Shown here: piece by piece, positions 1 through 64,000 of the stretch
Layout of the letters: each line of letters opens with the position of its first letter
How positions within the stretch are numbered: the first letter of the stretch is position 1
DNA from: Sphaerolaimus hirsutus
Lineage: Eukaryota; Nematoda; Chromadorea; Monhysterida; Sphaerolaimidae
DNA length: 64,000 nucleotides
NCBI GenBank assembly: GCA_964036195.1
Contig: OZ038450.1
Span: 31,312,794 to 31,376,793, forward strand
Direction: 5' to 3'
The notes under the pieces: generated by a model
Database searches by the model: none
What the model was told of the DNA's origin: nothing
Seen by the model: only the letters and a program-made list of their open reading frames with translations
Made by a program: the position numbers and the translations under genes

Positions 1-126
1 GATTTTAAATGTTTAATCACGTGGAATTGTGTATAAAAAACATGTTTGTCGAGAGTGCGCTAAGTGAACTCGATGAATCTGTATAAAAAAACTCATATAA
101 TCCAAACATTTAAGTATTTTTTTCAG

Positions 127-3100
127 AAAAGCACACTCGATGGTTACAAAATTGTGCACACTGCACATTGGCATTCCAAGAAAATTGTATGTATCAAATG
201 GCTGACTGAGGACAAAAATTGCCAAAATCCTACACCGATTTTGTGTTCTGCTGATGCCGATGCGAGTGTTTGTGTTTGGCATGTGAAAAATAACACTTTA
301 AAATTGCACTGTGCGTGGCAAAAAGCACATGAAGAGCCCATTTTGTGAGTGTTACAATGAAAAAATTTCATATTGTGCCTACACACACTAGTTTTCACCG
401 TGACTTCGTGTGAAAACTCAATTTTTTTCAAATGCAAATAAATGAACATGGTTGAATGATTTTATTTCAATTGGAATTTAAATTAATAAAAATTAAAATT
501 AAAAAAATTTGATAACTAAAACACATATAGCATACCAAAAGAGTAGGCTGGATGTCGCCATGTGGCCATTTCAGTTTTCACATTCGTCACGGTGAAAACT
601 AGTGTGTGTAGGGCCAATCGGGGGTGCCAGTGACCATTGACAACGGCATTTTACAAATAAAAAATTCAAACATTTTGAAGTTTTGTGTTCTGTCTTTCAC
701 AGCGTATTTTATGCTTTACTTTTCACTTGATGACTTCTCGCTTCAGACCCAAATATGAAATATTGTCTCATTTGACAGTGTGCATGAAAATCACCTGGGA
801 CCAGTCTAGGGTTCAAACGGGATTGACTTTTCGGGATCGGGATTGGTTTTTTGAGATTTCGGGATCGGGATTGGCCGGGATTGGGGTCACGGGATCGGGA
901 TCGGGATTGCCATTTTTTCGGGATCGGGATTGGGGTCTTGGGATAGAGATTTTGGCCAATGTTTTGGCATCCACAGTTGTTCATAAAGGTCTAAAAACAC
1001 TGTTGGATGCCAGAAATGTGGCATAAAATGAACGCTGGGGGTTTGCGTTCACATTTTTGCATGCAAAAACGTCGTTTTTTCACTTTTGATAATTTCCACT
1101 AATTTTTCCGGGATCGGGATCCCGGACTTGGAGTTTTTCGGGATCGGGATCGGGATTTGAAAAGTTTCGGGATCGGGATCGGGACTGCTAAATCCCGGAA
1201 TTTCACGGGATCCGGGATCGGGATCCCGTTTGAACCCTAGACCAATCTCGCACTCTGCAAAACGACTGACAATATTATCTGCTCTGTGAAATTCAAAAGT
1301 AAATTTTTACCTGAAACTTTCATTTCACATAACATTTGAGAAATTTGTCTTACATTTGACCGGGTCCCTAATTCATTTTATCCCACTTTGCCACCTTTAC
1401 CCAAAAAAATCTATACAGATATTCTTGCGGCATTCAATTTGATGGGTACTGCATTTTGGCGACAAGTGCTTCCGATGGAAAAATAAAATTGTGGTCCTGC
1501 CCCGGCACTTTATCAACTGGTGCATTTTCCAATTTTATATATTTTTATTTCCCATCCATTTTACTAAATCTATGAATTTTTTTATGTCTATTTTATTAAA
1601 TATAACCATTCACAGATCATGTTGCCACCAGCGAAAATGAAGTAACGTTAGAATTCACGTCCAACAATGGCACCATGGCTCCTATGGTTTTGGCAATGTG
1701 TGTGGCGCATTTGAATGATAATTTTTTGATTTGTACTGGGGGACATGACTCTGTTGTCTCGGTGTGGATGGCTCCAATGAAACAACTGGATAAAGTTTGT
1801 TTTTATTGATTTTTTTTCTTCTAAATTGTCCTCCGGTACATCATTCGGTACTCCTTTACCGGTAAAAATCAGTACGGTATAGTAATGAGTCGGTCAGCTA
1901 CCGGTAAACTACCTTTAAACTTTACGGTACGGAAAGTTTTGCACTGTGACTCTTCCATCATTTACTGGTGGTTTACCCATATGTAGGGTTGGAAAAAAAC
2001 GTTTTTTTTTAACTCGATGTTTTTTTATTAAAAAAAACGTTTTTTTTAAAAGCTCCCAGGTATGACCTTGTGTCAACATATATACTAGGTATAATATCAG
2101 ACAGTGGCAATATTCTGTGATGTTATATATGACCATATAATGGCTGTTGAGCCATGGGATAGCATTATAAGTGGTGATTTGTGTCAAAAATATCCATTTT
2201 TTTGTCGATACGTTCGTAATCCGCCTTATAGTCGAATGTTTGTGACTTCAGGTAAAGTTTGGCACGGAATAGTGATGAAACAAGGTTATAAAAGGAGGTT
2301 GTTACTTTGGGAGTGAAGTTCCACACTGTGGAGGTACATGGAAGCACATTACCTCAATATTATATACTACACCAACATATTACGGCTTATTAACCCATGG
2401 TAGCATATATAAATGGATACTTTGATACTAAAAATGCCACAAAACCAATGAAAACAACCACCAATGTCAATTTGTGTGTGAAATTGCGCGCTTGCGCGCA
2501 AAAATTTTGCAAAATACCTAGTGCTTAGTACTAAAAATTTCGGTCGATGTTTAAAAAAAAAACATTTCGGACGTCATGTTTTTTTAAAAAAAACAACGTT
2601 TTTTAAAATAAAAAACGTTTAAAAAAACACATCGGCCAAACCCTACCCATACGTCGACTTTTTCCACCCACTGTACCGTATTTAATCATATTTTTCCTAT
2701 ACTTTTTTTCAGTGCAAGCACGTGTTATCTTTGGCTGGACATAAAGATTGGATACGCGCAGTAACTGTCAAACCTGTAATCGACAGTGATAAATGTAAAC
2801 ATTTCATTTTATTTTTCACCTTCAAATTGTATAATTTGAACTTGGCAGTTTTCTATTTTAGGCCTCTACTTGGCCAGCAGCTCACAAGATACTCATATTA
2901 GAATTTGGCGAATTGCCAAGGGTGTGGATGAAGTTAGCAGACATGGCGATATTGCAACTAAAATGAGAAGTTTTGCATTGACATCTGAATCAGGTTTGCT
3001 AACACTTGATTAAGTGACATGTTATGTTAACACTTTACACTTCCTACACACGCAGGACAAACTGTAACATACAATGTGTCCCTAGATGCCATTTTGAGTG

Positions 3101-6100
3101 GTAAGTGTCATTTTTACATCCAATACAAACTAGAGTTGGGGACTTTACAGAACTCTGATAAATCATACGGTTGATGTGGACAGAAATGGTGCAGGTAACT
3201 GGTTAAGTAAAATTTGGTGGTATGGCGAAATTTCCCACCCGAAAAAACTCCAGTAATTTTTTGCGTTATAATTTGTTGAAATGAATAAGACGAATAAAGT
3301 GTAAAAGACATTCTAACCGCGTTGCATCAACCGCACACTGGAAAGTTTTCATGGATCGAAATGCCATGTACTTAAATTTTACTGAAAAATATCAGAATAC
3401 ATTTAACTTGACTAAATATTAAACAAATAGAATCTCCCATGTAATTCAAATTTGGACATAAGTATTCGTATCTAACTGGTCCAAAATTATGTAGCCACAT
3501 AACCAAGTCACTCAAGTTAATAACTTTCTTCAACCTTCAATGTCACTCAACAATCAAAATCCCCCCAGCCCATGAACAATGGGTTTACTCGCTTTCCTGG
3601 CACCCCCTCGGCAAATTGGAATTGGCATCTTGCGGCATGGACAAATCAGTCATAATTTGGCAGCCTGCCAGAAGTACTCAGGGTACTCAAACTGATACTC
3701 AATACTCAGAGGAGATGTGGGTTGAATGTGCCAGACTTGGGCTGGCTGGTGGACAGCAACATGCTGGGTATTATGGGGTTGTTTATACGGAATTGGGCAT
3801 GGGTGTGATGGGTTGGTGGGGGGGGGGGATTTATTGCATGAAGGGTATGATCATGAGTTCCTTTAATAAGCATGGCTCCTTGAAATGGTGCCAAAAATTT
3901 AAAGGCACCTTAAGCTAGGGACGTAGCCAGGATTTTTGAGCGGGGGGGCGGATTGTATACGGAGCCCAGCGAACGGGGGGGGGGGGCGGCGCCCACCCCC
4001 CTAAAATTTTACCCTTGTAGTAAGGAAATGGCGCCATTCGTAGGCGCCACGCCATGGCGCCACGCCATGGCGCCACTGGCGTTGGAATTGCTGCCAAAAC
4101 AGCAGTATACGTCTGTATTTTACAGGCATATACTACGACATGGACAGAAATTCAGTCCATTTTCATTGGTTTTGAGGCCGCGGAGACTAGTCAGCCGAAA
4201 ATATACGTTGTGAAGGGAAAATGCGCGCTTGCGCGCAAAAATTTTTCAAACTGTAAACAAAATCGTCTTCTGAAAGTGCCATTTCTGGCACATTTTTTCG
4301 TCCGGCCCGGGAAGGGGGGGGGGGGGCGCCGGCCCCCCCCGCCCCCCCCTGGCTCCTTGCCTCAAGCCTTGTACCCAAATTTAAAAGGTACAAGCGAAAA
4401 ATTGGCGAAAAATTGCAAAATAAATGTGCGTAAGTATAATACTAAAAATTGTGCCGTATATTTTTTAAACGCTTTCGATGCCCATGTTTTTTACACATTC
4501 TTTATAAATGAAATCGTTGAAAACGTCGGCCATCCCTCATTCAATGAGACAAACTGTTGTATATTTAGTGGTTATATTTATGTCCATATAGTCAACCCCT
4601 CATTTCGCAGCATGCGCCTACAATGGCGGTTTACACTTTTGGCAGCGTGCCAATGAAGAAGCCACTGCATTCAAAGCGAAATCACCTGGAATCGGTGGGC
4701 ACTCAGGGAAGGTAACTGACTTAGATTGGGAACCTCAAAATGGCAATTATTTGCTCACTTGTGGCGTCGACATGACAACCAGATTGTGGGCACCGTGCCA
4801 AATAAATGACAATTTTGTTTCCGTGCGTGAATTGGCCCGACCCCAAGTGCACGGATATGAAATGCAATGTTTGAAGTGTGTGCAGAGGTCGGTTTTTTAG
4901 AGGGGAAATGTGGGTGACATTTTTCACTGATGCTGATTGAAAAAAGCATATTTAAATGATGTCATTAATCACTCAAAGACGGTACAGTAGAAAGCTAGTT
5001 CCCCCAAAATATAATATTACTTTAATTTGGTTTGGTGCCCTTCTATATGTGTTCTTTTGGCGCTGCGTCACTTTAAATGGCTTGAACCATTTTTTCGTTT
5101 TCCTGCTCAAACACTTACAATTTAACTCTTTTTAAATTTATGGTTTTTTCAAATGACTTTTAAAACGCACCCCGTTTGAAAAAAATGTTTTTTCAGTGGC
5201 CGTTTCGTTTCTGCGAGTGAGGAAAAATTGCTACGTGCATTTGCGGCGCCTTCGATTTTTGTAGAGAATTGGAAAACTCTTGTGCCAGCGGAATCTCAAT
5301 CGATTGTGAGTGTATTCGCCATTTTTGTAAGAAAATATTTCTTGGGTATGATAAATTTTCTTTTCAAGTTTACTATCGATTGACAATATGCGGCCGATTT
5401 AATCTCGCAATAAAACAACATCATTCAACTATTTTCTATTTTTTCAGAATTTATCCGAATTTTCTGGTACGGCCAGTGCTTCCGGTGCCGGTGTACCGTC
5501 TCTGGGCTTGTCAAATAAAGCGGTTTATGCAAAAACTGATGACAAAAATGAATTTGATGTGGACAATGACATTTTGAATAGTGATAATGAGGATTCGGGT
5601 CAATTTGGAGATGAAAATTTGCATTTTAATCCTGTGAAATTGGAAGGTTTGTGGGGATTTTTTATTTTGTGTAAAATTTTGAAGTGGTCAGCACTAGTGA
5701 TGTTAAAGGCACCGGGAAAAATGGCACCGCACCGCACCGGCACCGGTGCTATTCTGAAAAAAATTGCACCGGCACCAGCAGAGCACCCCTGAAGATTGCA
5801 ATGGCACCGCACCAGCACCGGGGCACCGGTGCCCTGGTGCCTTTACATCACTAGTCAGCACACTAGTTTTCAGCCGAAATTTCGAAAACTCACAAATCAA
5901 CTGAATGCATTTGAGTTTTCTACAATGAGTTGTCCGTCAACTAGTTAATCTGTATTTGTTTCCGTTTTCCGGTGAGTGCAGAAATTTTTCTGTTTTCCGT
6001 GAATAAATTTTTTGACACCCTACATCCAATGAAACTCAAACGCGTTCAAAGCTGATTTATGAGTTTCCGAAATTTCTGAATAATTGTGTGGGCACATTTT

Positions 6101-9100
6101 TTTTTGAAAAATCACCTTGCTTTTTTGCACATTTTTATAGAAAAAAGGTGCTGGCGTTTTACATCAAATTTGGTATTTATAGCGCCATGTATCTTTGGCT
6201 CTACCCGCACAAGATTTCCAACAATATTTTTTTAAACTCCGAAAAATTATACATCTGCTTTGAATTTGATACAGTTGATGGAGATTTAAAATGACTAACC
6301 TCAAATGCGTTCAAAGCTGGTGTGTGTTTTCCGAAACAATAATCATCACGGTAGAAAACTATCGATGCAGGCATTGAGTTTTCTGATACATTTTTATGCT
6401 AAAATGCACTTTTTCAGCCCCGCCCACCGAGGACCATCTAATGCAGAACACTTTGTGGCCAGAGGAACACAAACTGTGCGTTTTAGGTATCCAGTTTCTA
6501 TACCAGCACATGTAGATTCTCGGGAAAATTGACCATACTAGTGCCACGTCAAATTTGTTAAGTGCCCTGCAAAGTGTGTACAGAGTGCGGCACTGGCCCC
6601 AGTTGACTTGACGATTTTGACGATTTTTTGCCAAACTTTTTGACTCTTGATAGATAGGAAGCTTAGTGCAGGGGTCTCCAAGATTTTGGCCTTCGCGGGG
6701 GCTGGATAGATAGCAAATCGCTCCTCCGGAGGGATAGATAGCTGAAAATTTTTCTGCGGGGGGCTTGGGGGGGGGCACACGGCGGCAAAATATATAGGCT
6801 TTTCAGTGCATAGAAGGCAGAAAGGAAAAAACTCGCTAAAAACAGGTTAAAAGTAGCTAAAATAGGCTAAAAATGGCTAAAAATAGGTATATAAACAAAA
6901 CGTACAGGTATATAAACATACGTGAAAGCCGATTTTGAAGGTGAAAAAATATAAAAGGTACGAAAATAAGCAATTTTGGGGCCAAATTTCTCAAAATTCG
7001 CGCCAGATAGGCCCCACACACGCTAGTTGACATCGACACCAAATGTCAACTGGTTCCGTTCCCAATTCAAAGATTGCGTTTGAACGTCGAACGTCGGATC
7101 GTCAGCAAGCTTTGAATCGGGATCGGCACCAGTTGACATTTGGTGTCGATGTCAACTAGCGTGTGGGGGCCCATAGTTAGATAGCTGGCCGATTTAGGGG
7201 ATAGATAGACAAAAAATTTGCCTTCGGGATAGATAGATAGCTGAGCGGCCTCCGGGATAGATAGATAGCTGGGGGATGTGGGGGGGCAGCACCCCCCCCC
7301 CCCTAGGAGACCCCTGGTATAGTGGCTTCCGGGATAGATAAACGGGCGGTGGGGGTAGCTCCCCCCCCCCCACCCCAGCACCCCATTGTTGACCGCTGGC
7401 TGGGGGGTAACACTTCTAATTTTAAGCTGTATCTATTAAATTTTCAGCTACGGCCACGGCTTGGAAGTGTACACCGCCACATCGAACGAATCTGGCAGTT
7501 TGCTTGCATCTTCCAGTAAGGTGAGCTGCGCAAGGGTATTTTTTTAATTTGTTAACATCATGGCGTGAAAAGTCACAGTGACAGTGTGGTGAGGTTCAGA
7601 TTAGCCGTAAACTATTTGTATTTTCAGAGATTTTCGACTCTCTGAAGACCGCGAATCCCCAAAAATAGTCGTTTGAGTGGAAACACCAAAACAAACATAC
7701 TGTTTATGCTCGAATAACACCCCCTTGAAGAACTCCTCCCCCTTGAATAACACCCCTTCAAATAACTCACCCTCTAAAACTCCAACGAAAAATACCCCAC
7801 CCCTCCCCCCCCCAATGGTGCTACGCACACTGAAGCCAAAATATTTGGCATACACACTTTTTCATCTGCCGAATCCGAATTGAAAAATTGCCATTCGGAC
7901 GTTTTAAGATCACCATTTACGGGGCCGCCATATTGAATTTTGAAAACGTGCGCACAATATTCGGATTAATTTGGACGAATTTGAGCGTTAATTTTTAGAC
8001 GCTGAAGTATGTCGAAAGCAACATACTTCGGCATTTTCTATGATAAGTACGATAGCTGAATGTGTGTATTTAACCTACCTATATTCATTTATAGAAGTGG
8101 TAAACAACATTCGTCACCTGCCTCACCGCTAAATCATGAAATTGCACTCGCAATTTTGACAATTGTACATTTTTTGCAGTTCAGCATTCAACATTTCATC
8201 TGATTTTGCCGCATGGTTTCCGCATGAAAAAGTGTACGCATCTTTTGAATGCTGAAATACATGCTGAATTGACAAACCGCCTGATTTTCAAGAGTACGGA
8301 CGATTTTAGTTCAGCAAGTTTTTTTCTTTTCAGCATTTTATTCGGCATATGTCAAAAACGTGCGTATGCCGAATATTTCGGCTTCAGTGTGCGTAGCGCC
8401 AATAACTCCCGACACTTCAATTCACAAACGGATTCCCACCAAACACAGGCGAGTCAACCCAGCCACGCAGCAATTCACTTGTGGCATTTTGACCGCAAAC
8501 GAGATACTTGGCATGTTGCCAACAAAATAGAAGCACACAAATTGACCGTTACTTCACTGAGATTTGCATCTGCAAATGAAGGTGAAAATGAATTTTTGTT
8601 GAGTGCATCCAGGGATAGAACGTGGGCGATACATCTGGTGCAGAAAGATGGCACGGGTGGGTACATAAGTTTTGAAACAATTATGTTACGTGGGTGGGAT
8701 TCCCGCTGGAATATGTGATTTTTGAGTGGATATTTTTGAATGTTTTTTCTCAGAATTTTGGTGTTTTTATTTCAGGAAACATTTGACATGATTCAAAATA
8801 AAAGAATTCTTAATACTTATACCTTATTCTTAATTCTAGTACGATGGAAAAATCACACATACGCAATGTAAACACCATTTGTAAACCTCGATTTTTTCAT
8901 CCTCCAAAAAGTTCAATGATTTTCCAGGATACTCAAAGTTAGCTGGGGGCAGTGGACATTCCCGAATTATCTGGGACTGCGCTTGGATGCCCGATGCCAG
9001 TCATTTTGTTACTGTGGCCAGAGATAAAAAGGTTGTTACCTAGAAGGAAAGTTTTTTAATTTTACTTTATTAGATGTAGGGTTCAAATCCAGATCCCGTT

Positions 9101-12011
9101 AAATTTACCTAACACTGCCTCAATGAAATGTCAATGGAAACCTTCAACGTGCCTTTTATGTCACTTCTGTGGCATGCAAGTGTGTTTGGGATATTTTTGT
9201 TAAAAAATATAGAGAAAGCCCCTCATTACCATAACTTTGTCGATCGCTCGATCGACAAAGTCGATCCCGGTTGAACCCGTTTGGAAGTCACTAATTTTTG
9301 CGACAAATTTTTAGGTTATTATATGGAAATTCTGCCACGATGACGCAAAAACTGATCAAAGCATAACAGCAAAAGCATCAGAAGTCACCTGCAAATCAGC
9401 AGTAACTGCAGTGGATGTTACCCAGTCGATTTCAGATGAGAACTGCAAGTTGGTTTTTATTTGTTGGGCGGGTGGGGTAAAAACTATGTTGTGGTTTTAA
9501 GAAAATTGTTTGTTTGTTTTTGTCAAAAAATTGTTGGTTTAAACTGCTGTATTTGTGATGTCAAAACTTAGCTTAGTCGAATCTAACAAAACTTTCAACT
9601 GACTCCTTCTATACATAAAAACGTATAAATCTTGCAGATGGTTGTTATCAGTGGGTTTGGAGGATGGTTCCATAGAAATTCACCTTGTAAACTCTGATGG
9701 TGATTTTGGTGCACACCGAACCTTGGAAAAAGAGTAAGTACCTTTAAGTAAGTATTTACTTAACTCGAGTGAATTATTCATAAACATAAAAGATTCACGC
9801 GTGCCACATCAAACACCAGGGATCTCCTAGTGGGGGGGGCTGCCCCCCCCCAAACCGCCCAGCTATCTATCTATCCCGGAGGCTGCTCAGCTGGCTATCT
9901 ATCCCGAGGCAAAAAATTTTGGCTGCTACCCCCTGAGCCCCCCCCCCCAAATCGCCCAGCTACCGTATTGGCTTGTTTTGAACCCCCGGGCACTGTATTT
10001 TTTCACAACGTCCTTACAGTGGCACTCAATTCGAGCATGGTACTGTATTATTTGGTAAGGCATTTCAATTCCATTATAGACATCAATATACATATTTTGG
10101 TACGTATATCGATTCCAGCTGCGCAATTATGATGTAATTGCAACAGCTGCGTCAATTAGATGCAACAACGACTGGATTTTTTAACAACAGAAGCGACAGA
10201 ACAGAAACCACTCGCATGCAGTAACGTTTTTGAACGTACTGCGTTTCCCGCGTCATGTTTGCTTCTATTACTTAGGTGTGGGGGGCACTCAATTCAAGCA
10301 TGGCACTGTATTGTTTCATAAGGCGGTTACCCTGGCACTGTATTCGAGCTAGGGTTCAAACGGGACCAGTTTTTCGGACCGGGACCGGGACCGGGACCAG
10401 AAATTTTCTAATGTCGGGACCGGGACCGGGACCGGGACTGGGGAGTCGGGACCGGGACCGGGACTGGGGGGTCGGGACCGGGACCGGGACCGGGACTGGC
10501 TTTTTTCAATTGTCGGGACCGGGACCGGGACCGGGACTGGGGGGTCGGGACCGGGACTGGGATTTGCCGAACCAGGTACCGGCACCGCGGTATTGTTTGG
10601 ACCTTATTGGTATGTAATATTCAGCCAATGTTGTTCCACACTTCTCCACTGTGTGAAGGACCACTCTCAATGTATTAGCCTTTTGTTATAACATTATTCA
10701 AGCAGTATTCCATTGCCATCTTCACTTGAAGTTGTCAATATATGATGAAACGCAATGTACGCAGGATTTTTTTGGGAGGGGGGGTGTAGGTGCCAACGCC
10801 ATGGCAGTATTTGCGCTGGCGTTGGCGCCAACGTCTACAATATAGGTTTTGTTATATACCAATATTTCGTACTAGAATCATGTAGGGGACCTTTCTAACG
10901 CTGTCACATTATTGAACAATACATAGTAATCATTGGCCAGGTATTTGCGCGCTTGCGCGCAAAAATTTTTTAGATGTTCCTACAAAATCGCTTTAGAAAA
11001 GTGCCATTTCTGGCAAATTTTTTTTGAAAAGGACGTTTTTTCCTATCCCTTGTCGGGACCGCTATAAAATTCCGGGACCGGGACCGGGACCGGGACTGGG
11101 TGGTCGGGACCGGGACCGGGACTGGCTTTTTTAATTGTCGGGACCGGGACCGGGACTGGGGTGTCGGGACCGGAACCGGGACCGCCCTAGTCCCGACTTT
11201 TTGCCGAACCATGTACCGGGACCGCGGGCCCGTTTGAACCCTAATTCGAGCATGGCACTCAATTCAAGCATGGCACTCAAAACAAGCCAATACGGTATCT
11301 ACCTATCTGTAGCGATTTTCGATAAATTTTGCCCCAATTTTCGCTCAAAATCGTTAATTTTCATACCATTTTGTAGTTTGGGGCTTTCGCCTATATACCT
11401 ATTTTTAGCCTATTTTGGCTATTTTTCACCTGTTTTTAGCGATTTTTTACCTCTTTCTGCCTTCTATGCACTGAAAAAGCTAATATATTTTGCCCCCGCG
11501 AGCCCCCACCCCCCCAGAAAACTTTTCAGCTATCTATCCCATCGGAGGAGCGATTTGCTATCTATCCAGCCCCCGCGAGGGCCAAAATCTTGGAGACCTC
11601 TGTCAAACACGCAATAGAAAGCTGGCACTGATCCAAAGAGACGTAATGTAGTTTTATTTTCCTCGAAAAATGCATCATTTGGAAAGAAAAGTCGAATTTT
11701 AGATGCAAGCATTCATAAATATCTAACCGGTCCAAAACTATAGCAAAAAGTCACTCCCAGTTTCAGGACATTTATTTAAAAAGAGATGACCATCCAACCA
11801 AATCACCTCAAAATTCCCAAATTTCAGCTCCGCCCACTGCAGTACTGTGAATCGTTTGAGATTCCGACCAAATCCTGGCGCCTGGCCCCTGACGCCAGGC
11901 GCCACAAGCGGAAAATGTGCATGTGCAAATCCAGAGGTGTGCAGATGTGTTTATTTGGCTTCTGCGGCTAGTGATAGCTTTGTGAAGATTTTCGCTGTTT
12001 GTGTGAGATGA
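127..12011 (+). CDS. ELP2: Elongator complex protein 2 (WD40 protein), 5' partial
   Basis: ELP2 is a WD40 scaffold subunit of Elongator, the complex that modifies wobble uridines of tRNAs; it normally forms two seven-bladed propellers of about 800 residues. Seventeen exons join in frame: 127-344, 1419-1519, 1616-1794, 2713-2794, 2862-2993, 3056-3100, 3569-3811, 4611-4887, 5197-5305, 5448-5646, 6418-6475, 7448-7520, 8449-8656, 8928-9031, 9315-9448, 9638-9733 and 11828-12011. They total 2442 nt (813 residues plus TGA). Diagnostic stretches are [59 protein letters not shown] and the last blade [13 protein letters not shown]. All junctions are GT-AG with agreeing phase. The N-terminal ~45 residues lie upstream of base 1. 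Intron growth comes from MITEs; no exon is broken. Family assignment is secure; the exact donor at 3811 was chosen from several possibilities near a poly-G run. Confidence 0.93.
378..614. repeat. MITE with ~28-bp terminal inverted repeats
   Basis: Lies in the first visible ELP2 intron. The ends CCTACACACACTAGTTTT (from 380) and AAAACTAGTGTGTGTAGG (to 613) are inverted repeats that extend inward through CACCGTGAC / GTCACGGTG. The interior is AT-rich and non-coding. Related ends are seen at 52431-52617. Confidence 0.75.
807..1239. mobile_element. TAGGGTTC-ended element filled with GGGATC repeats
   Basis: Non-autonomous TIR element in an ELP2 intron. Ends are TAGGGTTCAAACGGGAT and ATCCCGTTTGAACCCTA. 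The flanking octamers GACCAGTC (799-806) and GACCAATC (1240-1247) are a one-mismatch 8-bp target duplication, as made by hAT-type transposases. The interior is degenerate GGGATCGGGATT sequence; frames inside it are not genes. Confidence 0.8.
1984..2645. mobile_element. TAGGGTTGG-ended element filled with AAAACG runs
   Basis: Full-length copy in an ELP2 intron. It begins TAGGGTTGG, ends CCAAACCCTA and has A-run/ACG/T-run sequence near both ends. The flanks CCCATATG (1976-1983) and CCCATACG (2646-2653) form an 8-bp duplication with one mismatch. It is in the opposite orientation to the homologous copy at 29020-29724. Confidence 0.78.
3915..4362. mobile_element. hAT-like MITE, CAGGGACGTATCC family (decayed)
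   Basis: Lies in an ELP2 intron. The left end is CTAGGGACGTAGCCAGGATT and the right end is a degraded CCTGGCTCCTTGCCT. Inside are the family hallmarks: long G and C runs beside the ends and a GCGCCATGGCGCCA palindromic stretch near 4040-4080. Flanks CCTTAAG and CTCAAG suggest a decayed duplication. Better preserved copies are at 14565, 16674, 42740, 53470 and 54284. Confidence 0.6.
5692..5855. repeat. Short MITE rich in GGCACC
   Basis: Inverted repeat in an ELP2 intron with ends ACTAGTGATGTTAAAGGCACC and GGTGCCTTTACATCACTAGT. The interior is made of GGCACCGC / GCACCGG steps. No coding sequence. Confidence 0.65.
6669..7316. mobile_element. hAT-like element, CAGGGGTCTCC family, with nested MITE
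   Basis: In an ELP2 intron. Left end CAGGGGTCTCCAAG, right end CTAGGAGACCCCTG. Flanking octamers GCTTAGTG and GTATAGTG match at 6 of 8 positions. The body carries repeated GGATAGATAGC tracts typical of this family in the window. A second palindromic MITE (7010-7171, core CTAGTTGACAT...ATGTCAACTAG) is nested in the middle, so it inserted later. Confidence 0.7.
7010..7171. repeat. CTAGTTGACA palindromic MITE
   Basis: Ends CACACGCTAGTTGACATCGA and TCGATGTCAACTAGCGTGTG are inverted repeats. The stem extends through ACACCAAATGTCAACTGGT and its complement. Members of this family also lie near 13729, 23001, 26521, 44309, 46056 and 51121. Confidence 0.78.
7817..8400. mobile_element. TIR element, GGTGCTACGCACACTG ends
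   Basis: In the ELP2 intron before the exon at 8449. The terminal inverted repeats GGTGCTACGCACACTGAAGC and GCTTCAGTGTGCGTAGCGCC continue inward through ATATTTGGCATAC / GTATGCCGAATAT. The flanks share AAT. Apparent frames at 8206-8448 are element sequence run together with the real exon. Confidence 0.65.
9817..11602. mobile_element. hAT-like element, CAGGGRTCTCC family, in last ELP2 intron
   Basis: Left end CAGGGATCTCCTAG, right end CTTGGAGACCTCTG, flanked by a perfect 8-bp duplication TCAAACAC (9809-9816 and 11603-11610). It contains a nested TAGGGTTC element (10350-11243) and GATAGATAGC tracts. It is 1.8 kb long, with no transposase frame. Confidence 0.85.
10350..11243. mobile_element. TAGGGTTC-ended element filled with GGGACC repeats
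   Basis: Nested in the preceding hAT-like element. Ends are TAGGGTTCAAACGGGACC and GGCCCGTTTGAACCCTA; the flanking octamers ATTCGAGC (10342-10349 and 11244-11251) are identical. The interior is GGGACCGGGACC repeat on both sides of a central unique part. The repeat yields long Gly/Thr/Arg or Pro/Val frames that are artefacts. Confidence 0.85.
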
Positions 12012-13390
12012 CATGTTTGGCAGGGTTTAGGTGATGTATGAATATAGTTTGTTGATGTCCATTTTTTTGTGAACAGAGGCCGATTTTTGAGGTCGATATT
12101 TGACAATTAACAATATACATATACGTACGTCACTCAAACCCTAATTCCAGTATGTTCAAAACGATTTTTCTCTTGATGCGTTTATCAAGTTTATTGTTGA
12201 GCAATGCATAGTTGTGAGACGGAAATGCGAGAAAAAATGAAAATAGAAATAGATATCTATTTATCGAGATAATTATTACCCCAAATCCTCGAATAAGACC
12301 CCCTCCCCTCGAATAACTCCCCCTGTTGGCGAGGTGAGGCAAAAATACCCCCCCCCCCTCCGGATGAAAACAATACAATGCAAAAATACAAAAGAATATT
12401 ATCCTACAGCAGCGACAGCAGATACATTATGTGTATGCAGTGTATACATATCTTTTTGTTGTTGTTGGACAGTTACAGACTGCACCCATACAATGAATTA
12501 AGTCAAAGTTTTATGAGGAAAAATCCCCCCCCCCCTCCAAAACGTCTGAGGAAAAAATAACGGGGCAGGCCTGATACGCACACGTGCCCGATACGCACAT
12601 ATGCCCGTTTTTTTCACTTGACACTTTTTCAAGTGATTTTCAGATATGAGTAAAGTGAAAAAAAGTTGCGCAATGACATTAGTGAACTTTTTTCACTTCA
12701 CTCATATCTGAAAATCAGTTGAAAATGTGTCAAGTGAAAAAAAAACAGTGAAAAATAGCTATTTTTCACTGTTTTTCATTTGACACATTTTCAAGTGATT
12801 TTCAGATATGAGTGAAGTGAAAAAAGTTTACTAATGTCATTGCGCAACTTTTTTTTCACTTTACTCATATCTGAAAATCAGTTGAAAAAGTGTCAAGTGA
12901 AAAAAACGGGCATATGTGCGTATCGGGCACGTGTGCGTATCAGTGCACCCCCAAAATAACTCCCCTTGGGTCTTATTCGAGGATTTAGGGTATTCTAAAT
13001 GATTTTTCCGGGCAGAGTTCAGACGGGGCGAGATTATCGAGATAGAAACTGGTACATCCCGTTTGAACCCCATTTCATTTTTATCTGCGAGATACTCAAT
13101 CGAATTGTAGCACTGCGACTAGACGGAATGCAAAAAAAAAAGTGAATTGAAAAAAAATTGACAACGCATTTGGCAGACAAGGTACAGAAATTTCGCAGAT
13201 TTGCATGTTCAAAAACGTGCAAATGTCAAGTTTCCGCGCGGCCAAAAAACTGGTACAAAAGTGAAAGCTGGAAATTTCAAATAACGAACATTTTGTCGTG
13301 CACTTATGATTTTGCTCATGCAGAGACGTATACATACACAAATACTAATCCATCTATCAATATTTCACTGGAGCTCGATCGATATAAATA
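12012..13390. other. Intergenic region with a TIR element and a long foldback
   Basis: No gene seen. 12277-12992 is a TIR element (ends TACCCCAAATCCTCGAATAA and TTATTCGAGGATTTAGGGTA) containing CCCC/CGAATAA steps. Inside it 12571-12943 is an almost perfect palindrome of about 370 bp centred near 12758, with ends CTGATACGCACACGTGCCCG and its complement. Beyond 12992 there is only AT-rich sequence up to the start at 13391. Confidence 0.7.
12571..12943. repeat. ~370-bp foldback (hairpin) element
   Basis: The two arms are near-exact inverted copies meeting at AAATAGCTATTT near 12758. Each arm also contains smaller inverted motifs (CACTTGACA / TGTCAAGTG and CAGATATGAG / CTCATATCTG), so a single strand could fold into several nested hairpins. 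Flanks give no clear duplication. Confidence 0.85.
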
Positions 13391-13704
13391 ATGTCTGATA
13401 GCGACCAGTTAATTATTTACCTAGGCAACAATCTACACGCAAACAAAAAATCAACCGGACAAATTCCAGCCAACGCAGATACAAGTGTGTATACTACCTA
13501 TTCCAAGGGCCAGTTCCGCATGAGGCAAAGTACTTTATTTTTAACTTTACTTTTTACTCTTCAATTTACTTTTAACTTTCCATTTATCGTTTACCTTTTG
13601 TTAACTTTACCCTTTAATCTTTACTTGTCACTTGCAGAACTGACCCCAGGCCCATAATTCGATTGAAACGTAATGTGCAAGTAATGCGCCCGACACGCAA
13701 GTAA
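13391..13704 (+). CDS. Small gene of unknown function (two exons, possibly 3' incomplete)
   Basis: I do not recognise this protein. Exon 1 (13391-13524) encodes MSDSDQLIIYLGNN... and ends at AG|GCAAAG; exon 2 (13638-13704) starts after CTTGCAG and encodes a basic tail containing DPRPIIRLKR and MRPTRK before TAA, giving 66 residues. The join needs a GC-AG intron; the neighbouring GT donor gives only five more residues (KLTPG type) before a stop. The last codons overlap a good donor (AA|GTAAGC), so further exons may exist downstream. Codon use and the start context look genuine. No membrane segment or signal peptide. Confidence 0.45.
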
Positions 13705-13728
13705 GCGTGTCAAATTGTGCGCCCTAGG

Positions 13729-14010
13729 CCCTACAGACACTAGTTGACATTGACACCAAATGTCAGCTGGTTCCCATCCCAATTCAAAGCTTGCTCACGA
13801 GTCGCACTGCAGACTATTGTATTTGTATACTTCATGTATATATTTCACATTCCGCAATATTTTTTCTCAATATCACCGCAATATTACCGCACTAAAGCTT
13901 CATTCGCACCATAATTCAACACTCGTCGGTGGGCGCGTGAGGAAACTTCAAATTGGGACGGGAACCAGTTGACATTTCGTATCTCTGTCAACTAGTTGCG
14001 TATGTAGGGC
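13729..14010. repeat. CTAGTTGACA-family MITE
   Basis: Between the small gene and TIM10. Ends CCCTACAGACACTAGTTGAC and GTCAACTAGTTGCGTATGTAGGG are imperfect inverted repeats. The stem continues with the family core (AAATGTCAGCTGGTTCCC / GGGAACCAGTTGACATTT). Confidence 0.72.
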
Positions 14011-14068
14011 ACCTACCCACACCCCACCCTCCACTTTCACCCTAGGCCCTCCACCCTCCACCCTCCCC

Positions 14069-15186
14069 CTACCCCAGCCCAGCCTTCTGCACGGCGGCAT
14101 CGTCCTGCTGGGACATGACGGTCAACTTCTTGCCCAGCTTCTCGTGCACGTCCATGTACTTGGCCACGCACCGGTCCAGGCACACAGACTCCGCCTTGGT
14201 CAGGTCGCTGTCCTTGTACGCGGTCGTGACGCACTTCTTGTGGCACGAGTTAGCCATTCTACGATTGGGGGGGGGGGATTTTTTTGGTTCAGAGCCTATT
14301 TATTTGAGATTGGGTAACTGGAAGGGCTGTTAGAATGGAAAATCTGTAATGAGCTAGGATTAGGATGGAAAAACTTTTGACGGTACCTTTTTTAAACGAC
14401 GTTTTTATCAAAAACTCCCAAATACGGTTGTGGAATCAAGTTAACTGGCAGATACAGTGCCAAGTGAGCAAATGACACGTTTTTTTCTGGATCAATGAAT
14501 TTTCCCATAGATGCACAGTGTAATTTTTTGAGAAATAACGACAACATGAAATATCAATCTGGGTCAGGGACGTATCCAGGATTTTTGAGCGGGGGGGGGG
14601 GGGGCTGCTTGTTTACGGAGGCCGGCGAGGGGAGGGGGCTCAGCCCCCCCCCCCGAAAATTTTAGCTACATAGTGGCTGAATGGCGCCATGGCGCTGGCG
14701 CCATTAGTAGGCGCCACGCCATGGCGCCATTGGCGTTGGCGCCAGCGCCATGGAATGCTGTATATGTATGTAAATACATACAAAACAGCGAAAAGTTCAA
14801 CATTGAGTGTATTTATAGCGATTTGCGGCCACATGGAGCAAATCTGATGACAATACCTCATCTCTGGTGAAAAAGTAGCGCTTGCGTGGAAAATTTTTGA
14901 CGCTGACGTTGAAAAAGCCGCATTTTCCGGTCACTTTCTGGTCTCGCCCCGGGAGGGGGGGGGCTGCAGCCCCCCCCGCCCCCCCCCCCCCTGGATACGG
15001 CCCTGATCTGAGTTGCAATCCCATCCACCCACCACCACTCCGGTACACTTTTCACACCACTTATCATTATAGAAAAGATAGAAAAGAAAAACCGAACCTT
15101 CTATACATATCGGACATCATTTCTACTTCCAAATCCGCTGCCAATTGCATAAGGCGCTGCTGCGCCTCCGCTGAAGGCGCACCCAT
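14069..15186 (-). CDS. TIM10: Mitochondrial intermembrane-space chaperone TIM10
   Basis: Small TIM chaperone that with TIM9 escorts hydrophobic precursors across the intermembrane space to TIM22 and SAM. Two exons: 15098-15186, starting [10 protein letters not shown] and ending in the typical [17 protein letters not shown] helix, and 14069-14258 carrying the twin CX3C motif, CHKKC then CLDRC with 16 residues between. Phases agree, giving 92 residues, the usual family size. The intron (14259-15097) is normal GT-AG and is largely a hAT-like MITE. The gene is divergent from the tetraspanin-like gene; their starts are 282 bp apart, so they may share a promoter region. The first 30 residues are missed if only the second exon frame is read. 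Confidence 0.93.
14565..15005. mobile_element. hAT-like MITE, CAGGGACGTATCC family
   Basis: In the TIM10 intron. Left end CAGGGACGTATCCAGGATTT, right end CCTGGATACGGCCCTG. Flanking octamers ATCTGGGT (14557-14564) and ATCTGAGT (15006-15013) match at 7 of 8. The interior has G/C runs and GGCGCCATGGCGC palindromes. Confidence 0.87.
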
Positions 15187-15468
15187 TTTTTAGAAAATTT
15201 GAATTTTGACAGTTGCGATTGAATTCAGGGGTTATGGTAGTTTTTAGGTGGAATTTAGAATCGAGAATGATATATGGAAGCTGTAATTGAGTGTTCTTGA
15301 TTGTGAGTAATGCAAAGAAAAACATCAAGTGTAAAAATTTATCCAATAACAAACAATTTCCGCCTAGGCGCCTACAAATTACAAACAAACACTAACCAAA
15401 CTCAAACAAAAAAAAAATCCTCAAAAATAAAATTCCCAATAAAATCGCAAGAAAAAAGCACACGAAAA

Positions 15469-18400
15469 ATGGCATTCAACAAATTGGGTTCCGCAATACG
15501 CTTACTGCACATATATCTCTGTATTTTGCGCTGCGGCACCGCCCTAGCAATTTTGGTTGCATCGTGTAGATTGACATTTGGAGATTTGGGCCTAGTTAGG
15601 GCAATGTATGAACCCTACAATGCGGTAGGGATTTGTGGGTTTGAATATATATATAAAAACACCTTTTTAACGCATGCATCGAAATTGTTTTTTTAAACGA
15701 CAGCTGAATACTTTAATTTTTATTCACTAAATATTTTCCAATTTTCTGTGTGCAAACACCCAATTTCAAATACAAAATAACCTTGGTAGTCGTTTGCATT
15801 TGTTTTGTGGCATTTTAAGTGTCAAGTTTCCATTTCCACATCGGTCATTTTTGAAGTGCCTTTTGACAGAAATTTTAACACAAACCCCACCCCTACCCCC
15901 CCTCACAGTTCTACCTCATCGCCCTGTGCGTGTCCATGCTCGTCACCGTCCTGTTCATGTTCAGCGAGCTCTTAGTGCTGTCCAGCGCCATAGCTGAAAG
16001 TCCCCCAGGGATGTTTTTAGCTATGATTGCGCAAAGTGTGAATGGAATAGTGATGGGTGTATTGGCTGCGGTTTTTGGTTGGTTTTGGGTTGGGTTTTGG
16101 GTTAGGAGTGTGAGATGAGAAATTGGGTTCAGATTAGGAGGGCACTTGATTTTTTTACTGATAAAAAAAAATTATCACATGGTGGAAAATAAATGATTTT
16201 TTTCTTAAAACCAATTTATTTTATCACATTTGCATGCCCCATAACATAACATTACAATCTAATGCATTTTTAGCATTCTATTGAATTGCACATTGTTTGC
16301 AACAATTTTGTTGATAAATGATTTTGAACGTGAGAATGGACACAAATTTGAGAATGGTGAGAATGGAGAAGGCATAAAATTTGCATTTTTTGTGAATATT
16401 GTGGGAAAAAAACCCTCAAAATTGGGATGGCTGAGTGGATAATTGGCAAAAAATTTACAAGGAATAAATACTAAACAGTTTTTAATTGCAGCCACGCTGA
16501 CCGTGCTCACAAATAAAACAAACCGGTGGAAACAACTCGATAAAATATCGCCAAAATTGCAAACATACTGGCATGATTTGGGCCAATACAGTTATGAAAT
16601 TGGGGAGGCACAGAAAAAATTGTCCTGTTGTGGCTGGCCGGAAGCAGATAAGCATGGGGTATGTTCGGGGTTGCAAGGACGTTTCCAGGGGGGGCGGGGG
16701 GGCTGCAGCCCCCCCCCCTTCCCGAGGTGAGACCTAAAAAGTCCCGGAAAATGCCACTTTTCCTATATATTTTTCGATGTTTCTTAAAAATTTTTGCGCG
16801 CAAGGGCGCAATTTCTTGCCCATGCATTGTATTTACAGCGGATCGGCCCCTGAAAACCAATTTCCTTGGAAATGAACAGATTTTTCCAAATTTCGCTGTA
16901 TATGTATGCATACATACAAAGCTGTTCCTGGCGCTGGCGCCAACGCCAATAGCGCCATGGCGTGGCGCCTTTGTATGGCGCTAGCGCCAAAACGCCATTC
17001 CGTCCATATATATGGAAACATTTTAGGGGGGGGGGGGCTGAGCCCCCCCCCCGTTCGCCGGCCCCGGTAAACAAGCAGCCCCCCCGCTCAAAAATCCTGG
17101 ATACGTCCCTGAAGGGTTGCAAGATCATTGCTTTTTGATAGTGACATTGAAAAAGTTAAAAATGTTTGAGATAATATGAAATGCAACATAATGTTTGGAA
17201 TATTTCTGTTCAGCCTTTTAAACAAAAATTATCCACACTTGACACATCTAACCTGGTGCCAATTCCAAAAATGGAGAAGTAAGAAATCAGTTGAGAAGTG
17301 AGAAGTTAAACCTTTCACTTCTCACTTTTCATTTCACTTAAGAAGTTATCACTGGCCTCTGTCCCAAAATACTTCCACCACCCAAACAGAGGGAGACTAG
17401 CATCATGTGTCCCATGACAAAAGACACAATGAAAACATGTTGTCTTAGTGCATTGGATGCCATACGCACAGTGCAGTGCGACCCAATAACTCATGTATGG
17501 CCAAATGTGACAGCTGAGGACAAAATAAACATTTACAGGTCTGTTGGCACTTTGCCAAGGATTGTATTTACTTGTTGAATATGTTGACATTGACATGGCT
17601 GAACAGATACATAACTGCACAGTTTTTCTGTGAACAGTGTATTTTCATTTGCAAATGGAAATATTGTAAATGGGTAAATTGCCAGTAAATAAATAAAATT
17701 TACCTGAATTGGAAAAATCTCGCTTAAAAAGAGGCATACTCATGCAGTTTAGCCCCTATTCCATTCAGCATTTCTTTCTAGAAGTTTGAATTACTTATTT
17801 TTTTATAAAAAAATCCTCTCCATTCTAGAGACAACTGTAAAATCGGCTTAATCGACTTCACACACTCCTGGCATGAAATTTAATTTGCCCGAACCATTTG
17901 TTCGGGCTGCCCGATTGACAAATTTTAGATAGATCTTTATGATAGATCGACCATAATTCATCCCGACCTCGATTGAAATTAAAGTGAGGGTAAGAGTTGT
18001 GCACAATTTTATGTCTTCCCGTTCAGTTGAATCTGGCCCCAGGATGCGAGTTACATTGGGTAAAGAGAAATACAAATTTTTACAGAACAAATCAAGACAG
18101 AATGATTGCAAAAGTACCATACCTTGAGATCATTAAATTTTCCAATCTACAAAATCTAAATTTCACAACTACCAACAGGTAGACACACCCACTTAAAATC
18201 GGGCGGCCCTAAAATCAACCCAAAAATCAGGCAAATTAAACTCCGCCCCCGAGTGTTACTCATTGGCCGTGACCACGGGCTCCCTGTGCGGCTTGGTGCC
18301 AGTCCCAAACCCTGTAAAGTGATCTGTATAATGTCAAATGTCATGCAAAGTGTCAAGTCATCTAAAATGACCTCAAACTGTCAAATGTTATGCAACATGT

Positions 18401-18724
18401 CAAAAGGCATGTTAAATGCCCTGCAAAACCGCAACGTTTGCCATTTACATTTGCCATTTTTCCAGGGCATCTTACATGACTTTTGACACTTTGCATGACA
18501 TTTTGACATTTTACAAGGAATTTTACAGGGTCTGGGATTGCCCCCAGTACGCGTGCGGCGTGCTTTTGACAATCCTATTATTGCACACCCAACGATTTAA
18601 CTCTGTTGGCATTGTGCCAGGACTGGAGGGTATCCAAGATAAGTATCCAGATGTGTACGATGTGGCCAGCGTGAAGCCTAGGAGTAGAATGAGTAGGGTG
18701 GAGAGAATTATGTATCCTTATTAG
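15469..18724 (+). CDS. Tetraspanin-like four-pass membrane protein
   Basis: Five exons in phase: 15469-15624, 15909-16077, 16492-16658, 18254-18295, 18548-18724; 236 residues, the usual tetraspanin size. Order: short N-terminus, TM1 (LLHIYLCILRCGTALAILV), TM2 (FYLIALCVSMLVTVLFMF), TM3 (MIAQSVNGIVMGVLAAV), a large polar loop with coiled character and the CCG signature (KLSCCGWPEADKHG), two further cysteines (CYSLAVTTGSLC), then a weaker TM4 (ACGVLLTILLL). CCG in the large loop is the tetraspanin hallmark and is followed by a cysteine, as in the family. TM4 is less hydrophobic than normal and the fourth exon is short (14 codons), so the 3' half is the least certain part. The last intron is exactly one introner unit; the third intron holds a hAT-like MITE. 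Confidence 0.7.
16674..17111. mobile_element. hAT-like MITE, CAGGGACGTATCC family
   Basis: Fifteen bases downstream of a tetraspanin-gene splice donor. Left end CAAGGACGTTTCCAGG, right end CCTGGATACGTCCCTG. Flanks CGGGGTTG / AAGGGTTG match at 6 of 8. It carries G/C runs next to the ends. Confidence 0.8.
17112..18253. other. Remainder of tetraspanin-gene intron 3
   Basis: No exon convincingly seen. It contains a decayed copy of the second introner family near 17250 (GTGCCAATTCC, then AGAAGTGAGAAG / CTTCTCAC), AT-rich sequence, and a polypyrimidine-poor acceptor before 18254. Confidence 0.4.
18296..18547 (+). repeat. Introner unit forming a complete intron (family 1)
   Basis: Begins GTGCCAGTCCCAAACCCTG and ends CAGGGTCTGGGATTGCCCCCAG-like; the two ends are inverted repeats, and the inner arms (GTCAAATGTCATGCAAAGTGTC / GACACTTTGCATGAC) are too. 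The element boundaries coincide exactly with the intron: the coding frame is phase 0 before and after (…SLCGL | YACGV…). Family members are at 46968, 49510, 49734, 50048, 56527-58160 and 58547. Confidence 0.8.
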
Positions 18725-19694
18725 AGGATTTTTGTTGTGTGATTAGAATGGAGTGCGATGTGATTTTTGGGGAAGTATGATGAAGTGTGAAGCTGTAAAA
18801 TAAAAATAAAATTGTGAGGTATTCGTGGCGCCGAAAAAAAACTAAATTAACGGAGCCTGTATGAGTAATAAAAAATTAATCGGGCAAAATGTACGATAAC
18901 CTTTCAAGAACAACAATAAACAAACAAAAGCAACGATTGCAAAACTCCAGGACCCACCCACTTTTTCCATTTTATTTTGCTTTTTCTAATTTGGCATGAA
19001 GCCAATGTCAAACAACGTAAATAATCTCACGTTAAAAGCTATTGGCGACGTCCCAAACCATAAATTTTCTGCGAATCGGCTATTTCATGCTCGAGCGCTG
19101 CTCTTTTTTCTTTTTTTCAGAAACTACACTTTTTCAGATACTACACTTGTATACATTTCCGGACAATGGTTCATAGGCTAAACTTGAAGTAGGGCTAAGC
19201 TCAAAATGGTTAGTAGGCCTAAGCTTAAAATGGTTAGTAGGCCTAAGCTTAAAATGGTTAGTAGGGCTAAGCTTAAAATGGTTAGTAGGCCTAAGCTTAA
19301 AATGGTTAGTAGGCCTAAGCTTAAAATGGTTAGTAGGCCTAAGCTTAAAATGGTTAGTAGGCCTAAGCTTAAAATGGTTAGTAGGCCTAAGCTTAAAATG
19401 GTTAGTTGGGCTAATTTTTTACCTAAGCCTAAGCCTAAGCTTAAGCCCAAAATAGTGAATTTCCCTAGAAAATAGTCGGTAGAAATAGTCGGTAGAATTC
19501 TTTTAAGCTTTTTACCATTCAATATACAACGTTACAGTGCGTTGGCACCGTGCCACCTTAAGCACGCATTGGCAACGTGCCAAAAAGAGTCTATTTCGCA
19601 ACGCACGAACGTGAATAAGCCCTGCGAATCAAGGCGAGCGCGGCATTCGAAACTCGACACAAACCACATTTTCTAAATTAAAAACACGGAAAAA
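18725..19694. other. Intergenic region with minisatellite; presumed 5' region of next gene
   Basis: No gene. Contains the 24-bp minisatellite (19201-19412), CCTAAG steps after it, and an inverted pair near 19540-19590 (GTTGGCACCGTGCCA; ATTGGCAACGTGCCAA). The start at 19695 follows AAAACACGGAAAAA. I see no clear TATA box. Confidence 0.5.
19201..19412. repeat. 24-bp minisatellite, about nine copies
   Basis: Tandem unit AAAATGGTTAGTAGGCCTAAGCTT repeated about 8.7 times with rare substitutions (GGGCTAAG for GGCCTAAG). In one frame it reads as a repeated MVSRPKLK octapeptide, but nothing suggests it is translated: no splice context and no start of its own. Confidence 0.92.
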
Positions 19695-22600
19695 ATGGCC
19701 GACATTCGGACGGCGGCGCTGAAGCACCAGCGGAAAAGTCACGCGGAACTTTTCGTCGTTTCGGATGAATTCACCCCGGTAAGTTGTTTGGGGTTCCCCG
19801 GATTTGGACCGGGGGTCTCATTTAAATTTCGTTTTTGAATGAGAATGGGGTTTTTTCCTGGAGCGTTTGTTAAAAATGGCGTGAAAATAAATTAAGCTAA
19901 AATAATCGGATATGTAGAAATTTGATGAATAAATTGCTGGAAAAATTAAAGATGTGAATTTCTGTTTTGACACGCAAAATTCAGCAAATAAGATGTTCCC
20001 CTGTGCATAGGGTTTAAACGGGATTGACTTTTCGGGATCGGGATCGGGATTGGTATTTTGACATTTCGGGATTGGGATTGGCCGGGATTGGGGTCACGGG
20101 ATCGGGATGGGGATTGGCATTTTTTCGGGATCGGGCTCTTGGGATAGAGATTTTGGCCAATGTTCTGGCATCCACAGTTAATCATAAAGGTCTCAAAACA
20201 CTGCTGGATGCCAGAAAATTGGCATAAAATGGATGATGGGGGTTTGTGTTCACATTTTCGCATGCAAAAATGTCATTTTTTCACTTTTTTCACGAATTTT
20301 TCCGGGATCGGGATCCCGGACTTTTTAGTTTCTCGGGATCGGGATTTGAAAATTTTCGGGATCGGGATCGGGACTGTAGGGGGGCACGCCATGGCGCTAG
20401 CGCCAGTGCCACACCATTTTTGATTTTGTATCAACTCTAGTTGGTAGAGTTGATACATTTAGGACTTTGCCGCCGCGGTAGCGGCGCGGGGTAATTAATC
20501 AAGGGCGCTGCCGACTCGGAATCGGTAGCGCCGCATGGAAATGTCGCCGCTGTGCGCGCGACAACGACCCCTAGCCGCCGCCGCCGCGACAAAGTCACAC
20601 GACATCATGCCGCTGCGACGGCGACCCAATTTTCACCCGCCGACGCACTACGCGCGTACGCGCCGCCACCCTGAAACTATAGATCTCTGCGGAGATGGCG
20701 CAGCGTGCACGCAGAGTGCGTCGCAAAAATCAAGTTTCAGTGTCGTGAATATGAATGGGGGCATCATGTAAACTACATGGCAAACTGCATTGTAAACACA
20801 TGTTTTGACTTCTTTTAATGGCAGTTCGCATGATGCCACCTAAATTTAATCACCTTGCCGTATCGCGATTTTTTAACTATGTGAATTGCCATCTATTTTG
20901 AAGATACCCCCCCAAGATAATTGTGCATAAAGGGGCATGTGTGCAGTGGAAACACTAATCAGTCTGGCATTCTATTCTAGAATTTCATCAGGTCACAAAG
21001 TGTACACTACCTATTAGATCATGACCCTATGGAGAATGCATGCATTTTTTAGATGCCCTGATTCAGGATTCGGACCCTAGTGGTCTTAGTCCAACTGCTA
21101 CTTTTCTCTACCTATTTACTTAGATGGTTAGTATTTGCACTGCACACACAGGTAATGAGTTAAAAAGGTAAATTTCTGATTCTTATTACTGTTCTTACAA
21201 CCTAGGAATTATTAATGCATGGAAACTTATGTTTTTGCAACCCCTGATACTGTTTTGTAATTCTTCAACTGGCCACCGAAAATACTGCTGTAAAAGCTCT
21301 CTTTAAAAATAAAAAGAAGTCAGTTGAAAACTGGTGGAAAGATTTAATTGGCTTTATTAATACTAGAAAAACGAATTAGAACACTAACTACCTGTCATAA
21401 AGAATCCATCCCTACAAAACGAACCCCGGGTAGCGTTGGCAATCCGCCAGTACCCGGGACCCCCCAAATTTGGCTCCAAATGTACACCCTCGAACCCACG
21501 ACCCTTGGATTAAGAGTCCAATGCTCTACCGACTGAGCTAACCGGGATTAGCTCATTCATTTCTCTATAAAAAATACCCCCAGATCGCCCAGGAAACCCC
21601 CCAAGTGCAGCGACGAAAAACGAGAATGGAAGACGACATCCGAGCGGCCAGCGCACCGCGGACGCAGCGTTAATTACTCCGTTGGGACGCTGGTCAGGTG
21701 CTAAGGTAAAGTGCCAGGCCGACGGCAAACAAGTGGGACGTTTTACTTATTTGCATTTTATTGAGCCGACGCTATATTGGGAGACGCGTTGGGCAGATGG
21801 CTGGTTATGCAAAGAAATGGCGCCAGATGCAGCGCCAGCAAAGTGTACATAAAATAGCATCCTATTCCGACATTGTAAGGAAACTGGCGTTATATTGAGA
21901 GGCGTCGGCGAAGTACAAAGAAAAATGTGACGGATTTCATTCCAAAAATGCCTGAGCATCAACTTTACAAAGCTCTAATGAATGCATGCTTCACGCAGAA
22001 TTCTACCTTCACCCACCATTTGTGTTTCAAAACAAGAACCGTTTTCTTGGTTCTTTATTTAAACAATTTAGGAACCGTTTTTTTGTGGTTCATTATTCAG
22101 ATGGGTTATGGTAGATTTCATTGTGAACATAATGTATATCCACCAAAGAGTATAGATAATTTGAGCGCTCTGCAATTTGGAGTGAAATCCTACACTAGGC
22201 AAGTTGAATGACATCCTAAAATGGTTGCTACATTGAGAGACAACGACATTTTAGAATAAGGCACCATTTTAGCTGCACAGTGGTGAGAATAGTTAGAGCG
22301 CCCGGCGAAACTTAAAGCCATGGACAGGGTTCTATTCCAAAATGCCCGCGCGCCACTTTAAGAATAATTATGTGATTTAAAAAGTGAACTTCCAAGTGAA
22401 CTGCACGCTATGCACGGAAATCTACCTTAATGAACTCTTATTAGTGAGTTTCTCTCAGTGAAAATATCAAGAACCGTTTTTTTGGGTTCATTATTCAGAG
22501 GGGTTATGGTAGATTTCACTGTGAGCAGTTTGTCCACTAGGAGATACGTAAATTCATGAACAATAGCGCCGGAAATATGAATACAAATGCAGGCATTTTA

Positions 22601-25600
22601 GAAGAAAACTCGGCTTGCGACATTGAAAATGCGATAAATGTCATCTTAAATGACATAAATTTGAAGCATAAACCGCTTTAAATGTGGCTTTACGTATACT
22701 CAATGGACCGCAAAGTATGCACAGAGTCCTACCATGTAAGAAAAATACAAATGAAACAAGAACCGTTTTCTTTGGTTCTATATGTTGATGATTTACGGCG
22801 GTTTTCATACGAAGTGGGATGTCCACTGAGCATACTTACCTACTTACAAATGCCGCCTTAAAAATGTTGTTACATTAAGAGAATTAGATTGTTTTCACTG
22901 GCACGCTAGCGCCGCAAGCAATTTAAACACAAAATGCAGTTTTCAATGCCGGCGCGAATTTAGAACGTGCACCTAGCCTTAAAAGGATAAGAGTGAGATA
23001 GACCCACACACGCTGGATGTCAACTGAATTCATGTCAACCAAATTCATGAATTTTCAAATAACCTTTATGTCTGAACATAACCAGCCCTACAAGATCACA
23101 CTTGATTCTCCTTGTTTTGTCAAGTGTGATCTAGTTGACAGCGAGTTGACATGAATTTGCGATGTCAACTAGCGTGTATGGGTCTAGGAATGCACGCGCA
23201 GTTTCAGCTACACTCGGCAGACCACAAAATACAGTTAAAAAAATATGGACACAAAACCAGTATCAAGAACCGCTTTCTTTGGTTCTTTATTCATCCAGTT
23301 TATGGTAAATATCCAAAGCAAGGTCTACCGAATATGGCTGCAACATAAGTGAAAATGCGTAAGCCGCGCGAGTTGCGCCAGGACAGGGCATTATGACAAT
23401 GTCAATAGGAAAATCGTTTTAATTGACAAAATAGGATGCCCTAGGCGCGGCTCTAATTAAATATACTCAACGGACCGCAAAGTATGCATGTAATCCTACC
23501 GTATATAGAAACAAGATTAAAAACAAGAACCGTTTTTTGGGTTCTTTTGTTCATGAAGTTTCGATGGATTCACATGCAAACTTTATGTCCATCGACTATA
23601 TATTTATACTTAGGCTACCTTACACCCTGCACGTGTGGTTCCCGCTGGAGGTGTGCCAACAATGGTTGACATGTGCGAGTTTCATGGAGAGATGACAGAC
23701 TGGTTGTTGTTATAATGTTACTCATTGACATACCACGTCGATTAGTTTGCCATCTTTTTACGGAAGTCGCCATGTTAATAATCATTGGCACGCTTCCAAC
23801 ATGAAACATAAATCAGTGCGAGGGCAGAGTATCATGTACGCCGAGTATACCTACTTACAAACATCAACGTAAGTAAATAAAATAAGAATAATTGCGGCAT
23901 AAAATAGCGTGACGCAGCAAAGAACTTTGGGATTTTATTCAGGTGGGATACGGTAGATTTCATTAGGGATAAAAGACTTAAGGGCGCCTCGGACGCGCGG
24001 CACCAGCACCTACTTAAAAATGCCAACAACTCAATAATCAACACACAATAATCACACAATAAAGTACATAAATAAATAAAATACATCTCCCCAAATCAAC
24101 CCGAAAACCAAGCAGATTCCCCAACTTAACACACCTGTGGCGGCGCTGGAATAAATGCCGCCGATGGGTGGCGACGGCTAGCGGCCGACGTCGCTGAGCG
24201 CGGACTGCACCAGCAAGTTGGACGTCGCCCCGGCCGGTACACAGCTGACGCGAGCAGCGGAGTTCGCGGCCACCGCGCCGAATGCCAACTGCCGCGCGGC
24301 CGCGCCAACTGCCGCGCCACTGAATAGATACCTGCGTTGGGGAATGGGGTTTTGGGGCTTTCATCCCGTTTCATGCCTTGAAAATGTAAAAATAGGGGAA
24401 ATGGCGCCGAGCGCCGCGACAAAAGGAGCGCCAAACAAATGGCGCCGCGACGATGCAATTGTAATTTTTATAGTATCCCATACAATTTGACATCTGTCGA
24501 ATATATTTACCGATTTACAAATGGCAACGTGAGTAAATTAAAAAATGGCGGCGCTAAAATAACAAGTCGCTACTGTCAAAAATGAGACCCCGACTTTTAG
24601 GGATATTATTCAGGCGGGATATGGTAGATTTCATTCAAATGAAACTTAAGGGCGCCTCGGATGCGCGGCGCCAGCACCGACCTACCCCTAAAAGCACATT
24701 CAACACATTCAAAATAAAATATAAAAAACACACCACCCCAAACAACCCCTCAACCAAACAGAAAACCCCCCCGCGACTCGACACACCTGCGGTGGCACCG
24801 GAATAAAACCGCCGGTGGTTACAGCTCGCGGCCGACGACGCCGCGGCCGAACTGCGCCAGCAAGTCGAACAGCTGGTCGATCGGTCGGCGACCAGCAGCC
24901 AAGCCTGCGACCGCCGTGACCGAATGCCGACTGCCGCGCGGCCGACCAGAACGCTGCACCGAATGTCGCTACGCGGCGACAGAATTAAACCTGTGTTGGG
25001 GAATGGGTTTTGGGAAATGTGAAATGTTTTCGCGCTGAAAATAGGAAAATGAAAATGACGCCGCGAAAACGCGGATGTTGGAATAATCACGGCCCTTTTG
25101 TGACTAAAACATGAACTTAAAATAAAATGAAAAGCCGCGTGTAAATATTTGACACGCGCGCGAATACGGCACATTTTATCGACTTGGCGCTCGCTGACCG
25201 AATCGATAAAATGGCCGCTTGGCACGCGTGCCAAATATTTACATCGCGCTGCGGCCGCGCGCAAATGACTGCACGCGCAGCGTAGAAATATGTAGGTGCA
25301 TTTGCACGCCGAATGGGGGCGAGCAAATGCGTGACAAATATAAATGAGACATGGCAAATATACTTACCATTTTCCTAGAAAATATAGTTTTTTTGGGAAT
25401 GTCAACTGAATTGACATTTTTCCAGCTTTTTATAAATAGATCAAATGACAATGAATAAATAAGAAAATTGAAAACTGTTTTGGCATGTTTTCAGTAATTG
25501 GCCATCGTCACTAAGTAAAACGAGCAATTCTCTTTCTCTCTTAAAAACACAAAAGTTCAAAAACAATAACTATTTGAAATGCGTTTGCCAAAAACAACTG

Positions 25601-28600
25601 ACTAAGCTGTCAGCTAAATAAAATGACTGACTTGTTTTTCTCATAAAAAGCTAAGTGTCAAATTTAATAAAAATTAAACGATTTCCGGAAAGATTTGACA
25701 AGAACCAAATGAGCTTGTCAAATAAGTAAATTGACAAGACAGTAAAAATGTCAAGTTGGGAACTATTTATATATCGTTCCCATGCAAAATTCGATTTTGT
25801 AAAACTAGGAAATACCCGTTTTATTCCAACAATTGCGAAATAAAACAACTGATAAGCGCCAGCTAAAATGGCGCTCGAGTTCAGGGCGTAGACTGCGCGG
25901 ACTGCACACACTACTGTATTCTGATGAATAAAGTCACATGGTAAATGTGAAATAAATTTGAAATATTTGGTAATTTTGATGTGACGCGTGCAGTCGCGCT
26001 ACGCCGCCCTGAAATAAACCCCCCCTGAACCATTGGCGCCAGGCGTCAGAGTTGTCAAGAGGCGCCTGAGTTGTTAAATGTGAGACTGTGCTCTGAGCGT
26101 CAATTTCGCTGGTTGTTGGTGCACTTTTGCAGTGAAATAACCACGTCTGAAGCTGTTTATTCAGACGAGATATGGTATATTTCATTGTGAAAGTACCATC
26201 TACTAGCGAAATGACCAGCGACGAAATCTAGTATAAAAAAGGGTGCTTATTCTGAAATTTCGTACACTTTCAAAAAGTTCAATACTTTTAACAACTCTGG
26301 CCGCGGCTCGACGCTGAAAATGCTAAGAAATTTCAGCGTGAAAAATGCATAGGGGAATAAATGTTAGGATAGTTGGGGTGTCTAAACTACGTTACTGTAT
26401 ATCTTTGAATAAGCCCCCCCCCCCCAAGTGTGAAAAGAACACAAATAGATAGTACAAAAGTGGAATGCTTTTTCAGATTAGCATTCCAGAAAAGATATCG
26501 CTCCTGTAAATGAGGTGTTGCACTGGCTGGATGTCAACTGAATTCATGTCAATTGGAAATCATTTCAACATTTGACATTCAGTTGACAGGAGTTTGAGTT
26601 GTCAACTAGCCAGTGGGAACCCCTGCAATGGTTTTGGTCTAGGAGGGGGCGCATTCAAAGATGTATGGTGCCCTGAAAAACAACTGCACCATTGAACAAT
26701 GATGTTATGGCGTCAGGCGCCATGGCATTTAAATGGAATGGCGGCCGCGCGTCAGTGGACGCAGTGGCCGCCCAAATAAATACCCAATCTTGTTCACCAG
26801 TCGCAGGTGCACCGCCGCGCTGCAGCCAATGGCCACCGATGTCTGGCGCCGTCTTTTATCGCTCACGCGTGGACGTCGTCGCGTTGCTAGCCACCTGGAG
26901 CAGCGGGCGTCGGCCCAAAGTCCCGGCGCTCGTTGCCGGAACATGTGGAGCTAGAGTGCCTGCACGACTGGCAAGCGGCACGCGAATCGATCTGCATGCT
27001 GGGACAAATTGAGGCGAACTGGAAAGAGTCAAGTCTGGCCGGTAACAGTGGGACTCGGTAAAAACAACAACAGGGAGTGTTTTATTTGGTTGGGGTCCAA
27101 TTTTGTGAATGTGGATGGGTCCACGAATACAAAATTAGAGCATGTAGGAACTGTAACGGTATCCGGTATGGTACAGAAATGTTCTAGATAAATTTAGGAT
27201 TTTATTTAGAGTAAAATTAGAATTTCTGTAACTGTTTTTCCAAAACTATAACCACAAAACCCAAGAAAACACTCCAAAAACACTTTCACGATGTAATGGG
27301 GGTGTTCCACAAGTGATGGGACACCAAGTAAAATGAGTTTTTTCATAGGCTCTCTAAAAAACGCAAGTTTTATTGGGATCGGGGTCTGTTCTAGAAATAG
27401 CGGGACGCCCTGTGAAACCTAGAAAATAGGAATAGGTCACAATTACATAATTTCGCTCTGCACAATACCCCCTTGAGTACACAGATAACCCCCGGAGGAC
27501 TGCAGAATGAGCCAGAGGCGCCTGATCACCGCTCCAGGTTCTTTCCAGCTGAACAAAGAGCTGTACAGTCAGTCACAGGGGGCAATTTTGGGTTCTTATT
27601 GGGTTCTTGTGTTTCTCTGCTTTTCTGTAACTTGTGTGCCCACTGTGCATTTACTGCTGCTGAATTGCACCTATTGAAGTTATCTACTTATCATTCATTC
27701 ATGCACAATATGGTAAATTCTGTTGTATGCAATTTACAGCTCGCTCTGCAGTATTTCCCTACCTATTATTCTTCAATTTTACCTACTATCCGCTAGGCCA
27801 GATAGGTATATTGTGGTTGTTGTGGGTTGAGTTTGCTGCTCAGTGTGGACTTGGAACTTTCTCTCCGAAAACTACGAAGTGTGGTGTTGTAAGCAGAGTT
27901 AGCCGCTTACTGGGTTCCGAAGTACTGCCCCTGAAGGTGCAAGAAAAGTGCCCTGTAAGACTATTCTGCCCTACAACAAACCCTCTGAGAGCTAGGGCTT
28001 CAAATGGTGCAATTTCACAATTGACTTATGTCACAATTTGCCATTTGCTCAAAGTTACAAGCCACCCCAAAGTCACCATAGGCCAGAAGTTTACTAGCTC
28101 CCACAGGGTCTTTCAATAAACAGAAACAGCTGCTCTTATCGAAAATTGGCTCTAGGGGTTCTAGAGTCAACTATTATGCTAGAGCGGTCGGATGCTAATG
28201 TGTAAGCCGGCATCACAGCTGGGCCAGCACTGCTCAGCCATGGCGGCGCCTCCCTTGACTGCGGGAGAGCCAAGGTGCTGCCTATTGTTCAGAGCTCCAG
28301 ACTAGCCCCAGAGTCTGAAACCAGTCTGCATCATTGAGTTTATGGTTCTACATGGTACGTGTGCCGACACCCGACCGGTCCTGCTTCCCCCCGTCTCAAA
28401 TTTAGTTGCAAGTTGAGAACGCGGCGTTCTCTGATGCACAGCATAGGCACACGCGCTCTGAGAACCTAGCCCCGCTAGCCATTAGACCGTCCTCAATTGA
28501 TGTACCCTGCCCCGCAATTAGTGCGCTTGTCTGGACTGGCAGTCAGACATTAGGGCGAGCCTCAACAACTCAATCAACTGCCTTGTTGCTCCAATGCATC

Positions 28601-31600
28601 TTGGGGAGAGTGCAAAGGAAAAACCAAATTCATTTTATTTTGCTTTGTTCTTTCTCATGAGTATTACTTTATTATTGTATTCTTATTATGTATTATCTTG
28701 TATTATCTTATTGATACCTATTTAGACACCATTGTTTTGTTTCAGTTCAGGTGCGCTTCTTGAAGTTCACCAAAACCCTATTCTATCTCAAACAATCAAT
28801 TATCCACTGTCCACTTGGGTGAAGTTTACTTAATAGCTCAACTAACATTAACAGTAGACCACGCTTCTTGAAGTTTGGTCGACCCCTATTCTATCTCAAA
28901 GAACCATATCTGTTAATGCACTTAGCACAAACCACTAAAAAGCACCTGAGTTAGCATAAAGAATGACAAAGTAATTCCTGAGAGACGGGCAGAGCTGAGG
29001 TGAGAATGGAAGTTGGAGTTAGGGTTGGCCGATGTTTTTTTTTAAACGTTTTTTTTTAAAAAAAAAACGTTTTTTTTTAAAAAAAAACATGACGTCCGAA
29101 ATGTTTTTTTTTAAAAAAAAACATCGGCCGAAATTTTTAGTACTAAGCACTAGGTATTTTGCAAAATTTTTGCGCGCAAGCGCGCAATTTCACACACAAA
29201 TTGACATTGGTGGTTGTTTTCATTGGTTTTGTTGCATTTTTAGTATCAAAACATCCATTTCTATGTGCTACCATGGGTGAATAAGCCGACATATGTTGCT
29301 GTAATATATAATATTGAGGTAATGTGCTTCCATGTACCTCCACAGTGTGTAACTTCACTCCCAAAGTAACAACCTCCTTTTATAACCTTGTTTGATCACC
29401 ATTCCGTGCCAAACTTTACCTGAAGTCACGAACATTCGACTATAAGGCGATATACGAACGATATGTCGACAAAAAATGGATATTTTTGACACAAATCACC
29501 ACTTATAATGCTATCCCATGGCTCCACAGCCATTATATGGTCATATTTAACATCACAGAGTATTGCCAGTGTCTGATATACCTATATATGTTGACACTAG
29601 GTCATATCTGGGAGCTTTTAAAAAAAAACGTTTTTTTTTAAAAAAAAACGTTTTTTTTTAAAAAAAAACGTTTTTTTAAAAAAAAAAACATCGAGTTAAA
29701 AAAAAACGTTTTTTTTCCAACCCTAGTTGGAGTAAATATAAATATATTTTATATATATTTATGAATTTATTTATTATTTTAATGAATGACAGGTATAAAC
29801 TTGTATGTTTATACATGACAATTATGTCATAAACTTTCATAGCTATGAATAGCCAACTTACTTTCCCAAACAATGACTTAGCAATTAATTTTGGTTTATC
29901 CAGAGCAGGAACCCTTTTGACATAACTTATAGCTAACTTACTTAAGCATGCCTACATGCACAATCCATGCTAACATGTGAAATATGCTTAACCGGCTATG
30001 AAATTCAATAGCAATAAAATTATTGGAGCCTGTTATGTGAACACCCATGTGTTCCCTATACATATATGTATGCTAATGTAGCTACGGGCTTAGCTGGTTA
30101 AGCTCACTTAACAAGTTAACGCCCAAACACCCCGAACAAAATTCTGAAAACCCTCAAAGACTCTGATGTATGACAACAATGTTAAATGACACGTGATGTT
30201 ATTCGAACATTCTTATGTCATATGGGAATATATGCATAAATGCATAGATCTGTTAGCTCACCAATTTCAGAAATATATCAAAGTATAGTATCATTGTATG
30301 AGGAGTTATATGGATAAACACTGGCATGTGATATGCACACATATGTTATGTGGACATGTATGTTCCTTAAACATGAGACTTATGTTTGAACATATGTAAA
30401 CCTGAACCAGGTACATATATGTAGGGATACATATTGGCTATTGTAGTTTGTTTGTCAACCACAGCTATTATGTCAAACAAACTATTTAAAAAATATCCTA
30501 CTCGCGCGTATACACACATATACATATGTCAGCATATGCATATGGGCTTATACACGTACAATTTTATGAACTTCCATTCTAACTTCAACTCTGCTTAATG
30601 CGAAGTAACCACACGTGCACACCACACTCCGCTACTACCACCCGACGACAAACACGATCACGCCGATCATAAAGCCCACGGCTGGCTGCAAGGTGGAGCC
30701 ATGATTGCACAGGTTCCCCGTACAGTGGCAGCGGTGCTGGTGCACGCCCGACTCCCAGGAACGTGTCTGACAGGACTCGGAAGCCAGAGGAGCCCCGTAG
30801 CCACAGCGCTTCTCAACGGACACGGCAGCTACGAAAAGTCAAGTTGTTCGCTCAAAACGACTTTGCTTAGTCAGTACTTATGTTAGGGAACCAGATAAAC
30901 TAACTTCCGAGGGCAGTTTCCGTCTTGACACAGTAGTGTCCTGAACACACGCCACACGGCAAGTGGTCTGGGCTCTGGCGCCAAGCCGGAATGACAGCAC
31001 AGTCATAGCACTCGGTGGCTGAAGTGATAATGTAAAATTGTCATTTCTGACACCTCAAGTTGTCTACTCTCAACTCACTGGAACCTAGTCCTCCCGGCAA
31101 GTACCCGTACAAGCCGATAAGCAACGCCAGACACAGGAAAACTGACACCGCTCCGAATAGCAGCATGCTATAGGACCCCGAGAAGCAGCATGTCCACCAG
31201 CAACGCCGCGCCGCGGTCGTCGAACCACCGCCCTACTGCGGCGAAACCGGCCGAAGTCAGTAGGCACGCCCGGAATTTCCCTCAATAAAGCCATCGCTGT
31301 CGAATAGCTGGTAGCGCTGATAGTATTTAGTAGAATGAATGAGACCTGCGCAATGGCAGTTTTATTTAGTCATTCAATAATGAATAAAAAAAAATGAAAA
31401 AGGCCAGAATGCGAGGTAATTCAGTGAGATGGGCACTGGTCACCCCGCCAAATCACCACATAGGGACCACCCAGAATGCGAGGCAGCCACGGCCTGGCGG
31501 CCAAGCGCTGCAACTCCCCCCTCGTACCATGACAACGCAAAGCGTCGTCCAACTGTCGCACCTCGCACAACGCACCAATGACCTGGTGCGTGCCGCCGAG

Positions 31601-34600
31601 TGACCGCACGCCGCACGACGACAGCTAAAAACGGGAAACGGTTCAGTCTAGGGGTGGCGCATTAAGCTGATTGCCTTCTAAAGGAGACACTAACAACCTC
31701 TCATGTGTCCCAAAAGTACCAATACCACTCAACCTTATTAATTCCCAAAAAACTTTTAGCAAAGTTGTGAAAAACATCCAGATGTGAAAATCATGGATGC
31801 TTTTCACAACCCTCTCTTCAAAAATAAGGAAATATTCGACTTTTAATTTTGTTTTGAACACGTTCTCTCTAAGCAACTTGAGGAAAAACCATTGGAACAA
31901 ATAATAGTTCAAGATTTCACAAAATACTTTTTCATATTTTTTGACTAATCAAGAAAAAAAATCGAAAACTGACCAAGACTAAAATGCTAATAGCCCACAT
32001 TTTAGCTGGGTGATTCTAGCCAATTTTATCTAGAAAATCTGCAGTGGAAAGTAGCCAATAGAGTAAGCTCAAAAACTCTGTCTCAAGAAATAAGAAATGC
32101 TCAACTAAAAGTCACTCAATTCTGTAGCCAAAAGCTCAAAAATATGTGACTAGCACTTAGGGTTCAAACGGGATTGACTTTTCGGGATCGGGATCGGGAT
32201 CGGGATTCACTTTTTGAGATTTAGGGATCGGGATCGGGATCGGGATTGGGGTTTCGGGATCGGGATCGGGATCGGGATTGTTTTTTTGAGATTTCGGGAT
32301 CGGGATCGGGATCGGGATTGGCCGGGATTGGGGTCACGGGATCGGGATCGGGATTGGGATAGGCATTTTTCCGGGATCGGGATTGGGTTCTAGGGATAGA
32401 TATTTTGGCCATTTTTCTGGCATTCACAGTTGTTCATAAAGGTCTCAAAACACTGTTGGATGCCAGAAAAGTGGCATAAAATTGACGCTGGGGGTTTGCA
32501 TCCAGCTTTTTGCATGCAAAAACGTCATTATTTCACTTTTGATAATTTCCACTAATTTTTCCGGGATCGGGATCCCGGACTTGGGAGTTTCTCGGGATCG
32601 GGATCGGGATTTGAAAACTTTCGGGATCGGGATCGGGATCGGGATTGGTATTTTTGAGATTTCGGGATCGGGATCGGGATCGGGATTGGGGTTTCGGGAT
32701 CGGGATCGGGATCGGGACTGGTAAATCCCGGAATTTCACGGGATCCGGGATCGGGATCGGGATCCCGTTTGAACCCTACTAGCACTGTCTTATCATATTT
32801 CAGCCAAGATAACTAGCACAGCTCTGTTGATTACAAGATACCAAAATGCCAGATGTGGCATTTTGGCTCAGACCCAGCTAACTAGAAAGTAAACAACAAC
32901 TGGGGGGCCGATAAATTATGTCTGTCGGAACGCGCGCGTTAAAATACGCACGTTCCAGGGACCTACCACTAGTAAAAAGTAAATTTAATAGGCAAAATTT
33001 TCAACTTTTGAACGGATTATCGCATGAAGACGTATGAGCACTCATTTTGTTCGCGCTGACGAGGCGAGTTCAGATCTGTGCCTCATGTCTTCATACGATG
33101 CTTCGTTGGCAAATAAGAAATAATTTCGTAAATTTTGGGTACATAAAAAAATTTATTTATGACAAAACCTGTGGTATTTAAGCACTTTTGGGCTACATGG
33201 AGGGTGTTCCCATGCAATGCCCTGCTAGCCTTGTTGATTTGTCTGCCAATCATTTATACCCCCCCTACTTTTCTTATCCTCACTATACTATTACGAATTA
33301 ACAATTTCCATTTATTTTATTTTATTTAAACGATTTATTTTATTACTTCTAACGCAAATACTAAGCTCAGATTACAAAAAATTATAATAATAATAAATGA
33401 TTTTGGGAAAATACCAGTAACATACCCCACCAGAACAGTTTTCCAATTAAATTATTCTTTCCACCAAAAAAAAAACTCCACTACTCAATATGTAAAATGC
33501 CCACCGGTCATACACAAATTTTTTTAACATAATATTTTCAATCCACACAAACTTTGCGCTTCTGTTGTTCTGAGACACTCCTGGAACACGGGGCCCATGT
33601 TCACTCTGGGCGGGGGGACGGGAGGCCAGGCAAGTGGATATGTGTGGATAAGTATCCATGATCTCACAGTTTTACCCGACTTTTGCGCAAATTTCCCTGT
33701 TATTCACTAGTAGCATTAGCATCTTGCTAGCCCTATCTTTTCTTTCCCAATCTAGAATTTTGTATTTTACATTTTTTTATGCCAAACACATCAACCGATT
33801 GTATTTTCGCAACCCAGGATACTACTAAAACTATAAAACTACCCGAAACATTTACTCAATCTGATTTAATCAAACTCACTATCGAATACGCACCACACCC
33901 ACGCGAGGGCCTGAACGTCTTCCACAATGTCGAACGACGACAATTCGCGTATGTCACGGCGTCGTATGCGCTGTCGATACAATGTGTCGTGTGGACCTCC
34001 CCATCATTTGTATTCCTGTAATTTACATGCTACAAGTTACCTTTCAATTTCTATTCAGTAGTTTTATTTTGACCAAATATCGACAAATTTAGACACCAAT
34101 GGCTCTGGCAGCACTTGCAGCACCAAACAAAAGCCGAACCCAACCTACCAGGGCCATGACAAAAGACAGCTTCACCGGCTGTCCTGTTCCAGTTGACAAA
34201 ATGTAAACGTGTGCAACACCTGCGGTGAAAGTAATAACGTTAACGCTAACCCAGTCACCAGAGCCTGGCTCTTGTGATGAACACTCTTTTCCCTGCAGAA
34301 ATTGCTTTCTACCACACACCCATTTTATCTCAGCGCATACCTCGTTTACAAACTGCATTTTTTCTCACCGATCAACTGCACAAATAACTCTACCTTTCAG
34401 TCTGGCCACCTGCCAAACGCCCAAAAATGTGTACAGGGTCAGTCAAACTTGACCTAGTACTGGACATGCTAGCAGAATTAGAATGGAGACAGAGACCAGA
34501 CATAGATTTGGGACCCAGCCAGATCAGAAATGAGAATGTACCAGCCCAGAGAATGGTCAGCCACATCACCGAGGTGGTTGGTCCGTCGCGCGCTGGACCG

Positions 34601-37600
34601 CCAGGCACAGTGCGCGGAGAGCTGGTTATAGCCGGACTGGAAATCAATCCCAGGAACCGCGCCAAGCACCCGGCTCCCCGGGGCAGTTACAAACGACAGA
34701 TGGCACTGATCCCGTGGAGTGATCCAACCAGAGACGGAGTCCTGCATGCCCGTGGAATCATGTATGATGGCAAAATTGACAAGGGCTTGCATCTTTCGCA
34801 CGATACACTGAGCCCGGCCAAAATACGAGACGTGCTGACCCGGATACCCTGGGAAGCATTGCACGGAACAGAGGCCAGCGTCCACAGCGATCAGGGAACT
34901 TGGGTGCGACTGCACCTGCACACCCCTGCGACGCTGCTATGCCAAGCACAGGATGCTGTGCCCAAATTCCATCTCGCCATTGGCCACTACACCACGTGCT
35001 TGGGATGGAGAGGCTGTGAGGTGACTATGCTGACCACGATCACTGGGAGAATGGAAAAGGGCAAAATAGTGCCAGATGTCCTAGTGATGCAAGAGCTTCA
35101 CACTCTGGGACAAGCGCATTACGAGCAGAATGAGGTGGAAATGCGGCGGATGACTCAGGAATTCTGGATCGGTGACAAGATCATGCCACCAGCCGTGGTG
35201 GAGAGCCTACAACATGACCACCCACTTTTATGGGTCTCGGGCATCAGGGTCGGCGGACGCCACGTCCGGCCAATTTTGAAGAACATCCGATGCGTCAAGA
35301 AACTGGCTGACCTGGCACCGCACAGCCCGGTCAGCAGCACAGATCCAGTGCCGCTGTTCCAAAATCTGTTCATTCTCTTTAAGGTACCAAAAGCAGTCAG
35401 AGTTCAAGGGCTGGACAGACAAGAATTGAGCACCGAGGAAGGGTTTGCGGATCTGACGCGGTTGGCATTCGCCCCGGATGCCCATGCGGCAAACGCGCCC
35501 GCTTACACGTCAGTGGAAAAGAAAGAAATCTTGCTGGAGTATCAGTATTGGCGAGCCTACCATTTTGCAAAGAACATTCGCACCAAACCAGAAGCGGAGC
35601 AATTGGCCATTTACGAAGCAATGGTTGATCTCTGCTTTGACCACTCGGTGGCCAAACTAGTCAGCGCAATGTGCTGCACCAGAAAACAGAGGGCTCCATG
35701 GACTAGTGACTTCACAATCACTAGGGCCAATGACTACAGCTATATCACATTCATGGTCACGCTTCTTCGAGACCAGAAAACCACATGGACCAACCGCACG
35801 CCGGTCAGGGTACTCTTTGATGGGCCAAAGTTGGACTTAGCGGGACAAATCTCATCTGTCAGGCCGATCAAACAAGGTACCCAGCAGCAAATCGGCATCT
35901 CAGTAATGTCAAAAGGAGGGCTCCAGTACCTAGAATGCCACACTAAGCTGGGACGCAGCAAAATAGCGTTCATGGCGTGCGAGCAAGACACAGACGACAA
36001 AGATAAGCGGACATGGATCAAGCACGCTTCAGCGATCATGAACCCCAGTAAATCAGCAGCTGAGTTGGAAGTGCTGAGACTGCACCTGCCCAACCAGTCA
36101 AAACTGGCAGCGCACGTCAAAACAGTGACAAGTGATCAGAGAGTATACAAGTATCCCGAAGGGTTCCCTGAGAATGCAAATGAAAAGCAGCGGTCGGGCT
36201 TGAGTAAACTAAGAACCAATAACGTACGTCTCACTGTCCAAGCCGGGGCGGGATGTGGGAAAAGTGCATTCTCCATCTGGGGAATGGATGACCATCTGGA
36301 ATCGGATTGGGAACGTCACGATTCTGAACCACTGGCCACAAAAGTTCTCTTCGTGGCGGGAGATAATGGCGCCACAGACCGACTCCGCGAAGAAGTCAAC
36401 CACCGAATTGAATTTGGTGGCCCAACGCGAAAACCTTGGAGTCACTATCAAATGAGAGCAACTTCAAGAAGTGTCGAGCAAAACGAAAGACTCCGAAACC
36501 GACAGACGGACCGAGGGTGCCATTTGGGCCGAGCCGATCCAGTTCCGCTGGAATGGCTAGAAAACGTCAAAAGTCGCTTGGAGGAAAAAGAAGCCTGGAC
36601 AGCACGAGAAGATAGAGAAATTAGCCAGAACCACCAGGTGACTGTCCCAGACTGTGCGGAGAACACCGGAGTGTGACAGAATTCAGACAAGTATCTATCG
36701 TAACCTTATAAGCCTCTTATTGAACTTGACTTCTCGCACGGTTTTGCCACCTTCCGGTGTGCTAGGCATGGTCTGGGACTGCCCCAGATTGTAACCGCCA
36801 CGATTTCCACTGCTCTGTCGAGATTGTCTGAGAGCAGGTTCAGCATGCTGATTGTCGATGAAGCAACCAAAACGTCTTAAAATCACAATCGTTAAAAAAG
36901 TATTTGCATTTACTCAAAGCTACGTATTCCCATACTTAATGTGTTGTTTCTCACCAAGAACTCAATACTTTACATTTACTCCAAAAATGTTTTAACGATT
37001 CTGGTCCAAACTCGAACTCGGCGAGCTGCTGTGCCTCATGGATGAAAGCGATGGCATTCGGCGCCGCTGCGTCGTTCTGCTGCTAGGTGATTCCCGTCAA
37101 CTGGCCAAACCCATTCTTTCACAAACACCGATCAGACGGGCAGTGGAGGCAGTCAACAATGAAAGCGCCCTTGAGAGAATGTGCGCGGTCTCCACCGCGG
37201 ACGAGAGGCTCCGCCTGAATCAGATCTACCGCGCTTCCGCCGACCACACTCGGCTCGTGAGCAGCTTGATCTACACAGGGGAACACCTAGTAGCTGCACC
37301 AACGCCAAACACTCTAGAAGATTACGCAAGAGTGACGCCACCGGGGTTCCCGCTGCCATACAGATGCCAGCCAGATGGAACCAAACGCTATGCACCAGCC
37401 ATCTATTGGGTCGACGTTGAGACAAAGCGGGCCGCAGACGGGGATGAGAGAGACCAATCACTGCGCCACTGTCAACAGACACGCGACCAATTCAAGCAAT
37501 TCATATTCCATTGGTTCCAGGCCGCCGGTGGCAGTGCTTTCGAGAAACTAAGAGTCCCACCAAAGTTGTTAAAATGTGTTTACTTTTACTCAAAAGTGTC

Positions 37601-40600
37601 ATATGTACAAATACCAACTAATATTTATTTATTCACGTACTTCCCGGCATACAAAAACAGTCTCAACATGCTTACAATCTAAAAATGACAAAACATGTCC
37701 AGCGATTTGTGATTTAAGTTTGAAAATCTTTCAGAAAATCAAAGCAAGACTTGCTGAAAATGAATCTTGCCTCGACCTTTCCGACCAGAAAAAAAAAAAA
37801 AAAAAAAACCAGGGGCAAGCATGTTTTCTGTATGGAGGGACAGTATAACACAAATACTTTATGCTCATGTACGTCAGTTAGTACTGCTCCTTTTAACAAC
37901 CCCGGTTCTCACGTACTACAAAGACTTTGTCAGGGATTTCGAGCAAGATGTCGCCATGCTGGCGCGCGAGTGGGGCAGACAGGGCATGCTGAATCTGACG
38001 GACCACATCTCGACGTGCGACATAGCGCAAGGGTCACAGACGGAGGATGTGCTGTTGGTTCCTGGCTGGAATCTCAACACCAGATACCAGCAGCTTGCCC
38101 ATCTCACGAACATGCTCCGCCTGTGCGTGGCCCTCACCCGGCAGAAAAGGTCCATCATCATAATGACTGACTTCGAACCGATCTTCAAGCTTTCCGAAAC
38201 CACCACCCACTGGCGGCAACTCTTCAAGACGATCTGCACGACAGGCGCATGCATCATGCGGGCTCATCGCGCAGAACGGGCCCGCGACCTGTTGGAGCTC
38301 GGCGACACGCCGTGCGTAGTAGCCAGTGACCCGAGAGAGTTTTTCGGCAAAAGTGGCTGTGAGGTCAAGTTATGGAAAGTTTGAAAAGTCAATTGCGGCC
38401 TTCGCAAGGGAATTGACTTTTCATACTGCACGTTTAATAAAAAATAAAATAACATAAAAAATATAAAATTTAGAAAATACAAAAAATACCCGACGAAGTT
38501 TAGGAGTATGTCGCCTGAGTACGGATTATCTCACTGAGGGTTGGGATGGTATGTCCATAAGCAAACCAGAAACCAGATTTCAAGTGCTATGTAGCCTCAG
38601 AATTGAATTTTGAGCCCAACAGTCACCACAGTCCAGGTCTCAGAGGACATATCAAACCAACCCTACTGCCTTGATTTTCATCGTTCCATGTTTATTTCGC
38701 AGTGCTTGTCTTTCAAACCGATTTTAGTACCAAAAGTACCCGGAAATATGTATGATGTAAAACTTCCGAAGGCAAAATCCAGCTCAATAGACAGGATCCG
38801 CTGGTTGAAGCTACAAGTGACACACAATAGAACCCATAAGTCTGTCTGAGGTTGGATTCCGCATACGGCTGTATCAAAGTTTTTTTGCAATGTGTACGCG
38901 TACTCTGTAATTTGCAATGTATCCGTCATAAGCATAAATTTCATCCCTGTTCTGAATTGAAACATGTTGAGATTATCCACAATAGTGTAAGATAATTTAG
39001 AAAACACATTGTATTTATGATCATTCTAAAATCCACATCTTATGCAATTGCCAAACATCCCATTGTATAAATACCAATCACACGCGTAGAAAGAGTGGGC
39101 AAACAACTCTTTCAGAAATGGTCCACCAAAAATAGATTACTTTCCCTGAACCCTTTCTACATGTGAAAATACACAGGACATTGTTGTTGCTATTATACCG
39201 TTATACCACCACTTGAGCATAAGATTCTGTGATAGCGCTATTGACCGTCCCGCAACCGTTACCTTTGCTACTCAATGCGACGTCAACAACCACTGGAGAA
39301 ACATCAACAACGTCACCTGCGTATCCGTCAAGACACCGGCTGGAGAATGCGGACGCACCATAGACTACGACTACCATGCGGCTGACAGCGGTTCGAAGCT
39401 AACTGATAGCTGTGGCAACGCACACGCGGTACTCGACACCACAGCGGCCGATACGTGCAGCATTTCAACGTTGCATGACTATCACTTGTGCAATAGCTCG
39501 ATGCGCAGTTCGACAGATTGCGATACAACACCAAGGGGCTGCTGTGATCAGCATTGAATCGAGCAACTGCCGTTACCCAGAAAGACTGAGTCCACGACCC
39601 GACCAACAGCTGCTACACAATTCTAACGCTAGCGCTGAGAACCAGCCGACATTCATCAAGCACTGAGAGGTCAAGGACTGCAGACAGCATCTTACCAACA
39701 GTCACCGCAGCAGAACACGCCATCGCACCACTGACCAATTCCAGAAGCGGCTGCTCAAGAAAATCGCAGTACCAACACGCTAACCAGACGCACCACGCGC
39801 ACCGACGGTGGTTCAACCGCATTCACCCCATGATTCCCGTGGGACACGCTGCTCAATGGCACCATATACAAGACCACGTTTCTCTATGGTTCGAGCATTG
39901 ACACGACGGCCGCCTTCACTGTGGATGATACATTGGCTTGTTTGCATTTGTATAAGATTGTAAATACCAAGTAATTATAATTTTGTGGATAATCTCAAAC
40001 ATTGTTTTAGCACCCGTGGACAATTGATCGTTTATTTGAATAACATAATCATCGCGCAGATGTGAACTGAACATGACTCTGATACTCTTACTTGTTGAGA
40101 GGGTGTGAAAACTTGAAAAATGCTAAAATCTTCTACGAACAGAAAATCAAAAATGTAATATACCCGGGATAATTAAGTTAGGAATGTGCTCACTTCCGCA
40201 AAGTTTACACACCCTATTCCAATTATCGTTTGATTTGATTAAGGCTTGTGCGAGGTCGCTACAATGTCTAGGAGTTGGCGCATGTAGGGGGGCACGCCAT
40301 GGCGCTAGCGCCAGTGCCACACCATTTTTGATTTTGTATCAACTCTAGTTGGTAGAGTTGATACATTTAGGACTTTGCCGCCGCGGTAGCGGCGCGGGGT
40401 AATTAATCAAGGGCGCTGCCGACTCGGAATCGGTAGCGCCGCATGGAAATGTCGCCGCTGTGCGCGCGACAACGACCCCTAGCCGCCGCCGCCGCGACAA
40501 AGTCACACGACATCATGCCGCTGCGACGGCGACCCAATTTTCACCCGCCGACGCACTACGCGCGTACGCGCCGCCACCCTGAAACTATAGATCTCTGCGG

Positions 40601-43556
40601 AGATGGCGCAGCGTGCACGCAGAGTGCGTCGCAAAAATCAAGTTTCAGTGTCGTGAATATGAATGGGGGCATCATGTAAACTACATGGCAAACTGCATTG
40701 TAAACACATGTTTTGACTTCTTTTAATGGCAGTTCGCATGATGCCACCTAAATTTAATCACCTTGCCGTATCGCGATTTTTTAACTATGTGAATTGCCAT
40801 CTATTTTGAAGATACCCCCCCAAGATAATTGTGCATAAAGGGGCATGTGTGCAGTGGAAACACTAATCAGTCTGGCATTCTATTCTAGAATTTCATCAGG
40901 TCACAAAGTGTACACTACCTATTAGATCATGACCCTATGGAGAATGCATGCATTTTTTAGATACCCTGATTCAGGATTCGGACCCTAGTGGTCTTAGTCC
41001 AACTGCTACTTTTCTCTACCTATTTACTTAGATGGTTAGTATTTGCACTGCACACACAGGTAATGAGTTAAAAAGGTAAATTTCTGATTCTTATTACTGT
41101 TCTTACAACCTAGGAATTATTAATGCATGGAAACTTATGTTTTTGCAACCCCTGATACTGTTTTGTAATTCTTCAACTGGCCACCGAAAATACTGCTGTA
41201 AAAGCTCTCTTTAAAAATAAAAAGAAGTCAGTTGAAAACTGGTGGAAAGATTTAATTGGCTTTATTAATACTAGAAAAACGAATTAGAACACTAACTACC
41301 TGTCATAAAGAATCCATCCCTACAAAACGAACCCCGGGTAGCGTTGGCAATCCGCCAGTACCCGGGACCCCCCAAAGGGACTGCTAAATCCCGGAATTTC
41401 ACGGGATCCGGGATCGGGATCCCGTTTGAACCCTACCTGTGCATACAAATACGGTGCATCTGAAGCTTGAATCCGCTTTTAGATCGATGCATCCGAAGCT
41501 TACCAACTTATGGACGTGGAAATGTCGCGCAGCTCCGTCAAGAATCTCAAACTTTGTGCCGCCGCTGCCAAGGACAGAAATCAAGGCAAATTGACTTTTT
41601 GCATTTTTGTTTTTCGTCTTTGCTGTACTGTGCCCTGCGCAAAGTTGGCAAGGTGCCAAACCACAAAAATCGCGTGAATACTATTCGCCAGCACTAGGGG
41701 CCTGTCTCCCAATTTTGCCAGAACTTACCTGAAAAAGAAGACTCCTAAATGACAAAATTGACAATTTTTCACTGGATTTTGAATGAATGAATTCTGACAA
41801 ATTTTGCAGAACATTTTACAGGGTTTAACGATAGCCCCTGGAGAAGTTAGATAGTTGAATCCATACGAATCACTAGCCCCTACTTACAGACATGCAATCA
41901 AAAGTAGACGCCCTAAAATCAGCCACAAAATTGGATGAAAAGAGTACAGCTGAGAAAAATTCAGCCACTCAAAAATGTCTAACAGAAATTGACTCTGAAC
42001 ACACTAGAATGGGACTGGTGGAGATGGAAAGTTTGTCTTTGGATGATAAAATCCATGAAATTTCCGGAAAAGTTGACCATGCCGTGAAGGAGATAACGGA
42101 ATTGCGCGGAAAATTGAGGGAAGATGAATTGTATCAGTTTGTTTTGTTATTTGTTTTTTTTGTTGGTTTTGTGTTGGTTCAGTTAAAACCGTTGTCGAGA
42201 ATTAACTTTAATTTACTCGAGGATCCTTCTACGCCAGTGGATGCATTTCCCAGATTTGCCATTTGAGTTTACCAATGTGCCCAAAATCGCTAATTTTCAT
42301 ACCGTTTAATAGATTTTCATTTTGAAAATCACTAGTTCATGTGTTTTTTTGCCTATTTTCAGCTGCTTTGTGTACTATATGCGCTTATATGCCTATTTTA
42401 TCCTAATTTTAGCGATTTTTCTCCCTTTTCTTCGTTCTATACCTTGACCCGAACCCCCGCAACCCCTCCCCCAACTTAGCCCCCCATTTTTTCAGCTATC
42501 TATCTCTGAGGTGCGATTTGCTATCCATGCAACCCCCCCCCCGAGGGTCATAATCTAGGAGACCCCAATAACTATTTACCCTTAAAATTTTGCAATGAAT
42601 ATTTACCCATTTCGATTTCTCCATGGCGCAGGTTGAAAAAAGAGCTCATCTTGCGAATGATCGGTGGCTATTTTGTGGATGCACAGGGTTCTAATAAACA
42701 TGTGGGTTCGATTTTTTGGAAAATACCTACGATACTGGTCAAGGACGTATCCAGGGGGGGGGGGCTGCAGCCCCCCCCCTTCCCGGGGTGAGACCTAAAA
42801 AGTAACGGAAAATGCAACTTTTCCTATATATTTTTTCGATGTTTCTTAAAAATTTTGCGCGCAAGCGCGCAATTTCTTCCCCATGCAGTGTATTTTCAGT
42901 GGATCGGCCCCTTTAAACCAAAATACTTGGAAATGAACACATTTTTGCGAATTTCGCTGCATATGTATGCATATTTCCATACATAAATATAAAGCGGTTG
43001 TTGGCGCTGGCGCCAACGCCAATAGCGCCATGGTGTGGCGCCTTTGTATGGCGCTAGAGCCAAAACGCTTTTCCGCCCTTATATAGGGAAAAATTTTAGG
43101 GGGGGGGGGGCTGAGCCCCCCCCCGTTCGCCGGCCCCCGTTAACAAGCAGCCCCCCCCCCGCTCAAAAATTTTGGATACGTCCCTGATACTGGTCGTGTA
43201 AAATGTCAAAATAGGTTTATTTTGTCTAGTGCTCCTTTGATTTTTTTCATGACATTTTAAATGAATTGTGACGTTTTGCAGGACATTTTACATTTCGTAT
43301 TTTGCGATTTGCATATCCCAAACCCCCCTACATCATTCACACCCCCATTCAGAACCCGTCTCAACCAATGGACGTTTCCATGTCCGACAGCATGATGCAA
43401 TACGACGCCGAACACGAACTGCAGCGCGAACTGATTCTAGCCCATGGAACCAGATTAGAAAGTGTGTGGCGCACTGGACAGCCTTCGAAGGGGGTTGCGA
43501 GCAAAATTTGGCAGTTTTTGGCAGATTGCCATGGTTTTGATCGGATGGATGGATGA
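19695..43556 (+). CDS. Coiled-coil protein, 247 residues; intron 1 holds a 21-kb LTR element
   Basis: I do not recognise the family. Five exons: 19695-19778 (MADIRTAALKHQRKS...), 41483-41585, 41890-42136, 42632-42737 and 43353-43556. Phases agree throughout and the sum is 744 nt. Exon 1 ends at a strong donor (CG|GTAAGT) and exon 2 begins after CCGCTTTTAG; nothing else in the 21.7 kb between continues the frame. Exon 2 ends in a GC donor (AG|GCAAAT). Residues about 60-150 are heptad-like and charged (SKVDALKSATKLDEKS, ISGKVDHAVKEITELRGKL), then LKKELILRMIGGYFV and a polar C-terminus (MDVSMSDSMMQYDAEHEL). No signal peptide or membrane segment: the hydrophobic frame after 42136 is intron. A nuclear or cytoskeletal coiled-coil role is only a guess. 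A hAT-like MITE has duplicated the donor of exon 4. Confidence 0.68.
20375..21468 (+). repeat. Left LTR (1,094 bp)
   Basis: Direct repeat of 40283-41376; by eye the only difference is G at 21055 versus A at 40963. It starts TG but ends AAA rather than CA. Features: a perfect 12-bp stem with 5-nt loop at 20428-20456 (GTATCAACTCTA / TAGAGTTGATAC), a GC-rich block with GCCGCCGCC steps to about 20720, and an AAAATAAAAAG A-rich stretch near 21305 that could serve in polyadenylation. Confidence 0.92.
20428..20456. repeat. Perfect stem-loop near the LTR 5' end
   Basis: GTATCAACTCTA, loop GTTGG, TAGAGTTGATAC: 12 paired bases. It is repeated exactly in the right LTR at 40336-40364. Confidence 0.85.
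21471..21547 (-). other. Antisense tRNA-Lys(CTT) copy at the primer-binding-site position
   Basis: Read on the minus strand this is a full-length tRNA-Lys: acceptor 5' strand TCCCGGT, D arm TAGCTCAGTCGGTAGAGCA, anticodon arm TTGGACTCTTAATCCAA with anticodon CTT (21512-21514), variable GGGTC, T arm start GTGGGTTCGA and a 3' CCA. The 3' strand of the T and acceptor stems has changed: the acceptor pairs only 6 of 7 with wobbles and the T stem is weak, so it is probably not a working tRNA gene. On the plus strand it begins TGG two bases after the LTR, where a retroelement primer-binding site lies; ordinary sites copy only about 18 nt. Confidence 0.75.
22034..23546. repeat. Six AAGAACC...GGTTCTT hairpins
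   Basis: Copies at about 22034-22055, 22072-22091, 22469-22489, 22758-22779, 23265-23286 and 23525-23546. Each has a 5-7 bp stem around a T-rich loop (GTTTTCTT or similar). Several are followed at a near-constant distance by ATTCAG or TTCATS and then GGGTTATGGTAGATTT. Confidence 0.75.
23001..23186. repeat. CTAGTTGACA-family MITE
   Basis: Ends GACCCACACACGCTGGATGTCAAC-like and GTTGACATCGC... ACTAGCGTGTATGGGTC are inverted repeats; the flanks extend with AGATAGACCC / GGGTCTAGG. Confidence 0.68.
23616..23852. repeat. MITE shared with 51783-52020 (inverted)
   Basis: Both copies run from a CACCCTGCACG-type end through TGCCAA...CATGYGCGAGTTTCAT, a TTATAATGTTA core and CATTGGCACGCTTCCAACA to GTACGCCGAGTATACCT. 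The two are in opposite orientation. One is inside the LTR element and one outside it. Confidence 0.7.
26521..26617. repeat. CTAGTTGACA-family MITE, short
   Basis: Ends CACTGGCTGGATGTCAACTG and GTTGTCAACTAGCCAGTG are inverted repeats, about 100 bp in all. Confidence 0.68.
26691..29019 (+). other. Coding-like fragments of unknown nature in the LTR element
   Basis: Base composition becomes balanced here and several short open stretches look translated. 26890-27058 reads …LPEHVELECLHDWQAARES… and stops at a possible donor (CG|GTAAAA). 27508-27580 reads MSQRRLITAPGSFQLNKELY. 27820-28119 gives SVLRLL-type sequence ending SSHRVFQ-stop. I could not join them, and I recognise no gag, capsid, protease or polymerase motif. 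They could be remnants of the element's own lost genes or of captured host genes. Confidence 0.3.
29020..29724. mobile_element. TAGGGTTGG-ended AAAACG element nested in the LTR element
   Basis: Ends TAGGGTTGGCCGATG and CCAACCCTA, with identical 8-bp flanks GTTGGAGT (29012-29019 and 29725-29732). The body contains paired A/T runs around ACG near both ends and a central unique part with TTTGCGCGCAAGCGCGCAA. Confidence 0.9.
29733..30634. other. AT-rich stretch without a gene
   Basis: Rich in ATATG/CATAT steps (ACATATGTATG, CATATGTATA) and short palindromes such as CATATATGTA. No open frame or known repeat recognised. Confidence 0.5.
30635..31166 (-). CDS. Ly6/uPAR-type GPI-anchored surface protein carried by the LTR element
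   Basis: Three exons in phase: 31085-31166 (signal peptide MLLFGAVSVFLCLALLIGLY), 30905-31018 and 30635-30828; 390 nt, 129 residues. The mature part has the three-finger cysteine pattern: ECYDCA, then CGVCSGHYCVK, then RCGYG, a C in LASESCQT, and the closing CHCTGNLCN, in which the last cysteine is followed by Asn as in all Ly6 domains. It ends with a hydrophobic stretch (AVGFMIGVIVFVVGW), expected for a GPI signal or a membrane anchor. Both introns are clean GT-AG. The gene is antisense to the LTR orientation, so its introns would survive reverse transcription of a genomic-length transcript. No ligand can be inferred. It looks intact. Confidence 0.82.
31421..31624 (-). CDS. Terminal coding exon of an unknown gene inside the LTR element
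   Basis: Opens after TTTTTAG and runs 67 codons to TGA. It reads GTHQVIGALCEVRQLDDALR then LAARPWLPRILGGPYVVIW. The composition and the good acceptor suggest a real last exon on the minus strand. Upstream exons (above 31625) were not identified; the 89-codon frame at 31643-31912 is AT-rich and does not join. It lies 255 bp upstream of the Ly6-type gene, in the same orientation. Confidence 0.35.
   Translation of the reverse strand: MSSCGVRSLGGTHQVIGALCEVRQLDDALRCHGTRGELQRLAARPWLPRILGGPYVVIWRGDQCPSH
31625..33778. other. Interior spacer with nested TAGGGTTC element
   Basis: Holds the element at 32158-32778. A minus-strand frame at 33447-33659 (LASRPPAQSEHGPRVPG) could be an exon but has no partner. 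The rest is AT-rich; 33160-33440 shows nothing. Confidence 0.4.
32158..32778. mobile_element. TAGGGTTC-ended GGGATC element nested in the LTR element
   Basis: Ends TAGGGTTCAAACGGGATTG and ATCCCGTTTGAACCCTA, flanked by identical octamers CTAGCACT (32150-32157 and 32779-32786). Confidence 0.93.
33779..38384 (+). CDS. Superfamily-1 RNA helicase (UPF1/MOV10-type) carried by the LTR element
   Basis: Exons: 33779-33983 (MPNTSTDCIF...), 34401-36637, 36713 to about 36873, about 37026-37564 and 37882-38384; the first two introns join in phase, the last two junctions are not resolved. About 1,200 residues. Motifs: Walker A AGAGCGKSA (36242-36268), motif Ib/Ic-like PQIVTATIS, Walker B MLIVDEATK (36848-36871), motif III GDSRQLAKP (37086-37112), IV-type QIYRASADHTRLVSSLIY, V STCDIAQGSQTED, VI RLCVALTRQKRSIII. 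These are the residues expected for ATP binding, hydrolysis and the arginine finger. The ~600 residues before Walker A match nothing I know. UPF1-type helicases act in RNA decay, silencing and retroelement control. Same strand as the LTRs. If the unresolved junctions are real breaks (an in-frame TAA at 36878), it is a recent pseudogene. Confidence 0.72.
38385..40282 (+). other. 3' interior of the LTR element, degraded coding-like sequence
   Basis: 39213-39557 is a 114-codon open stretch rich in Cys (TCVSVKTPAGECGRT … DYHLCNSSM), faintly like a Ly6 tail but without a hydrophobic end. 39843-39972 reads LNGTIYKTTFLYGSSID … LHLYKIVNTK and stop, which looks like a last exon. 38678-39007 on the minus strand is a 109-codon frame (FRTGMKFMLMTDTLQITEY). 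None could be joined into a gene. No polypurine tract precedes the right LTR. Confidence 0.3.
40283..41376 (+). repeat. Right LTR (1,094 bp)
   Basis: Copy of 20375-21468 with one substitution seen (A at 40963). It is followed by GGGAC, the second half of the target duplication, and then the right part of the interrupted TAGGGTT element. Confidence 0.92.
42265..42575. repeat. Remnant of the CAGGGRTCTCC family
   Basis: In the coiled-coil gene's third intron. It contains CAGCTATCTATC, the TAGCGATTTTTCTCCC block and the end TCTAGGAGACCCC, but no matching left end. Confidence 0.55.
42740..43186. mobile_element. hAT-like MITE inserted at a splice donor
   Basis: Left end CAAGGACGTATCCAGG, right end TTGGATACGTCCCTG, with a perfect 8-bp duplication ATACTGGT (42732-42739 and 43187-43194). 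The duplicated octamer spans the exon 4 donor (ATACTG|GT) of the coiled-coil gene, so both copies keep a GT. Confidence 0.93.
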
Positions 43557-44513
43557 TTTTATTTTATTTAATAGAATGAAGAATGATCATTGTGTGTATT
43601 TCTTGGATAATGACGCGATGATACGTGAGTTACTTAAGCGCTCGTACAGTTTTTGAACGCGGAAACAAGAGTTCCGCACCTTGTAATTGTAAAGAAAGGT
43701 CGCAATTAAGATAAAAAATGAAAAGATGTTTTTTGACTGAACTTTTTACGTACGGGAGATACGTGTAAAATCATAAAAACGTGAAATTACATAAACTGCT
43801 AAGCCGTTTTAAAGACTGCAAATTCCGAGCTTTCTGCATGGGTAAATGTGTAAATATTTTTGAAAAGTATCAATTTTCGAATATGATTTCCGTGCCCACA
43901 GATTCAAATTTGTTTGAACATGGAATTAAGTTTTTAGCGTTTGCTGCGACGTTGAATTGACTAAATGTTTACTATTGCTTAATTCACTGCATTAATTCAC
44001 TGCACTTAATTGTAAAAAGTTTATTGGTGTGCACCGCGAATGAAATTGATCTCACATCTTGTCAATTGCGTTTTGTTTCTGGGTTTTTTTTGTGTTCACT
44101 AACAAACACATTAGAAACAACTAAATATCGTATGTTTTGGAATAAGTCCCCCTGCTCGAATACGCCCCCCGTCTCCGTTTTGGAGTTAGTTTATATTATT
44201 TGTTTATATAGGTTTGCAGTTAGTCGATGAACCAGTCCATATTTATTTTTTTTCTAGTTTTTTAGTTTGGTTGTTTCCGTAGTATTCTCTTCAAAAATTT
44301 CGCCAGCTAACTAGTTGACAACGTTGACATCACACTAGTTGACGACCACATCAAATGTCAACTGGTTCCCATCCCAATTCAAAGCTTGCCGACGAGCCAA
44401 CAAACGACGTTCGAATGCAGGCTCGAAATTGAGATGGGAACCAGTTTAAATTCAGTGTCGTTGTCAACTAGTACCTGTAGCCAGTTACCCATCCCACCTC
44501 ACTCCCAGCGAAA
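43557..44513. other. Intergenic region
   Basis: AT-rich. A CTAGTTGACA-family MITE spans about 44309-44475, and a short CCCC/CGAATA tract lies at 44147-44180. No gene. Confidence 0.5.
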
Positions 44514-45782
44514 ATGCCCGCCAACAACACCTCTCTAAACTCGACCCCCGGGGGTTCCACAATCTGCTGCTGCGTGACCCCCCGGCCCCCTGGCACCCCC
44601 CAAAACAGGGGTGCTGGGAGCCGCCGACGTACGTATTGGCCCCTGCCCTGGCCAGTGAATGCTTTGGCTGCCATGGCTGTGGTATTGGCGCTTTTGGGCA
44701 CTACGCAGGTGTGGGGGGGGGGATTAGGGTTCTAGTGTTATCGCAGTTTTTCATTTTGGTGATTTGCATTTAGAGTTTTCGGATCGAGATTTTTGTTGGT
44801 GAGTTTAGGGTTTAGAACTTTTCACGAAAGGGTGTGAAGAATTGGCATAGAATGCATGAGGCATCATTCGCTTTCGAATTTTTACAACTTTTTCTGGATC
44901 GGAATCAGGATCGCTAAATCCCGAAAATTATCGGAATTCCACTTTCTGGCAAGTAATATTACCACGAGGCACAAAGCGTGTCACTTAACTCATCATTAGA
45001 ATACACCTTATTTTCCACATTCCTTCTACAGGTAACCCTTCACTTGTACATCCGTCTGATGGTGACCCCCTGGCTTGGCCAGGTGCCAATTCCACCAGTA
45101 GACAAGTGACAGGTTGAGTGGTAAGTGATGAACATGCAAGGTTAAGCATCAAACGTTAGAACTCATCTACCATTATTTCCCTATTGAATATCGTCTATCC
45201 ATATCGAGTTTCAGAAAGATTAAAAAGATATCATATCGTGCACCTACCACTTAACTTATCACCCACCCAAAAATGGAATTGGCCCCAGTCGTCTGCCTGG
45301 CTCGCCTGCGGCATCATCACTACCCTCACTTCCGGCTCGGCCCTGTTCCTGTGCATCGGCACTGGCAAAGTGCCAACTACTTGGCTCCTGGTGGAGGGGG
45401 TTTAATTGGCCCTGGGTCCTCGTGTTTGGTTGTTTTTGCGGGTGGCCCTTGCGTTTGAATTGGTGTATTGGGATTTTGCATATTTTTTGAACGGTATGGA
45501 AAACTTGAAAGTATGACACCCGATAAATGTTTTTGTTCGAAATAGGAATGGAACTTGGGATGATTTTTAAAAAGTTAATGATTTTAAAACAACGCTTTTT
45601 CCATCCCACACAATTCAAATTGCACTTGTCGGGCCGCCCTACAAAAACTTTTCCGGGTCAATTAAATCCCTCCCCAGGCCATACATTTCGCAGTTTGCAT
45701 GCTGGTCCAGGCTTGCGCCTGGCTCGTTGCAGAAATGTTTGACTGGAGGGATGGATGGAATTCTAGGGCACTGCAGAAGTAG
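44514..45782 (+). CDS. Small multi-pass membrane protein
   Basis: Family not recognised. Exons 44514-44708, 45032-45082, 45289-45369 and 45678-45782, all phase 0; 143 residues. The N-terminus is polar with three adjacent cysteines (STICCCVTPRPPG) and Arg-rich (GSRRRTYW). Hydrophobic segments follow: NALAAMAVVLALLGTTQ running into VTLHLYI, then SAWLACGIITTLTSGSALFL, then AIHFAVCMLVQACAWLVAEM, and a short polar tail (FDWRDGWNSRALQK). Splice sites are good. The second intron is a whole introner of family 2; the third also starts GTGCCAAC. The topology (three or four passes) and size resemble small tetraspan proteins, but no signature is present. Confidence 0.62.
45083..45288 (+). repeat. Introner unit forming a complete intron (family 2)
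   Basis: Starts GTGCCAATTCCACCAG and ends AATGGAATTGGCCCCAG; the ends are inverted repeats and an inner pair (GTTGAGTGGTAAGTG / CACCTACCACTTAAC) extends the stem. The coding frame is uninterrupted when exactly this unit is removed. Confidence 0.75.
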
Positions 45783-46444
45783 GGCTTTTGGAGGGTTTTT
45801 GGGGGTTTGGTGTGTAGGGCGTGTGATATTTCAGGCGAGAATTAGGGCGTCTGTTTTTGGATGTCTATATTTGATATGCATTTATTAAGACAAAAGTATC
45901 GACGTTGATGCTGAGAAGTCCTCGATAATGGAATTACACACTCACGTAACACTGGTGTCAACTGATTTCGAGGTCAACTCGGATTACAGTTGACGGATCG
46001 CTGAACGATCCTTCAATTCATATGCCGCGATATTTAGTTTCCATTACTGTGGTATAGGGCCCCCACACGCTAGTTGACATCGACACCAACTGTCAACTGG
46101 TGCCGATCCCGATTCAAAGCTTGCTGACGAGCCGACGATCGACGTTCAAACGCATGCTTTGAATTGGGAACAGAACCAGTTGACATTTGATGTCGGTCGA
46201 TGTCAACTAGCGTGTGTGGGGCCATATGGGCATTTGAACGTCGCTCAGCGTGCCGTCAACTAAAACTGTGTCGACTTGTAAACTGTTCGGCCGAGATGTC
46301 AACTAGTGTGTACAGCCTTTTCTTTTACTTATACTCTATGCTAACTATCGTCAAAATTCAAATAACACCATTTTCCCACATTCCCGGATTTTCTCTTGAA
46401 AAAATCCCATTTTGAAAAAAAAACAATCCCTACAAATGGCAGTG
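45783..46444. other. Intergenic region with CTAGTTGACA-family MITE
   Basis: 46056-46223 is a well-preserved copy (CCCCCACACGCTAGTTGACA … TGTCAACTAGCGTGTGTGGGG). A fragment lies at 45955-46010. No gene. Confidence 0.6.
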
Positions 46445-46967
46445 TGACTCGGCACGAGGCGCTAATGATCTACGCATTTACAACGTTTCTGCACGCGTTT
46501 GCATTGGTCATGGCGGCTCTCGGTAACGTGGGCATTGAATTTTGTTTTTTTTTCTCGGGGGTATTTGGATTGGGTTTTGGCAATTTTTCCTACCCGTTTT
46601 AGACTTGTTTTAAAATTTACCAATTTTCCGTACCGTACCGCACATTCTTCCAAAATTTGCAGTGTCATCGTCTACCGGAATTTTCACATTACCGTTTACC
46701 GTAACTTTTCAAATCTACCGTACACTACAATAACCCCCCCCCAGCGCTATTCTGCACCGCAACTATGCTATCCAGCGCGGCGGCCCTACACAATTTATCG
46801 CGCGTGGGCTCGTGGCACTTTGTGCGCGTGCGCAGCTCCACCCCCCAAAAAGGGGACCACCCCCCTGGGGGGCAAAGTGGGCGGGGCTTCGGACCCCCGC
46901 CGACCTACAGTGGGGCGGGGAGGATGGGGAAGGGGGATGATGATGCGAGGTTGGGGGGGGGGGGGGG
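46445..46967 (+). CDS. Putative membrane protein exons
   Basis: Exon about 46445-46522 (TRHEALMIYAFTTFLHAFAL, donor G|GTAACG) joins in phase to an exon from 46745 (ALFCTATMLSSAAALHNLS, then a Gly/Pro-rich tail). Together they give two hydrophobic segments. The start codon and the 3' exon are unknown: the sequence runs into poly-G and then a decayed introner (to about 47127). Could be a pseudogene. Confidence 0.35.
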
Positions 46968-47199
46968 TGCTGGGGCAGTCCCCCGCACACTGTGAAGTGT
47001 AAGTTTAAGGAAAAATGTCATTCAAAGTGTCAAAAGTTCAGTGATAAAATCTCCTTATACTTTATTTGACAATTTACATGGTATTTGACACTTGGCTCTA
47101 CACTTTGCAGAGTGCGAGACTGCCCTCAGCGGTTTTTATTTGGGTGATTTGGGTATGGTGGTTAAATGGTGTGAAAATTGCATCTGGATCAATTGCAAG

Positions 47200-47634
47200 T
47201 ACCGTATTTCCTCGAAATACCCCCCCCCCCTCGAAATACCCCCCCTCAAAATGGACACTATGAACTTATAAACCCCCCCCTCGAAATACCCCCCCCCAAA
47301 TTTAGTGTATAGAGAACGTAAATGACAAAGGTTGCGGTTTGTCATCCGGGCAATGCAGAACACACGTTAAAAACGATGACTCTGTTATGTGAGAACAGTG
47401 TTTGTACGTCTACACACTTATAAATGTCTTTAGAGTCTTATAAATGGCGATTTTTGTTGCATTTTTCGACGTCTGCGTACGTTTCAGGCGACATTTTAGT
47501 ACTGGGATTTCAAAAAATTTCTGGCGAAATAATAAACCCCCCCCCCCTTGAAATACCCCCCCTCGTTTAACCCCCCCTCAAAATTCTCACTCTGAAACAA
47601 TAAACCCCCCGGGGGTATTTCGAGGAAATACGGT
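47200..47634. mobile_element. TIR element, CCGTATTTCCTCGAAATACC ends, TA flanks
   Basis: Ends CCGTATTTCCTCGAAATACC and GGTATTTCGAGGAAATACGG are exact inverted repeats flanked by TA on both sides, as in mariner-type insertions. The interior repeats CCCCCCTCGAAATA. Relatives with CGAATAAC/CCCC steps lie at 7690-7805, 12277-12992, 48040-48230 and 63315-63400. Confidence 0.75.
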
Positions 47635-47788
47635 ATCTCAGTTTGAAATGTCGAACGCGTAAAACGGATTGGACGAATTCAAAGTTAACTCCACTTTATT
47701 ACTTACACGTGTTACCAATTTAACAATCTTACCAATCACAGTGAAAAAACCGAACCCACGCAGAGTGAACTTGCGCCAGCGTTTCGAG

Positions 47789-50700
47789 ATGGACGAAACT
47801 CCGGCGGCAGCTGGCACCGTGCCAAGATCTGTCAAGAAAAACAAATTGCTGACGAGTTTGCGTCGCGGCGGCGCCGCTGCGGCATCGACGCACAATTTTG
47901 GAACGACTGTGGGCACGGATGTGTCCGTGACTTGCCTGAAAAATGATGATGGAAGTGCCATTTGTGCGGCCGGCCAGCGTCCGGGGTAAGCGGAACTTTT
48001 TTGTGAAGTTTCAAATCATATTCTGATTTCGAAACTTTGATCGCCCCCCCCCCCTCGAATAATCCCCTCGTAAGACATTATTTTTCGTTTCAAATTTGAA
48101 CAAAAATGGCATGGTATTTTGTTAATAATGCAAATTTTGTGAAACGAGTTGACAGAAATGTGCTTGAAAATTTTGACGAAATAATAATCCCCCATTGAAT
48201 AGTTCTCCCTACATAGTCTGACGAAAAAGTAATTCATTCGGTTTACTCGAGTAAATACTGTAGTAATCGTTTAAGTCACTTAAATTTGAGTAATTCAAGT
48301 GTAAAGTGCCACTTTTTTCAGAAGTGCATCACATGTCGCTGGTGGCACTGTGGTAAATCCGGATGTTTTACGCAAACATTTTCCCGACGAATTTACACCG
48401 ATACCACACGTCTCCCCGCCGAATATGAGCGAGTTTTTGGGGGGGAGATTTTTGAAGTTTATTTAACGCTGTTTGATTTTTAGTTTTTTTTATTTATTGG
48501 AATATACCTGTTTGTTTTTAATTTTGCTTGGCGCAGTTTTCCCAATTTTAGGTTGCGGTTATATTTAAGTGCGATGGAAAGTATCAGTACTCATGTGAAC
48601 CCCTATTTTCTTTCAGCTAGGGATGGATTAAATTTGTATTTGAAAAGTTGCCTGAATCTTGTTCTGAATCAATTTTTACGAAATAATAATTAGATGCTTC
48701 AAATCGCCGAAACGTGGTCTGTAGACTTTCACCATTCACTTTACTCACCATATTTGTTAAAACGTATTTACGTTTACTCGATAAATACGTATACTCGCCT
48801 ACTGCGTAAACACGTTTACGTTTCCTGTCGAAAAAAATACGGTACGCACTTACTCGCGTACTTTTTGAAAGTACGCGAGTACAGAAAACTTATTTTAAGG
48901 GGACAGAAAATGTCATTTTGCCAGACAGTAGAACATTTTCCCAAGAAATACTTATCAGGAGAGGAAAACGGCCGAAGGAAAACACATCCTTTATCCTGTA
49001 TATCACATCCTGTATTTCAGAGTAAAATATGAAGAAGAATAGAACAATTTTGACGTCATTTTTGTGAGAAAAATACTCACTTTTATGTTTTCTGTGAGGA
49101 AAAAATACCAATTTTGCGTTTTCCTTCGAAAAATTACAGATTTTTACGTTTTTTCTGGAAAAAAGTATTTTACTGACCTTTTACGCAGTGTAAAAATAAA
49201 ATAAAATACTCTACGTTTACGTTTACTTAAAAAACGTACAGTACTTTTCACAACTCTGTTACTCTCACGGTTTATCATTACACGCAAAATTTTCTGATGA
49301 ATCTATGCTGAAAATATTGGCATTAATTGTGAAAAAAAACTTTTGACACTCGGATGTAAAAATTCTTCTCTTTTAAGAAGCGTTTGAAAAAACCATCGCC
49401 ACCTATACTGTCAAGTCCCAACTGAAAAACCTCCAAAATCCACAGAAACATTCGATTTCGATGGTAGCAACTCGCAAACGATGATTCGTCGGGCGACCAT
49501 TCACGGCAGGTGCCACTCCCAGACCCTGTAAAACGTGAATGTCATGAAAAGTGTCAAAAGTCATGGAAAATGCCCTGCGAAGTGGCAACCGAGTTGAGTT
49601 GAGTGCCAACCGAGTTGCCATTTTGCAGGGCATTTTCCATGACTTTTGACACTTTGCATGACATTTGACATTTTACAGGGTCTGGGACTGCCCCCTGGCC
49701 CTCTCTGCAAACGCAAAGCGACAAAATGGCCAGGTGCCACCCCCGGACACTGTAAAATGTCTAGTGTAGTGCAAAGTGTCTAAAGTTACGAAAAATGTCT
49801 TGCAAAATGGGGACACTCGTTTGTCATTCCACGGGGCGTTTTACTTGACTTTTGACACTTTGCATGACATTTGACATTTTCCAGGGTCTGGGAGTGCCCC
49901 AGAAATGGAAACGCGGTGGAACAGCAGACGACCAGTTTCAGCACGTGCAGGGAGAACCCCAGCGCGTCCATCGTTACCGAGGAAAAGGTCGGTGTGGGGG
50001 TTTTAATCAGACTGCGGTTTCGGTTTCGGTCTCGGTGTCGATGCCAGGTGCTGGGCTGATCCCGCACCCTGTAAAATGTCATGTGAAAAGTAACAGTTGC
50101 GAAAATTGTATCTAAAAAATTTAGTTTGTTGGTGCATTTCACATTTTTCGTGACATTTTACAGAGCGCGGCACCGCCAAAGGTCCGTACCGCTCAGTAGC
50201 GAAAAGTCGAAAAATCTACCTAGTTTGAACCCTAGCTGGTGGGCGTGGCATAGGATGCGTTTGCTTAAATACCGTATTTCTAAAAATAAATTTCTCTCCG
50301 ATTATCAGCGCCCGGGGTATCTTGAATTTTGACCCTCCGAGTGGTTGGATAGATAGCAAATTGCTCCTCCGGAGGGATAGATAGCTGAAAAAATTTCTGG
50401 GGGGGGGGTTGTGGTGGTTCGAGGAAGAAAAGGGAGAAAAATCGCTAAAAGTAGGTGTAAAATAGCTCAAAACGGGTATACAAGAGCATATAGTACTTAA
50501 AATAGCTGAAAAAAGGCAGTTAGACGCATGAACCAGTGATTTTGGAGGTGAAAATCTATATATAGGTATGAAAAATAGCGATTTTGAGCGAAAATTGGGG
50601 TATAGTTTCAGAAAAATCGCTCCAGATAGGTAGATAGCTGGGCGATTTGGGGGGGGGTTTAGGGGGTAGTAGCCCAAAATTTTGCCTCCGGGATAGATAG

Positions 50701-51019
50701 ATAGCTGAGCGGCCTTCGGGATAGACAGATAGCTGGGCGGTTTGGGGGGGGGGGAATTTGGCAAAAATAAGCAAACATTGTTTTGAAATGTTTAATTAAT
50801 GCGGAAATAGGCACATCCTTTGCTTAATGAAATTCGTCCGTGTACAGTACACAAAAATCCTATTTAAATTTCCAGGACATTCTGCCTGCACGCCCAGCGA
50901 GTCTAGGGTACAAATGGCGCCCCCTAAATCTGCACGAAACTGACGCCCAGGGTAGGGAAACACTCGTTACTCTAAGGATGCCTACACGACCCCATTTGCC
51001 TACTGGGTGGAACGAGTGA
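47789..51019 (+). CDS. Uncharacterised multi-exon gene
   Basis: Family not recognised. Well-supported exons: 47789-47985 (MDETPAAAGTVPRSVKKNK … DVSVTCLKNDDGSAIC) joining in phase to 48322-48432 (SASHVAGGTVVNPDVLRKHF). Later exons: about 49416-49509 (PTEKPPKSTETFDFDGSNS), 49903-49987 (NGNAVEQQTTSFSTCRENPS), 50011-50047, 50182-50222 and 50876-51019 (ILPARPASLGYKWRPL … HLPTGWNE, TGA). The last four join in one frame; a second frame is also open, and the link from 48432 to 49416 is unresolved. The protein is polar, Ser/Thr-rich and has no membrane segment. Three introns here are introner units. The upstream stretch before 47789 is also open, so the start is tentative. Confidence 0.45.
49510..50181 (+). 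repeat. Three introner units in consecutive introns (family 1)
   Basis: 49510 to about 49695 (GTGCCACTCCCAGACCCTG … GGGTCTGGGACTGCCCCC), 49734-49902 (GTGCCACCCCCGGACACTG … GGGTCTGGGAGTGCCCCAG) and 50048-50181 (GTGCTGGGCTGATCCCGCAC … GCGCGGCACCGCCAAAG). Each is a near-palindrome with TGTCAAAAGTCATG / CATGACTTTTGACA arms (weak in the third). The second and third coincide with introns of the gene at 47789-51019. Confidence 0.72.
50337..50757. repeat. CAGGGRTCTCC-family remnant (GATAGATAGC tracts)
   Basis: In the last intron of the preceding gene. It has GGATAGATAGCAAATTGCTC, AGCGATTTTGAGCG and GGGATAGATAGATAGCTGAG blocks in the family order; the ends are lost. Confidence 0.6.
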
Positions 51020-52783
51020 GGGGGTAACCTTTTTTATTGTGTGGTTTGAGGTTGAATTTGCTTGCTGGTTGGTATTTGATGGTTTGGAATAGAATTGAAT
51101 TTGTCTGGTACTTTGCGACGCTACGCAAACTAGTTGACATTGCATGTCAACTGGTTTCAACCTTTTCATGGTTTTCTGGTTTCGGTAGTTTTCATTTTAG
51201 TTGACGGGTCGCACAATGACGTTGAAATGCAAATGCCAAATTATTTTTTCTGCGACCCGTGAACTCAAATCCGAGTTGACACCAAACCAGTTGACAAACA
51301 CCAGGTGTCAACTAGCTGAACGTATTTTTTGAGTGAGTAAGTGCCAGCGCCAGCTCACTGAAATGTGGTGCAGTGGTATTTCTACGGTGCGCGTCTAACA
51401 TTTTTTCTAAATATTTTTTCACTGTCGCAATTTTTTTTGTTTTCAACCTCGGTGATGTTTTCTTATTAATGCATACCTGTTTTTCATTACTATAGGTTAA
51501 GTTTGGGACGATATATTGGATGGAATTTCGAATTTTTTCTCATATCGAATGTCTTCGCTGACAGTTTGTCACAAAATGTCTATATATATTTTTCTATGTC
51601 TATATATTCTGTAATTATATCCTCCCAACACTGTATGTATTATTTCACAGTGTTTACACCGTTTTTGTTCTTATTTTTCATCTCACTTTCAGTCTGAATT
51701 AGGAAATGTATTCTGCTTACAGATATATGGCGATATTTACCGTGCCTTTTACCAGGGGTCTGTATCTTTTTCCACACACTTTCAGGTATACTCGGCGTAC
51801 GTGATACTCTGCCTTCGCACTGATTTGTGTCTCGTGTTGGAAGCGTGCCAATGATTATTAAATCATGCGATTTCCGTAATAAGATGGAAAAATTGATCCA
51901 TGTGAATATGTCAATGAATAACATTATAACAACAATGAATTTTGTCATCTTTTTTATGAAACTCGCACGTTCATTGGCACACTTCCAACGGGAACCACGC
52001 GTGCAGGGTGTTAAGTAACCGGAGTATATGTAGTCATTGCGGGTTTTGTTTTTCCTAGTGCTTTCAACTTTTTTCAATTAACTTCGATTCATTATCATTG
52101 CGATGGAAAATTTATTTTTTTACAAAAAAAATTTTTAAAATGTATTTTTAATATCATCAGCGAAGAAGTGGCAGCTTTATAAGCTCTGTTCAGATCTCAT
52201 GACAAGGGTAACAAAAACAATTGGTCGAGAATGCTGGCAAGAATAGGAGCAGAAAAAATGCAAAAATGTATTTTGTATTCAATACTTGGGCATTAAAATA
52301 AATCATAGTAATGGAACGAGGCACCTGGCGCCATTTTCAAATGGTGTTGGTACATTTTTCTGTGATACTGTCAAATTTATAGTGATAGTGTCACTTTTTT
52401 TGGCGCACTTCCATGGCATCAGGGTCAAATGTGCCTACACGCACTAATTTTCTACCAAAATTTAAAAACCAGCTTTGAAGGCATTTGAGTTTACTGAAAT
52501 GGATTTTTTAATCTCCATCAAGAGGCAGCTCAATTTGATAACTCAAATGCAAGCTGATCTATGGGTTTTCCAACAAAAAAAATTGAAATTTTGGTAGAAA
52601 ACTAGTCTGCATAGTCAATGTGGTGTGTGGAAAATAAACCATATTTTTGGTGCTTTTCCATTACTATTCAAAAGGTTACCTGCACAATGTCCTGTATTAT
52701 AAATACTGATTGCAGTGAGATATTAACATGTCATTTTTAACAGTAGACCGTGTGTATTTACAGCCCATTTTGTAAAAAAAAAC
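51020..52783. other. Intergenic region with three MITEs
   Basis: 51121-51321 is a CTAGTTGACA-family palindrome. 51783-52020 is the inverted relative of 23616-23852. 52431-52617 is an inverted repeat with ends CTACACGCACTAATTTTCTA and TAGAAAACTAGT. The rest is AT-rich with no gene. Confidence 0.6.
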
Positions 52784-55700
52784 CTACAAGACAACCCCAT
52801 AAGAAAGTACCCAGAGTACCATCACAAAAAGTATCCAGAACCCTACTTGAACCTCCCTTAAGCCTCCATTAGTCAGTGCAGCCTGTGAAACTTTTTTCTG
52901 CCTACAATGAGCCCACAAATCCTCAATCTCCTGAGGGTACCCTTCGTCCACAGAAAACCTCCACCCATCAAAGCGGTACACACTCGTACCCTTGAAGAAA
53001 TAGGTTGACCTTTGTGTGTCTCCTTCATCGTGGGTACGAGTGAGGTGATGACTTTGGACATTTTCCTGATTTTTGTGATGTCTGTGTCTGTGTCTGTTTT
53101 GCCTGAAGTGCAAGGTGATTGCAGAGTCTATTGGGAGGGGGATGCCCTGCCAGCTGCTCGCTGCTCGGGGGTACTGGATTGTGTCCACTACTTTGTGGTC
53201 CTGTGGGGGGGGGGTTATTTGTAAATAATACCATGCATTTGTAAATAATACCATGCATATTTGCTCCATTTTGTTGATATAAAAGATAATTAGTATTAAT
53301 GGATGTAACTAGTTTATTTTTCCTGTACATAACTGGTGCAATATGAAAAGCATAATTTTTACTGTTGTAAAAGTGTTTCAAATGCATGATATTGCACAGT
53401 TGTTTCTACATTTTCAAATGCACTTGACCCCTCCACTTTGAATCCGCATGAATGAACATGCTCCCTACCCAGAGGCGTAGCCAGGGGGGGGGCGCCCCCC
53501 CTCCCTCCCTGGGCCGGACATAAAAGATGCCAGAAAATGACTCTTTTATATACGATTTTTTGGCAGATTCCAAAAAAAAAATTCCGCATTTTTGCCCTAC
53601 ATAACAGGTATTTTAAGCGCACCAGTCGCGACAACCCAAAATTCCGGTCCAAATGTACTAAAACAATTTCCACGCGCTGTATATGTATGTAATACAGCGC
53701 CAATTTTAGGGGGGGGGGCGCCGCCCCCCCCCGTTCGCCGGGCTCCGTATACAATCCGCCCCCCCCCCCCGCTCAAAAATCCTGGCTACGCCACTGCCCT
53801 AGCCCAACTCTGTCCAACCTCATAAAATCTCCAGAATCTATCACCAGAGAATAAGTAAGTGTAGTCATTGTATTCCCAGTGGAATGCAGCATCTATGTGA
53901 GTGACTGTGTGGTCGAGACCAAGTTCAGTGAGATTTTTTGGATACCCTTCTTTCATTCTATTGCCATTGAATTCATAATATTGATTGCCTGTAATGGTTT
54001 GGAAAAAAATTGTGTGCATTTTGTGTGAATTTTTTTTTGGCATTCTATGAAATCACAATTTTCAATCAATCCACTTCCTTCAACTCTCACATGGACATAA
54101 CTCACCAATAAAGAAGAATATTGATGTTGAATCTTTCAATTCCAGAACTGCATCAATTTTGCTAACATTCTGTGGCAATCCATACCAAAAGTGTTTTATC
54201 AATTTTGGCTCCTCAACTAGGAAACCACTGAAGTCATAACGCCAATACCATTTGCCCTGCAAAAAAATATGTTTATTATGTAACAGGGTTGAGCCCCCCC
54301 CCCTTCCTGGGGCGAGACTTGAAAGTGACCGGAAAATGCTACTTTTTCAATGTCAGCGTAAAAATCTTTGCGCGCGAGCGCGCATTTCTCACCACATTAT
54401 CATCAGATTTGCTCCATGTGGCCTAAAATCGTTATAAATACACTCAATGGTGTGCTTTTCGCTGTTTTTGTATGTATATTTACATACATAGCCAGCGTTC
54501 CATGGCGCTGGCGCCAACGGCAACGCCAGTGGCGCCATGGCGTGACGCCTACTAATGGCGCCAGCGCCATGGCTCATTCCGCCATTCTGTAGGTGAAATT
54601 TTAGGGGGGAGCCCCCCCGTTCGCCGGCCTCCTTAAACATGCAGCCCCCCCCCCGCTCAAAAATTCTGGATACGCCCCTGTTATGTGAATAGTTTCATAT
54701 TATATTTCTTTGAATAATTTATCAGGCTCAGCGCACTGCCCTACAAATCTGTCGGGCACATGTAATTTGCCCCCATTTGCATACCCACCCACCTTAAATG
54801 CAAACACCTCTGTCCGAATGGTGCTGATCGCATCTATACTACTCTTGCACACATCTGGTGGCAAGTCTGCCTTGTAGACAACTGTTTCTGTAGTTGTTTC
54901 CAGTGTCGGTGCAGTTGAAGTTGGTGGTGAAGTGGGTGCAAGGGTTGGCGGGATTGTCGGGATGGGTGCGTTCCCTCGACCTGGGTGTTTTTGGGGGTTG
55001 GTGTTTATTTTTGTGATGGTTTTGGCTGTATTTTATATTTGAAATAAACCCACTGATGATGGGAAAGCAGGGGCCAGTCCCACAAAATAAGTGGAATAGA
55101 AGTGAAATATTTTCCATTTCATGAGAAAGTTCACCTCTCACTTCACTTCACTTTTCACTTCCCATTTCACTTATTTTTTTGTGGAATTGGCACCAGTTTG
55201 CGAGAATTGTTTTTACTGCTTTTGTTTCCTTCTAAAATGCCATACATAATTGAAATGTCCCTTTCAACAAACATTTTTTCTGAGCTAGGTAGGATTTACA
55301 CTCCCATAAAAATATAATAAGTCTGCTTGGAAAGAAAATTCAGATGACAAGTTTCATCCTGGATGACAAGCTTCCCCACCCCCTCAAAAACAACAAAAGC
55401 TAGAAAAAGTCAGGGGTATTCATTCAAGGAAATTATCTAACTGTCAGCTATAGTTACTATATTTATTATGTAATTGATCCCCCACTTTTGTTAATAGTTG
55501 TTTGTCCATTTTAAAATCACAAAAATTTCACCAACCATACAATGTTTGAATTGCCACAAGATCATCATAATGCAAGTGCAAATCATCAGATTTGTATCGA
55601 TAATATGGGAACATCAATGCATGGTCATCAGCAGAATGTGAGAGACCCAAGCTGTGGCCAAATTCATGCAGAGCCACTGAAAAAAGGCTCACTTCCTTGG

Positions 55701-58400
55701 CATAGGCATTGAGAACTGTCTCTTCTGACCTGAAATTTGGTGAATTGGGTTATATTATCATTTGTTTATTTTTGAATGTCTAGTGAATTATTTCTACAGA
55801 AGTCTGAACCATTTGACTTAATGCATGCTTATGTCAGAATATTAGAATGTTTTGTGCATGAAAACTGTTTCATCCCAGAGAATTGTATAGCAAAAGTTTT
55901 TTGTGTTTCTAAGTAGTGATGCATATGTGAATAAATAGAAATTAACAATAAAATATCCATAAAGCAATTTTTGGAAAATTACTTAAAAAGAAAATGTAAA
56001 CAAATCTCTGTGGGAAACCTTGTGAAAATATCAACAAAAATAAAAGATTTGTTCATATTTTCCAAAATTAAACAAATATTAATCCTCTGGGATTTTTGGA
56101 ATGCTAACAATCATACAAACTTTAAATGTATTTAAATATTTATTCAAATGCTCTCCCATACAAACTGGAAAGATAACCCACCAAATTTCATCATCATCAA
56201 AGTGCACATCACCACCCAAACCAGGGCCAGGGAAAAAAGCATGAGCCAAAATAACGCCCCTCTCATCAAAGGGGTACCCATCCCCATGAGATCTGCTCTC
56301 AAAACTGATAAGAATATCAACGGTGCCTGCCATTTTTTCCCTGAATGTCAAGGCAGATGCATCTGACCAGGTTTTGAGGGCATCAAAAATTGTCCTTCTG
56401 ACTGCGTGTTCACCCATGGGGGATGATGTGGGCCAGTTTGCCACTCTGTGCAGATTAGGGGATTTGAAATTGATTTGCATGTGCAAATGGGGTAGCCTCA
56501 TAAAACTGGTTAAGCTTATGTGTCATGGGCACTCTCAGACCCTGTAAAAAGCCCTGTGAAATGTATTGCAAAGTGTCAAAAGTCATGGAAAATGCCCTGC
56601 AAAATGGCAACCGAGTTGCCATTTTCCAGGTCATTTTCCATGACTTTTGACACTTTGCATGACATTTTACAGGGTCTGGGATTGGCACCAGTGTGTGTCT
56701 GGCCCTGTAAAATGTTAAATGTCATGCAGTGCGAAAAGTAATGTAAAATGCACTGTAAAATGTCCAAAAACCAATAAAATAAAGAACATTTGCCATTTTC
56801 CAGGGCGTTTCACATGACTTTTGACACTTTCCATGGCATTTGACATTTACATGGCTTTTTACAGGGTCTGGGATTGGCACTAGTGTGTGTCTGGCACTGT
56901 AAAATGTTAAATGTCATGCAGTGTGAAAAGTAATGTAAAATGCACTGTAAAATGTCAAATGACAAATAATAAAATAAAGAACATTTGCCATTTTCCAGGG
57001 CATTTCACATGACTTTTGACACTTTGCATGACATTTGACATTTTACAGGGTCTGGGATTGGCACCAGTGTGTGTCTGGCACTGTAAAATGTTAAATGTCA
57101 TGCAGTGCGAAAAGTAATGTAAAATGCACTGTAAAATGTCAAATGACCAATAATAAAATAAAGAACATTTGCCATTTTCCAGGGCGTTTCACATGACTTT
57201 TGACACTTTCCATGACATTTGGCATTTTACATGGCTTTTTACAGGGTCTGGGATTGGCACTAGTGTGTGTCTGGCACTGTAAAATGTCCAATAACCAATA
57301 AAATAAAGAACATTTGCCATTTTCCAGGGCGTTTCACATGACTTTTGACACTTTCCATGACATTTGACATTTTACATGGCTTTTTACAGGGTCTGGGATT
57401 GGCACTAGTGTGTGTCTGGCACTGTAAAATGTTAAATGTCATGCAGTGCGAAAAGTAATGTAAAATGCACTGTAAAATGTCAAATGACCAATAATAAAAT
57501 AAAGAACATTTGCCATTTTCCAGGGCATTTCACATGACTTTTGACACTTTGTATGACATTTGTCATTTTACAGGGATTTTTACAGGGTCTGGGATTGGCA
57601 CCAGTGTGTGTCTGGCACTGTAAAATGTTAAATGTCATGCAGTGCGAAAAGTAATGTAAAATGCACTGTAAAATGTCAAATGACCAATAATAAAATAAAG
57701 AACATTTGCCATTTTCCAGGGCATTACACAAGACTTTTGACACTTTGCATGACATTTGACATTTTACAGGGCTTTTTACAGGGTCTGGGATTGACACCAG
57801 TGTGTGTCTGGCACTGTAAAATGTTAAATGTCATGCAGTGCAAAAAGTAATGTAAAATGTCAAATGACCAATAATCAAATAAAGAACATTTGCCATTTTC
57901 CAGGGCATTTCACATGACTTTTGACACTTTGCATGACATTTGACATTTTACAGGGTCTGGGATTGGCACCAGTGTGCGTCTGGCACTGTAAAATGTTAAA
58001 TGTTATGCAGTGCGAAAAGTAATGTAAAATGCACTGTAAAATGTCAAATGACAAATTACAAAGCAAAGAACATTTGCCATTTTCCAGGGCATTTCACATG
58101 ACTTTTGTCTGCATGACTTTTCACACCTTGGGCCTTTTACATGGTCTTGAAGTTTGACCCGCCCACCGCTTTTCAGGCTACCCAGTTGAAATACCCAAAT
58201 TTATACACTTAATAAATCCACCAACCTATAAGTAACCACATACTTCCCATCATTATCTAATTGCCATTGGGAACCCTGAATCACATATCTTTTTCTCCTC
58301 ACGGTGCCATTTCGATGGTGCAGCATGGCGCCGGTGGTGATGTCCGGCAAGCCGCACCTTTTCGTGGACAACAGATTCTTTGTGGGGCCATCTAGGGAAC
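52784..58400 (-). CDS. Membrane-anchored matrix metalloproteinase, 5' incomplete
   Basis: Zinc endopeptidase of the M10A family acting on extracellular matrix. Exons in gene order: 58226-58400, 56182-56445, 55536-55729, 54793-54980, 54106-54256, 53819-53988 and 52784-53200; all phases agree. Domains: end of the propeptide with cysteine switch KRCGLPD, furin site VRRKR, catalytic domain with HGDGYPFD and GDVHFDDDEIW metal-site regions, zinc site ALHEFGHSLGLSH and Met-turn ALMFPYY, a Pro/Thr hinge (PTIPPTLAPTSPPTSTAPT), and a hemopexin propeller opening with PPDVCKSSIDA and closing with DLWAHC. It ends with a hydrophobic segment (VGFWILFVMVLWVLSYGVVL), indicating a membrane or GPI anchor. The signal peptide and the first part of the propeptide were not found; the 5' limit at 58400 is the likeliest acceptor. 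All catalytic residues are present. Confidence 0.92.
53470..53796. mobile_element. hAT-like MITE (CAGAGGCGTAGCC) in an MMP intron
   Basis: Ends CAGAGGCGTAGCCAGG and CCTGGCTACGCCACTG; flanks TCCCTACC / CCCTAGCC are similar. G/C runs lie next to both ends. Confidence 0.78.
54284..54680. mobile_element. hAT-like MITE in an MMP intron
   Basis: Left end CAGGGTTGAGCC (partly deleted), right end CTGGATACGCCCCTG. Flanks TTATGTAA and TTATGTGA match at 7 of 8. The GGCGCTGGCGCC block is present. Confidence 0.82.
55071..55196. repeat. Introner-like unit, family 2, in an MMP intron
   Basis: Ends GGGCCAGTCCCACAAAATAA and TTATTTTTTTGTGGAATTGG followed by CACCAG. The arms include GTGAAAT / ATTTCAC and TCACTTC repeats. 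It sits inside a longer intron (54981-55535), so it is not the intron itself. Confidence 0.65.
55730..56181. other. MMP intron, no repeat recognised
   Basis: AT-rich intron between the active-site exon and the preceding catalytic exon; nothing notable seen. Confidence 0.5.
56527..58160. repeat. Tandem array of introner family 1 units
   Basis: Nearly fills the MMP intron 56446-58225. After one complete palindromic unit (56527-56695) about eight units follow, starting near 56700, 56893, 57076, 57275, 57417, 57614, 57811 and 57983. Each runs TGGCACTGTAAAATG … CATTTGCCATTTTCCAGGG … TGACATTTTACAGGGTCTGG GATTGGCACCAGTGTGTGTC. The unit starting near 57275 is shorter. Spacing is about 145-200 bp. 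Confidence 0.88.
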
Positions 58401-58876
58401 CTGTGATTTTGGGGGAGTTTTGGCCTCTTGCCAATTTTTGGGTTTAATTGTGTGGCTGCATACTGATTTGCATGTGCAAATGTGGGAACTGGGGAATACT
58501 GTATTAGCATTTGGGTGGATTAATCGAGTTCTTCCCGCACATCAGGGGGCAGTCCCAGACCCCGTAAAGTGCCGTGCTACATGTCAAATGTCGTGCAAAG
58601 TGTCAAAAGTCATGGAAAATGCCCGATAAAATGGCAAACGTTTGCCATTTTACCGGGCATTTTCCATGACTTTTGACACTTTGCATGACATTTTACAGGG
58701 TATGGGACTGGCACAAGCGCCAAGCACCAGTGGCACCAAAGAAAAATAGCGTCGAGCGCCAGGGCGCTTTTTGATTTGACGCTATTGCCAGGCGCTTTTG
58801 TTCCAGGCCCATGGACAAATAGCGCCAAGCGCCACTGCGCTTTTTGAACCCTTAAGTTGAACACTTGAATTTTCAG
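58401..58876. other. Spacer with a complete introner unit
   Basis: 58547-58714 is a near-perfect palindrome of family 1 (CAGTCCCAGACCCCGTAAAG … TTTTACAGGGTATGGGACTG). 58720-58850 has AGCGCCAAGCGCCA steps. No exon of the MMP gene was recognised here. Confidence 0.6.
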
Positions 58877-61650
58877 AAAGTACCTAAAAACCCAGTAATA
58901 TACACACCCGTAGCGGGAATTCCGGCAAATGTCTGCAATCGCTGCAACGCGTGGCGTACAGAAGTTTCCGATCTCAACGCTGATTGGCCATCAGGAGAAG
59001 GCTCCAAGTACCCGAATTTTACCAAGTATTCCGTCTGTGTTTTGGGTAATTTTGAGCATATTGAGTATTGCCATTTTTTAAATTATATAAACACCTTCCC
59101 GGTCACGTCCGGCACCCATTTTTTGATTTTACTTCATACATCCTATCCCCAGTTCTAGGGTGCCCCAGAGGCTGAAACTTGGGGGAGATATTGGCGCAAC
59201 CCCCCTCTACCTCGCATGAATTGGGGGGGTCGCGACAATCCCTCTCAGGGGGGGTCGCACTAAGTGCAACATTTTTTTTTGGCTTTTTTGGTGTCCCACA
59301 GCAGGTCCGGCACCCGCTGATTTCTGAGCTGTGATAGCGGTATAAATCTCAAATTTTGGGGATGTGTTACCAACACCACTCCCCTACTATACACTATTCA
59401 ATAATGTGAGATTAAGGTGAAAAATTTCTCAAAAATTCGCTTCTTCTCCAAAAAAACACAACTCCCCAATAGATGGATGACAAAAAATTCACTTTTTGAA
59501 ACTTTTTTATTAGACACTTGAAGAGATGGTTTACAATACTTTAAAGGGAAGGGTTTGATGTTAAAAGTTATGTAAGGCAGCGTTTACACGGATTTTTGGG
59601 TGACGACAAAAAACAAAAATGACACTTTAAAAAGTTTCATAAGTTGATTGTTAAGTTCCATATTTTCGAGAAAAGGTGGTTGAGTATATGTAGTACTGAG
59701 GGGTATATGCATGTGAAATTTCATTCATATTGTCTTGGTCGTTAAAGAGTGATAGACCACTGCATTTTTTTGTTGTCGCCGGAAGTTGTTTCTGATTCCG
59801 ACAAAATTCCGACAAATCGAGAACATTTGATTTTGAGTGTGACGAACAGCAAATTCATTGCTGTGATCGTCACGCACATATTGTAGAAACACAGAAAAAT
59901 GGCTAAAAGTCGTCACAAGCTGTGAACGTGTTTTTTCAGTGATGACAATGTGTCTTTTATCTGAAACATCACAGCAAAATATTTTGTGAGTGTGTGATAG
60001 GTGGAATGTGAATTTTTCACTAGTTTATATAGATATAAATATATTATAAGGGTTGGCTGACGTTTTTTTAAAATGTTTTTTATTTAAAAGAATGTTGTTT
60101 TCAAAAAAAACATGATGTCCAAAATGTTTTTAACATTGGCCAACATTTTTAGTACTAAGCACTAGGTATTTTGCATTATTTTTCTGTGTGCAAGCACGCA
60201 ATTTCACACACAAATTGACATTGGTAGCTGTTTTCATTGGTTTTGTGGCATTTTTTGTATCAAAGCATCCATTTCTATATGCTACCATTAGGGTGTCAAA
60301 AATTTTTTTTACGGAAAACGGAAACGGAAAAAAAATTTCAGCGGCCGGAAAACGGAAAAAAATTTGCACTTGGCGGAAAACGGAAACGGAAAATGAAAAA
60401 AAATTTCAGCGGTCGGAAAACGGAAAAAGAGGCCGGAAAAACAGAAACGGAAAAATCTAATTTGCACGGAAATGGAAGAACTTGCTGAAATTTTGCTGGA
60501 AAACGGATCAAATTAGCTGAAATTTTGATGGAAGTGGAAAAAATTTGCAGTCATTTTGCTGGAAATGGAAAAAAAATTTACATCATTGACAATCTGCATG
60601 AATTTTTACCAGTTTGGCTGATCAGAAAAAAGAAAGTTAAGCCACAAAAAAGTAAAATGAGGCGGAAAATGGAAAAAAGGCGGAAAAACTGAAATTTGAG
60701 GCAGAAAACAGAAAAAAGGTGGAAAAACTGAAAATTTAGCTGGAAAACGGAAAATTAGTCAGAAAAAATGGAAAAAAAAGTTGCTGGAAAACGGAAAAAA
60801 AATTCAGCAGCCGGAAAACGGAATGGAAAACGCAAAAAAATTTGCCTGCGGAAAACGGAAACGGAAATTTAACACCCTAGCTACCATGGGTTAATAAGCC
60901 GTCATGTTGCTGTAGTATATAATATTCAGGTAGAGTGCTTACATGTACCTCCACAGTGTGTAAGATCACTAGAGTAACAACTCTCTTTTATAACCTTGTT
61001 TGATCACTATTCCATGCCAAACTTCACCTGAAGTCACGAACATTCGACTATAAGGCGATATATGAACATGTCGACAAAAAATGGATATTTTTGACACGAA
61101 GCACCACTATAACGCTCTCCTATGGCTCCACAGCCATTATATGGTCATATTTAACATCACAAAGTACTGCCAGTTGTCTAAAGTACCTATATATGCGGAC
61201 CCATAACCATATCTGGGAGCTTTTAAAAAAACAAGGAGTTAAAAAACACGTTTTTTTCCAACCCTAATTATGACCCCCCTCCAATAAGCGATCCAACCAA
61301 TGGTGAGACCCCTTTGTGCATGTAGTGTGAGTTTAATGCGACCCTCTGTAATAGTGTGACCCCCAGAGAAAAACATAAGGCACGGTTTTTTTGGGTGACG
61401 ACAAAAAAAACAAAAATTACACTTCAAAAAGTTTCATAAGTCGAGTGTAAAGTTCCATATTTTTGAGAAAAAGTGGTCGCATATATATAGTACATAGGAT
61501 GTATCCACAGTGGATTGGGGCCTCTTTCCTCGAATCTCAACGCATTCTCAGCACACAGTGCCCCACCCCAAATACAGGTTGGCCCAAATGCATGTCAACG
61601 GTTCTGTTGCTTACGTTGGCATGTTTTGTTTTGCTTTTTGGGTTTTCTGA
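58877..61650 (+). CDS. Two candidate exons of an unknown gene
   Basis: Exon 58877-59045 follows TTTTCAG and reads PVAGIPANVCNRCNAWRTEV … PNFTKYSVCVL with donor G|GTAATT. It joins in phase to 61511-61650 (after TATCCACAG; WGLFPRISTHSQHTVPHPK … VAYVGMFCFAFWVF, TGA). The first exon has a CNRC pair and looks real; the second is less certain because another frame is also open. Nothing upstream on this strand was found. The 2.4-kb intron contains nested MITEs. Confidence 0.33.
60048..61266. mobile_element. TAGGGTTGG-family element carrying a nested element
   Basis: Left end AAGGGTTGGCTGACG, right end CCAACCCTAA; its body matches 29020-29724 (for example ACAAATTGACATTGGT and CCTCCACAGTGTGTAA). It is interrupted at 60289-60879. 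Confidence 0.75.
60289..60879. mobile_element. TAGGGTGTCAA-ended element filled with GGAAAACGGA steps
   Basis: Ends TAGGGTGTCAAAAATTTT and AAATTTAACACCCTA, flanked by a perfect 8-bp duplication GCTACCAT (60281-60288 and 60880-60887). The uninterrupted sequence at about 29269 in the related element shows the single GCTACCAT expected of an empty site. Confidence 0.93.
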
Positions 61651-61737
61651 AATGGCCATTCGTATACATGGTGGCCCATACTTTTGTATTCAAAACAATT
61701 TTGTCGAATTCTAATTCGAAGTCAATCTAGTTGTTAT

Positions 61738-62288
61738 TAGGGTTCAAACGGGTCCAGTTTTTCGGGCCGGGACCGCGACTGGGACCAGAAATTTTTCTTA
61801 TTGGGACCGGGACTGGCAGATCGTACCAAGACCGGGACCGGGAGTGGCATTTATTTTTTATCGGGACCGGGACTGGGGTGTCGGGCTGGGACCAGGACCG
61901 GTACCGCCTCAGTCCCAGAATTTTGCCAAACCATCTACTGGGACCGGGACTGGGGTAGCGGGACCAGAATAATAGGCCCTTGAAGTGATAAAATAGGCCT
62001 TCAAAATCATAATAGAGCCCCTGAAATGATGATTTTATGAAAAAACGTTGTTTATTCAGTGTAAAACAACGTTTTTTTATCCCTTATCGGGACCACTACA
62101 AAATTCAAGGGACCGGGACCGGGACTGGCGGATCGTACCGGGACTGGGACCGGGACTGACATTTATTTTTTCGGGACCGGGACTGGGGGACCGGGACCGG
62201 GACTGGGACTGGAACTGGGACCGGTACCACCTCAGTCCTGGAATTTTGCTGAACCATCTACCGGGACCGTGGTCCCGTTTGAACCCTA
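61738..62288. mobile_element. TAGGGTTC-ended element filled with GGGACC repeats
   Basis: Ends TAGGGTTCAAACGGGTCC and GGTCCCGTTTGAACCCTA. The interior matches 10350-11243. No duplication is visible because another element abuts its right end at 62293. Confidence 0.8.
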
Positions 62289-62292
62289 GTTG

Positions 62293-63157
62293 TAGGGTGT
62301 CAAATTTCCGTTTCCGTTTTCCATTTCTGCCTTTCCGCAGGAAAATTTTTTACCTTTCCATTTTCCTGCAGCTGAAATTTTTTTACCTTTCCGTTTTCCG
62401 GCAGCCAAAAAATTTTTACCTTTCCGTTTTCCTTCAGCTGAAAATTTTTTACGTTTCCGTTTTTCCGGCCCATTTTTCCATTTTCCAGTTGAAAAATTTT
62501 TACCTTTCCGTTTCCATTTTTCCTGGCCATTTTTCCATTTTCTGGCTCGATTTTCAGTTTTCTGGCATTTTTCCATTATTTTTCCAATCTGTATTGATCG
62601 TTTTCCACTATGGTGTTTTTTTCTACCAGGTTCTTGTGTCGTTCATAATTTTTATCTGTATCCAAATCTGTAAAAAACACAAAGTAATGTTGGACACATA
62701 CTTTGCAGTCCGCTGAGTATACTTTTTACTGTTCAGTTACATCAAAGTTCACTTTTGCTAAATTCTTATTGTTGTTGTAGTGTGTTTTTGCTACCTTTTG
62801 ATGATATTTTGTTGGTTCAGTAAAGCTTGAACTACAAGTGAAGTTACTGGCATGATCCATAGTTGCAGAATGTACAGCTACCACAATCAAAGCCAAACAG
62901 GCAAACCTGCATGCAAATTTGTCCATTTCTGTGCAAATTTCACTTTATTTTTTCCGTTTCCGTGAAAATTTCGCTTTCCTTTTCCGTTTTCTGGCATTTC
63001 ATTTATCCGTTTTCCGTTTTCTGACCAATAAATTTTTCTAAACCGTTTTCCGTTTTCCGCTGAGTGAAATTTTTTTACCTTTCCGTTTTCCGTAAAGTGA
63101 AAAAAATTTTACCTTTCCGTTTTCCGTTTTCCATAAAACAATTTTTTTGACACCCTA
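62293..63157. mobile_element. TAGGGTGTCAA-ended element carrying a foreign segment with an ORF
   Basis: Ends TAGGGTGTCAAATTTCCG and TTTTTTGACACCCTA, with TCCGTTTTCCG repeats at both sides. Between about 62600 and 62935 is non-repeat sequence containing the signal-peptide frame 62726-62926. No target duplication is seen. Confidence 0.75.
62726..62926 (-). CDS. Secreted-peptide frame (66 codons) inside a MITE
   Basis: Starts MDKFACRFACLALIVVAVHS, a classic signal peptide, then a polar part with one more cysteine (NFTCSSSFTEPTKYHQK). After KYHQK comes AAG|GTAGCA, a good donor, so it may be a first exon caught by the transposon. Function unknown. It might be the missing signal-peptide exon of the metalloproteinase, but the intervening exons are not found. 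Confidence 0.4.
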   Translation of the reverse strand: MDKFACRFACLALIVVAVHSATMDHASNFTCSSSFTEPTKYHQKVAKTHYNNNKNLAKVNFDVTEQ

Positions 63158-64000
63158 GTCAGGCTGAACAAAACAGCTGCCTGGTTTGATTCAGTGCAAA
63201 TTTAGCACATCTGCTGTGTGAAGATGCAATGGATGTGTAATAACAATGGAAACAGAGCATACGTGTGTATGTAGTATGATAGAAATGTGTTTGCAAATTT
63301 ATCGGAATAATAATTCCCCCCTTGAATAATTCCTCCCTCAAAATTGTCTGATGAAAAAATAATTCCCCAGGGGAACTACTCAAGTAAATCCGGTAGAATG
63401 GTGCCATTCTATTAGAATAAATAAAACAGTCAAAAATGGGTACTGTATTGGCTTGTTTTTAACCCGGGGCTGTATTTTGTTACAATGCTCTTACAGTGGG
63501 ACTCAATTTGAACATGATACACAATTCAAGCATGATATTGTACTATTTCATAAGGTATCCTAAATTATAAAATAAGCACTAGGTATTTTGCAAACTTTTT
63601 GTGCGCAAGCGTGCAATTTCACACACAAATTGACATTGGTGGATGTTTTTATTGATTTTGTGGCATATTTAGTATCAAAGCAGGGGTTTAGTAGGGGGGT
63701 TGGGGGGGGGTTACCCCCCCCCAAATTCGCCAGCTATCTATCTTTCCCAGAGGCCTGCTCAGCTACCTATCTATCCCAGAGGGAAAATTTTCAGCTATCT
63801 ATCCCCAAATCATCAAAATTTTGCCCCAATTTTTGCTCAAAATCAATAATTTTCATACCATTTTATAGTTTTTTACCTTTAAAATTCTAATTCATGTTCC
63901 TTATTGCTCATTTTCAGCTATTTTTTGTACTATATGTACTTATATACCTATTTTAGCTGTTTTTCACCTACTTTCAGCATTTTTTCCCCTTTTCTTCCTT
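63158..64000. other. Right window end: fragments of several MITEs
   Basis: 63315-63400 has CCCC/TGAATAATTCC steps of the CGAATAA family. 63560-63680 matches part of the TAGGGTTGG family. From 63685 a CAGGGGTTTAGTAG-type start with CTATCTATC tracts (CAGGGRTCTCC family) runs off the window. No gene. Confidence 0.6.

What the first reader, a model, noticed from the sequence alone, without database searches (positions are those of the whole stretch)
20375..41376. A very young 21-kb LTR-flanked element with no visible gag-pol but with cargo genes
The two 1,094-bp LTRs differ at one site by eye, and a 5-bp duplication (GGGAC) frames the unit. The interior lacks any RT, integrase, protease or gag signature that I can find, yet carries a Ly6-type gene and a UPF1-type helicase gene. 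Known large non-autonomous LTR elements (LARDs) are usually non-coding, and giant LTR elements keep gag-pol. This would be a gene-carrying LTR element moved in trans, or a new element class.
Basis: partly seen in the sequence, partly recalled or inferred. Interest (0 to 1): 0.92.

Follow-up and report, generated by a model that had tools for sequence, protein, structure and literature searches.

The report
Gutted giant retroelement keeps selected helicase
This 21-kb stretch of what is likely animal DNA is a recently inserted, stripped-down member of a family of giant retrovirus-like elements: it has lost the genes for its own movement but keeps a predicted helicase gene whose protein sequence selection has preserved across the three stripped copies compared, so it likely moves with proteins borrowed from fuller relatives.

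Summary
The LTR pair holds: 20375-21468 and 40283-41376 differ at 1 of 1,094 sites, GGGAC frames the unit, and a related repeat at 807-1239 shows the empty site. The cargo reading fails. Fuller relatives in the same genome (18.9-29.5 kb) carry gag, the same UPF1-like helicase, an env-like ORF and Ty3-type protease-RT-integrase between related LTRs. The window element is an internal-deletion derivative: gag and nearly all of env-pol are gone, and the helicase blocks are open. Copies C16 and (in the part read) C3 share the deletions. Among the three, helicase dN/dS is 0.09-0.19 (p 1e-8, 5e-12, 4e-10), so selection kept it after gag-pol loss. Other, shorter derivatives keep gag and lack helicase and pol, also under constraint. 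The primer-binding site lies in a whole antisense tRNA-Lys(CTT) with encoded CCA, hence copied from mature tRNA. Gag-only partners are known in wheat; for a helicase-only partner or a whole-tRNA site my searches listed no paper. Trans mobilisation is inferred; the leader looks recombinant. New variant of a known kind.

The parts
20370..20374 (.). left target-site duplication GGGAC
20375..21468 (+). 5' LTR (TGTAGGGGGG...CCCCCCAAA)
   Evidence: 99.9% to 40283-41376; 41 matches in the genome, full and partial
21471..21488 (+). primer-binding site, 18 nt; 5 of 18 positions differ from the tRNA-Lys end, ungapped, by eye
21471..21547 (-). whole tRNA-Lys(CTT) complement including CCA
   Evidence: Rfam RF00005 E 4.4e-4, ARAGORN, 92% to C9a's 76-nt tRNA
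21548..33670 (+). long leader region, shared in large part with full-length relative C9a and with gag-only copies; no Pfam match passing on its own
   Evidence: minus strand to 31421
28060..28360 (+). conserved leader element (87-98% in seven copies); no consistent codon periodicity, no significant RNA fold
29020..29724 (.). nested repeat absent here from the six copies compared (C16, C7, C1b, C6a, C14a, C9a); related to 1993-2645
32158..32777 (.). nested GGGATC-type repeat, absent from C16 and C9b
34146..34223 (+). junction where gag is missing relative to C9a, C6b and C9b
34388..36640 (+). UPF1-like helicase, first coding block (Walker A, by eye); codon constraint from about 34502, true start unknown
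36641..36779 (+). first intervening sequence, with 38-nt inverted arms 76% complementary
36780..36869 (+). helicase, second block (DEAT, motif II read by eye)
36870..37007 (+). second intervening sequence with inverted-repeat ends
37008..37565 (+). helicase, third block
37566..37934 (+). third intervening sequence with inverted-repeat ends (by eye)
37935..38381 (+). helicase, last block (AAA_12)
   Evidence: 28% and 44% identity in two pieces
39833..39968 (+). tail of the pol ORF (20 + 24 residues); the rest of env-pol is missing between here and the env remnant
40283..41376 (+). 3' LTR
41377..41381 (.). right target-site duplication GGGAC
807..1239 (+). paralogous repeat showing the empty target site

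Best explanation
The unit is a young internal-deletion derivative of a giant Ty3/gypsy-type LTR element with an env-like ORF; it keeps LTRs, a tRNA-derived primer site, a 12-kb leader and a predicted helicase gene under purifying selection, and it likely replicates as RNA with Gag and Pol supplied in trans by fuller relatives. Shown: LTR pair, target duplication and empty site; relatives with gag, helicase, env-like ORF, protease, RT and integrase between related LTRs; sister copies with the same deletions; helicase codon constraint within the gag/pol-less group. Inferred: reverse transcription is primed by a tRNA at the TGG two bases past the 5' LTR; Pol and Gag come from relatives of the C9a type or from an unseen partner; the helicase would help the copy that encodes it (for example by unwinding or protecting its very long RNA), or else the whole set of elements. 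A second group of derivatives keeps gag and has lost helicase and pol, so the family looks like partial elements around a full one.
For: LTRs, TSD, empty site. 5-bp TSDs read in 7 of 7 copies with an interior whose two ends I examined (window and six others), three of them (C7, C6a, C6b) after shifting an LTR end by 1-3 bases; C9a and C9b ends were cut and not examined. Relatives: in C6b Retrotrans_gag, aspartic protease, RVT_1, RNase H and rve; nearest solved structure Ty3 Gag-Pol, E 3.3e-79. C9a is 29.5 kb and contains leader, gag, helicase and a 2,355-aa env-like/pol ORF. Sisters: C16 has both deletion junctions (97% over window 32.8-41.4 kb); C3 was read from window 34187 to 39787. Selection: window-C16 20 synonymous to 6 nonsynonymous (dN/dS 0.089), window-C3 40:22 (0.16), C16-C3 37:24 (0.19), 928 codons, no stops, p 1e-8, 5e-12, 4e-10. 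With the last block added, window-C16 gives 22:9, 0.12, 1,076 codons. tRNA complement with encoded CCA: C9a 100% over 76 nt, while 10 other loci, taken as nuclear tRNA-Lys genes, match 100% over nt 1-73 only.
Against: No expression or movement was observed. No pol-bearing copy with a window-type LTR was found; the three pol-bearing copies fetched have LTRs only 72-74% identical to the window's, so the helper is open. The left part of C3 and the surroundings of the C4:17.81 Mb LTR were not read. The leader looks recombinant: at 21619-22068 the window is closer to C9a (0.88-0.89) than to C16 (0.65-0.78), and through much of 22.2-24.5 kb closer to C1b or C14a than to C16 (local alignments in a repeat-rich stretch), so the lineage is not strictly clonal. 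The PBS matches neither tRNA-Lys fully nor any tRNA gene that I found. The purine tract before the 3' LTR is interrupted (by eye). Pfam finds no helicase in the two C6b blocks scanned; the name rests on AAA_11/AAA_12 in the window and motifs by eye. The last helicase block alone gives 2:3. The env remnant shows no significant constraint (p 0.069).
Confidence: 0.78

Rival explanations
1. Plain deletion derivative: gag-pol was lost recently and the helicase is merely not yet decayed; it has no role.
For: LTRs are nearly identical; deletion derivatives are common among LTR elements (general knowledge); the last helicase block is 2:3.
Against: Window, C16 and C3 share the deletion as far as read, differ at 3-6% of synonymous sites and still show 20:6, 40:22 and 37:24 synonymous to nonsynonymous changes, while the env remnant in the same copies is frame-broken.
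Confidence: 0.1
2. The constraint was acquired in full-length masters, and the gag-pol-less copies picked the helicase block up again by template switching.
For: The window's leader looks recombinant; recombination among retroelement lineages is known (PMC11302176, passages).
Against: Helicase dS between this group and the pol-bearing group is about 1, so no recent exchange with those; among the nine LTRs at 92% or more I found no full-length copy, though the C4 LTR and the left part of C3 were not read.
Confidence: 0.09
3. One reading: host genes captured as cargo between two LTRs (LARD-like transduction or new class).
For: Large interior without gag-pol matches in Pfam.
Against: The same helicase sits between gag and env-pol in three fuller relatives.
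Confidence: 0.02

Closest known systems
RLG_Cereba/RLG_Quinta and RLG_Sabrina in wheat (PMC11302176; abstract and passages seen)
   Same: Autonomous element plus a non-autonomous partner that has lost RT and integrase but keeps gag; the gag-only 15-kb copies here are of that kind.
   Different: In the window class the kept gene is a helicase and gag is gone too; the window copy is 21 kb and the genome is likely an animal's.
Burro giant gypsy elements of planarians (PMC6431247; passages seen)
   Same: Giant, gypsy-like, env-like region in frame between gag and pol.
   Different: Burro has BIR, BCL2-like, MATH and ankyrin motifs in a very long ORF1; here a UPF1-like helicase, a long leader, a whole-tRNA primer site and partial derivatives.
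SF1 RNA helicases in insect retrotransposons (PMC6338049, PMC5563155; passages seen)
   Same: A superfamily-1 helicase carried by a retroelement.
   Different: Those are virus-derived helicases, fused to LINE proteins and, in Diptera and Hymenoptera, to LTR-retrotransposon proteins; here AAA_11/AAA_12 (UPF1-like) between gag and env-pol of a Ty3-type element.
LARD (Kalendar 2004, only as described in PMC6431247)
   Same: DNA between two LTRs in place of much of the coding sequence, moved in trans.
   Different: Described there as not necessarily coding and rarely over 10 kb; this one is 21 kb and keeps a gene under purifying selection.

Membership tests
Ty3/gypsy LTR retroelement (family level) | RT-RNaseH-integrase order with Ty3-like RT | tested here: met
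   In relative C6b: RVT_1, RNase H, then H2C2 and rve; best PDB match Ty3 Gag-Pol
Ty3/gypsy LTR retroelement (family level) | window element itself encodes gag and pol | tested here: not met
Ty3/gypsy LTR retroelement (family level) | LTRs, tRNA primer site, short target duplication | tested here: met
Ty3/gypsy LTR retroelement (family level) | polypurine tract before 3' LTR | tested here: inconclusive
   AGGAGTTGG in window, AGGAAGGGG in C6b, by eye
Semi-autonomous partner (Quinta/Sabrina type) | keeps an intact trans-acting gene but lacks RT and integrase | tested here: met
   helicase blocks open, no RT or integrase core; that the helicase acts in trans is not tested
Semi-autonomous partner (Quinta/Sabrina type) | primer site and LTR ends identical to those of an autonomous partner | tested here: not met
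   Window PBS differs from C9a's; LTR ends TGTAGGGGGG/CCCAAA vs TGTAGAGGGC/CCTAAA in C6b. The tRNA beside one C3 LTR is of C9a's type
LARD | interior not under coding selection | tested here: not met
   helicase under purifying selection
Burro | BIR, ankyrin, BCL2-like domains | tested here: not met
   none in the eight C6b ORFs scanned with Pfam; not every frame was scanned
Env-bearing retroelement | signal peptide, Cys-rich ectodomain, membrane anchor | tested here: inconclusive
   seen by eye in L022:859-2778; Pfam gave only weak lines (BDV_G E 0.028, DUF6629 E 0.034), no protein match

The most novel reading that the evidence does not exclude
A multipartite retroelement: one family split into full elements, gag-only elements and helicase-only elements, each partial class retaining its one gene under purifying selection, so that complementary partial genomes mobilise one another like the segments of a multipartite virus.
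Probability: 0.35. Interest if true: 0.85.

Novelty: new variant of a known kind. Interest (0 to 1): 0.72.

Why it matters
Non-autonomous LTR elements are usually treated as parasites of autonomous ones. Here one genome, likely an animal's, holds gag-only and helicase-only derivatives of one giant family, both with measurable constraint on the gene they kept. That makes it testable whether partial retroelements cooperate, and which retroelement proteins act preferentially on the RNA that encodes them. The whole mature tRNA written into the primer site, with the last 18 bases differing between copies, would be a natural record of how far reverse transcriptase copies its primer.

Tried and rejected
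Ly6 cargo gene: rejected, no Pfam match to Ly6 for 39150-39554, overlaps homology to the env-like ORF. LARD: rejected, see membership test. C13 pair as an element: rejected, both LTRs have the same flanks and an ACACA duplication, i.e. one duplicated solo LTR. Finding the second primer tRNA by its 15-base end: 13 genome matches, 6 at LTR copies; six of the other seven were fetched, ARAGORN calls no tRNA there and the context shows none by eye, but ARAGORN also missed the tRNA-like stretch in two element copies of that type, so the test is weak; C16:6081428 was not opened. A second pattern for that tRNA did not complete. Structured RNA in the conserved leader element: z-score -0.83, 36 of 200 shuffles as good, not claimed. 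Structure prediction of the 762-aa helicase block: mean pLDDT 34, not used. Helicase relatives: none at E 0.001 (7,991 candidates scored), none in PDB for the 762-aa block alone or as a four-copy profile, weak lines only for the other blocks (Sen1 E 0.15; unrelated; IGHMBP2 family E 0.011), none confirmed in viral contigs. Pol in viral contigs: none. Env-like ORF: none (7,994 candidates scored). Genome counts of helicase and gag by protein search did not complete, so copy numbers rest on the LTR and leader searches, which score only the best candidates.

Full report
Observation. The two LTRs (20375-21468, 40283-41376) are 1,094 bp and differ at one site; GGGAC flanks the unit, and the joined flanks align at 87% to a related repeat at 807-1239 that has one GGGAC and no insertion. 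The window lies on contig C1 of a 348-Mb assembly of 762 contigs.

Family. The LTR has 41 matches in the assembly, some partial (40 candidates scored). I fetched both ends and the interior of C7:1.20, C16:9.97, C1:23.61 (C1b), C6:0.75 (C6a), C14:4.06 (C14a) and C6:28.85 Mb (C6b), C9:18.74 (C9b) and C9:25.80 Mb (C9a) with one end slightly cut, and parts of C3, C620, C15:24.49, C14:24.92 (C14b) and five other loci. C13:10.54 Mb, also fetched, is a duplicated solo LTR and was dropped. Of C4:17.81 Mb only the LTR and its near flanks were held. C393, C4:10.58, C4:24.44, C15:24.78, C1:29.76 and the smaller hits were not opened.

Fuller relatives. C6b holds a gag ORF (Retrotrans_gag, E 2.8e-8), helicase blocks recognised by homology to the window's (Pfam itself is silent on the two scanned), an env-like ORF, two stretches matching aspartic protease, and RT-RNaseH-integrase. 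Its RT is nearest Ty3 among solved structures and 30-40% identical to the 120 proteins listed of 2,218 found, most of them unnamed. C9a spans 29.5 kb and also carries the long leader, a 562-aa gag ORF and a 2,355-aa env-like/pol ORF. C9b resembles C6b. Not all their genes are open: gag is interrupted in C6b and altered at its end in C9b, and the helicase of C9a has one stop. Whether any is active is unknown.

What the window element lacks and keeps. Family proteins searched against it give the helicase in three open pieces (76-80% identity), env pieces at 28% and 44% identity, a 20+24-aa tail of the pol ORF, and no gag, protease or RT. C16 has both junctions; C3 was read from window 34187, inside the gag junction, to 39787. 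So one gag-pol-less group, here called H, has at least three copies. In an LTR tree window, C3 and C16 fall with the C13 and C4 LTRs, far from the pol-bearing copies.

Selection. Between window and C9a, substitutions concentrate at third codon positions through about 34500-36650 and 37014-37526; the one indel there (27 bases) keeps frame, while frame-breaking indels fall in the intervening sequences and before 34500, so the gene's true start is unknown. Within H the counts are 20:6, 40:22 and 37:24 synonymous to nonsynonymous in 928 codons (p). The last block alone is 2:3 for window-C16. Pol-bearing copies give 0.06-0.17 among themselves and 0.11-0.13 against H. The helicase is thus about as constrained without gag-pol as with it.

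Against simple descent. In the leader the identity of window to C16 is uneven, from about 0.65 to 1.00 per 150 bases, and in places the window is closer to C9a or to C1b and C14a, which suggests recombination between lineages.

Gag-only derivatives. C1b, C6a and C14a keep an open 531-aa gag from its first Met and, by tblastn, no helicase, protease or RT. C7 keeps gag, part of env and a longer pol tail. C15 and C14b have open gag, C620 a broken one (gag dN/dS of C620 against C7, C15 and C14b 0.50-0.69 over 126 codons); of C15 and C14b only the gag region was fetched. Gag dN/dS is 0.18-0.26 among C7, C15 and C14b and 0.24-0.37 among C1b, C6a and C14a; five of these six pairs were tested, p 1e-3 to 1e-7. 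The two sets retain different amounts of env and pol, which suggests separate deletions.

Primer site. A tRNA-Lys(CTT) complement starts two bases after the 5' LTR. In C9a it matches 100% over nt 1-76, CCA included (it is the query), while 10 other loci match 100% over nt 1-73 only; four of these were looked at and have no CCA. Nine loci, C9a included, match to the CCA end over 74-76 nt and three more over nt 27-76. Five loci outside the LTR family list were read: each has the tRNA complement, in four 73-76 nt and in one 50 nt, and weak similarity to the window's LTR or leader. Encoded CCA means that the sequence was copied from mature tRNA. In window, C16, C1b, C14a and C6b nt 1-59 stay as in tRNA-Lys (97-100%; window and C16 by eye in the alignment) while the last 18 nt differ, in two variants, with one extra base. 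In retroviruses plus-strand synthesis stops after 18 nt at m1A58, and an unmodified tRNA is copied to its end (PMC13191261, passages). The simplest account is an old read-through copy plus later exchange of the 18-nt site; the second primer was not found. C7, C6a and C620 share only the D-arm part.

Leader. Window 27950-29019 is found at 12 loci, all at members of this LTR family, plus a 52-base piece at three others, one of them (C388) a related element (15 candidates scored). Identity there is high even where LTRs are 72% identical, with no consistent codon periodicity. RNA folding is not better than shuffles.

Mechanism. Shown: past insertion of the whole unit, family relationship, gene loss, helicase constraint. 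Inferred: tRNA-primed replication with Gag and Pol in trans, and a benefit of the helicase to its own RNA or to the whole set; the data do not separate these two.

Literature. Gag-only partners are described in wheat (PMC11302176, abstract and passages). Env between gag and pol is described in Burro (PMC6431247, passages). Virus-derived SF1 helicases in retrotransposons are described (PMC6338049, PMC5563155, passages). Searches listed, among the top rows that I saw (titles and starts of abstracts), no paper on a helicase-only partner or a whole-tRNA primer site; subscription journals are mostly not held.

Noticed in passing
window 36641-36779, 36870-37007 and 37566-37934: The sequences that split the helicase have inverted-repeat ends (the last two GTTAAAA...TTTTAAC) and, by eye, the last two seem to sit between 3-base direct repeats with no clear AG acceptor; a similar GTTAAAA end lies at 48756. 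Possible transposon-derived introns.
   Followed up: partly
L049, L050, L051, L052, L053: Other loci (C388:0.51, C2:8.31, C1:28.02, C16:2.02, C7:17.33 Mb) also carry a tRNA-Lys complement with CCA just after a possible LTR end, so the trait is wider than this LTR family.
   Followed up: partly
L022:2484-4031: Two separate stretches match retroviral-type aspartic protease, one after the other.
   Followed up: no
L003, L004 (C3:22.3-27.7 kb): Two window-type LTRs in opposite orientation about 3 kb apart, sister to each other in the LTR tree: an inversion in one element or an assembly error.
   Followed up: no
window 21619-24500: The leader of the window copy is in places closer to gag-only or full-length copies than to its helicase sister C16.
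   Followed up: partly
window 56555-58714: Array of repeats, mostly 88-96% identical.
   Followed up: no
window 8140-8715 (+) and 56082-56522 (-): Exon-like ORFs matching Elongator complex protein 2 and matrix metalloprotease.
   Followed up: yes
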